DNA of 38,601 nt, from NCBI GenBank assembly GCA_002434245.1, contig DJJR01000061.1, positions 1 to 38,601 on the forward strand, read 5' to 3'. Numbering within the stretch: the stretch's first letter is position 1; each line of letters starts with the position of its first letter. Positions 1 to 38,601 of this stretch are shown here, one piece after another. A program made the translations under genes and the position numbers. The notes under the pieces were generated by a model, which did no database searches, was not told the DNA's origin, and saw only the letters and a program-made list of their open reading frames with translations. The DNA is from Pelosinus fermentans (GTDB lineage Bacteria; Bacillota; Negativicutes; DSM-13327).

Positions 1-124
1 ATAGTAAAGTTAAAGACTTTAGTCTTCAAATGGATTTTCAATCCCAGTTTTAAACGGCTTTAGCCGTATTATGCGACTTCCAGTCGCTAAAGTAACCCCT
101 GTACTTCAGTGCAGGGTCGTTGAG
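1..124 (+). mobile_element. probable right end of an IS200/IS605-family element (omegaRNA-like hairpin series)
   Basis: Four short perfect hairpins follow one another: AAGACT-TT-AGTCTT (14-27), CGGCT-TT-AGCCG (55-66), GCGACT-TCC-AGTCGC (73-87) and CCCTGTAC-TTCA-GTGCAGGG (97-116), ending in TCGTTGAG. Serial subterminal hairpins of this kind are typical of IS200/IS605 right ends and of the guide-RNA scaffold that follows TnpB genes. No transposase or tnpB is visible, since any such gene would lie left of the window. It could also be an unrelated structured intergenic repeat. The assignment is an inference from the pattern alone. Confidence 0.45.
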
Positions 125-166
125 TTATTTTAGAATCCATACTTCTTTATGAAAGGAGGTGTTAGT

Positions 167-358
167 ATGGCAATTACTAAAGAACAAAGTATTAACGAGG
201 TGGTTGAACAATACCCAGACACCATAGCAATATTTCGTAATTATGGAATGGGGTGCTTTGGTTGTGCTGCTGCCAGATTTGAGAACATTGAGCAAGGAGC
301 GGCAGCTCACGGCATCGACATTCATGCATTGATTACGGATTTAAACAAAGCTGTATAA
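167..358 (+). CDS. DUF1858 / hybrid-cluster-associated redox disulfide domain protein
   Basis: Small cytoplasmic protein of 63 aa with the layout of the DUF1858 family (also found at the N-terminus of ScdA/YtfE-like proteins): an N-terminal segment with TxEQSINEVVEQYPDT, then GMGCFGCAAARFENIEQGAAAHGID. The CFGC pair is the proposed redox-active or metal-binding site. I chose ATG 167 because AAAGGAGGT at 152-160 sits at the right distance; the longer frame from 149 runs through that ribosome binding site. Members of this family often accompany iron-sulfur or nitrosative-stress proteins, and here the gene lies just upstream of a nitrogenase-like operon that has its own promoter. No specific reaction can be assigned. 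Confidence 0.8.
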   Translation: MAITKEQSINEVVEQYPDTIAIFRNYGMGCFGCAAARFENIEQGAAAHGIDIHALITDLNKAV

Positions 359-373
359 AGTAATCCTGATAGT

Positions 374-403
374 TTGTTCGTTTCATGAGAGTGTAGCTAT
401 AAT
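374..403 (+). promoter_or_regulatory. candidate promoter of D1K1
   Basis: A perfect -10 TATAAT (398-403) is preceded at 18 nt by a weak -35 TTGTTC (374-379). The predicted start near 410 would place the attenuator hairpin almost at the transcript 5' end. Confidence 0.5.
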
Positions 404-417
404 GGATAAATTATATG

Positions 418-468
418 GGTTGACCAGAAGAAAAGCTGGAGACGTACGTGTCTTTGGCTTTTCTTTTT
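418..468 (+). promoter_or_regulatory. attenuator leader of D1K1 (hairpin plus terminator)
   Basis: Sequence GA then CCAG (424-427), an A-rich loop, CTGG (436-439), followed by AGAC. The terminator stem AAAAGCTGGAGAC (431-443) pairs over 13 positions, counting G-U, with GTCTTTGGCTTTT (449-461) and is followed by a T run. The upstream hairpin and the terminator share CTGG, so the two structures exclude each other here. Same architecture as the other leaders in this window. Confidence 0.7.
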
Positions 469-508
469 TTTATTTGATTTAAAAATGGTTGCAAAAGGAG
501 AAAAGGTG

Positions 509-1957
509 ATGAGTATAAATTTAAGCCAACCAGCAGTGGAATTAAGAGAATCCAGACTGAAAACAATCACTGGCTATGAAGGCGATGCTGCTGAATTACT
601 CAGTAAAAATGATATTCCCAATAGGGAAAGGTCCTTTACCCAGTGTGGCTCATGCAGTGCTGACCAGGTAATGAATCTGCTTACCCAGATTCAGGATGCC
701 GCTGTTGTAGAACATGGTCCTGCAGGTTGTGCAGGTGATATTCCTATGCGTAACGGTGTATTTCGGACAGGTAATAAGAGAATGGGCTATAATGTGAAAT
801 ATCTCAATACCAATCTTGATGAAAAAGATACTATTTATGGCGGCGGTGCCAAGCTGGAAAAAGCAATCAGGGAAGCTAAGCGTAGATTCAATCCCAAAGC
901 GATTTTTGTGACCACTACTTGTGCATCAGCCATCATTGGTGACGATGTTCCTGGTATTTGCAATGAGCTGGAAGAAGAATTCGGCATTCCGGTAATTGCC
1001 ACCTTGTGTGAAGGATTCCGCACCAATATCTGGGCGACGGGCTTTGACTCGGCCAATCATAGCATCTTACGGAAAATTGTCAAACCAGCACGCCAAAAAC
1101 AGCCGGATTTAATCAATGTTATTAGCTTTGAACATAAATTTTTGTATGAAAGTGTTTTTCGGCAGCTTGGCCTTAGAACAAATCATATTGTGCCACTTTC
1201 AACTGTGGAGGAATTAGAGCGCATTTCAGAAGCAGCGGCAACGGTGCAGTACTGCGAAACATTGGGGAGCTATCTTGCTGCTGGGTTGGAGGAGCATTTT
1301 GGTGTGCTGGAAATCAAAGCCCCTGCTCCTTTCGGTATAAAGGCCTCCGATGAATTATTAAGAGAGATAGGACGGGTTTTTCATAAAGAAGAAGAGGTTG
1401 AAAAAGTAATTATTTCCGAAAAGGAAAAAATTGCTGAGGATCTTGAAAGGCTACGAGGGCGATTAACAGGAAAAACAGCCTATATTGCTGCTGGCGGTCC
1501 TCTCGCTTATAGCATTATTGCCTTGGTTAAAGATCTAGGCATGGAGGTGGTGGGAACTAGTGTCTGGCATCATGACCAAAAATATGACAATGATGATGAA
1601 CGGCTCAATTTCCTTAGATTTGGCGTGGAAACTTACGGTAATTTTAAGGTTGGGGTCTGCAATAAACAAGCTTTTGAAGTTACCAATGCGATTAACAAAT
1701 ATAAACCTGATATTGCAATTACGAGACACCTTGCCACAGTTTGGGCGGCAAAATTGGGAGTTCCCTCTATTTTTGCCGGCAACGAGCCCACAGAAATGCT
1801 GTATGATGGGCTAATTCGTTTTGGTCAATCCATCGATGATGCCATTTCTAATCCTGCTTATATCAAAAATGTAGCAAAGCACAGCAAGTTACCCTATACA
1901 GACTGGTGGCTCAAGCAAGGTACCTATTCATTTTTAAGGAGCGAACAAAATGTCTGA
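509..1957 (+). CDS. nitrogenase-like catalytic subunit, NifD/MarD type (D1)
   Basis: Alpha-type subunit of a nitrogenase-like reductase (component 1 / oxidoreductase type 1 family), 482 aa, presumed to form a heterotetramer with the K protein that follows. Visible landmarks: Cys46 and Cys49 (QCGSC), Cys74 in HGPAGCAGD, Cys138 in TTTCASAIIGDD, a CEGFR box at 167-171, and Cys249 before a TLGSYLAAGLEEHFG segment that aligns with the FeMo-cofactor cysteine region of NifD. The position of NifD His442 reads EPTEMLYDG, so the histidine is absent. The closest known role is methylthio-alkane reductase, C-S bond reduction for sulfur salvage; the substrate is an inference. Start ATG 509 follows AAAGGAG at 494-500; a frame from 485 is less likely. 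K1 overlaps its 3' end by 8 nt. Confidence 0.88.
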   Translation: MSINLSQPAVELRESRLKTITGYEGDAAELLSKNDIPNRERSFTQCGSCSADQVMNLLTQIQDAAVVEHGPAGCAGDIPMRNGVFRTGNKRMGYNVKYLNTNLDEKDTIYGGGAKLEKAIREAKRRFNPKAIFVTTTCASAIIGDDVPGICNELEEEFGIPVIATLCEGFRTNIWATGFDSANHSILRKIVKPARQKQPDLINVISFEHKFLYESVFRQLGLRTNHIVPLSTVEELERISEAAATVQYCETLGSYLAAGLEEHFGVLEIKAPAPFGIKASDELLREIGRVFHKEEEVEKVIISEKEKIAEDLERLRGRLTGKTAYIAAGGPLAYSIIALVKDLGMEVVGTSVWHHDQKYDNDDERLNFLRFGVETYGNFKVGVCNKQAFEVTNAINKYKPDIAITRHLATVWAAKLGVPSIFAGNEPTEMLYDGLIRFGQSIDDAISNPAYIKNVAKHSKLPYTDWWLKQGTYSFLRSEQNV

Positions 1958-3275
1958 AATTATACAAGGACCGCGTCACGGCTGTGCGTTAGGAGCCCAG
2001 CAGACGGTAGTGGCAATTGAAAGAGCCATTCCTATTTTACACGCAGGACCAGGCTGTGGTTCCAAGCTGCATAGAGGCTTATCTCTTGCAGGAGGATACC
2101 AAGGTGCTGGGTATGCTGGGGCAGATGCGATCCCATGCACGAACATGATTGAAAAAGACGTAGTTTTCGGTGGTACAGATAAATTAAGAGATGTGATTGA
2201 GGGTACGCTGAAAATCATGGATGGTGATTTCTTCGTTGTCTTGACAGGTTGTACTGCTGATATTATTGGCGATGACGTAGGCAGTATAGTGAGCGAGTTC
2301 AGAGAGCTGGGCGTGCCCATTGTTCATGCGGAAACAGCAGGATTTAAGGGGGATGCCTATAAAGGGCATGAACTTGTGTTGGAAGCTATTATCAAACAGC
2401 ATTTAAAGCCTGCCGCACAAATTGAAAAAGGACTTGTCAATGTATTTGCAAGTGTTCCCAGGCATGATCCATTTTGGGAAGGTGATTTGAACGAAATAAA
2501 AAAATTACTGGCAGGCATAGGACTCAAAGCGAATATCTTGTTTGGTTACAATAGTGGAGGAATCAAGGCATTAGAGGCGATTCCGGCGGCACAATTCAAT
2601 TTAGTTGTTTCTCCTTATATTGGTCTTAAGATAGCAGAATTACTCGAAGAAAAGTTCCAAACTCCCTATCTTCATTATCCAATATTGCCGGTTGGCGGCA
2701 TAGAGACATCAAACTTTCTGAGAACAATCGCTGAATTTGCAGGTACTTTATCGGAACAGACGGAGAAATTTGTTGCTCAGCAGGAAGAAGAATTTTATCA
2801 TTATATTGTGCGTGCAGCAGATGTACTTACAGAATACAGACTAAATCAGCCGAAACGTTTCTATAATATAAATGATGCCTCTTATGCCCTTGGCTTTAGT
2901 AAGTTTTTGGTGAATGAACTAGGCTATTTTCCCATTCACCAGTTTATTAATGAGGATGTTCCTGAGGAATATAAAGATACTATCGAAGGTTATTTTAAAG
3001 AACTTTCACCAGAGATTTCTTCCGATATAACCTTTACCCAAGACGGTGGAGCCATTGAAGATAAGATCCGTTCGATAAAAGCATTAACCGCTCCTTTAGT
3101 ACTTGCCAGTTCATGGGAATTTGATATTGCAAAAGAGATATCAGGTCTGCATCTTAGTGTAGGTTTGCCGATTATCGACCGTTTGATTTTGCATCACACC
3201 TATGTAGGCTATAAGGGTGGCCTTAATCTTGTAGAAGACATCTACAGTAGATTGCTATCTAAGAATCGTGAGTAG
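1950..3275 (+). CDS. nitrogenase-like catalytic subunit, NifK/MarK type (K1)
   Basis: Beta-type partner of D1, 441 aa. It keeps all three P-cluster-type cysteines: Cys12 in GCALGA, Cys36 in HAGPGCGSK and Cys101 in LTGCTADIIGDD. A further Cys63 lies in IPCTN, shared with K2, K3 and K5 but not with KR. C-terminal repeats of the Rossmann-like fold follow, with SSWEFDIAKE and a VGYKGGLNLVEDIYS end typical of this family. The protein lacks the long N-terminal extension of canonical NifK. The ATG overlaps the D1 stop by 8 nt with AAGGAG just upstream, indicating translational coupling and a 1:1 complex. Likely role: with D1 it houses an 8Fe- or 4Fe-type relay cluster and a NifB-derived active site. 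Function is inferred from the family. Confidence 0.88.
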   Translation: MSEIIQGPRHGCALGAQQTVVAIERAIPILHAGPGCGSKLHRGLSLAGGYQGAGYAGADAIPCTNMIEKDVVFGGTDKLRDVIEGTLKIMDGDFFVVLTGCTADIIGDDVGSIVSEFRELGVPIVHAETAGFKGDAYKGHELVLEAIIKQHLKPAAQIEKGLVNVFASVPRHDPFWEGDLNEIKKLLAGIGLKANILFGYNSGGIKALEAIPAAQFNLVVSPYIGLKIAELLEEKFQTPYLHYPILPVGGIETSNFLRTIAEFAGTLSEQTEKFVAQQEEEFYHYIVRAADVLTEYRLNQPKRFYNINDASYALGFSKFLVNELGYFPIHQFINEDVPEEYKDTIEGYFKELSPEISSDITFTQDGGAIEDKIRSIKALTAPLVLASSWEFDIAKEISGLHLSVGLPIIDRLILHHTYVGYKGGLNLVEDIYSRLLSKNRE

Positions 3276-3348
3276 TAGAGATGAAAGATAGCAACCTGAT
3301 GATAGTTAGTCTTTATGGTATTTTCAGAAAATAAACATAGTATGGGTA

Positions 3349-3375
3349 TTGACAAGAAATCTTCGTGGATATACT
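3349..3375 (+). promoter_or_regulatory. candidate promoter of metQ remnant
   Basis: TTGACA (3349-3354) with TATACT (3370-3375) at a short 15-nt spacing. TATGAT/GATAAT-like alternatives follow directly, so the -10 is not settled. Confidence 0.5.
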
Positions 3376-3404
3376 ATGATAATAGACAATCGAGCGTAAA
3401 TACA

Positions 3405-3468
3405 TTGCTGACTGATTTGAGAATCAGAGGCTGTATCCCATTCATTTTGGGGATGCAGCTTTTTTTAT
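3405..3468 (+). promoter_or_regulatory. attenuator leader upstream of metQ remnant
   Basis: GA is followed by the stem CTGATT (3412-3417), loop TGAG and AATCAG (3422-3427). The terminator stem AGGCTGTATCCC (3428-3439) then pairs with GGGATGCAGCTT (3450-3461) ahead of seven T. Both structures are intact although the gene behind is broken. Confidence 0.72.
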
Positions 3469-3573
3469 TTTCAATTGTCAAAAGCGGTCAATGTATATGA
3501 TTGGGAGGCGGTTCAATACAAAGGAAATATTATAATTATGAGCAGCTTAATTATTTTTGAGAGGGTGATTTAC

Positions 3574-4199
3574 GTGTTGAAGAAAGGTATTATCTTTAAA
3601 ATGGTAGTTGGAATTCTCGGCGTTGTAACAGCTGCCAGTGTATTGGTGGGATGCTCGTCAAGTAAAAAAGAGAGTGTCCCAGCTGTCACTGCAAAAACAG
3701 AAGTAACAGTCAAAGTGGGGGCAGCATTAGTACCACATGCTGAAATATTGAATTTTATTAAGCCGAAATTAAAACAAGAGGGTATTAATCTTGAAGTAGT
3801 TGTGCTGGATGATGAAGCGCAATTAAATCCTGCACTGCAAACAAAGCAGATCGATGCCAACTATTTTCAGCATGTTCCTTACTACGAGTCAGTAGCAAAA
3901 GAAAAGGGCTATAGTTTTGTTGTAGCTGCGAAAGGGTAGAAGCTGCTCAGCTTACCAGATCCTTACCTGATGTTGATGGTGCTATCATCAATACTAATTT
4001 TATCCTCGAAGCGAAAATCGATCCTAAGAGCGCGATTTTTAGAGAGGATGCAAATTCTCCTTATGCAAATGACTTGTATGTAAGAAAAGGTGAAGAAAGC
4101 CGACCAGAAATAAAAAAACTGGCAGAGGTTTTAACGTCTCCTGAGGTTAAAAAGTTCATCCAAGATAAATACGGAGTTGCTGTGGTTCCTGCCTTTTAA
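3574..4199 (+). pseudogene. metQ: metQ-like methionine-binding lipoprotein, internally deleted and frameshifted
   Basis: Remnant of a MetQ/NlpA-family substrate-binding lipoprotein of the methionine ABC importer. The first part has a signal peptide with lipobox LVGC, then the mature domain through TKQIDANYFQHVPYYESVAKEKG and VVAAK. That frame stops at TAG 3937-3939. The next in-frame homology resumes directly in another frame with VEAAQLTRSLPDVDGAI and runs to VAVVPAF and TAA 4197-4199. Compared with a usual MetQ of about 270 aa, roughly 65-75 residues (the segment after VVAAK that normally starts with H-EPMG-like sequence) are missing and the join is out of frame. Start GTG 3574 follows GAGGGTG. 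No metN or metI lies next to it. Leader and terminator remain intact, so the loss looks recent. Confidence 0.82.
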
Positions 4200-4249
4200 A
4201 TATGTGATGGAAATTAACGATTAGATTAATGAATATTTGATTCGGGAGG

Positions 4250-4291
4250 AAACTGAAGGCTGAGCAGTCAAATCTGCTCAGCCTTCAGTTT
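4250..4291 (+). terminator. terminator after the metQ remnant
   Basis: Perfect inverted repeat with 18-nt arms: AAACTGAAGGCTGAGCAG (4250-4267) and its complement at 4274-4291, loop TCAAAT. It starts with the same ACTGAAGGCT as several leader terminators, but no upstream GA-hairpin or promoter is convincing, and there is no long T run. It may be a plain metQ terminator or a decayed leader of the next operon. Confidence 0.7.
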
Positions 4292-4435
4292 AAAATAGAT
4301 TATCATAAGTAGTCTTTGAGTGATTAGCAGATCGTTATAGCATTAGGGAGAAATGGCATAAATGGATGAGATAAAATCATTAAGTGAATCATTATATCCA
4401 TTTTTACATGCCAACAAGAAAGGAGAGACAAGGTG

Positions 4436-4780
4436 ATGGCGCAGGAGTTATCCCATGTTGTTTGCAAAAATTGTGCAGCTCGTCTTGCTAAATGGTGTTA
4501 TAAACGGTACTGGTGGTTTCGCTTGGTTCGAGAGCCATTGTTATTAGGAATGCGTATCTTGGCCTGGTGGCACGGAATTGATGCCCGAACTCATAAAGTG
4601 CGCAACAATGAATGCCATGGGTGTATCCGCTTTATGAAAGCAGAGCTGACAGCCAAGTCATCCATCTTTTGTTTTTTTGATAAAATTATTGGTAAGAAAG
4701 TCAGCAAATTACGAGACTCTATGCTTACCCAAGATCAATTGGATGAGGCAAAACGTCATGCGCGTGAAGTAAGTAACTGA
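4436..4780 (+). CDS. hypothetical protein with two CxxC motifs, upstream of D2K2
   Basis: Basic, Trp-rich protein of 114 aa that I do not recognise. Features: CKNCAARLAKWCYKRYWWF near residues 10-28, a middle segment with WWHGIDARTHKVRNNECHGCIRF in which CHGC forms a second CxxC, and a charged helical C-terminus (LDEAKRHAREVSN). The paired cysteine motifs suggest a zinc or iron-sulfur site. The gene starts at ATG 4436 (or GTG 4433) behind AAAGGAG and ends 90 nt before D2, with no terminator between them, so it is probably co-transcribed with D2K2. A role in maturation or electron delivery is conceivable, but the sequence does not show it. Confidence 0.65.
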   Translation: MAQELSHVVCKNCAARLAKWCYKRYWWFRLVREPLLLGMRILAWWHGIDARTHKVRNNECHGCIRFMKAELTAKSSIFCFFDKIIGKKVSKLRDSMLTQDQLDEAKRHAREVSN

Positions 4781-4870
4781 GAGTGGATAATTTCATAATA
4801 AAGAATAGAGAGTTGTCATTGGCTAGACGGTATAAATTCATAGGATTGAGTAAATTAGGGAGGACTTTTA

Positions 4871-6327
4871 ATGCCGATTAATTTAAACGTAACTTCAGCA
4901 GGTACTCGGGAAAATAGGTTAGGATCGATTACGGGATATGCAGGGGATCTTCATGATTTAGTTAACCAGAGCAGATGCGGGACGCTAAAAGAAAAGGAAA
5001 GGTGCTTTAGTCAGTCCAGTTCTTGTGATGCGGGATGCGCCTTGAGCCAGCTTGCCTACATTCGGGATGTTGCCATCATCAATCATGCGCCCTCAGGCTG
5101 CACCGCAATGGCATCAGCAACGATTGTGGCTCATACACAGCTTGCAGCGAAGAGAGGGCTTGCCTATGACACTATTTTTCTAGGAACGGATATGGATGAG
5201 AATGATACGATTTTTGGCGCAACCATCGGTCTTAGGGAAATTATCTTAGAGACATATAACAGATATAAACCCAATGCCATTTTCGTCGGAACCTCTTGCG
5301 TATCTGGGATTATCGGTGAAGATGTGGATAGCGTGATAAACGAACTTGCATCAGAGATTCCGATTCCTTTAGCAGCAGTCCATTGTGAAGGATTTAAATC
5401 GAGAGTATGGGCATCCGGTTTTGATGCAGCAGATCATGCTGTGCTTACGAGCCTCGTAAAACCACCCCAGAGGAAGACAAATCTCATTAATTTTAAGAAT
5501 TTTAATGAAAGTGCTAGAGGAGAAATCACTGAACTATTTGCAAATTTCGGTGTAGAGCCTTTTTTCTTGTATTCAAATTCAACGGTTGAGGAACTGTCAC
5601 ATATAGCCGAAGCCCTTGCTACAGTATCCATATGCGGTACATTAGGTACGTATTTAGGGAATGCCTTGGAAGAAAAATATGGGGTTCCTTATATAAAAAC
5701 AATCAATCCTTTAGGTATTGCCGGTTTTGAAATTTGGCTAAGAGAAATAGGTCGTGTAATTCATCAAGAAACAGAAGTGGAAGCTTATATTGAACGGGAG
5801 AGGGCAAAATATCTGCCTAAAATTGAAGAAATAAAAAAAGAACTCAAGGGACTGCGTGCCGTTTTAGGCATGGGGGCCAGCAAATATCGCGTGTTTTGCA
5901 AGAGCTTGGGATAGAAGTAGTATGGGTGGCTTCATGGCATTATGATACGAAATATGACAACAATGAAATTCCGCCTCATGTAGAGTATTTGGAAAAAGAA
6001 AGTCCCTATAATTTTAAAGTAAGTGTTTCCGATCAACAGAATTTTGAAATTCTGAATATATTAAATACCTATCAGCCCGATATTTATTTAGCTAGGCATC
6101 CCGGTACGACGGTGTGGGCGATTAAACAAGGGATTGCAGCCTTCTTTTTAGCAGATGAGTATAAGACATTTGGGTATCGTGGTACGTTGGATTTTGCTCA
6201 GACGATACTAGATACGATTCGCAACCGAAGCTTTGAAAAAAATCTAGCAGCTAGGATTACCCTTCCTTACACTGATTGGTGGTATCAGCAGAATCATGCA
6301 GCCTTTTTAAAGGAGGATTCAAAATAA
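4871..6327 (+). pseudogene. nitrogenase-like catalytic subunit, NifD/MarD type (D2), frameshifted
   Basis: Alpha-type subunit whose reading frame breaks once. The N-terminal 347-codon frame (from ATG 4871 behind GGGAGGA) shows Cys52/Cys56, Cys77 in HAPSGCTAM, Cys143 in TSCVSGIIGED, an HCEGFKS box and the cofactor-type Cys in VSICGTLGTYLGNALEEKYG. It then runs out of frame at LGMG. The correct continuation, RVLQELGIEVVWVASWHYD onward, is in the next frame and reaches TAA 6325-6327. Adding one G to the five-G run at 5872-5876 restores an unbroken protein of about 485 aa. The NifD His442 position is Phe (EYKTFGYRG). The rest of the sequence is well conserved and the K partner is intact, so this is either a very recent mutation or a sequencing or assembly error in the homopolymer. 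Confidence 0.85.
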
Positions 6328-7626
6328 ATGCCGAAAATATTAGATCAACCTAGATATAAATGTGCCCTTGGAGCCATGCAAACGGTGCATAGCATTACTA
6401 AAGCCCTGCCAATTTTGCATTCAGGACCTGGTTGTGCTGACAAATTGTCAGGCAGCCAGGGCGGTTCAGGGCATTTTGCACCTCGTATTTTTCCTTGTAC
6501 AAATCTTAACGAAAAAGATGTAATTTTTGGTGGGGAAGAAGGACTGCGGGATATTATTGCAAATGCTTTAAAGATAGTAAATGCAGATCTGTATGTTGTA
6601 TTAAGTGGTTGTTCTTCAGAAATTGTTGGTGATGATATGCAAGAGGTAGTCAGATCCTTCAAAAATGCGGAAAAGCCAGTTGTTTTTGCGTCGACAGCCG
6701 GGTTTAAAGGAAATAATTTTTTAGGGCACGAATGGGTCATTCAAGCGATTATCGAACAATATTTAAAACCGGCAGATAAAAAAACAAAAGGGCTGGTGAA
6801 TATATGGGCGAGTGTCCCTCAGCATGATCCCTTTTGGTATGGAAATTTATTTGAATTGGAAAATTTGATTACGCAGCTTGGATTAACGCCCAATACGATT
6901 TTTGGTTATGATAGGGGCATTAAAAATATTGATAGAATACCAGAGGCTGAGTTTAACCTTCTTGTATCGCCTTGGGTGGGCTTAAGTAATGTGAAATTAT
7001 TAGAAGAAAAATTTCAGACTCCTTATTTACATCTTCCCACTCTTCCCATTGGAGCATTTGAAACCAGTAAATTTTTGCGGGAAGTAGGCGATTTTGCTGG
7101 AATTGATAAAGAAAAAGTGGAAAATATCATTACAGAAAATGAAAAAAAATATTATTATTTTATTGAACGATTTGCTGATGTATTTCTGGAAACACGAATT
7201 ATGTCAAAACGATTTGTCGTGATTTCCGATGCACAATATTCCTTGGCAATCACTAAATTTCTGGTAAATGACGTCGGTTTATTTCCTTCCAAACAATACA
7301 TTACAGATAACGCACCTGATGAATACCAGGAGGCGATAAAAGGATATTTTAAAGAATTAAATTGGAATATAGAAGCAGAGGTGGCATTTCTATCTGATGG
7401 GCATTTGATACAAAATGAAATCAAAGAGACGTATTTTAGCGGCTACCCTTTAATCATCGGCAGTTCATGGGATAAAAAAGTTGCAGAACAAACACAGGCA
7501 CATTATTTATCTGTTTCTTGGCCAGTAAATGAACGACTTGTTATCAATAGTTCCTATGTAGGTTACGGTGGCGGGCTTAAGCTGCTTGAGGACATCTATT
7601 CTGTGGTTCTTACCCGATTTAATTAA
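6328..7626 (+). CDS. nitrogenase-like catalytic subunit, NifK/MarK type (K2)
   Basis: Beta-type partner of D2, 432 aa. P-cluster-type cysteines are Cys12 (KCALGA), Cys36 (HSGPGCADK) and Cys95 (LSGCSSEIVGDD), with an extra Cys57 in FPCTN. The usual C-terminal elements SSWDKKVAEQ and VGYGGGLKLLEDIYS are present. It is a little shorter than K1 around residues 43-52, where the GGYQGAGYAG-type segment of K1 and K3 is replaced by a shorter Gly/Ser stretch. The ATG directly abuts the D2 stop (TAAATG) with AAGGAGG 18 nt upstream, so it should be coupled to D2 translation. With D2 frameshifted, K2 may be an orphan unless the shift is an artefact. Confidence 0.86.
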   Translation: MPKILDQPRYKCALGAMQTVHSITKALPILHSGPGCADKLSGSQGGSGHFAPRIFPCTNLNEKDVIFGGEEGLRDIIANALKIVNADLYVVLSGCSSEIVGDDMQEVVRSFKNAEKPVVFASTAGFKGNNFLGHEWVIQAIIEQYLKPADKKTKGLVNIWASVPQHDPFWYGNLFELENLITQLGLTPNTIFGYDRGIKNIDRIPEAEFNLLVSPWVGLSNVKLLEEKFQTPYLHLPTLPIGAFETSKFLREVGDFAGIDKEKVENIITENEKKYYYFIERFADVFLETRIMSKRFVVISDAQYSLAITKFLVNDVGLFPSKQYITDNAPDEYQEAIKGYFKELNWNIEAEVAFLSDGHLIQNEIKETYFSGYPLIIGSSWDKKVAEQTQAHYLSVSWPVNERLVINSSYVGYGGGLKLLEDIYSVVLTRFN

Positions 7627-7659
7627 AAAGAGTAGGAAAAGTAAATCAGCAGGTAAAAT

Positions 7660-7694
7660 AAGCAAAGCCGCCTCTATAAAAGGTGGCTTTGCTT
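7660..7694 (+). terminator. terminator after K2
   Basis: Inverted repeat AAGCAAAGCC-GCC / GGT-GGCTTTGCTT (7660-7694) between the convergent K2 and nifH genes. The T run is weak, and it probably serves both strands. Confidence 0.65.
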
Positions 7695-7719
7695 AAGTAT
7701 AGTTTTTAGTACTTTTTCC

Positions 7720-7767
7720 CTTTGTGTTCTTCGCGTCTTCGCGGTTCAAAATATTTTATTCTTTTAA
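7720..7767 (-). repeat. intergenic repeat, copy 1 (CGCGAAG type)
   Basis: Read on the minus strand this is TGAACCGCGAAG followed by CGCGAAGAAC. It shares the TTCGCGGTTCAAAA core and the AT-rich tail with 34059-34100. Both copies lie immediately downstream of a minus-strand stop codon (nifH here, the ABC ATPase there). Probably a dispersed intergenic element, possibly with a 3'-end role. Confidence 0.6.
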
Positions 7768-7802
7768 ATGTAAAAATTCTTTCTTATGACCATAGATCTC
7801 CT

Positions 7803-8639
<837 letters not shown>

Positions 8640-8694
8640 TTAAATTAGCTGATTTTCAATGATGAATCATTTGAATAGGAAGGCATAGAAAAAC

Positions 8695-8753
8695 CAAAAA
8701 AGGCTATGTAGATAGGAATATCTACATAGCCTTCAGTTTACCTACTGATCAGC
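8695..8753 (-). promoter_or_regulatory. attenuator leader of nifH (minus strand)
   Basis: On the minus strand: GCTGA, stem TCAGT, loop AGGTAA, ACTGA (plus-strand 8748-8733), directly abutting a terminator with 15-nt arms AAGGCTATGTAGATA and its complement (plus-strand about 8699-8733) and a T run ending near 8695. Confidence 0.72.
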
Positions 8754-8827
8754 ACTACCAAATGAGCTGTTAAATTAAAAAAACTAATTTTAACAACTGA
8801 TAAATAATAATTATTCTTTTAAACAGA

Positions 8828-8856
8828 ATCGTATCATCATTTATTAAGAGTGTCAA
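8828..8856 (-). promoter_or_regulatory. promoter of nifH (minus strand)
   Basis: TTGACA (plus-strand 8856-8851), 17-nt spacer, TACGAT (8833-8828). Divergent from the D3K3 promoter that begins at 8914. Confidence 0.65.
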
Positions 8857-8913
8857 GTGAAAATAATAGCAGAATCATAGTGTGGATACGTGGTTACTTT
8901 TTCAAAATAAGTA

Positions 8914-8942
8914 TTGACAGTGTATTATCTTAGTGATACCAT
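8914..8942 (+). promoter_or_regulatory. promoter of D3K3
   Basis: TTGACA (8914-8919), 17-nt spacer, TACCAT (8937-8942). Perfect -35, poor -10. Confidence 0.55.
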
Positions 8943-8969
8943 TATTCATAATATTTGAATACAGTCCTA

Positions 8970-9052
8970 CCTATATCTGCTGAAATATGGCAGATAGGAA
9001 CTGGTCAGCTAATAAACTGAAGGTTAAAGAATTTATTTCTTTGGCCTTTTTT
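8970..9052 (+). promoter_or_regulatory. attenuator leader of D3K3, with an additional 5' hairpin
   Basis: First hairpin CCTATATCTGC / GCAGATAGG (8970-8998), not seen in the other leaders. Then the common part: GG, TCAG (9005-9008), loop CTAATAAA, CTGA (9017-9020), and terminator AAGGTTAAAGAA (9020-9031) pairing fully, with two G-U, to TTCTTTGGCCTT (9037-9048) and a T run. Confidence 0.7.
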
Positions 9053-9143
9053 CTTTGTACAGAAAAATAGGCTGTAATAAGTCCAAAGAAATATTTCATG
9101 TATTCATGATTAGTTTATTAAAAATGACAAGGGGTTGAATTTT

Positions 9144-10646
9144 ATGTCAATTAATCTTACGACACCAGAAGCCCAAATAAGAGAAAACAGATTATCCTCT
9201 ATAACCGGTTACAAAGGTTCTATAAAAGATTTGGCGGCGCAAGCTGGTGGATGCTCTTTAAAAAGTGGGGAACGAGGTTTCACGCAGACAACTGCTTGCA
9301 GCTTAGGTTGTGCTCAGGGACAATTAGTATTGATTAAAGATGCTGCAGTAGTTGGCCATAGTGCCATTGGATGCGGCTCAGATACGATACAAAGTAATAT
9401 AAACAATCGCCGCGGTCAATTTTCTAGAGAGCTAGAATATACCAATATTAATTATATTAATACCAACATGACGGAAGAAGCCACTGTCTTTGGTGGTGCT
9501 GCTAAACTTAGAGAGGGTATACGAGAAGCCTATAGGCGGTTTAACCCTAAAGTAATATTTGTGACAACATCCTGCGTATCCGGGATCATTGGAGAAAATG
9601 TTAGTGGAATACTGGAAGGATTAGCAGAAGAAATACCAGTACCTTTAGTTCCTGTTCATTGCGAAGGTTTTCGTTCTAAACTGTGGGCATCGGGGTTTGA
9701 TGCAGCGTTTCACGCTATCTTGACATATATTGTTAAACCAGCCGAGCAAAAGAACCCGAATCTGATCAATATTATTAACTTTTCCGGTATTGGCAGAAAA
9801 GAGGTTGTCCGATTACTGGGTCGTTTAGGTTTAGTACCACAATTTCTCGTTCAATTCACGACTGTGGACCAACTAAGCAAAATATCAGAAGCGGCAGCGA
9901 CTCTCAGCTTTTGCGGAACCTTGGGAAGTTATTTAGCCAGCGGTCTGGAAGAACATTTTGGTGTTCCCTACATCAAATCCTTACAACCACATGGAATCGC
10001 TGGTATCAATAGCTGGCTAAGAGAATTAGGGAATGTACTGGGAAGAGAAGATGAGGTTGAAAAACTCATTGCGGAAGAAACCGCTGCCATCGCTCCAGAG
10101 TTAGAGGAATTAAGGGAGAAGCTGACGGGTAAGCGAGTGGTCATTGGTATGGGACCAAGCTTTTCCCAAAATTATACGAGACTATTGCAAGAGCTTGCCT
10201 TAGAAGTGATATGGGCAGCAAGCTGGCATTTTGATCAGCGTCATGATTATGGTGAGATTCCGGCTACGATTTTAGATCTTGCTAAAAATGAAAAAGATAT
10301 TCCTGCTTGTGTCAGTGAGCTTCAAGTTCATGAAATCAACAATCTACTGAGACAATTAAAACCAGATCTGTTTGTTTGCAGGCATCCTGGCATGGCAATT
10401 TGGTCTGCTAAACTAGGAATACCTACTATTTTTATTAATGATGAATATCAATCTTTCGGTTACCAAGGTTTAATTAATTTTGGCAATCGCGTTGCGGATA
10501 CTCTAGCCAATCCAACTTTTGTCCAATATCTTGCTAGTAAAATTAAGCTGCCTTATACGAACTGGTGGTTGGAACAAGATGCCTTTACATTTTTGGGTGA
10601 GGCGCCTCCGAAGAAGAAAGAACGAATTACTAAGGCGGTGGTGTAG
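9144..10646 (+). CDS. nitrogenase-like catalytic subunit, NifD/MarD type (D3)
   Basis: Alpha-type subunit, 500 aa, intact. Key residues: Cys52 and Cys56 (ACSLGCAQG), Cys77 in HSAIGCGSD, Cys144 in TSCVSGIIGEN, CEGFR at 173-177, and the cofactor-type Cys257 in LSFCGTLGSYLASGLEEHFG. The segment QPHGIAGINSWLRELG follows. The NifD His442 position is Phe in EYQSFGYQG. A short charged C-terminal tail (PPKKKERITK) is longer than in D1 and D2. ATG 9144 follows AAGGGG at about 9130 with good spacing; a TTG in frame at 9135 is less likely. The stop TAG shares its last base with the GTG start of K3, so the two are translationally coupled. Probably an organosulfur-type reductase; the substrate is unknown. 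Confidence 0.88.
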   Translation: MSINLTTPEAQIRENRLSSITGYKGSIKDLAAQAGGCSLKSGERGFTQTTACSLGCAQGQLVLIKDAAVVGHSAIGCGSDTIQSNINNRRGQFSRELEYTNINYINTNMTEEATVFGGAAKLREGIREAYRRFNPKVIFVTTSCVSGIIGENVSGILEGLAEEIPVPLVPVHCEGFRSKLWASGFDAAFHAILTYIVKPAEQKNPNLINIINFSGIGRKEVVRLLGRLGLVPQFLVQFTTVDQLSKISEAAATLSFCGTLGSYLASGLEEHFGVPYIKSLQPHGIAGINSWLRELGNVLGREDEVEKLIAEETAAIAPELEELREKLTGKRVVIGMGPSFSQNYTRLLQELALEVIWAASWHFDQRHDYGEIPATILDLAKNEKDIPACVSELQVHEINNLLRQLKPDLFVCRHPGMAIWSAKLGIPTIFINDEYQSFGYQGLINFGNRVADTLANPTFVQYLASKIKLPYTNWWLEQDAFTFLGEAPPKKKERITKAVV

Positions 10647-11983
10647 TGGCTAAAGCTGCTAAGAAGATTAAAGTAATTGAACAAGTACGATACTCTTGTG
10701 CTTTGGCTGCCCTGCATTTTGTTTTGGCGATTGATAGGGCGGTCCCCATTCTTCATGCTGGTCCTGGCTGCGGTCAAAGATTATCGACAGCATTAAGCAC
10801 TACGAATGGTTACCAAGGTACTGGCTATGCAGGGGGGCATGCTATGCCCTGCACCAACAGTACAGAAGCAGAAGTTATATTTGGCGGTGAAAAAAAATTA
10901 AAAGAGTTAATCACTCATAGTCTAGAAGTAATGGATGCGGATTTATATGTGGTTCTTACTGGGTGCACAGCTGATATCGTGGGTGATGATTCCACAGAAG
11001 TGGCAAGGGGATTCCAAAAACAAGGTAAACCAGTGGTTTGCGCTCAGACAGGAGGATTTAGCGGTAATAATTTTGTTGGACACGAATTAATACTCGGTGC
11101 TATCATTGATCAATACTTGCAGCCTTCAGAAGAGATAGAACCTGGTTTGGTCAATGTTTTTTCTATCGTTCCTTACTATGATGCTTTCTGGACCGGGAAT
11201 CTAGAGGAAATTCGTAAGTTACTAGAAGCAATTGGCTTAAAAGCCAATATCATTTTTGGACCTGGCGGCGGAGTGGATGCACTGGACAAGGTCCCTAAAG
11301 CACAGTTCAATTTATTATTGTCATCCTGGATTGGTTTAACCAATGTTAAACAATTAGAAGAAAAATTAAGTACTCCTTATTTACATTATCCAGCTCTGCC
11401 AATTGGACCGACTGAGACGAGTAAGTTTCTGCGAGCCGTTGGTAAATGTGCAGGACTGCCATCAGAGCAGGTGGAAGCCTCTATTACGGAATTGGAAAAA
11501 CCTTATGATTATTATATTGAAAGATCAGCTGATTATTTACTACAAGCACGGGTAGGATTACCGAGCCGATTTATCACGATTTCTGATAGTTTTTACGCAC
11601 TGGGAATTTCTAAATTCTTAGTGAATGATCTTGGTCTTTTGCCAGGAACTCAGTTTATCATTGATAATATTCCTGCAAAATACCAGGCAGACTTAGAAGA
11701 AGAGTTTAAAAATTTAAGTCCAACGATTTCTGCGAACGTAGTATTTACCAATGACAGTGGAACCATTCGCGAGAAGTTAAGAGAAACGAAGTTCCGTGGT
11801 AAACCACTAATTCTTGGAAGTGCTTGGGATCAAATGATCGCCAAAGAGCTGAATGGATATCAGTTAAGTGTTTCTTTCCCTGTTGCGGATCGATTTATAT
11901 TAAATAGCACCTACATCGGCTATAATGGAGCCTTACGTTTGGCCGAAGATATTTTTTCTGTGTTGGTAAGTTCAAATTATTAA
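10646..11983 (+). CDS. nitrogenase-like catalytic subunit, NifK/MarK type (K3)
   Basis: Beta-type partner of D3, 445 aa, starting at GTG 10646 that overlaps the D3 stop by one base. P-cluster-type cysteines: Cys18 (SCALAA), Cys42 (HAGPGCGQR) and Cys107 (LTGCTADIVGDD), plus Cys69 in MPCTN. The N-terminus carries a short basic extension (AKAAKKIK) not found in K1, K2 or K5. C-terminal family elements SAWDQMIAKE and IGYNGALRLAEDIFS are intact. Together with D3 this is one of the two clearly complete D-K pairs in standard order (the other is D1K1). Downstream lies a hairpin that mainly terminates purB from the other strand. Confidence 0.88.
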   Translation: MAKAAKKIKVIEQVRYSCALAALHFVLAIDRAVPILHAGPGCGQRLSTALSTTNGYQGTGYAGGHAMPCTNSTEAEVIFGGEKKLKELITHSLEVMDADLYVVLTGCTADIVGDDSTEVARGFQKQGKPVVCAQTGGFSGNNFVGHELILGAIIDQYLQPSEEIEPGLVNVFSIVPYYDAFWTGNLEEIRKLLEAIGLKANIIFGPGGGVDALDKVPKAQFNLLLSSWIGLTNVKQLEEKLSTPYLHYPALPIGPTETSKFLRAVGKCAGLPSEQVEASITELEKPYDYYIERSADYLLQARVGLPSRFITISDSFYALGISKFLVNDLGLLPGTQFIIDNIPAKYQADLEEEFKNLSPTISANVVFTNDSGTIREKLRETKFRGKPLILGSAWDQMIAKELNGYQLSVSFPVADRFILNSTYIGYNGALRLAEDIFSVLVSSNY

Positions 11984-12113
11984 TAAAAATCATTGGCAAT
12001 AATCTTAGGAATTAATCATTAATAGTTACTTGATCATCTGTTTTAATTACTGGAAGTGAGACTCTTAGGGTGGCAGTTTAGTTTGACAGAAGAGAGGATC
12101 AATTGAGTAGCAA

Positions 12114-12155
12114 GAAAAAAATGAACTGCCGCCTGGATCTGAAGGCGGCAGTTCA
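12114..12155 (-). terminator. purB terminator
   Basis: Inverted repeat TGAACTGCCGCCT / AGGCGGCAGTTCA (12122-12134 and 12143-12155). On the minus strand it is followed by a run of seven T (plus-strand A run 12114-12121), giving a strong intrinsic terminator for purB. It may also stop K3 transcripts. Confidence 0.8.
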
Positions 12156-12176
12156 CTTTAGAGTATTGACGTTTTC

Positions 12177-13535
12177 TTACTTTATGTGCTTAACCAGTTC
12201 TACAGCCAAGCCGATATACTTTTGCGGCGTTAAAGCGAGTAAGCGAGTTTTATCTTCTTTTGGCAATTCTACGCTTTCGATAAAAGAACGAATTTCTGCT
12301 TCCCCAATTACTTTTCCTCGAGTAATTTCTTTTAACTTATCATAGGCATTCGTATGTCCATGCTTACGCATCACGGTTTGTACAGCTTCTGACAGGACCT
12401 CCCAAGCATCAGTCAAGTGACTTTCAATAACCTGATTATTAGCCAGGGTTTTGCCAAAACCTTTTAAAGCATAAGATAAGGCTATATGAGAATATCCAAT
12501 AGCAGCTCCTATATTGCGCTGCGCCGAGGAGTCGCTAAGATCTCTTTGTAAGCGGGATATAGGCAGTTTATTTGCCAGATGATCCAGTAGCGCGTTACTA
12601 AGCCCCAAATTTGCCTCTGAGTTCTCAAAATCGATAGGGTTGACTTTATGAGGCATGGTCGATGAGCCAACTTCACCGCTTATGGTTTTTTGTTTAAAAT
12701 AACCCAAAGAGATATACAGCCACATATCTCGGTCAAAATCCAGGACAATATTATTAAAACGGTTGATGGCATGAAAACACTCTGCCACATAATCATGAGA
12801 TTCTATTTGGGTTGTCAGCGGATTGTATTCCAGACCCAGTCCCTCGACGAAATTCTTGGCAACATTTTCCCAGTCGATTTCAGGATAGGCAATTTGATGA
12901 GCGTTAAAGTTACCAACGGCTCCATTGAATTTTCCTAGAAACTCAAGACTGCGGATTTGTTTCAACTGTCGATTCCATCTGTATACAAATACAGCAAGCT
13001 CTTTTCCCATAGTGGTAGGAGACGCAGATTGTCCATGAGTATGTGCCAGCATCGCAACGTCTTTTAAGGCTTCGGCTTTGTTTGCCACTTCGGCAGCAAG
13101 CTCTTTGGCTGCTGGCAGCCAAACTTTATGGATGCCGTCCTTTAGCATTAATGCATAGGATAAGTTGTTGATATCCTCAGAGGTACAAGAAAAATGAATA
13201 AACTCAAGAACATCAGATAATGAAGTCGTACTCAGTGTATCTCTTAAGAAATATTCAACAGCTTTCACATCATGATTCGTAATTTTTTCGATCGCCTTAA
13301 TTTTTAAAGCAACTTCTTCATCAAAAGAAGTAACAATCTTTCGCAGCAACTGTACTTCAGCAGATGTAAAAGTACGTACTTGAGTGAATGCGGAGTTAGA
13401 TGCCATGGTAATCAGCCATTCAATTTCTATATGGGTGCGATATTTCATTAATGCCCATTCTGAAAAAAAGTCGCCTAATGGTTTGGTAACAGATTCATAG
13501 CGTCCGTCAAGCGGAGTTAAAGATTTAATACTCAT
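12177..13535 (-). CDS. purB: adenylosuccinate lyase
   Basis: Cytoplasmic purine enzyme of the fumarase/aspartase superfamily, 452 aa. It cleaves SAICAR to AICAR and adenylosuccinate to AMP, releasing fumarate. The N-terminus SLTPLDGRYESVTKPL and overall length match the long, E. coli-type PurB. The superfamily signature appears as GSSTMPHKVNPIDFEN, with HTHGQSASPTTMGKE upstream and SDSSAQRN downstream, covering the three active-site regions. It sits alone on the minus strand between two nitrogenase-like operons, has its own terminator and shows none of the common leader. It therefore looks like a housekeeping gene interrupting the cluster. Confidence 0.93.
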   Translation of the reverse strand: MSIKSLTPLDGRYESVTKPLGDFFSEWALMKYRTHIEIEWLITMASNSAFTQVRTFTSAEVQLLRKIVTSFDEEVALKIKAIEKITNHDVKAVEYFLRDTLSTTSLSDVLEFIHFSCTSEDINNLSYALMLKDGIHKVWLPAAKELAAEVANKAEALKDVAMLAHTHGQSASPTTMGKELAVFVYRWNRQLKQIRSLEFLGKFNGAVGNFNAHQIAYPEIDWENVAKNFVEGLGLEYNPLTTQIESHDYVAECFHAINRFNNIVLDFDRDMWLYISLGYFKQKTISGEVGSSTMPHKVNPIDFENSEANLGLSNALLDHLANKLPISRLQRDLSDSSAQRNIGAAIGYSHIALSYALKGFGKTLANNQVIESHLTDAWEVLSEAVQTVMRKHGHTNAYDKLKEITRGKVIGEAEIRSFIESVELPKEDKTRLLALTPQKYIGLAVELVKHIK

Positions 13536-13780
13536 AAATACCCTCTTTATTCTATAGATTTTTGTGAAAACCCTAAGTAAGCAGCGAAAGTGTAAGATAC
13601 GTTTTTGGGTTGCTAGTATTATTTTATCACTATAGTCAAACTTTTTCCAAGAAGAAATATCGTGTTTCGATATATATTGTCAAAAAGATAGTGATATTTA
13701 TCCTTTGGAAAGCAATAAATATACATTTTAGAAGATAATGTGTTTTAAAAATGTCTGGGAAGAAATTAGTGTTAAGACTA

Positions 13781-13809
13781 TTGACAGGATAAGAAATAAG
13801 ATATATTCT
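13781..13809 (+). promoter_or_regulatory. upstream candidate promoter of KR-DR-cysK
   Basis: TTGACA (13781-13786), 17-nt spacer, TATTCT (13804-13809). A second promoter follows at 13855. The stretch 13560-13780 otherwise holds only AT-rich sequence in which I see no convincing gene. Confidence 0.5.
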
Positions 13810-13854
13810 AGAAATCATTAAGACGATTCTAGATCAATTACCTGAGATGAAGCA

Positions 13855-13883
13855 TTGACTTTCAAGCAGGTAAAGTGTGTAAT
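13855..13883 (+). promoter_or_regulatory. promoter of KR-DR-cysK
   Basis: TTGACT (13855-13860), 17-nt spacer, TGTAAT (13878-13883), about 25 nt before the attenuator leader, the same arrangement as at the other units. Confidence 0.6.
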
Positions 13884-13908
13884 CGCTAAGAGAATTGAAT
13901 AGCATCCA

Positions 13909-13964
13909 TTAACTGACTGAGAATAAAAGAGGTTAAACTACAAAATAGTAGTTTGACCTCTTTT
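13909..13964 (+). promoter_or_regulatory. attenuator leader of KR-DR-cysK (weakest hairpin)
   Basis: Contains CTGACTGAG, an A-rich loop and AAGAGG. The terminator is a 17-bp stem, AAAAGAGGTTAAACTAC (13925-13941) with GTAGTTTGACCTCTTTT (13948-13964). The small upstream hairpin is poor (CT/AG only). Alternatively TTAAC (13909-13913) can pair with GTTAA inside the terminator arm, which would be an antiterminator. Confidence 0.55.
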
Positions 13965-14081
13965 GTGTTTACACATACAAATAAAAATTTAAAGCTCTTC
14001 ATTACAATTGCTCATACTATTCAATTCTTTTTTATGATGGTTATTTGCATTATTATATTATTCATTTTAGGAGGTTGCTAA

Positions 14082-15422
14082 ATGTCTACTTTTATCGAAC
14101 GCGCAAAAGTTACCTGTGCTCTCGGTGGTGCCATTGTTACTCTGTCAGCATTGCCAAAAGCAGTTCCCATCGTTCATGCATCTGGAGGGTGTGCAGGTAC
14201 ATTGTCGGGTACCTATAATCTGGCAAGCGGCTATAAAGGTTCCGGGTATTGTGGCGGAACGATGATACCTACATCTAATATTGTCGAAAACGATATCGTT
14301 TTTGGCGGTGAAGAACGATTGGAAGAGCAGATTATCAACACTGTGAAGATAATAGATGCTGATCTTTATTTTGTGGTGACGGGCTGCCAGGTGGAAATCA
14401 TTGGTGATGATGCAGTGGGAGTGACCCATCGCTATAGAAACGATAAAGCGACAGTGCTTGCTGCCAATACACCAGGTTTTTTAGGCGATAGTTTTAAAGG
14501 GTATGAGGCAGTGCTAAGTACGATCGCAGCTGAGTTAGTTGAAAAGAAAGACGTAAAAGAAAAAAAGACGATTACTATTCTGGGAATTGTGCCTGGTCAG
14601 GATGTCTTTTATCGGGGGAATATTAGAGAAATCGAAAGATTGCTAAACCAATTGGGGATAAAAGCAAATACCTTCTTTGGTGACGGAGAAACGATTGAAA
14701 AAATAAGAAATTACGGTGATGCTTCATTAACCGTTGTTTTATCTGAGAATTACGGCATTGAGACTGCAAGGGTTTTCGAACAAATTCATCAGATTCCTTA
14801 TATAACGGCAGACCTTCCCATTGGTGCAAGCAGAACCGATGCATTCTTACATAAAATTGGTGAACGATTGGGGATTGAGCCAGCTGAGATCGAGGCGCTT
14901 CTTGCAAAAGAACGAAAATATTATTATAGCTACATCGAAAGAATTTTGGATATTTATACGGATTTGGACTTTCAAAGATATGCCATTATTTCTGCTGACA
15001 CAAACTATGCATTTCCATTAACAAGCTTCCTGGCTGATGACTTAGGCTGGATTCCCCATATCGTCGTCATTCATGATGATATTGACGATCTACGTAAAAA
15101 AGAATATGAATTAAAGTTCAAACAGCTTGGCTCTGAAACGAAACCCAAAGTGGTATTCGAGCTGCAGGCTGGGCAGCTTCTCAATCATGTACGAAAAAGT
15201 TGGAAATACAACCAGAATGATAAGTATTTTGATGCCCTCAGTCCAGCTTTTCTTGTCGGCAGCAGCCTTGAAGCGAGTGTGGCGCAAAAGCTTGGAGCTG
15301 GCTTTCTTCCTGTAGTATTCCCAATCACAAACCGGGCTGTTTTAGATAGAGGATATACGGGTTACAAGGGTGGCTTAACTCTAACGGAAGACATTATTTC
15401 AGCGCTTGTCAGCGATCGATAA
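14082..15422 (+). CDS. nitrogenase-like subunit, NifK type, divergent (KR)
   Basis: Beta-type subunit of 446 aa that precedes its D-type partner, the reverse of the other four pairs. P-cluster-type cysteines are Cys12 (TCALGG), Cys37 (HASGGCAGT) and Cys102 (VTGCQVEIIGDD). The Cys in the IPCTN motif of K1-K3 and K5 is missing (IPTSN), while Cys57 occurs instead in GYCGG. The C-terminus VGSSLEASVAQK and TGYKGGLTLTEDIIS are family-like. Start ATG follows AGGAGG 6-12 nt upstream. DR begins 19 nt downstream and cysK after that, giving a three-gene unit. Possible roles: a reductase for another substrate, or a NifEN-like scaffold for cluster maturation. The sequence does not decide. Confidence 0.82.
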   Translation: MSTFIERAKVTCALGGAIVTLSALPKAVPIVHASGGCAGTLSGTYNLASGYKGSGYCGGTMIPTSNIVENDIVFGGEERLEEQIINTVKIIDADLYFVVTGCQVEIIGDDAVGVTHRYRNDKATVLAANTPGFLGDSFKGYEAVLSTIAAELVEKKDVKEKKTITILGIVPGQDVFYRGNIREIERLLNQLGIKANTFFGDGETIEKIRNYGDASLTVVLSENYGIETARVFEQIHQIPYITADLPIGASRTDAFLHKIGERLGIEPAEIEALLAKERKYYYSYIERILDIYTDLDFQRYAIISADTNYAFPLTSFLADDLGWIPHIVVIHDDIDDLRKKEYELKFKQLGSETKPKVVFELQAGQLLNHVRKSWKYNQNDKYFDALSPAFLVGSSLEASVAQKLGAGFLPVVFPITNRAVLDRGYTGYKGGLTLTEDIISALVSDR

Positions 15423-15441
15423 TTATGAGGGGGTATAATAC

Positions 15442-16974
15442 ATGTCTAAATTGACAGAAGGTCTTACATATGATTATTTATCTGCCGAAGCAGCACCTAC
15501 CAGAGAGGCTCGAATCGAGACATGCAACGCATTTGGTGGTTCCTGCAATAGTTTAAGAACAGGAATGGGAACTGGCTGCAGCAAAAATAACAGCAGGAAA
15601 TTTGCTCAGGGCGGTGGCTGTCAATTAAACTTGGCACTGGGGATTGTTAGTAGTTTTCAAAATGTAGTAGTCATCATTCACGGACCTCTTGGCTGCGGTT
15701 CTAATAATCTAGGAAGAGCCGGAACCAGGAAAACTGCCAGAATACTAAAGCAAAGACCAACAACTACTGATACCATATGGATACAAACCAATTTGGATGA
15801 CACAGATGTTATTACAGGCGGTATTGAGAAATTGCGTCAAGCAGTTTTGTATGCTGAGCAAGAATATCGTCCAGATGCCATTATTATAGGCAATAGTTGT
15901 GTACCTGGTATTATAGGGGACGATATTGATACTCTATTAAATGAGCTTGATGGGCAGATTGCTGCAAAAGTTGTGCCGATCCATTGTGAAGGGTTTAAAA
16001 GCAAATATGTTGCGACAGGTTATGATTCTGCATATCATGGTGTATTGAAAAAAATGGTGGAGCCAATACAACGATATGAGAAAGCACTTCCCAATGAACT
16101 TGCAGATTCAAACGAAAAATACCGTCATAGTAAAATTGTGAATCTTTTCAATGTCGGTTCTACAAGTTACGGCGATGAGGTCGAGTTGTCAAGACTTCTT
16201 ACAGCTCTTGGTTTAGAGGTGCGGGTATTGCCTTTGTATTCCAGCGTTGAAGAAATTTCCCGCATCAGCGAAGCAGCACTGAACATCAGCATTTGTGCGA
16301 CTCATGATGATTATCTTCTCGGTCATTTGAAAGAACGTTTTGGCACAGAATATATTATTGATACGCTGCCCATTGGGATAAAAAATACCAACCAATGGCT
16401 TAGGGTAATTGCAAAATTCTTTAAGCTGGAAAAGGAAGTGGAAAAGCTGATTGCGATTGAAACGGCACAATTGGAAGAAGCTTTAGAACCATTTAAAAAA
16501 GTTCTAAAGGGAAAAAGTGTATTTGTTGGCGGTGGTGAGACACGCATCTTTACTACTGGCGAATTGTATCAGTCATTGGGAATGAGGGTTGTAGGATTAA
16601 AACCGCATAATTTTGATCGTTTTGCTATTCCGATGATCGATAGTATTGATGATCAGGAAGCTGTTATTGACGTTGCACCAGGACAGCCCGCAGAAGAGCT
16701 GGTTATTCTTAGCAGGCTTAAGCCAGACCTGTATGTCGGTCATGCCCAAGCAAATGCATGGATAACGAAATTGGGCATTCCTACTGTTCCTTTATTTGGT
16801 CAATCCTTTAATTATATGGGTTATTCCGGCGCTTTTGAGCTGGCAAGAAAAGCAGCAAGAGTGCTGAAAAATACATCCCTGTCAAAAAAGATAGTGTCAA
16901 ATGTTGCATTGCCGTTTCGTCCCATTTGGTTTGAAAGCAATCCCTTTGACAATATCAAAGAAGCGAAGGTTTAA
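15442..16974 (+). CDS. nitrogenase-like subunit, NifD/NifE type, divergent (DR)
   Basis: Alpha-type subunit, 510 aa, the longest D-like protein here and the most divergent. The N-terminus is unusually Cys- and Gly-rich (Cys28, Cys35, Cys46, Cys60). The core keeps Cys85 in HGPLGCGSN, the NSCVPGIIGDD motif (Cys153), HCEGFKS, and a cofactor-type Cys in ISICATHDDYLLGHLKERFG. The NifD His442 position reads NYMGYSG, so Met. An insertion around residues 205-235 (charged, ending before KIVNLFNVGSTSYGDE) separates it from D1-D4. It starts 19 nt after KR behind GAGGGGG, and cysK follows 38 nt after its stop. Reductase or scaffold are both open. Confidence 0.82.
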   Translation: MSKLTEGLTYDYLSAEAAPTREARIETCNAFGGSCNSLRTGMGTGCSKNNSRKFAQGGGCQLNLALGIVSSFQNVVVIIHGPLGCGSNNLGRAGTRKTARILKQRPTTTDTIWIQTNLDDTDVITGGIEKLRQAVLYAEQEYRPDAIIIGNSCVPGIIGDDIDTLLNELDGQIAAKVVPIHCEGFKSKYVATGYDSAYHGVLKKMVEPIQRYEKALPNELADSNEKYRHSKIVNLFNVGSTSYGDEVELSRLLTALGLEVRVLPLYSSVEEISRISEAALNISICATHDDYLLGHLKERFGTEYIIDTLPIGIKNTNQWLRVIAKFFKLEKEVEKLIAIETAQLEEALEPFKKVLKGKSVFVGGGETRIFTTGELYQSLGMRVVGLKPHNFDRFAIPMIDSIDDQEAVIDVAPGQPAEELVILSRLKPDLYVGHAQANAWITKLGIPTVPLFGQSFNYMGYSGAFELARKAARVLKNTSLSKKIVSNVALPFRPIWFESNPFDNIKEAKV

Positions 16975-17012
16975 AATAGTGAAAGCACATAAAAATTACA
17001 GGAGGAATTATA

Positions 17013-17975
17013 ATGGCTGCTATCGTAGATAATCTGACTGAACTAATAGGCAATACTCCTTTATTGCGACCAAATTCTTTTGCTAAGCTGGCAAAATTAA
17101 ATAGCGAATTATTATTGAAACTTGAATATTTTAATCCTTTAGGCAGTGTAAAAGATCGAATTGGTAACGCAATGGTCAGAGATGCTGAACTAAAAGGTTT
17201 GCTCAAGAAACAAACGGTAATCATTGAGCCTACAAGTGGTAATACTGGTGTCGGTCTTGCTTTTGTAGCTGCGGCAAAAGGATATCGGATCATCCTTACC
17301 ATGCCGGATACGATGAGTTTGGAACGGCGGACTTTATTGAAAGCTCTTGGAGCAGAACTAGTGCTCACTCCTGGTGCCGATGGGATGAAGGGGGCAATTC
17401 GCAAAGCGGAAGAACTTTCTACCCAGATTCCAGATTCTATCATCTTGCAGCAATTTAACAATCCTGCAAATCCTGCAATTCATAAGGAAACAACAGGAGA
17501 AGAAATCTGGCGTGACACAGGGGGCAAGATTGATATTTTTGTAGCTGGTGTGGGTACAGGAGGAACGGTTACAGGAGTGGGAGAAGTGCTAAAAGAGAAA
17601 AATCCCAATATCCAGATTGTAGCAGTAGAGCCGAATGATTCCCCCGTCTTGTCAGGGGGAAATCCTGGCCCTCATCAGATTCAAGGTATAGGGGCGGGCT
17701 TTGTGCCTAAAGTTCTTAATTTTGAGCTTATTGATGAAGTTTTTAAAGTGAAAAATGATGAGGCCATTGATACTGCTCGAGTGCTTGCTAGAGTGGAAGG
17801 ATTGCTAGTGGGGATTTCTTCTGGTGCTACTGCATTTGCGGCTGCCCAAATTGCCAAACGACCAGAGAATGCAGGTAAAACGGTGGTTGCATTGCTTCCC
17901 GACACAGGTGAAAGATATTTATCAACGGTTCTTTTTAAAGACTTGACAGATGAAGTTAGTAAGTACTGGAGTTAA
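17013..17975 (+). CDS. cysK: cysteine synthase (O-acetylserine sulfhydrylase)
   Basis: PLP-dependent cytoplasmic enzyme, 320 aa, that makes L-cysteine from O-acetylserine and sulfide. Visible: the PLP lysine Lys47 in [11 protein letters not shown], the substrate-binding loop PTSGNTG at 73-79, [15 protein letters not shown] for phosphate binding, and the [11 protein letters not shown] and [12 protein letters not shown] segments of the CysK/CysM family. ATG follows AGGAGG. Its place 38 nt behind KR-DR, with no terminator between, suggests that sulfide (or a thiol) released by the nitrogenase-like enzyme is captured into cysteine. The enzyme assignment is firm; the channeling idea is inference. 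CysM-type specificity cannot be excluded. Confidence 0.94.
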
Positions 17976-17982
17976 AAAGGAC

Positions 17983-18011
17983 TTGAATTCTAATTCCAAA
18001 TGCAGTAATAT
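17983..18011 (+). promoter_or_regulatory. promoter of desulfurase-ThiF unit
   Basis: TTGAAT (17983-17988), 17-nt spacer, TAATAT (18006-18011), only a few bases before the leader GA. Confidence 0.6.
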
Positions 18012-18017
18012 TTAAAC

Positions 18018-18110
18018 GACTAGTAATTTAGAAAAACAAAATTAGGACTGAGAAGATATTTAAGGCTAAGATCGTTGTATCCTGATAAAGGAGATGTCTT
18101 AGTCTTTTTT
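18018..18110 (+). promoter_or_regulatory. attenuator leader of desulfurase-ThiF unit
   Basis: GACTAG, then stem TAATTT (18024-18029), A-rich loop, AAATTA (18039-18044), GG. Terminator arms GACTGAGA (18046-18053) and TCTTAGTC (18097-18104) enclose a longer internal structure and end in T7. This copy has the longest terminator loop. Confidence 0.62.
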
Positions 18111-18147
18111 AGATTTGTAGTTTAAATAGTAGGAAGGTGTAGTTTCT

Positions 18148-19305
18148 ATGATCTATCTGGATAATGCTGCCACCTCTTGGCCTAAACCGGAAAGCGTATA
18201 TCAAATGGTTGACAAGGTTATGCGACAAATCGGAGCAAATCCTGGCCGTTCGGGGCATACCATGGCAATTGAAGCTGGCAGACTGGTTCAAGAAACAAGA
18301 GAATTAGCGGCAGCATTGTTTGCTATTCCTCATCCGTCTCAGGTGGTATTTACCTTAAATGTTACTGATTCTCTTAATCTGGCTTTAAAAGGATTGTTGC
18401 AGCCAGGCGATCATGTTATTACCAGTTCTATGGAACATAATGCTATGGCTCGCCCCTTAGAAGCGCTGTGTAAAAATGGGGTTACTGTTACCAAGGTGGC
18501 GACATCGCCTGTTAATGGAATTTCTCTTCGGGAGATTCAGAATGCTATTCAGGCAAATACCAAGTTAATTGCCATAACTCATGCTTCTAATGTGACTGGT
18601 ACATTAAATCCCATTGGGGAAATTGGACAAATTGCAAAAGCGTTTGGTGTTGCCTTTTTAGTAGACTGTGCCCAAACCGCAGGTGTTTTTCCAATCAATG
18701 TGCAGGAAATGGGAATTGATCTTTTGGCTTTTCCTGGTCATAAATCTTTATTAGGCTGTCAGGGTGTTGGCGGGCTATATGTCCATAAGGGGATTACGCT
18801 AAAGACCTTGCGTGAAGGCGGTACTGGCAGCCATTCTGAGTCTTTAGAACAACCGGATGAATTACCAGAACGATATGAGAGCGGCACACTTAATACTTCA
18901 GGAATTGCCGGACTTGGAGCCGGCATTCGATATATCATGGAAACCGGTATGGAAAAGATAAAGCAGCGGGAAGAAGAATTGACAAATCTGTTAGTAGCAG
19001 GTTTGGCGAAAATACCGGGAGTGGTGCTTTATGGTCCGCCATTGGGACAGCAGCGAGCTGCTGTTGTGTCTTTTAATCTTGAGCAGATCAGTGCGAATGA
19101 GCTGTGTATGATTTTGGATCAATCCTTTCAAATTGCTGTCCGTCCAGGTCTGCATTGCGCCCCGGATGCTCATCGAGTACTGGGAACCTTGCAGGGGGGA
19201 ACAATCCGTATTAGTCCAGGCTATTTTACTACAGAAGAAGAAATAGAAACGTGTTTGCAGGCAATTACTGCGATTGGGAAAGAATTGGTGGAGGAAATGA
19301 GATGA
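18148..19305 (+). CDS. class-V aminotransferase, cysteine desulfurase family
   Basis: PLP enzyme of 385 aa related to SufS/IscS, in the family of stand-alone cysteine desulfurases common in Firmicutes. It would release cysteine sulfur as a persulfide on Cys337 (VRPGLHCAP) for transfer to acceptors. The PLP lysine is Lys199 in FPGHKSLLG; SMEHNAMARPL and the Asp of FLVDCAQTAG mark the cofactor pocket. The N-terminus MIYLDNAATSWPKPE is standard, with GTG-AAGG-type ribosome binding site upstream. Its stop overlaps the start of the ThiF-like gene (ATGA), so the two act together, probably making a thiocarboxylate or persulfide sulfur carrier. A role in iron-sulfur cluster supply for the reductases is also possible. 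Confidence 0.9.
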   Translation: MIYLDNAATSWPKPESVYQMVDKVMRQIGANPGRSGHTMAIEAGRLVQETRELAAALFAIPHPSQVVFTLNVTDSLNLALKGLLQPGDHVITSSMEHNAMARPLEALCKNGVTVTKVATSPVNGISLREIQNAIQANTKLIAITHASNVTGTLNPIGEIGQIAKAFGVAFLVDCAQTAGVFPINVQEMGIDLLAFPGHKSLLGCQGVGGLYVHKGITLKTLREGGTGSHSESLEQPDELPERYESGTLNTSGIAGLGAGIRYIMETGMEKIKQREEELTNLLVAGLAKIPGVVLYGPPLGQQRAAVVSFNLEQISANELCMILDQSFQIAVRPGLHCAPDAHRVLGTLQGGTIRISPGYFTTEEEIETCLQAITAIGKELVEEMR

Positions 19306-20324
19306 TACATGTACCAGAACGATACTCCAGGCAAGCTATTTTTCAAGGTATCGGTTCAGCAGGTCAGGAGAAGATTGGGCACAGTCGGGTGGCAATCATT
19401 GGTTTAGGAGCACTGGGAACTGTAATTGCCAATAACTTGGTGAGAGCTGGGGTTGGATATATACGCTTAATTGATCGTGATTTTGTAGAGCTTAGCAATT
19501 TACAGCGGCAAACGATTTTTGATGAAGCGGATGTTAGTGAGCAACTGCCTAAAGCCGTTGCTGCTGCTCAGCATTTGGGAAGGGTCAATTCAGAAATAAC
19601 ACTAGAGGCAATTGTCAGCGATGTGAATGCTGCAAATATTGAAACGCTATTAACAGATGTTGACCTTGTCATGGATGGCACGGATAATTTTGAGACTCGC
19701 TTCCTTTTAAATGATATTTGTTTGAAAAAGAATATTTCTTGGGTGCACGGGGCTGTATTGGGGAGTTATGGTCTTACTGCGAACATAATTCCAGGACAAA
19801 CTCCATGTTATCGATGCTTCATGCCTGAAATACCAGATACAGGCGCTAGCGGCACTTGCAGTTCAGCTGGAGTGCTGAATATGATTACGGGTATCATTTC
19901 ATCATATGCATCGGCAGAAGCTGTAAAAATACTGGTTGGCAGTTCTGATGTCAGAAAGGCAGCCCTTTTCATTGATGTTTGGAATAACTCTTTTCATAGC
20001 AAAGAGCTATCGAGGCAATCAGACTGTCCTGCCTGTGTTAAACATGAATATCATTATCTTACTAAAGAAAAAGGAACCTATACGACTTTGCTATGCGGAC
20101 AAAAGGCGGTGCAAATTGTGCCAGGTCAGGTACGCAAGATGGACTTTTCCGATATTCTAAAGCGTTTGGCTCATGTAGGAGAAATTAAATCCAATCGTTT
20201 TCTTTTGCGTTTGAAAATTCATGAGATAGAAATAACTCTTTTTGCTGACGGACGGGCCATTATCAAAAATGTTGAAAATGAAAATAAAGCCAAGGCTCTC
20301 TATACAGAGTATTTTGGATTGTGA
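19302..20324 (+). CDS. ThiF/MoeB-family adenylyltransferase
   Basis: E1-like enzyme of 340 aa that adenylates the C-terminal Gly-Gly of ubiquitin-like sulfur carriers (ThiS, MoaD, CysO type). Visible: ATP-binding GLGALG at 34-39, Asp-Arg-Asp of LIDRDFVELSNLQRQ, the DGTDNFETRFLLND segment, zinc cysteines Cys169, Cys172, Cys242 and Cys245 (CYRC and CPAC), and a candidate catalytic Cys186 in GTCSSAG. The C-terminal extension with LLCGQKAVQIVPG is like Firmicute ThiF. ATG 19302 overlaps the desulfurase stop by 4 nt and has GGTGGAGG upstream; a longer frame from 19251 lies inside the desulfurase gene. No ThiS or MoaD gene is visible nearby, so the acceptor is unknown. Confidence 0.88.
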   Translation: MIHVPERYSRQAIFQGIGSAGQEKIGHSRVAIIGLGALGTVIANNLVRAGVGYIRLIDRDFVELSNLQRQTIFDEADVSEQLPKAVAAAQHLGRVNSEITLEAIVSDVNAANIETLLTDVDLVMDGTDNFETRFLLNDICLKKNISWVHGAVLGSYGLTANIIPGQTPCYRCFMPEIPDTGASGTCSSAGVLNMITGIISSYASAEAVKILVGSSDVRKAALFIDVWNNSFHSKELSRQSDCPACVKHEYHYLTKEKGTYTTLLCGQKAVQIVPGQVRKMDFSDILKRLAHVGEIKSNRFLLRLKIHEIEITLFADGRAIIKNVENENKAKALYTEYFGL

Positions 20325-20389
20325 TCAGTATGTAATGCATTACATTTGTATATTGCTTGCTATAAAGAAATCAATTAAGTCTGAAATGA

Positions 20390-20418
20390 TTGACAAAATT
20401 AGTTAAAAATGATATGTA
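20390..20418 (+). promoter_or_regulatory. promoter of metallophosphoesterase
   Basis: TTGACA (20390-20395), 17-nt spacer, TATGTA (20413-20418). The transcript would start about where the leader begins. Confidence 0.6.
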
Positions 20419-20426
20419 TGTTATAA

Positions 20427-20493
20427 GACTGATTAGAAAACTAAAGGTCAAAATAAATTTGGTTTACGGCCAAGTTTGCTTTGATCTTTTTTT
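20427..20493 (+). promoter_or_regulatory. attenuator leader of metallophosphoesterase
   Basis: GACTGA, stem TTAG (20433-20436), loop AAAA, CTAA (20441-20444), directly running into terminator AAAGGTCAAA (20443-20452) / TTTGATCTTT (20480-20489), with an inner AAATTTGG/CCAAGTTT stem and a T run. About 130 nt follow before the gene, in which I see only the ribosome binding site. Confidence 0.7.
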
Positions 20494-20625
20494 ATGGAAA
20501 TCATTATATATAGCGAAGGGATAAGATCGGAGCTGCCTTGCAACTTCGCTATTTTCAAGTAGCATCAGGAGAGCATTCTACATTGGAGCGCCATCAGCAT
20601 GTTCACATCAAAAGGGGGCAGTTCT

Positions 20626-21897
20626 GTGCTGAAGAAAATCTTTTTACGTGGCTTATGGATCATGACGTTAGTGATTGTCATTATGATTGTGCCGAGTGTA
20701 CGTTTTCTTTTCTCAGCGTCGTCCTTGGGAAGTCCCGTTCCAGATCATATCACCTTAACATGGAGGGATGATCCACAGACAACCCAGGCCATCACATGGC
20801 GAATGGATAAAGATGCTAAAGATGGGTTTACTGAATATGGGGAAAGGTTTACGACAGGACCTTTTCCCTATGATACTAGAACCGTTACTTCAACTGTAGA
20901 GGAATTATCAACTAATGCGGGAGATATGAGTATTCATTCAGTGAATCTCACTGGACTAAAACCTGGAACATGTTATTATTATAGGGTAGGATATGGGAAC
21001 ATATGGACTGAGTGGTACGAATTCACAACTGCGCCTAAGAGCTCTTCTGCCTTTGCATTTTTTATTTTTGGTGATTCTCAAAGCGTTGATTATAGTACTT
21101 GGGGTGCTACTTTGCATCAGGCCTTTCAAAACAATTCAAAAGCTGCATTTTTTATTAATACAGGAAATTTAGTGGCTGTTGGACAAGATTTCATGCAATG
21201 GAACGCTTGGCTGGAAGCCGCTAAAGGAGTCATCGATACCATTCCTGCTATGCCAGTATTAGGAAATCATGAAACCTATACAAAAGATGAAAAAATATCT
21301 CAGCCGATATTATACCAAACTCTTTTTAAACTGCCATCTAATGGTCCAGAACATTTGAAAGGAAAGGCGTATTCATTTGATTATGGTGAAGTACATTTTG
21401 TGATGCTGGATAGCCAAATGAATGAAGAATGTTGTTCCTTTTCAGATCTATTGAGGGAAGAAAAAGCGTGGTTAGAAAGAGATCTACAAAATACGAATAA
21501 AAAATGGAAAGTGGCAGTCTTTCACCAGCCGCTTTATAGCAATCAGACAAATGCTATTGACGATGATAGTAAGAGCGCCTTTGTGCCGATTTTCGATAGA
21601 TATCATGTTGATATTGCTTTCTCGGGGCACGAACAGATATATGCCCGAACCTATCCTTTGTATAATAATGAGAAGGTGGAGGGTGCCAGCCTAGGGACAA
21701 TCTATGTTACTGCCGGGAAAAGTGGTACAAAAGCATATCAGAGTTCAAAGGCTAAGCCATGGGATGAAGTTTATAATCCCTTAGATGAACCGATCTATCT
21801 TACAGTAGAGGTAAAACATTCGAGTATGGAGGTAAAGGTGTCCACCGGGCAAGGTTCTGTAATCGATGATTGGAGAATTGAGAAACTATCGGAATAA
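20626..21897 (+). CDS. secreted or membrane-anchored metallophosphoesterase, purple acid phosphatase-like
   Basis: Exported protein of 423 aa. Residues 2-30 form a basic-hydrophobic signal or anchor (LKKIFLRGLW and a long aliphatic stretch). Residues 37-136 resemble the Fn3-like N-terminal domain of purple acid phosphatases (ITLTWRDDPQTTQAITW, LTGLKPGTCYYYRVG). The calcineurin-like domain has GDSQ (149-152), GN (180-181), GNHE (213-216), VFHQPLYS (His300) and SGHEQIYARTYPL (334-346). Two usual metal ligands look changed: the Asp of the second motif is Asn181 and the last His of GHxH is Gln337. GTG 20626 follows AAAGGGGG; the in-frame ATG at 20599 would include the ribosome binding site. It could hydrolyse phospho- or sulfo-esters outside the cytoplasm; the substrate is unknown. 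Confidence 0.82.
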   Translation: MLKKIFLRGLWIMTLVIVIMIVPSVRFLFSASSLGSPVPDHITLTWRDDPQTTQAITWRMDKDAKDGFTEYGERFTTGPFPYDTRTVTSTVEELSTNAGDMSIHSVNLTGLKPGTCYYYRVGYGNIWTEWYEFTTAPKSSSAFAFFIFGDSQSVDYSTWGATLHQAFQNNSKAAFFINTGNLVAVGQDFMQWNAWLEAAKGVIDTIPAMPVLGNHETYTKDEKISQPILYQTLFKLPSNGPEHLKGKAYSFDYGEVHFVMLDSQMNEECCSFSDLLREEKAWLERDLQNTNKKWKVAVFHQPLYSNQTNAIDDDSKSAFVPIFDRYHVDIAFSGHEQIYARTYPLYNNEKVEGASLGTIYVTAGKSGTKAYQSSKAKPWDEVYNPLDEPIYLTVEVKHSSMEVKVSTGQGSVIDDWRIEKLSE

Positions 21898-21976
21898 AAG
21901 AAATACATGCCAGGAAGGGGTAGAATTGGTTCCAGAAATACTGAGAAAGTAGTATTGAAAGACAAGGCTGCTTAAA

Positions 21977-22005
21977 TTGACTTTTATAATAATCAATGAT
22001 ATGAT
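21977..22005 (+). promoter_or_regulatory. promoter of D4K5
   Basis: TTGACT (21977-21982), 17-nt spacer, TATGAT (22000-22005). Confidence 0.65.
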
Positions 22006-22029
22006 TTATTTAAATTTTATAAAGTGGCG

Positions 22030-22102
22030 TTGGGTAAGCTGGCTGTATGAAACGACAGAGGCTTCGAGCAAAATATGTATTTTGCTCGAAGCCTCTTTAT
22101 TT
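22030..22102 (+). promoter_or_regulatory. attenuator leader of D4K5
   Basis: CTGG, stem CTGT (22033-22036), loop ATGAAACG, ACAG (22045-22048). Terminator AGAGGCTTCGAGCAAAATA (22047-22065) pairs completely with the following complement up to GCCTCT and a T run. The upstream stem is CTGT/ACAG, a full compensatory change from the CAG/CTG type. Confidence 0.7.
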
Positions 22103-22125
22103 TCGGATTAACTAGGAGGTTCGGT

Positions 22126-23608
22126 ATGAGTGTCATTAATCTTAAAGCATCAGAGGTTCAAACCCGAGAAGCACGTCTGGGGTCTATTACGGGATTTGCA
22201 GGAACTGCAGGTGAACTGGTTGGGTGCGCGCGCGCAGGCACGTTGAAAGAAAGTGAAAGAAGTTTTAGCCAATGTATGGGATGCAGCTCGGGCAATGCGT
22301 TTTGCCAATTTTCTATGATTCAGGACGCTATTGTTGTCAACCACGCTCCAGTCGGTTGTGCTGGGGATTTCTTTACTTTTAATTTTGTCTATCGGGTGGG
22401 GCAAATGGAGAGAGAGAGCTTTCTCCTGTAATTGGAAGATACTTCAGTACAAATATTGAAGAGCAAGATACTATTTTTGGTGCAACCCAGAAGCTTGCTG
22501 ATACGATTCGTAAAGCCTATGAAAGAGTCAAGCCAAATGCGATTTTTGTTACGACTTCTTGTGCATCTGGAATTATTGGAGATGATGTGGAAGGGGTTGC
22601 AAATGACTTATCAGAAGAATTGGGGATTCCTGTAATTGCTTGCTTTTGCGAGGGTTTTAAATCAAAGATTTGGACTACAGGGTTTGATGCGGCATATCAT
22701 TCCATTGTTAGAAAGCTTGTAAAGCCGCCAGAAAAAAAATCAAATAAGGTCAATGTTATAAATTTTGGGGAAGTAAAATATTTGATGAACTGTTGAATCC
22801 ACTAGGGTATGAAGTAGACTATATTGTTCCATTTTCAACAGTAGCCCAGTTAGAACATATTTCAGAAGCTGCAGCTACCATTCAAATTTGTTCCACCCTT
22901 GGGACTTATATTGGTGCTGCTTTAGAACAGGTTTATGGTGTGCCTGAGATCAAATCTCCCCCGGCTTATGGTATAGCGGGTACAGATCGCTGGATGAGAG
23001 AAATCGGCAGAGTTCTTAATAGGCAAGGGGAGATCGAAGAGGTGATTGCTAAGGAGCATGAACGTGTATTGCCGAAGCTTGAGGAATATCGTAATAAACT
23101 TCAGGGTAAAACAGCCTATCTAACGGCTGGTGCTGCCCACGGGCACGCTTTAATTGCACTTTTGCAGGAATTGGGAATGACCGTGCAGGGGGCGGCAATT
23201 TTTCATCATGATCCTATTTATGATAATGGTGATGTGGTCTCAGATGCATTGGCTCATGCTGTCAATACCTATGGTGATGTTCCCAATTATAACGTTTGTA
23301 ACAAACAAGCTTATGAATTAGTTAATATTTTAAATAAAGTAAGACCCGATATCATGATTGCCAGACATGGCGGTATGACGATGTGGGGAGCAAAACTGGG
23401 GATTCCTACACTTTTAATTGGCGATGAACAACTCAGCTTTGGCTATCAGGGGGTTCTAAACTATGCGGAAAGAATTTTGGAATCCCTTGATAACAAAGAG
23501 TTTGTCATTAACCTTGCTAAACACAGTACGATGCCTTACACCAAATGGTGGCTGGAACAAGACCCATTTTCTTTTCTTAGGAGTGACTTAGATGTTAAAA
23601 CTTATTGA
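22126..23608 (+). pseudogene. nitrogenase-like catalytic subunit, NifD/MarD type (D4), two frameshifts
   Basis: Alpha-type subunit split into three frames. Part 1 (ATG 22126 behind AGGAGGT) has Cys50/Cys53 and Cys78 in HAPVGCAGD and stops at TAA after VGQMERE. The continuation ELSPVIGRYFSTNIEEQ is two bases off: removing one GA unit from the (GA)5G tract 22408-22418 gives VGQMERELSPVIGRYFSTN, which aligns without gaps to D3 RGQFSRELEYTNINYINTN. Part 2 carries TTSCASGIIGDD, CEGFKS and NVINFG, then stops at 22793. Adding one G to the G4 run 22767-22770 restores GSKIFDELLNPLGYEVD and the rest, including the cofactor-type Cys in IQICSTLGTYIGAALEQ and SFGYQG (Phe at the His442 position). The restored length is about 493 aa. 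Pseudogene, repeat slippage or sequence error are all possible. Confidence 0.85.
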
Positions 23609-24908
23609 ACAACCGCGCTATTCTTGTGCTTTAGGCGCACAGCAATCCGTGATTGCCATAAAAAGAGCAGTTCCTATTTTGCATTCCGGACCTGGCTGCG
23701 GTGATAAAATCAACAGACTTCTCGGGCAAGGTGAAGGCTATGCAGGTGGAAATACTGTACCTTGTACCAATGCAAGTGAATCTGAAATTGTTTTTGGCGG
23801 CGAACAAAAATTAGGTAATGTGATTGAAGGTGCTTTTAAAGTAATCGATGCAGATCTTTATGCTGTATTGACTGGCTGCACCTCTGATATTATCGGGGAT
23901 GACATCGGGCAGGTGACAAGCGCTTACCAAGAACAGGATAGACCAATTGTATATGTTGAAACAGGTGGCTTTAAGAGTAATAACTATGTGAGCCATGAGA
24001 CCGTGGTTAAAGCCATTATTGATCAATATGTAGATAAATTTAAAAAAGGAACAGACAAAATCAAAGGGCTGGTGAATGTATTTGCTACGGTTCCTTATCA
24101 AGATCCTTTCTGGAACGGAAATCTAGAGGAAATCAAGAGAATTTTGGAAGGCATAGGTCTTAGGGTCAATATTCTTTTTGGTGCAGAATCTGGTGGCATT
24201 AACGAATGGCAAAGCATTCCCCAGGCTGAATATAATGTTGTTATTAACGCCTGGGCAGGCCTGGGAATTGCTCAGCACTTAGAGGAAAAATATAAGACTC
24301 CTTATATTCATTTTCCCTATTTACCCATTGGTGGTGAGGAAACAACGAAATTCTTGCGACAGGTTGCTGAGGTTACTGGTATTGATAGAAGTTATACCGA
24401 AGCCTTTATTAAAAAAGAAGAAGAAAAGTTTTATATGCATATTGAACGTATGGCTGATTTTATATTGGAGTTCAGGTATGGGCTTCCACGAAGATTTTAT
24501 ACGATTTTAGATGCTTCCTATGGGATTGGCCTTTCCAAATACTTATTAAATGAACTTGGCATTCTTCCAGCCAAACAATTCATTATTGATGACACACCGG
24601 AAGAATTTCAGGAAGCCATTCAGGAGCAATTTAACAAGATTTCTTCTTTACGCTCTGCCAAAGTCAGTTTCAATACTGATGCTGGTGCTATTCAAGAGGA
24701 AATTAGAAAGGATGATCACAAGCATAGAGCATTAATTGTAGGAAGTGCCTGGGAAAGAGATTTAGCAACAGAAATTGGTGGCGATCTTTTGATTTTAAGT
24801 GTACCCGTTGCTTATCGACTTGTTTTAAATTGCGGCTATGCCGGTTATAATGGCGGACTGCGGGTAATTGAAGATATTTATGGAAAAGTCCTGGATACAT
24901 ACCGCTAG
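23592..24908 (+). CDS. nitrogenase-like catalytic subunit, NifK/MarK type (K5)
   Basis: Beta-type partner of D4, 438 aa, intact. Cysteines: Cys12 (SCALGA), Cys36 (HSGPGCGDK), the VPCTN cysteine and the LTGCTSDIIGDD cysteine. Closest in feel to K1 (same LIEQPRYSCALGAQQ-like start and AGYNGGLRVIEDIYG end). The ATG lies inside the last codons of D4, a 17-nt overlap, with TTAGGAG eight bases upstream, so it can be translated independently if D4 is really broken. Presumed to form a complex with D4 and to use a NifH-type reductase from elsewhere in the cluster. Confidence 0.87.
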   Translation: MLKLIEQPRYSCALGAQQSVIAIKRAVPILHSGPGCGDKINRLLGQGEGYAGGNTVPCTNASESEIVFGGEQKLGNVIEGAFKVIDADLYAVLTGCTSDIIGDDIGQVTSAYQEQDRPIVYVETGGFKSNNYVSHETVVKAIIDQYVDKFKKGTDKIKGLVNVFATVPYQDPFWNGNLEEIKRILEGIGLRVNILFGAESGGINEWQSIPQAEYNVVINAWAGLGIAQHLEEKYKTPYIHFPYLPIGGEETTKFLRQVAEVTGIDRSYTEAFIKKEEEKFYMHIERMADFILEFRYGLPRRFYTILDASYGIGLSKYLLNELGILPAKQFIIDDTPEEFQEAIQEQFNKISSLRSAKVSFNTDAGAIQEEIRKDDHKHRALIVGSAWERDLATEIGGDLLILSVPVAYRLVLNCGYAGYNGGLRVIEDIYGKVLDTYR

Positions 24909-24911
24909 GGA

Positions 24912-24940
24912 TTGATATCATGAATAAATAGCATTAAAAG
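24912..24940 (+). promoter_or_regulatory. candidate promoter of TrmO-NifX-radical SAM unit
   Basis: TTGATA (24912-24917) with TAAAAG (24935-24940) at 17 nt. The -10 is weak, but the position relative to the leader matches other units. Confidence 0.4.
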
Positions 24941-24943
24941 CAA

Positions 24944-25002
24944 CTGACTAGGTGATGAACTAGAGGCTGTATTTCCCAGGTAATTTGGAATGCAGTCTTT
25001 TT
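24944..25002 (+). promoter_or_regulatory. attenuator leader of TrmO-NifX-radical SAM unit
   Basis: CTGA, stem CTAG (24948-24951), loop GTGATGAA, CTAG (24960-24963), then terminator AGGCTGTATTTCC / GGAATGCAGTCT with one bulge and a T5 run. Confidence 0.68.
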
Positions 25003-25041
25003 GTTATGATGTATAGATAAATAGTGAAAGAGGTAGAAAAC

Positions 25042-25521
25042 ATGATTACATATCAAGAGATCGGCATTGTTCAGTCGCCTTTTAAAGAGCCAAAAGGAAC
25101 GCCCATTCAGTCACCAGCAGCACAAGATATTGATGGTGTGATCAGCCTATATCCAGAATATGTGGAAGGATTGAAAGATATTGAAGGATTTTCTCATATT
25201 ATTTTGTTATATCATTTTCATTTAGTGAAAGAGTCTTCCTTGCTGGTAAAACCTTTTCTAGATACTAATTTACATGGTGTTTTTGCTACCCGATCGCCAA
25301 GCAGACCCAATCCAATCGGGTTTTCCGTAGTGCGTCTTCTCAAAGTGGCAGAAAACAAACTCTATATTCGGGACGTAGATATTGTAGATGGAACGCCTCT
25401 TTTAGACATCAAGCCCTACGTAGCGAAATTTGATGTAAGGAAACCAGAGCGGACTGGGTGGTTTGAAAAAAAATTACATAAGTTGTCAACAACAAAAGAC
25501 GATGGTCGTTTTGTTAAATAA
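25042..25521 (+). CDS. TrmO/TsaA-family SAM-dependent methyltransferase
   Basis: Protein of 159 aa of the UPF0066/TsaA (YaeB, VirR) fold. The characterised member TrmO N6-methylates t6A37 in tRNA using S-adenosylmethionine. The family motif ATRSPSRPNPIGFSVVRLL is present near residues 88-106, preceded by FSHIILLYHFH and followed by VDGTPLLDIKPYVAKFD. ATG 25042 follows GAAAGAGGT; an in-frame GTG at 25024 precedes that site and is unlikely. The NifX-type gene starts 67 nt downstream. TsaA proteins also occur next to molybdenum- or methyl-transfer genes in anaerobes, so a role other than tRNA modification is possible in this sulfur-salvage setting. Confidence 0.85.
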   Translation: MITYQEIGIVQSPFKEPKGTPIQSPAAQDIDGVISLYPEYVEGLKDIEGFSHIILLYHFHLVKESSLLVKPFLDTNLHGVFATRSPSRPNPIGFSVVRLLKVAENKLYIRDVDIVDGTPLLDIKPYVAKFDVRKPERTGWFEKKLHKLSTTKDDGRFVK

Positions 25522-25588
25522 ATGTCATGCGCCAAGGGTTACTTTGGCTGCATTTTTAATAAACAGAATAAATAAGAGGAGTGGTATT

Positions 25589-26002
25589 ATGTCTAAGGTT
25601 GCTGTTGTCAGTACGGATGGAGTCTCTATTAATGAACATTTTGGCAGGTCGAAAGAATTTTTGATTTATGAAGTGGATGAAAAAGGAGAATATACATTCC
25701 TGGAGCGTCGTGACAATATCTCGCCTAACTCTCAGAATGTGCATGCCCATATTGCTAGTACGACAGCCGATTTGCTTACTGATGTGGAAGTGGTGCTGGC
25801 AAAGCAAATCGGGCCCGGAGCAGAACAAGAGTTGAGAAAGAAGGGAATTCTTGCTCTGTCAGTTAATAGTTCCATTGAAAAAGCATTGCAAGCTTATGGA
25901 AAGCGAGGAAAATTTATAAAAAATAGCATTAAGCAGTCTGCTGGTTGTCAATCATCTTGTGGCACTGGTTCTTGCGGGGGATCTTCTCAGGGATGCAAAT
26001 AG
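25589..26002 (+). CDS. NifX/NifB-type dinitrogenase iron-molybdenum cofactor-binding protein
   Basis: Cluster-carrier type protein of 137 aa. The NifX-like fold covers roughly residues 1-110: SKVAVVSTDGVSINEHFGRSKEF with the His-Phe-Gly motif, HAHIASTTADLLTDVEVVLAKQIG and GILALSVNSSIEKALQAY. Unusual is the C-terminal Cys/Gly/Ser-rich tail from about residue 119 with CQSSCGTGSCGGSSQGCK, four cysteines that could hold an iron-sulfur cluster or metal. ATG 25589 has AAGAGGAG upstream. It probably carries or stores the NifB product between NifB and the D/K proteins. It sits in one unit with TrmO and a radical SAM gene. The fold assignment is firm; the carrier role is inferred from NifX/NafY relatives. 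Confidence 0.86.
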   Translation: MSKVAVVSTDGVSINEHFGRSKEFLIYEVDEKGEYTFLERRDNISPNSQNVHAHIASTTADLLTDVEVVLAKQIGPGAEQELRKKGILALSVNSSIEKALQAYGKRGKFIKNSIKQSAGCQSSCGTGSCGGSSQGCK

Positions 26003-26080
26003 CGATATTTCACCTGGTTTTCCCCTAAAAAATTGTAAGCATTTATTGCTGCTGGATCGAAATACAAAGGATGATGAAAC

Positions 26081-26686
26081 ATGTCAATGACGATCACTTA
26101 TGAATTGGAGAATTCTTTATATCTTAATATTACGAATCGATGCAGCAGTCACTGCTCTTTTTGTGTAAGAAATAATGCAGATGGTGTTACGGATGGAAAG
26201 AACCTCTGGCTGGAGCGGGAACCTACCATCGATGAAGTAATTGCCGATGTTCAAAGACATGATATTTCTAAATATAAAGAATTCGTATTTTGCGGCTACG
26301 GAGAGCCTATGATGCGGGCCTATGATGTTATTGAAATATGCAAAAAACTAAAAGCTCAATATCAGCTTCCCATTCGTATTAACACGAATGGACATGGAAA
26401 TTTAATTTGTGGCTTTGATATTACTTCACAATTGAATGGAATAATCGATGCTGTTTCTATTAGTCTTAATGCAAAGAATAAACAGCTTTATCAGGAACTG
26501 TGTCGATCTGATTATGGTGAGGCATCTTTTGATGGTCTTTTAGATTTTGCGGTTAAGTGCAAAAGGTATGTTCCACATGTGGCATTATCTGTAGTTGGTG
26601 TTATGTGCGATAATGACATACAGGCTTGCAGAGTGATTGCTCAAAAGATCGGCGTGGATTTTAAAGTAAGAAAATTTGTACCATAA
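26081..26686 (+). CDS. radical SAM protein, TatD-associated type
   Basis: Radical SAM enzyme of 201 aa. The [4Fe-4S] motif CxxxCxxC is Cys21, Cys25, Cys28 (NRCSSHCSFC), followed by a GYGEPMMR segment for SAM binding and INTNGHGN and VSISLNAKN strands. It is short compared with most radical SAM enzymes (no SPASM or other C-terminal domain), matching the small TatD-associated subfamily whose reaction is unknown. It starts 78 nt after the NifX-type gene, without a terminator between, so it is probably the last gene of that unit. Whether it works on the cofactor, on tRNA or elsewhere cannot be told. Confidence 0.85.
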   Translation: MSMTITYELENSLYLNITNRCSSHCSFCVRNNADGVTDGKNLWLEREPTIDEVIADVQRHDISKYKEFVFCGYGEPMMRAYDVIEICKKLKAQYQLPIRINTNGHGNLICGFDITSQLNGIIDAVSISLNAKNKQLYQELCRSDYGEASFDGLLDFAVKCKRYVPHVALSVVGVMCDNDIQACRVIAQKIGVDFKVRKFVP

Positions 26687-26704
26687 GTTGATGAATTACA
26701 TAGG

Positions 26705-26734
26705 TTGACACTTTAATATTGACTGTGCTATCAT
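26705..26734 (+). promoter_or_regulatory. promoter of YeiH-type transporter unit
   Basis: TTGACA (26705-26710), 18-nt spacer, TATCAT (26729-26734). Confidence 0.65.
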
Positions 26735-26756
26735 AGCAAGTAATTGAATATCTTTC

Positions 26757-26818
26757 TGCTGATCAGATAACTGAAGGCTAAGGAATTCCCTAATAGGGGG
26801 AGGTTCTTAGCCTTTTTT
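26757..26818 (+). promoter_or_regulatory. attenuator leader of YeiH-type transporter unit
   Basis: GCTGA, stem TCAG (26763-26766), loop ATAA, CTGA (26771-26774), sharing its last A with terminator AAGGCTAAG (26774-26782) / CTTAGCCTT (26806-26814) and a T run. A clear type example of the element. Confidence 0.75.
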
Positions 26819-26870
26819 ATTTATCTGCTCAGTTAGCAGGTTATGAGAATAAAATTGGGGGTGTCTATAA

Positions 26871-28235
26871 GTGAGCCAAATTGAAGTAGCAAAAAAGACG
26901 AAGCAAGAACCCGAGGTGGGCAGGTGGCTGAAAAAGGAAGATTCGTGGGCAATTATTATTGCCTTAGGTCTTGTTATTTTAACCACGATTACATTCTTTA
27001 CTGGTGGCAGTAAATTTTTCACGACAATGGCTGTTGCTATTCCCGGTTGGTCTAATGATGCTGGTAAGTTAGCTGCTGGACTAGGGAAAAGTTCTCTTGG
27101 ACTTATTTATTTATATGTTTTTTTCACAACTGTTTTTGGTATTGGTGCTAAAGTTCTAGGCTTTAACATTAAACAATTCATAGCTGGCTTTACAACCTTG
27201 TTTGTGGCGTCAATTCTTGTTACTGTTTTAGGATCTAATACATATATTAAAGAAATGCAGTTGGAAACCCCTCTATTAGCATTAATAATCGGTTTATTGT
27301 TTGGCAACACGGTGAAGCTTCCTGAATGGCTACACCAGGCTTTGCGTACCGAGTATTACGTTAAAACAGGTATTATCTTGATGGGGGCCACACTGCCCTT
27401 TACTATTATACTAAAAGCAGGACCAGCGGCAATTACCCAGGCTCTGATTGTATCTGTCGTAACCTTTGGTATTATCTATTTTGCAGCCACCAAATTGTTT
27501 GGCTTAGATCCTCGTTTAGGAGCTTGCCTTGGTGCTGGTGGTTCTATTTGCGGTGTATCTGGAGCAATCGCGATTGGCGGAGCTTGCCGGGCAGAAAAGC
27601 AGCATGTTTCAATAGCGATTTCGATGGTTATTATTTGGGCTGTTGCTATGATTTTCTTATTACCTTTTTGGGCAAAATCCTTAGGTTTAGCACCAGGGAT
27701 TGCTGGTGCTTGGATTGGAACCTCTGAATTTGCTGATGCAGCTGGATTTGCCGCTGCTGAAGCAATTGGTGATGAACGGGCGGTTAAAACCTTTACCTTG
27801 ATGAAGGTAGTAGGGCGAGACATGTTTGTTGGTATATGGGCATTTTTAGTGGCAATTTTATCCGTTACCGTATGGGAAAAGAAAAGTGCGAAAGACTCGG
27901 AACGTATTGATAAAAAAGAAATATGGAATCGATTCCCTAAATTTATTATTGGCTTTTTTATTGCCTCTATCCTCACTACTATAGTCATCTCTTTCCTGGA
28001 TCAGAAAGCGGGTGCGGCCTACTCTAAAGATATTATTGGCACTCTTAAAACGCTGCGTGGCTGGACCTTTACATGGACCTTTTTATGCATCGGTTTTACT
28101 ACTCGATTTCGTGAATTAACAGCCGTAGGATGGAAGCCATTAGCAGCTTTTACCCTTGGTGTAATCGTTAATGTACCCTTGGGGTATTGGCTGTCTAATG
28201 CAGTATTCGCAAGTTATTGGCTGAGTATAAAATAA
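26871..28235 (+). CDS. YeiH/UPF0324-family putative sulfate/sulfonate exporter
   Basis: Integral membrane protein of 454 aa with about ten to twelve hydrophobic segments, for example residues 38-60 and 80-105, and the conserved family core LGAGGSICGVSGAIAIGGACRAEKQH and GTSEFADAAGFAAAEAIGDERA near the middle. YeiH (TauZ-like) proteins are annotated as sulfate exporters and sometimes accompany sulfonate or taurine degradation; the transported ion is not established here. The start is GTG 26871 behind a GGGGGTG site. Its leader matches those of the nitrogenase-like operons, linking it to the same regulon. It could expel sulfite or sulfate, or handle an organosulfur compound. Confidence 0.82.
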   Translation: MSQIEVAKKTKQEPEVGRWLKKEDSWAIIIALGLVILTTITFFTGGSKFFTTMAVAIPGWSNDAGKLAAGLGKSSLGLIYLYVFFTTVFGIGAKVLGFNIKQFIAGFTTLFVASILVTVLGSNTYIKEMQLETPLLALIIGLLFGNTVKLPEWLHQALRTEYYVKTGIILMGATLPFTIILKAGPAAITQALIVSVVTFGIIYFAATKLFGLDPRLGACLGAGGSICGVSGAIAIGGACRAEKQHVSIAISMVIIWAVAMIFLLPFWAKSLGLAPGIAGAWIGTSEFADAAGFAAAEAIGDERAVKTFTLMKVVGRDMFVGIWAFLVAILSVTVWEKKSAKDSERIDKKEIWNRFPKFIIGFFIASILTTIVISFLDQKAGAAYSKDIIGTLKTLRGWTFTWTFLCIGFTTRFRELTAVGWKPLAAFTLGVIVNVPLGYWLSNAVFASYWLSIK

Positions 28236-28236
28236 A

Positions 28237-28563
28237 ATGGTAGAATATATTACACGTATTACGATGAAGGTCATTAACAGGGAAGAGTTAGATACTAATA
28301 ATCTCAAAAAGGTCGGCGAAATTGATGTAGATTGCGTTCGTAGTTTTGGTCATCAACTGGCAGAACGCAGTGAGCGTGTTGCAGCGATGATGGAGAGATT
28401 AGCAGAAAAAGGATTTACTTTTACTGCCAATCAAGATTCTGTTATTGCTGAATCAACAAAAATAGAAGCGCAAGCTGCTAAGATATATTTATTACAAGAG
28501 GGATTCCATGACTCAGAGTTTCAAGTGTATTTGGAATACACTCGTAAATGGGGAATGTTATAG
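28237..28563 (+). CDS. hypothetical small cytoplasmic protein
   Basis: Protein of up to 108 aa that I do not recognise. The predicted make-up is alpha-helical and charged (HQLAERSERVAAMMERLAEKG, then DSVIAESTKIEAQAAKIYLLQEGFHDSEF) and it lacks Cys motifs apart from one Cys near residue 32. It begins one base after the YeiH-type stop, so it should be translated with it; an alternative start at ATG 28264 would give 99 aa. No good ribosome binding site is visible for either start, fitting translational coupling. It may assist or regulate the transporter. Confidence 0.6.
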   Translation: MVEYITRITMKVINREELDTNNLKKVGEIDVDCVRSFGHQLAERSERVAAMMERLAEKGFTFTANQDSVIAESTKIEAQAAKIYLLQEGFHDSEFQVYLEYTRKWGML

Positions 28564-28579
28564 AAAAATAAAAAAACAC

Positions 28580-28607
28580 TTGCATTTTTCAAATCATTGA
28601 GTATAAT
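28580..28607 (+). promoter_or_regulatory. promoter of second nifH-like gene
   Basis: TTGCAT (28580-28585), 16-nt spacer, perfect TATAAT (28602-28607). Confidence 0.7.
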
Positions 28608-28633
28608 AATAAAAAGAGCAACTTTATATTATT

Positions 28634-28699
28634 GCTGATTAGTTATTAGACTAAAGGCTGTGGACACATTTCTATTTAGAAATGTTCCTCAGCCTTTTT
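28634..28699 (+). promoter_or_regulatory. attenuator leader of second nifH-like gene
   Basis: GCTGA, stem TTAG (28639-28642), loop TTATTAGA, CTAA (28651-28654), then terminator AAAGGCTG...CAGCCTTT with an inner CATTTCT/AGAAATG stem and a T run. TTAG/CTAA is a compensatory alternative to TCAG/CTGA. Confidence 0.72.
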
Positions 28700-28725
28700 A
28701 TTTTTAAATTATAGGAGGACTAAAA

Positions 28726-29601
28726 ATGAGTAAAAAAATTAAACAAATCGCTATTTATGGAAAAGGTGGAATTGGTAAATCTACCACGACTTCCAATATT
28801 AGTGCAGCTTTATCGAAAATGGGTTTAAAGGTTATGCAGTTTGGGTGTGATCCTAAGGCAGATTCCACGAATACACTGCGAGACGGAACTTACATCCCTA
28901 CCGTACTGGATACCTTGCGTGAAAAATCTCAAGTCAAAGCAGAAGATGTGATATTTCAAGGTTTTAATGGAGTCTATTGTGTAGAAGCTGGCGGTCCGGC
29001 TCCAGGAGTAGGGTGTGCAGGTCGAGGTATTATTACTTCCGTTCAATTATTAAAGCAGTTAAAGGTTTATGAAGAACTTGATTTAGATGTAGTCATTTAT
29101 GATGTTTTAGGCGATGTTGTGTGCGGTGGATTTGCTGTTCCGATACGAGAAGGGATTGCTGAACATGTATTTACCGTATCGTCCTCTGATTTTATGGCCA
29201 TCTATGCTGCAAATAACCTGTTCAAAGGAATTAAGAAATATTCTAATTCCGGCGGTGCTCTACTGGGAGGATTAATTGCAAATTCAATTAATGCACCTTA
29301 TGCGAAAGAAATTGTAGATGATTTTGTAGATAGAACCAAAACACGTGTTGTAGAATATGTTCCTCGCTCTGTAACCGTAACCCAGGCAGAGCTTCAAGGA
29401 AAAACTTCAGTGGAAGCCTTCCCGGATTCAGAGCAAAGTAAAGTTTACAGTAAGCTGGCACAACGAGTATATGAAACTACGGAATCAAAGGTTCCATCAC
29501 CTCTGGATACTGCGGAATTAAGAGACTGGGCTTCTAAATGGGCGGATCATTTATTAGCAATGGAAACAGGTGAAGTGCGGGGCAGAGCCGCTGCTATTTA
29601 A
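28726..29601 (+). CDS. NifH-like reductase, MarH/group IV type
   Basis: Fe-protein-type ATPase, 291 aa, divergent from the NifH at 7803. P-loop GKGGIGKST at 12-20, iron-sulfur ligands Cys97 ([11 protein letters not shown]) and Cys133 ([12 protein letters not shown]), with Arg100 at the classical modification site. Differences from canonical NifH are in the middle ([22 protein letters not shown]) and a longer C-terminus ending EVRGRAAAI. These resemble NifH proteins of nitrogenase-like systems. It is transcribed alone from its own promoter and leader, with nifB next. It is the best candidate electron donor for the D/K pairs, possibly shared by all of them. ATG follows AGGAGG. Confidence 0.87.
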
Positions 29602-29649
29602 TCCATAGATACAATTGAAAATAGTAAACTTGTCAGGAAACTAACAAGC

Positions 29650-29754
29650 TGGTCAGACAAACTGAAGGCTACAGAAATGATTTATTTCTGTAGCCTTCAG
29701 TCTAAGAAAAAGAGAGTTCATTTGGGGGTATAAGCTCCTTTAACTAGGAGCTTT
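29650..29754 (+). promoter_or_regulatory. leader of nifB-transporter unit with two terminator-like hairpins
   Basis: GCTGG, stem TCAG (29653-29656), loop ACAAA, CTGA (29662-29665), overlapping a long perfect stem CTGAAGGCTACAGAAAT / ATTTCTGTAGCCTTCAG that lacks a T run. A second hairpin AAGCTCCT (29730-29737) / AGGAGCTT (29744-29751) with T5 follows. A weak promoter (TTGAAA 29615-29620) precedes. The first hairpin may also end nifH transcripts. Confidence 0.6.
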
Positions 29755-29797
29755 TTACGAGAGTAAGATAGATGAAATAGAAAGAAGGAGTATTTAT

Positions 29798-31063
29798 ATG
29801 AGTTGCGTTTGCCCAGGTACTACAAAAAGCCAAGAGATAATGGAGAAAACAAAAAAACATCCTTGCTATTCTGCAGAAGCGCACCATACATATGCGCGTA
29901 TGCATTTGCCTGTAGCACCGCAGTGCAATGTACAATGCAACTATTGCAACCGTAAATTTGATTGCGTAAATGAAAGTCGTCCTGGTGTAACGAGTGAGGT
30001 TTTAACACCGGATCAGGCGTTAGATAAATTTGAGTGGGTCAAGGAGAAAATTGATCAGCTTAGTGTGGTTGGCATTGCCGGCCCAGGGGACGCTTTAGCC
30101 GAATGGAAGCTGACAAAGCAAACTTTTGAAAATATAAAAGCTGTCAATTCCGATGTTACATTTTGCTTATCGACGAATGGGTTGTTGCTGCCAGAGTATG
30201 CGGAAGAAATTATTCAGCTTGGCGTTCAGCATGTTACGGTGACTGTAAATACGTTAGATCCAGAGATTGGAGCCAAAATTTATAAATTTGTGGTTTATAA
30301 AGGAATACGCTATGAAGGTGTTGAGGCAGCAAAGTTACTTTTGAAAAATCAATTGGCAGGAATTGAATATTTGACTAAAAGAGGAGTTCTGGTAAAAATC
30401 AATATTGTTATGATCAAAGGTATAAACGATCATCATATCCCTGAAGTGGTAAAAAAGGTTAAAGAACTTGGTGTTTTTGTTACGAATATTATGCCTTTGA
30501 TTCCTGCACCTGGCAGTGCATTTGAGCATTTTTCTCAAACGAGCATGAAAGAAATAAATGAACTTAGAAATGTTTGTCAGCTGGATATTCAGCAAATGCG
30601 TCACTGTCAGCAATGCAGAGCTGATGCAATAGGGCTATTAAACGAAGACCGTTCCCAGGAATTTCGTATGTGCAACCGTCAGACTGCAGAGGTAAAAACA
30701 GCACAGAATTTAAAGAAAAAGCAATACAAAATTGCTGTGACGTCTAAGTATGGTAAGTTAGTTGATCAGCATTTTGGTCATGCATCAAAATTTATTATCT
30801 ATCAAGGAGATGGTCAAGACTTTAAAATAGTGGAAAATCGCTCTGTGGAAAAATTTTGTTCCGGCATGGAAGAATGCGACAGTGGTGAAATACAAAGAGA
30901 TAACATTATTAATGCCCTGCAGGATTGTGATGCAGTTTTAACGATGCGAATTGGTCATCATGCTAAGGAACGGTTAAATAAGAAGGAAATTTATAGTGTG
31001 GAATATTGTGACACTGTAAATAATGGACTGCAGTATGCAGTGAGTCAGTTGGCTGATCGATAA
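29798..31063 (+). CDS. nifB: nitrogenase cofactor biosynthesis protein NifB
   Basis: Radical SAM enzyme, 421 aa, that fuses two [4Fe-4S] units with a carbide from SAM and a sulfur to make NifB-co, the 8Fe core of nitrogenase-type cofactors. The motif CxxxCxxC is Cys43, Cys47, Cys50 in CNVQCNYCNRKFDC, followed by NESRPGVTSEVLTP, GIAGPGDALA and STNGLLLPEYA, all typical NifB blocks. The HCQQCRADAIGLLNEDRS segment near residues 268-285 holds further cluster cysteines. Residues about 305-421 are a fused NifX-like domain (KIAVTSKYGKLVDQHFGHASKF). ATG follows AAGGAG. It is 40 nt ahead of an ABC permease, in one unit. As the only NifB here it would serve all D/K pairs. Confidence 0.94.
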   Translation: MSCVCPGTTKSQEIMEKTKKHPCYSAEAHHTYARMHLPVAPQCNVQCNYCNRKFDCVNESRPGVTSEVLTPDQALDKFEWVKEKIDQLSVVGIAGPGDALAEWKLTKQTFENIKAVNSDVTFCLSTNGLLLPEYAEEIIQLGVQHVTVTVNTLDPEIGAKIYKFVVYKGIRYEGVEAAKLLLKNQLAGIEYLTKRGVLVKINIVMIKGINDHHIPEVVKKVKELGVFVTNIMPLIPAPGSAFEHFSQTSMKEINELRNVCQLDIQQMRHCQQCRADAIGLLNEDRSQEFRMCNRQTAEVKTAQNLKKKQYKIAVTSKYGKLVDQHFGHASKFIIYQGDGQDFKIVENRSVEKFCSGMEECDSGEIQRDNIINALQDCDAVLTMRIGHHAKERLNKKEIYSVEYCDTVNNGLQYAVSQLADR

Positions 31064-31102
31064 AATATAAATATACATGAAGGAGAAGGAGAGACGAAAT
31101 AA

Positions 31103-31885
31103 ATGAAGGATAGTTTTAAAGATTTTACTGCGAGACTTGTTGATTTTTCCGGCATTATTACTTTTTTTCTGCTATGGGAAATTCTACCTCGTATCGGAGT
31201 AGTAGATGGGCAATTTATACCACCCATATCAGAAGTACTGGTAGCTTTGTGGATACTAGCCTCTGATGGTTCTTTGTTTATTCATATTGCTGCCAGTTTA
31301 CAGCGAACAGTTATTGGCTTGGTTCTTGCTATTGTTGTTGCCGTTCCTATGGGATTTATATTAGGAGGGGTATTTCCAGCGCTATCAAGGCAACTCAGAC
31401 CATTGTTTCGCCTATTTGGACAAATTAACGGTTTCTCTTTATTTCCTGTTTTTATGTTGTTCTTTGGAATTGGAGAAAGTGCGAAAGTGAGTATTATTTT
31501 TTGGTCTACTCTTTGGCCGGTACTTTTTACTACGATCTCCGGTGTTCAGCAAGTGGATCCTTTATATATAAAAAGTGCACGTTCTATCGGTGCAAATAAA
31601 TTCATCATCTTCCGTAAGGTTCTTCTGCCGGGAGCGGCCCCTGTTATTTTCACTGGTGTGCGTACTGGGGCAACCATTGCCTTCCTCTTACTTATGGCGG
31701 CTGAAGTGATTGGAGCCAGTGCTGGTTTGGGTTGGTTAATTCACAATTCGGCAATGAATAATATTATTCCCAGGTTATTTGCTGGCGTTATCACGATTGC
31801 AGCACTGGGGGTATTTATCACCTATTTAATTGATTATGTGGAAAATAGTATTGTGGATTGGAAGCATGCAGGAAAAGAAAATTAA
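31103..31885 (+). CDS. ABC transporter permease, SsuC/TauC type (first)
   Basis: Inner-membrane permease of 260 aa from the nitrate/sulfonate/taurine importer class. About six membrane segments, with the ATPase-coupling EAA-type loop at roughly residues 155-175 (IKSARSIGANKFIIFRKVLLPGAAP). LLWEILPRIG near the N-terminus and AAEVIGASAGLGWLI near 203-217 are family blocks. It follows nifB by 40 nt, behind AAGGAGAAGG, and is itself followed by a second, similar permease, so the two may form a heterodimer. The association with nifB suggests that it imports the organosulfur substrate or a precursor (such as molybdate-like or homocitrate-like ligands). The substrate cannot be read from sequence. 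Confidence 0.88.
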   Translation: MKDSFKDFTARLVDFSGIITFFLLWEILPRIGVVDGQFIPPISEVLVALWILASDGSLFIHIAASLQRTVIGLVLAIVVAVPMGFILGGVFPALSRQLRPLFRLFGQINGFSLFPVFMLFFGIGESAKVSIIFWSTLWPVLFTTISGVQQVDPLYIKSARSIGANKFIIFRKVLLPGAAPVIFTGVRTGATIAFLLLMAAEVIGASAGLGWLIHNSAMNNIIPRLFAGVITIAALGVFITYLIDYVENSIVDWKHAGKEN

Positions 31886-31934
31886 ATTTTTCATGGAGAT
31901 TTGCTAGCGATTTAAATTAGAAAGGAGAAGGAGT

Positions 31935-32774
31935 ATGGAGATTGTGTTAGATAAAGTCACAGCAAGTGGTAATGAAAAGAAACTAAATATATTTCGCAAA
32001 GTTCTAAATCGGGCTCTAAATATTTTACATAATGGGATATCCATTATTATCTTCCTGGTGCTTTGGGAGATTGCCCCTCGTGCCGGTTGGGTTCCAGAAA
32101 CATTCATTACGCCTCCCAGCCTTGTGTTAAATACGCTTTGGGATTTACTGATAACCGGAGTTTTGACAAAACATATTGAAACGAGTATGTTTAGGGCTGT
32201 TGTTGGCTTTATACTTGCTGCTATTGTTGGTGTTCCATTAGGATTTTTCTTAGGAGGCGGATTTAAATTATTTGAACGTATTGTAACTCCTGTTCTACGT
32301 TTGTTAAATGCGGTAAATCCATTCTCATTGTTTCCTGTATTTATTTTATTGTTTGGTATTGGTGAAATATCTAAAGTAGCGATGATTTTCTGGGTGTGCC
32401 TGTGGCCAATTATGCTTAATACGACCACAGGAGTTAAAAATGTGGATAGCTTATTGATTAAATCTGCTCGCTCTATGGGCGTAACGGGGAAGGAGCTGTT
32501 CTTCAAGGTTATATTATTGGCTGCATTACCCAGTATTTTTCATGGTTTAAAAACCAGTTGTGCTACTGCATTTTTCATGCTGATAGCTGCTGAAATGATT
32601 GGTGCCAGCAGTGGATTAGGATGGTTAGTATTTAATGCCCAGACTAATTATCAAATTCCTAAATTATTTGCGACTACCGTTACGATTTCGATATTAGGAT
32701 TGTCTCTGAATTATTTATTTACTGTATTGGAAGGGAGGCTGCTTAGTTGGCAAGAACGTCCTGCGGAATATTAA
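31935..32774 (+). CDS. ABC transporter permease, SsuC/TauC type (second)
   Basis: Second permease, 279 aa, clearly paralogous to the one before (FLVLWEIAPRAGWVPE, IKSARSMGVTGKELFFKVILLAALPS coupling loop, AAEMIGASSGLGWLVFNAQ). An N-terminal extension of about 25 residues (charged, EIVLDKVTASGNEKK) precedes the first membrane segment. ATG follows AAAGGAGAAGGAG. It lies 49 nt after the first permease and 61 nt before the binding-protein gene. Two different permeases plus a binding protein would need an SsuB/TauB-type ATPase, and none is in this unit. Confidence 0.88.
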   Translation: MEIVLDKVTASGNEKKLNIFRKVLNRALNILHNGISIIIFLVLWEIAPRAGWVPETFITPPSLVLNTLWDLLITGVLTKHIETSMFRAVVGFILAAIVGVPLGFFLGGGFKLFERIVTPVLRLLNAVNPFSLFPVFILLFGIGEISKVAMIFWVCLWPIMLNTTTGVKNVDSLLIKSARSMGVTGKELFFKVILLAALPSIFHGLKTSCATAFFMLIAAEMIGASSGLGWLVFNAQTNYQIPKLFATTVTISILGLSLNYLFTVLEGRLLSWQERPAEY

Positions 32775-32835
32775 AAGGTAAATGAGTGAATGTGACCTGC
32801 GTAGTTAATGAAAAAGTTGTAAGAGGGGAATGAAG

Positions 32836-33876
32836 ATGACTGAGGAAAAAACAATTAAAAAGATTTTGGGAGGAATTATTGGCCTGGTAGTTATAGGACT
32901 TGTTGCTTATGGTGCTAATCTTGGTAATAAACATGCAGCTGCTGGTAATGAGGCAGCTGCTGCATCTAATGAAGGTTTGTTTCCGATTCGTACTATTTCT
33001 CAGACAGCTTGCAGCTCTACTCCATGGGTTGTAACCGACCAATTGGGCTTTTTCAAAGAAGAAGGCTTACAAGTCGTTTACACCGGTGATACCCAGCCCA
33101 ATCAAATTATTCCATCCATCCTAAATGGTTCGAATGATGTAAGCAATGCTCACCCCAATAATCTTGCGGTTGCTATAGCTGGGGGTGCTAAAATAAAGGG
33201 GGTTGTGCGAGCTGGTATCGATCCGACGCCAGATAAAGATCCGAAACTGCGTCACATGAACTGGTATATCAATCCAAATGTAACTCCTGACATTCATACC
33301 TTTGCGGATTTAAACAAGTTACCAGGGCAGGTTAAATTTTCATTAATAACACCAAATCAATGCTCTGATTTTTTAGGCAATAGTATTGCTGATAAAAATA
33401 ATGTTCCTAGAAGTAAAATTGAATGGGTAACGATGCCTGATGTTCAGGCCGTACAGGCTCTAAAACAAGGATTAGTAACCGTGTCTGGTGTGCATCCTCC
33501 TTTCTATAAATCAATGGAAGATGCAGGTATGGTTAAAATTGCCGATAGCTTGGATGCTGGTGTAGGTATTTCAGGCGGTATAGGTTATTACTATTTCACT
33601 ACTGATTTTATTGAGAAGCATCCAGATATTATTAAAAAATTTGCCAGAGCGATTGCCAAAGGGCAAAAATGGGCAAATGATCATCCGGAAGAAGCTCGGA
33701 AAATGACAGAAGACTGGATCCATGTACCAGTTAATGCCACTCACTATTATGCTACGGATACTAAAATAGTAGAGTCGGAGATTGATCCTTGGCTTGCAGA
33801 CTTAGAAAATTCAGGGGTACTTCCTAAAGGTAAAATTAAACCTTCGGATATGGTTATTCATACCTTTGATAATTAA
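32836..33876 (+). CDS. ABC transporter substrate-binding protein, SsuA/NMT1-like
   Basis: Extracytoplasmic binding protein of 346 aa. An uncleaved or cleaved N-terminal hydrophobic segment (residues 8-27, ILGGIIGLVVIGLVAYG) lacks an obvious lipobox, so it may be anchored. The mature part has FPIRTISQTACSSTPWVVTDQLGFFKEEGLQVVYTG, the usual beginning of the SsuA/TauA/NrtA family, and a C-terminal domain with FIEKHPDIIKKFARAIAKGQKWANDHPEEA. ATG 32836 is preferred (AGAGGGG eight bases upstream); ATG 32830 is too near that site. It is the last gene of the nifB-permease unit and is followed by a strong terminator. The ligand is likely a sulfonate or thioether-like compound, inferred from context only. 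Confidence 0.86.
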   Translation: MTEEKTIKKILGGIIGLVVIGLVAYGANLGNKHAAAGNEAAAASNEGLFPIRTISQTACSSTPWVVTDQLGFFKEEGLQVVYTGDTQPNQIIPSILNGSNDVSNAHPNNLAVAIAGGAKIKGVVRAGIDPTPDKDPKLRHMNWYINPNVTPDIHTFADLNKLPGQVKFSLITPNQCSDFLGNSIADKNNVPRSKIEWVTMPDVQAVQALKQGLVTVSGVHPPFYKSMEDAGMVKIADSLDAGVGISGGIGYYYFTTDFIEKHPDIIKKFARAIAKGQKWANDHPEEARKMTEDWIHVPVNATHYYATDTKIVESEIDPWLADLENSGVLPKGKIKPSDMVIHTFDN

Positions 33877-33904
33877 GTAGGGAATACAATATTTCTCTAG
33901 CTGT

Positions 33905-33956
33905 AAAAAAAACCTTCTGTGGAAGAGTGAATATCATTCTTCCACAGAAGGTTTTT
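33905..33956 (+). terminator. terminator of nifB-transporter unit
   Basis: Inverted repeat AAAAACCTTCTGTGGAAGA with its complement TCTTCCACAGAAGGTTTTT around a 10-nt loop, with T-rich exit on plus and A-rich flank on the other side, so it can work in both directions. Confidence 0.85.
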
Positions 33957-33981
33957 CTTTGTAAGAAAGTATAAAAAACAC

Positions 33982-34100
33982 TGAACCGCGAAGGTCACGA
34001 AGAAATGCAAAGGACGCGAAGGAATTCTTATGGATATTTCAGTCTTCAGATTCTTCATATTCTTAGCGCCTTCGCGGTTCAAAAAGTTTTATTATTTTAA
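33982..34100. repeat. intergenic repeat with inverted ends, copy 2 (CGCGAAG type)
   Basis: The left arm TGAACCGCGAAGG (33982-33994) is matched by CCTTCGCGGTTCA at 34069-34081, enclosing further CGCGAAGGA and TTCTTCAT-like segments. The right arm and AT-rich tail resemble the copy at 7720-7767. It lies directly behind the minus-strand ABC ATPase gene. Confidence 0.6.
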
Positions 34101-34777
34101 GACGCGGCGTTATTGTAGACAATTGGTTTTAGTGTTCCATCTTCTAAACGGAAGGTCTGGTCAGCCTGATTTGCCAAATTAGGGTCATGGGTAACGATGA
34201 CGACTCCTGCTCCTTCTGTACGTGCCGTAAGCAGGCACTCTGCTACCTCTTTGGCCAGAACCGGATCAAGGTCATTGGTTGGCTCATCTGCAAGCAAGAT
34301 AGGTGGTTTAAGCAGCAGAGCACGGGCGAGGGAAATTCGTCGTAATTGACCAAGACTAAGTTCTTGTGGTTTATGATCCAAACGATGGCTTAAGCCGAAG
34401 CGTTCCAGCAAGTCTTTAGCCTGTTGTTCCATGTTATCGCCTCTTCTAATAAACCATGCAGGTGCCATGACATTTTCTAAGGCAGTAAGAGAATTGATCA
34501 AACGAGCTCTTTGAAAGACAAAGCCAAGGTACTGTCCACGCAGTTTGGCTAGTTGATAAGAATCCAATCCCCCAATATCAATAGCATCTACCAGTACATT
34601 GCCGGAAGTTGCTCGCTGCAGCAGTCCCATAATAGACAGCAGCGTGGTTTTACCACCGCCAGAGTGTCCAATAATAGCAATTGCAGTTCCTTTCGTCAGG
34701 GTAAAGGAAACCTTTGATAAAATAACATCATCGCCGTACTTCTTTTCAATATTACGGAGTTCTAGTAGAGTGTTCAT
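34097..34777 (-). CDS. ABC transporter ATP-binding protein, LolD/MacB type
   Basis: ATPase of 226 aa. Walker A GHSGGGKTT at 37-45, Q-loop in FVFQRARLINSLTALENV, signature LSLGQLRR, Walker B ILLADEPTNDLD, and the switch histidine in VIVTHDPNLANQAD. The small size and LolD-like sequence assign it to the FtsX-partner exporter class (MacB, LolCDE, lantibiotic or lipoprotein systems) rather than to SsuB/TauB importers, so it is not the missing ATPase of the nifB-linked importer. The partner permease gene ends 12 nt upstream in the same direction. ATG follows AGGAGG. It is the last gene of the minus-strand unit. Confidence 0.9.
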   Translation of the reverse strand: MNTLLELRNIEKKYGDDVILSKVSFTLTKGTAIAIIGHSGGGKTTLLSIMGLLQRATSGNVLVDAIDIGGLDSYQLAKLRGQYLGFVFQRARLINSLTALENVMAPAWFIRRGDNMEQQAKDLLERFGLSHRLDHKPQELSLGQLRRISLARALLLKPPILLADEPTNDLDPVLAKEVAECLLTARTEGAGVVIVTHDPNLANQADQTFRLEDGTLKPIVYNNAAS

Positions 34778-34789
34778 ATTTTCCTCCTA

Positions 34790-35989
34790 TCAATCAAATT
34801 CTCCACGAGTCATAACAGTACTGGGGTCAATGCGACTGCCCTGATGTGCAGGCAGCCAGGCAGCTAAAGCTCCTAATCCAGTAAACACTATGATAATTCC
34901 AATTGCAATGCTGGCAAGAAAACCCCATGAAGGATGAACAAAGGGAAAGGATTGATAAGCTTCTAATAATGTTAAGCTCCCTTTATACAATCCACTTCCT
35001 AATAACAAACCGATAATTGAGCCTGTTAAGGATACGGCTGCCGCTTCGCCGACAATCACCAATCCGATATCCCGTCCTGTTGCGCCAAAGGCCAGATAAA
35101 GTCCCCACTCTGCTTGACGTTCCCATGTCAAGGTATAAAAGCGGGAAAACAGATGCAACAAAGAGGTCAATACAGTTAAAAATCCAATACCACCGATTAA
35201 TATGGCGAAAACGGTAAACTGATCCGCAATACGTTTTTTTACTTCAGCGGCGACAATCGGCTTCATGAGTCCAACTTCCTGAATATCACTTACCACTTTA
35301 TCAATATTGGCATCATCATCAACTTTCACCAAAATAGTGGAAATGAGACCAGATGGAGGTCCCATTTTGTCCCACACTTTTTTTAGTGTTCTATCACCAG
35401 AAACTACCCTTCTAGCCTCATTCATGCTGACTAGCAAAGAGTAGTCAAGAGTCGTTCCCGTTTCTTCGGCGATGGCAATAATGTTGTACCACTTACCTAA
35501 TATAGAGATTTTATTTTGAGCCCAAACCGGTACTTTTGCACCTAAAATCACTTCATCATCTTTAAGTTCGGTTTTGTGCACCTTCTTTAGCCAGGGAGCA
35601 AGAATCCAATCACTGGCAGGGTCATATCCAATCATACGGTTTTTTGTTCCAATATCATGGCAATCTGCTGATAAAGAATGGGTGAAGAATTGAGGCGTAA
35701 CCGAATGTACCCCCTTAACAGCCCGTACGCCATCTACTAGTTCCTTTGGCATGTAAGAATTAGCCGCAGCTCCTCCAAACAAAAGCAGACTGGGTTCTAG
35801 CGTCTCACCAAAGGGGACAATAACGATGTCCGCCCCCATACGCTGCTTAGAAAGCTCCATGCCTGACGAAACTCCGTTATAGACAGCTAAGATGCTAAAG
35901 ACAATAGCTGCGCCAACGGCGATAGAGCCAACGATGGTTAGGCTTTGCAGCCTACGATGCAGTAAGCTTTTCCAAATAAGTAATAGCAA
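34790..35989 (-). CDS. ABC transporter permease, FtsX/MacB type
   Basis: Membrane protein of about 399 aa with one N-terminal membrane segment (QSLTIVGSIAVGAAIVFSILAVY), a large extracytoplasmic MacB-type periplasmic core (QRMGADIVIVPFGETLEP onward) and three C-terminal segments that carry the FtsX domain (FAILIGGIGFLTVLTSLLHLFSRFYTLTWERQAEWGLYLAFGATGRDIG). I chose TTG 35989 because GAGAGGAG lies eight bases before it. An in-frame ATG at 36082 would add 31 residues and overlap DUF4418 by 38 nt. Together with the ATPase it forms a mechanotransmission or export module. The substrate is unknown, and the unit bears the same leader as the sulfur genes. Confidence 0.8.
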   Translation of the reverse strand: MLLLIWKSLLHRRLQSLTIVGSIAVGAAIVFSILAVYNGVSSGMELSKQRMGADIVIVPFGETLEPSLLLFGGAAANSYMPKELVDGVRAVKGVHSVTPQFFTHSLSADCHDIGTKNRMIGYDPASDWILAPWLKKVHKTELKDDEVILGAKVPVWAQNKISILGKWYNIIAIAEETGTTLDYSLLVSMNEARRVVSGDRTLKKVWDKMGPPSGLISTILVKVDDDANIDKVVSDIQEVGLMKPIVAAEVKKRIADQFTVFAILIGGIGFLTVLTSLLHLFSRFYTLTWERQAEWGLYLAFGATGRDIGLVIVGEAAAVSLTGSIIGLLLGSGLYKGSLTLLEAYQSFPFVHPSWGFLASIAIGIIIVFTGLGALAAWLPAHQGSRIDPSTVMTRGEFD

Positions 35990-36044
35990 AATCTTTTCTC
36001 CTCTCAGCAATCCTTTGATTGAATAATGTAAATAAGCTATAAGG

Positions 36045-36446
36045 TTAGCTATCCTTGCTGCTGCCCCAAGCAGTCCAGACAACTCCCGCCCCTGTTACAG
36101 CCAGTAGGGCGGCGCCAATCGTAAGGAAAAAGGTGGTTTTTAAACAAGAACCATTTTCGCAAATGCCGATAGCCCAGGGTTGGGGCAGAAGGATACTGCT
36201 AATTCCCAGCAATATAATGATAAATCCAGCTAATAAGCGGGCTTCGTTTGTACGCAATACCAGCAATGCAGCAGAAACAATAACAGCTAACAACGTGATA
36301 ATAAATTCTGCCTGATAAGTATAATGGCAGGTCATTGGACTGCCTGTCTTTGTAAGTCCATCGCAAATCGGTACAAGTCTCGGCAAAATCAGTAAAAAGA
36401 GACTGATAAAGACTGCAATCCAGGATAGTAGCTTAGACTTTTTCAT
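36045..36446 (-). CDS. DUF4418 family membrane protein
   Basis: Protein of 133 aa with four predicted membrane helices (residues about 6-24, 45-65, 67-88 and 107-127) and a small cysteine-bearing loop pattern: PICDGLTKTGSPMTCHYT after helix 1 and AIGICENGSCLKT before helix 4. The layout is that of the DUF4418 family, which often accompanies FtsX/LolD-type ABC genes in anaerobes. ATG 36446 follows AAAGGAG nine bases upstream; TTG 36455 directly abuts that site. The gene overlaps the likely permease region only if the longer permease start is used. Its function is unknown; the conserved Cys/His loops may bind a metal or form disulfides. Confidence 0.83.
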   Translation of the reverse strand: MKKSKLLSWIAVFISLFLLILPRLVPICDGLTKTGSPMTCHYTYQAEFIITLLAVIVSAALLVLRTNEARLLAGFIIILLGISSILLPQPWAIGICENGSCLKTTFFLTIGAALLAVTGAGVVWTAWGSSKDS

Positions 36447-36451
36447 TTCAA

Positions 36452-36679
36452 TCAACTCCTTTTTTTATGTTCTGATATCATGTTAATGTTGCTCGTTAGC
36501 ATTGTAATCAAGATATCTCTGCTGCTGTTAAGGGCGACAGCACCAGTTAATAAATTAGACTGGTGATGCTCGTGATTTTTGCTGTTGCGAAAGGGTACGC
36601 GGTTTACTCCAGTGTATAGAATCCCAATTCCCAGCAAGAATATCAAAAATGCGATGGCCAAAAACTTTTGTACTGTCAT
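36452..36679 (-). CDS. hypothetical small membrane protein
   Basis: Protein of 75 aa with one N-terminal membrane helix or signal (TVQKFLAIAFLIFLLGIGILYTGVN) and a polar C-terminal part with a His-rich patch NHEHHQSN and a basic end HKKRS. Family not recognised. It is the first gene of the minus-strand unit, with an AGGAGG site upstream, and its stop lies inside the ribosome binding region of DUF4418, so the two are coupled. The His patch might bind a metal; this is speculation. Confidence 0.65.
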   Translation of the reverse strand: MTVQKFLAIAFLIFLLGIGILYTGVNRVPFRNSKNHEHHQSNLLTGAVALNSSRDILITMLTSNINMISEHKKRS

Positions 36680-36735
36680 GATTAGATTTCCTCCTTTATA
36701 ATTTTAAAAATATAAGCATCAATCTGTAAAATAAG

Positions 36736-36798
36736 AAAAGACCAGATCAAAATTTCCGCAGAAAAATTGATCTGACCTTTGGTTATACCAATCAGTCG
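36736..36798 (-). promoter_or_regulatory. attenuator leader of DUF4418-ABC unit (minus strand)
   Basis: Minus-strand reading: CCGACTGA, stem TTGGT, loop ATA, ACCAA (plus-strand 36791-36779), then terminator AAAGGTCAGATCAA / TTGATCTGGTCTTT (14 pairs with G-U) and T run. The stem sequence differs completely from the other leaders yet pairs perfectly. Confidence 0.72.
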
Positions 36799-36823
36799 GT
36801 TAGATAGATTATGTTGTAGTGTC

Positions 36824-36832
36824 ATTATAGCA
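36824..36832 (-). promoter_or_regulatory. promoter (-10) of DUF4418-ABC unit
   Basis: On the minus strand TGCTATAAT: a perfect -10 (plus-strand 36829-36824) with extended -10 TG. No good -35 at 17 nt, which fits an extended -10 promoter. Confidence 0.6.
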
Positions 36833-36925
36833 TACCTTTTTTATTATTATGATTGAAAACAGTATCATTGTCTACTGTCCTAAAGTACTATTCATTAATA
36901 AAAGTTTCAATGAGAAAGATTATTA

Positions 36926-36954
36926 TTGACAAAATTGAATTTTCCTATTAAGTT
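36926..36954 (+). promoter_or_regulatory. candidate promoter of two-component genes
   Basis: TTGACA (36926-36931), 17-nt spacer, TAAGTT (36949-36954). The -35 is perfect and the -10 poor. No attenuator leader follows. Confidence 0.4.
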
Positions 36955-36995
36955 TTAAAAGAACTATGTAATGATTTTTGTTATGGAGTAAATGT

Positions 36996-37832
36996 ATGAA
37001 TATGAAAAGAATGAAATGGATCTCTGCATTATGTACCACTCTCTTCATTGGTGTATTTGAATTTGTACGGCATTATTTCTTGGATTTTATTTCGATGAGC
37101 TGGGGAAATCTACTGGTTGCTGTTGTGACTGGACTATTGTTTTATATCTATTTTCATGGTATTTTTTCTCTATTGGAAAGTCTTTATTATAAACTGCAAA
37201 AGGGGCAAGAAGAGAGGGCTGTTTTGCAAGAGCGAGACAGAATTGCTCGAGAATTACATGATAGTGTTTCTCAAGCTTTATTTTTTATGAATGTTAAGGT
37301 ACTGGAGATTGGTACTGCTCTTAAGCAGCAGCGTCAGCCTCTAACAGAAGTAAAAGAATTGCAGGAGGCCATTAAATTTACCGATGCAGATATACGGCAG
37401 CATATCTTTGCATTGCAAAAAGTGACTCATGAGAATATTAATTTAGTGGAAGTTATCCAAACCTATATTAATGTTTATAAAGAGCAAAATAATATAAATG
37501 TGGACTTGGTAATAAGGGGTAATGGTACTAGTAGGTTAAGTAATTATGTAAAATCCCAGTTGTTCCGTATTTTTCAGGAACTTTTATTTAATATCCGTAA
37601 ACATGCTGAAGCGAAGCAAGTGGATGTCAGTTTGCTAGAGGATGAGCATCAATTTTCCATGATCATTTGTGATCATGGAAAGGGGTTTCCTAAAGAAGAA
37701 TTAAACCCCAATAAAATGTCCTTTGGTTATAAAATGCTAAAAGATGCTGCTTGTGCAATTGATGCTACACTACAGATTGAAAGTATTTCAGGCAAGGGAA
37801 CTACGGTAACTGTTAGCTTGGAACTAAAATAG
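36996..37832 (+). CDS. sensor histidine kinase, NarX/LytS-like HisKA_3 type
   Basis: Membrane kinase of 278 aa. Two N-terminal membrane helices (residues about 8-25 and 38-60) have almost no loop between them and no sensory domain. The dimerization/phosphoacceptor motif ERDRIARELHDSVSQ has His88, and the ATPase domain shows QLFRIFQELLFNIRKHAEAKQVDV (N box) and CDHGKGF (G box). With such a short input part it may sense within the membrane or through a partner such as the ABC module upstream. ATG 36996 follows TATGGAG; a longer frame from 36978 runs through that site. The response regulator starts 12 nt downstream. Confidence 0.88.
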   Translation: MNMKRMKWISALCTTLFIGVFEFVRHYFLDFISMSWGNLLVAVVTGLLFYIYFHGIFSLLESLYYKLQKGQEERAVLQERDRIARELHDSVSQALFFMNVKVLEIGTALKQQRQPLTEVKELQEAIKFTDADIRQHIFALQKVTHENINLVEVIQTYINVYKEQNNINVDLVIRGNGTSRLSNYVKSQLFRIFQELLFNIRKHAEAKQVDVSLLEDEHQFSMIICDHGKGFPKEELNPNKMSFGYKMLKDAACAIDATLQIESISGKGTTVTVSLELK

Positions 37833-37844
37833 GAGGCTAAGTGA

Positions 37845-38480
37845 ATGACGATTAAGGTGTTAGTGGTAGATGATCATTTATTATCCCGAAAAGGTATTAT
37901 CAGTATCCTTTCATCTCATGCCATGTTTGAGATTATCGGGGAAGCAACGAATGGTCAAGAAGCTTTAGCAAAAGCAAAAGAGCTGATGCCAGACCTTATT
38001 TTGATGGATATTCGAATGCCTGGTGGCAGTGGTTTAGAAGCTACAAGGCTGATTAAGGAAGAAATGCCATATGTAAAAATTGTAATTTTAAGTGTATCAG
38101 ATGATGTACAGGATTTTTTTGAGGCTATAAAAAAAGGTGCTCAGGGTTATTTATTAAAAAATATGGAGCCTGAATACTGGTTAGATTATATTATCAGTAT
38201 TGTTCAGGGAGAAGCACCTATTTCTCGAGACGTTGCTAGTAAAATACTCCAGGAATTTTCGATTCAAAAGACGGATGCATCAGGGAGTAAATTGTCAGAA
38301 AGAGAAAAGGAAGTACTTCAACTAGTTAGTCAGGGTCTAGGAAATAAAGAAATAGGGAAAGTACTTTTCATTACAGAGAGTACTGTCAAAAATCATTTGC
38401 GTAATATTTTAGATAAGCTTCATTTACAAAATCGTATGCAGCTCATTGCTTTTGCTTATAAAAATGGCTTGATTTCATAG
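37845..38480 (+). CDS. NarL/FixJ-family response regulator
   Basis: DNA-binding regulator of 211 aa. Receiver domain residues 3-120: acidic pocket Asp9/Asp10, phosphoacceptor Asp55 in LILMDIRMPGG, Lys of LLKNMEP. LuxR-type helix-turn-helix residues about 147-205 (LSEREKEVLQLVSQGLGNKEIGKVLFITESTVKNHLRNIL in pieces of the family pattern). ATG follows AGGAGG. It forms a unit with the kinase. It could control the adjacent minus-strand ABC unit or the gene right of the window. Since the shared leaders act after initiation, this pair is not the obvious regulator of the leader regulon. Confidence 0.9.
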   Translation: MTIKVLVVDDHLLSRKGIISILSSHAMFEIIGEATNGQEALAKAKELMPDLILMDIRMPGGSGLEATRLIKEEMPYVKIVILSVSDDVQDFFEAIKKGAQGYLLKNMEPEYWLDYIISIVQGEAPISRDVASKILQEFSIQKTDASGSKLSEREKEVLQLVSQGLGNKEIGKVLFITESTVKNHLRNILDKLHLQNRMQLIAFAYKNGLIS

Positions 38481-38522
38481 TCAGGAATTGTGGAATATAA
38501 ATGAGCTAATAACTTAGATTAT

Positions 38523-38550
38523 TGCTTTTATAATGGAAATCATAAAAGCA
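38523..38550 (+). terminator. weak hairpin after the response regulator
   Basis: TGCTTTTAT (38523-38531) and ATAAAAGCA (38542-38550) pair over nine bases, without a T run. It overlaps the approach to the next promoter, so its role as terminator is uncertain. Confidence 0.35.
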
Positions 38551-38552
38551 TA

Positions 38553-38580
38553 TTGACAAATCAGTGCAAAGCATTATAAT
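38553..38580 (+). promoter_or_regulatory. strong promoter facing out of the window
   Basis: TTGACA (38553-38558), 16-nt spacer, TATAAT (38575-38580), both hexamers perfect. The gene it drives, and any leader, lie beyond the right edge. Confidence 0.7.
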
Positions 38581-38601
38581 CCTGAGTTTTGCAGCAAAAT
38601 A

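What the first reader, a model, noticed from the sequence alone, without database searches (positions are those of the whole stretch)
418..36798. A shared hairpin-plus-terminator leader in front of thirteen transcription units: an apparent new attenuator class
Seen directly: after the promoters of D1K1, metQ remnant, nifH, D3K3, KR-DR-cysK, desulfurase-ThiF, metallophosphoesterase, D4K5, TrmO-NifX, YeiH, second nifH, nifB and the minus-strand ABC unit there is GA(Y)/GG, a 4-6 bp stem with a purine/A-rich loop, then AGG(C/T) starting an intrinsic terminator. Twelve of the thirteen show a clear stem; the KR copy does not. Stem sequences co-vary: CCAG/CTGG, CTGATT/AATCAG, TCAG/CTGA, TTAG/CTAA, CTGT/ACAG, CTAG/CTAG, TAATTT/AAATTA, TTGGT/ACCAA. 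In several copies the 3' arm overlaps or abuts the terminator base, so stabilizing the small hairpin (by a protein or ligand) could prevent termination. It does not resemble S-box, T-box, SAM-II/III or the two-hexaloop ANTAR pattern that I know. Units with unrelated genes (purB, kinase-regulator) lack it.
Basis: partly seen in the sequence, partly recalled or inferred. Interest (0 to 1): 0.95.

Follow-up and report, generated by a model that had tools for sequence, protein, structure and literature searches.

The report
Sulfur-starvation antiterminator hairpin (YezD/OscA box)
Twelve gene groups in this Pelosinus DNA, and many sulfur genes in other Bacillota, begin with the same small RNA hairpin, usually overlapping a transcription terminator, and this switch is likely opened by a tiny protein of unknown function (DUF2292, YezD/OscA) when sulfur is scarce.

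Summary
Twelve of its thirteen leaders share one hairpin: P1, a UGA/AG core (U.G pair plus GA/A internal loop) and a covarying P2. Its 3' side overlaps the 5' arm of an intrinsic terminator in 11 of the 12, so hairpin and terminator exclude each other. The cysteine desulfurase leader fails. No Rfam 15 family rings on it. A model built from this genome finds 32 copies in 18 own-genome sources, 1-37 per motif-bearing genome in Negativicutes, and copies in other Bacillota and two Deltaproteobacteria MAGs. Many targets are sulfur genes (cysK, cysH, sat, sbp, metN, tau/ssu) or nitrogenase-like genes. The motif co-occurs with the small protein DUF2292 (YezD; distant match to OscA): 60 of 62 motif-bearing Negativicutes genomes have it, 14 of 98 others. 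Outside Negativicutes the motif often starts just after the DUF2292 stop codon, before cysH, sat or cysK. Best reading: a new RNA antiterminator class with DUF2292 as its likely RNA-binding factor. The RNA switch and sulfur link are well supported; the factor and the direction of control are inferred.

The parts
416..446 (+). antiterminator hairpin before nitrogenase-like D1K1; overlapping terminator 426-467
   Evidence: R2 32.5 bits; terminator; gene Pfam PF00148
3404..3434 (+). antiterminator hairpin before the metQ-like (Lipoprotein_9) remnant; terminator about 3427-3462
   Evidence: Pfam
8726..8756 (-). antiterminator hairpin before NifH-like gene 8624-7803; terminator 8734-8699
   Evidence: Fer4_NifH
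8997..9027 (+). antiterminator hairpin before nitrogenase-like D3K3; terminator 9019-9049
   Evidence: PF00148
13909..13936 (+). antiterminator hairpin (5-bp P1, weak P2) before the KR-DR-cysK unit; terminator about 13926-13963
   Evidence: PF00148, PALP
18000..18110 (+). leader before cysteine desulfurase-ThiF: terminator by eye, hairpin NOT recovered
   Evidence: no R2 hit at E<=2; sequence
20425..20451 (+). antiterminator hairpin before metallophosphoesterase; GAC/GTC P1; terminator about 20443-20489
   Evidence: Pfam
22035..22065 (+). antiterminator hairpin before broken nitrogenase-like D4/K5; terminator 22057-22096
   Evidence: PF00148
24940..24970 (+). antiterminator hairpin before TrmO-NifX-radical SAM unit; terminator about 24963-24999
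   Evidence: Pfam
26755..26781 (+). antiterminator hairpin before YeiH-like gene; terminator about 26773-26815
   Evidence: NCBIfam TIGR00698 match, 94 bits, below its cut-off of 232.6
29645..29672 (+). hairpin before NifB-like radical SAM unit with sulfonate/taurine-type ABC genes; long competing stem but no U-tract found
   Evidence: Pfam
36772..36799 (-). antiterminator hairpin before DUF4418 / FtsX permease / ABC ATPase unit; terminator about 36780-36737
   Evidence: Pfam

Best explanation
Twelve leaders in the window carry one conserved RNA hairpin, which in eleven of them overlaps an intrinsic terminator, and this hairpin is predicted to be an antiterminator that a small DUF2292 protein (YezD/OscA family) likely binds and stabilises when sulfur is scarce, letting transcription run into sulfur-acquisition and nitrogenase-like genes. 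Shown: the hairpin (P1, U.G, GA/A internal loop, covarying P2, A-rich loop), its overlap with the terminator, its frequent place before sulfur genes, and its co-occurrence and gene linkage with DUF2292. Inferred: because the terminator is predicted far more stable (mean -21.4 against -7.7 kcal/mol), the default is termination and something must hold the hairpin; because DUF2292 tracks the motif best of the two families profiled and often sits just before it, DUF2292 is that factor; because many targets scavenge sulfur, binding happens under sulfur limitation. Where DUF2292 heads the operon it would act like GlcT before ptsG (recalled analogy). In Cytobacillus spongiae a SAM-I riboswitch precedes yezD, which would make the cysH operon answer to two sulfur signals in series.
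For: RNA: P2 pairs in all gap-free cells over 31 own-genome copies, with changes on both sides in all 4 pairs; 119 distinct copies: 135 cells changed on both sides against 42.8 in shuffles and at most 40 in slid controls; GA/A core and U.G nearly invariant. Switch: 32 of 33 copies have a terminator that starts inside the motif. Regulon. Partner: class draw of 160 genomes 60/2/14/84 (both/motif only/DUF2292 only/neither), Fisher 1e-27; nearest 40 genomes 26/0/2/12 at motif E<0.01; phylum draw 8 of 11 motif genomes have DUF2292 against 61 of 387; genomes behind 19 hand-chosen pattern hits: 11 of 11 with a terminator have it, 1 of 8 without. Linkage: 20 of 30 phylum DUF2292 loci have a motif hit at E<=0.1, in 16 of those 20 on the same strand from 10 nt before to 200 nt after the stop codon. 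SAM-I/yezD/motif/cysH order. Published: oscA encodes a small protein of unknown function in a transcription unit with sbp, and its inactivation gives chromate sensitivity (passages of PMC2996968, and PMC3596284).
Against: No binding, expression or genetic data. Only two protein families (DUF2292, DUF2325) were profiled. Co-occurrence and linkage would also arise if DUF2292 were only another target: the motif lies upstream of DUF2292 genes at C21 (L009), Neobacillus (L273) and Priestia (L274), which fits autoregulation or target equally, and two Sporomusa copies before DUF2292 genes (L175, L188) have no terminator by my scan. 14 of 74 DUF2292-positive Negativicutes have no motif hit, 12 of them in one family (strict filters lose weak matches); two of these loci show no hairpin after DUF2292. 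Motif without DUF2292: G729 (58% complete, 3 hits), G736 (one hit), and in the phylum draw G241, whose copy has a terminator though four genomes of its genus g81 have DUF2292. Folds gave no solved RNA-binding relative. The four gammaproteobacterial loci with a hairpin after the gene show no terminator by eye. Some targets have no clear sulfur role (Nudix-like L072, L073, alpha/beta hydrolase L031, a protease in G241). P1 is weak beyond 3 pairs.
Confidence: 0.6

Rival explanations
1. The hairpin is itself a minimal riboswitch aptamer. A sulfur-status metabolite such as O-acetylserine, or a cysteine or sulfide derivative, binds the GA/A internal loop and stabilises the antiterminator; DUF2292 is only a frequent member of the regulon.
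For: Very conserved small internal loop; control of transport and synthesis genes as in metabolite riboswitches; tandem copies (L033, L270); a convincing copy in G241, where no DUF2292 was found.
Against: About 30 nt with one 2x1 internal loop is small for an aptamer (general knowledge). It does not explain why 60 of 62 motif genomes carry DUF2292 or why the motif often follows DUF2292 stop codons closely.
Confidence: 0.21
2. Another trans-acting protein, not looked for here, binds the hairpin; DUF2292 is a downstream sulfur-starvation effector controlled by it.
For: DUF2292 genes themselves lie behind the motif in L009, L273 and L274; motif and DUF2292 do not co-occur perfectly.
Against: The only other family tested, DUF2325, also behind tandem motifs, is absent from six motif-bearing relatives, four of them with 3-7 copies (G013, G022, G028, G037).
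Confidence: 0.14
3. DUF2292 binds the hairpin but acts negatively or on another step, for example preventing read-through when sulfur is plentiful, or acting on translation, as the terminator-less gammaproteobacterial copies suggest.
For: In L327, L329 and L331 the hairpin sits after the gene without a visible terminator and its 3' arm resembles a ribosome-binding site.
Against: In Bacillota hairpin and terminator exclude each other, so stabilising the hairpin should promote read-through; literature passages link oscA with sulfur starvation.
Confidence: 0.1
4. The shared hairpin is a spreading repeat or ordinary terminator sequence without regulatory meaning.
For: Many copies per genome; terminators are common.
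Against: Stems covary while the core stays fixed; position in leaders, sulfur genes behind many copies, cross-phylum conservation.
Confidence: 0.02

Closest known systems
RAT antiterminator / BglG-LicT-SacY-GlcT (CAT-domain) systems
   Same: About 30-nt hairpin with an internal loop that overlaps the 5' arm of an intrinsic terminator; gene of the putative binding protein often just upstream of the controlled terminator (as glcT-ptsG). The RAT side of this comparison is recalled.
   Different: Different RNA core (U.G + GA/A); candidate protein is a small DUF2292 protein (four scanned, 47-122 residues) with no other Pfam match below E 0.048; sulfur instead of sugar genes.
ANTAR-responsive dual-hexaloop attenuators
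   Same: Small hairpin just 5' of, and overlapping, a terminator in several unlinked operons (recalled).
   Different: One hairpin, not two; loops mostly 4 or 5 nt (109 of 129), 6 nt in only 3 of 129.
SAM-I riboswitch (S-box, RF00162) and T-box leaders
   Same: Transcription attenuation of sulfur and methionine genes in Bacillota (recalled); SAM-I is found in series upstream of yezD in L326 and L242.
   Different: No sequence or structure relation; Rfam does not ring on the motif.
OscA / YezD (PF10055, NCBIfam NF033785)
   Same: The protein family linked here; oscA heads a unit with a sulfate-binding-protein gene and is tied to sulfur starvation in Pseudomonas (PMC2996968, PMC3596284, PMC10433965 passages).
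   Different: Described there as of unknown function; my paper searches showed no link to an RNA element. The Pelosinus tandem proteins score 35 bits, below the OscA equivalog cut-off of 85.

Membership tests
BglG/LicT RAT antiterminators | hairpin mutually exclusive with an intrinsic terminator | tested here: met
   32 of 33 copies have a terminator starting 6-16 nt inside the motif (sequence prediction)
BglG/LicT RAT antiterminators | effector with CAT RNA-binding domain (PF03123) and PTS regulation domains | tested here: not met
   four linked DUF2292 proteins: only PF10055 over a cut-off, no CAT_RBD or PRD listed at E<=5. Whether a BglG-type protein also binds was not tested
BglG/LicT RAT antiterminators | RAT sequence consensus | not tested
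   compared by eye from memory only; looks different
ANTAR dual hexaloop | two consecutive hairpins, each with a 6-nt loop | tested here: not met
   129 aligned copies: loops of 4 nt in 68, 5 nt in 41, 8 nt in 12, 6 nt in 3; the second hairpin was judged by eye only
any Rfam 15 family | covariance-model match on the motif | tested here: not met
   window at E<=1: two hits elsewhere (33863-34038) far below their cut-offs; seven motif-bearing loci at E<=0.1: only SAM-I and Moco elements, not on the motif
DUF2292 (PF10055) | Pfam gathering score 22 bits | tested here: met
   78.6, 68.7, 63.9 and 38.1 bits for four motif-linked proteins
OscA (NF033785) | NCBIfam equivalog cut-off 85 bits | tested here: not met
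   35.4 and 35.6 bits for the two Pelosinus tandem proteins; related, not proven orthologs
protein-dependent antiterminator | protein binds the RNA and causes read-through | not testable with these tools
   needs biochemistry

The most novel reading that the evidence does not exclude
DUF2292 (YezD/OscA) is the founding family of a new kind of very small RNA-binding antitermination regulator (one helix plus beta-hairpin domain of about 50 residues, or a fused pair). With its hairpin box it is the master switch of sulfur starvation in much of Bacillota, with relatives in Deltaproteobacteria and a translational version behind oscA in Gammaproteobacteria.
Probability: 0.48. Interest if true: 0.95.

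Novelty: new variant of a known kind. Interest (0 to 1): 0.88.

Why it matters
It proposes a testable function for a widespread small protein family described as of unknown function (YezD/OscA, tied to sulfur starvation and chromate resistance in Pseudomonas). It would supply a sulfur regulator for many Negativicutes and other Bacillota, with 37 copies at E<=0.05 in one Sporomusa genome. It puts nitrogenase-like gene clusters of unknown substrate under sulfur control, which would point to sulfur-compound reduction and not nitrogen fixation. A protein of about 50 residues with a 30-nt RNA would be a very compact antitermination pair.
Full report
Observation. I read the leaders and annotated the genes. 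The window is contig C49 of a 4.55-Mb genome with 32 Oxidored_nitro matches. The genus is Pelosinus by inference: G004, 'same genus', has the contig length of Pelosinus fermentans JBW45. Re-reading the flanks gave a two-helix structure. The bases 5' of UGA pair with the GGC/GGT that starts the terminator (GC/GC, GAC/GTC, AAC/GTT, GT/AC in different copies) to form P1; UGA faces AG; then comes a variable P2 with an A-rich loop. ViennaRNA folds the core as U.G plus a GA/A 2x1 internal loop in most copies. In 40 dinucleotide shuffles of the window the hairpin with a terminator occurs 0.03 times on average (max 1), against 10 in the window.

Models. R1 was built from eight equal-length copies and rang 25 times genome-wide at E<=10, one of which (C15, L040) is no leader by eye. 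R2 was built from 31 copies of this genome. Genome-wide counts are lower bounds, because only part of the first-look candidates was scored. The desulfurase leader is not recovered; the KR leader is. On 31 own-genome copies all four P2 pairs change on both sides and every gap-free P2 cell pairs. On 119 distinct copies from many genomes 87.8% of cells pair, 135 cells are changed on both sides (shuffles 42.8; slid at most 40), and the core is nearly fixed: A30 and G31 in 119 of 119, U.G in 115, C-G in the other 4. These alignments were fitted to the model, so the slid and shuffled controls matter more than the raw counts; the outer two P1 pairs fail in about half of the copies.

Switch. In 32 of 33 copies tested (32 own, 1 Cytobacillus) an intrinsic terminator begins 6-16 nt inside the hairpin; the exception is window nifB. 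Mean predicted energies over those 32 are -7.7 (hairpin) and -21.4 kcal/mol (terminator). The RNA can form one or the other, and alone it should terminate. Stabilising the hairpin would give read-through. This is prediction, not measurement.

Regulon. Genes behind own-genome copies include a cystine-type ABC system, a second cysteine synthase-like gene, a Cys/Met PLP enzyme, taurine/sulfonate-type binding-protein genes, MetN-type ABC genes, YeiH, DUF2325, DUF2292 and nine groups of nitrogenase-like D/K or H genes (six in the window, three on C21 and C11) (Pfam; other names are my reading of translations). A few have no clear sulfur role: a Nudix-like gene, a small oxidase-like gene, an alpha/beta hydrolase, a metallophosphoesterase and a DUF4418/FtsX/ABC unit. 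In relatives and other Bacillota the next genes read as cysK, O-acetylhomoserine sulfhydrylase, sulfate-binding protein, sulfate adenylyltransferase, APS/PAPS reductase, LarE, MalY/PatB-type enzymes, RuBisCO-like protein, corrinoid methyltransferase parts and metK. These were read, not tallied, and no enrichment test was run.

Distribution. R2 hits 28 of 40 nearest genomes at E<=0.1, with 12-36 copies in the other seven Pelosinus genomes, 62 of 160 class genomes at E<=0.005 and 11 of 398 phylum genomes, the own one included. A Sporomusa genome has 37 at E<=0.05. One pattern scan of named genomes gave 85 stretches. I checked 80 of them: 72 of 87 matches are followed by a terminator by my scan. 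Those include Pelosinus, Sporomusa, Priestia, Neobacillus, Kurthia, Paenibacillus, Heliophilum and two Deltaproteobacteria MAGs. Of the 15 without, nine are in Serratia, Treponema, Smithella, Parablautia, Eisenbergiella (two), Desulfobacterales, Smac51 and Lysobacteraceae and look like chance, two are cut by the locus end (L147, L173), and four are in likely motif genomes (L131, L144, L175, L188).

Partner. DUF2292 (PF10055) tracks the motif. Nearest 40 genomes: 26 both, 0 motif only (best E<0.01), 2 DUF2292 only, 12 neither. Class: 60, 2, 14, 84 of 160; Fisher p 1e-27, not corrected for shared ancestry. Phylum: 8 of 11 against 61 of 387, p 6e-5; of the three misses G149 and G309 look like chance, while G241 has a convincing copy with a terminator before a protease gene and no DUF2292, although four other genomes of its genus g81 have DUF2292. 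Named genomes: I chose 20 of the 85 pattern loci by hand, 19 were held. 11 of 11 with a terminator have DUF2292, among them both Deltaproteobacteria MAGs; 1 of 8 without a terminator (Brevibacillus) has it. R2 was trained only on the own genome, so these tables are not circular for other genera. Closely related genomes are not independent, so the phylum and named tests matter most.

Linkage. Of the 30 phylum DUF2292 loci returned, 20 carry an R2 hit at E<=0.1; in 16 of those 20 it lies on the same strand from 10 nt before to 200 nt after the DUF2292 stop codon, followed by genes that read as sat, cysH, cysK, NifH-like and others. A stricter GA/A descriptor finds the hairpin in 41 of 80 stretches downstream of DUF2292 (two of them look like chance; related genomes included; ten further loci not used) against 20 of 1600 mononucleotide shuffles. 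In Cytobacillus spongiae the order is SAM-I riboswitch, yezD, hairpin starting at the yezD stop codon, terminator, cysH, a phosphate-transporter gene, sat, cysC, a nitrite/sulfite reductase gene. In other places the motif precedes DUF2292 itself (L009 7763; L273; L274 both sides), which would fit autoregulation. In the class of Serratia (Gammaproteobacteria) 5 of 185 genomes have DUF2292; four of the six loci show a related hairpin after the gene (L327, L329, L331 by R2 at E<0.1; L328 and L331 by the descriptor) but no terminator by eye, so another step may be controlled there.

Protein. One domain is predicted as a helix and a beta-hairpin (pLDDT 85); the Pelosinus protein is a tandem pair (pLDDT 74). 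In the aligned Bacillus-type set of 52, T27, QDGK, IQ, EKNEK and R45 are invariant. No solved relative was found. NCBIfam gives a sub-threshold match to OscA, 'sulfur starvation response protein'. Passages of PMC2996968 and PMC3596284 say that oscA encodes a small protein of unknown function, sits with sulfate-transport genes, forms a transcription unit with the sulfate-binding-protein gene, and that its inactivation in P. corrugata 28 gives chromate sensitivity (Viti 2009 itself was not read).

Verdict. A real new RNA attenuator class linked to sulfur genes, most likely worked by DUF2292/YezD. Seen in sequence: hairpin, overlap with the terminator, sulfur genes behind many copies, DUF2292 linkage. 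Inferred: binding, direction, signal.

Noticed in passing
genome G000 (32 places): 32 Oxidored_nitro (nitrogenase D/K-like) matches in one 4.55-Mb genome; many of those on C49, C21 and C11 stand behind the sulfur hairpin, those in the fetched stretches of C36, C78, C60, C72 and C40 do not.
   Followed up: partly
window 3475-4200 and 22120-23608: The metQ-like lipoprotein gene and the D4 nitrogenase-like gene are each split into separate open frames (pseudogenes or sequence errors) although both still carry the leader.
   Followed up: no
L326 3820-4290 (Cytobacillus spongiae) and L242: A SAM-I riboswitch precedes yezD, which precedes the new hairpin and cysH: two attenuators in series.
   Followed up: partly
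L070 9432-9530, L270 334-465, L049 1400-1527: Tandem copies of the hairpin-terminator unit before DUF2325, metK and a cystine-type binding protein gene.
   Followed up: no
L327, L329, L331 (Gammaproteobacteria): After the DUF2292 gene the hairpin recurs without a visible terminator, and its 3' arm (GGAGG-like) could be a ribosome-binding site before the next gene.
   Followed up: partly
L089 556-650 (G241): A convincing hairpin plus terminator before a subtilisin-like protease gene in a genome where no DUF2292 was found.
   Followed up: partly
window 4257-4295: A bidirectional hairpin (CTGAAGGCTGAGCAG...) after the metQ remnant copies the 3' half of the motif; it was not recovered by R2.
   Followed up: no
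L268 790-926: A Moco (molybdenum/tungsten) riboswitch lies near the DUF2292-motif cluster of G419.
   Followed up: no
window 4433-4780 and 28237-28563: Two small proteins of the sulfur units (115 and 108 aa) match no Pfam or NCBIfam family at the thresholds used.
   Followed up: no
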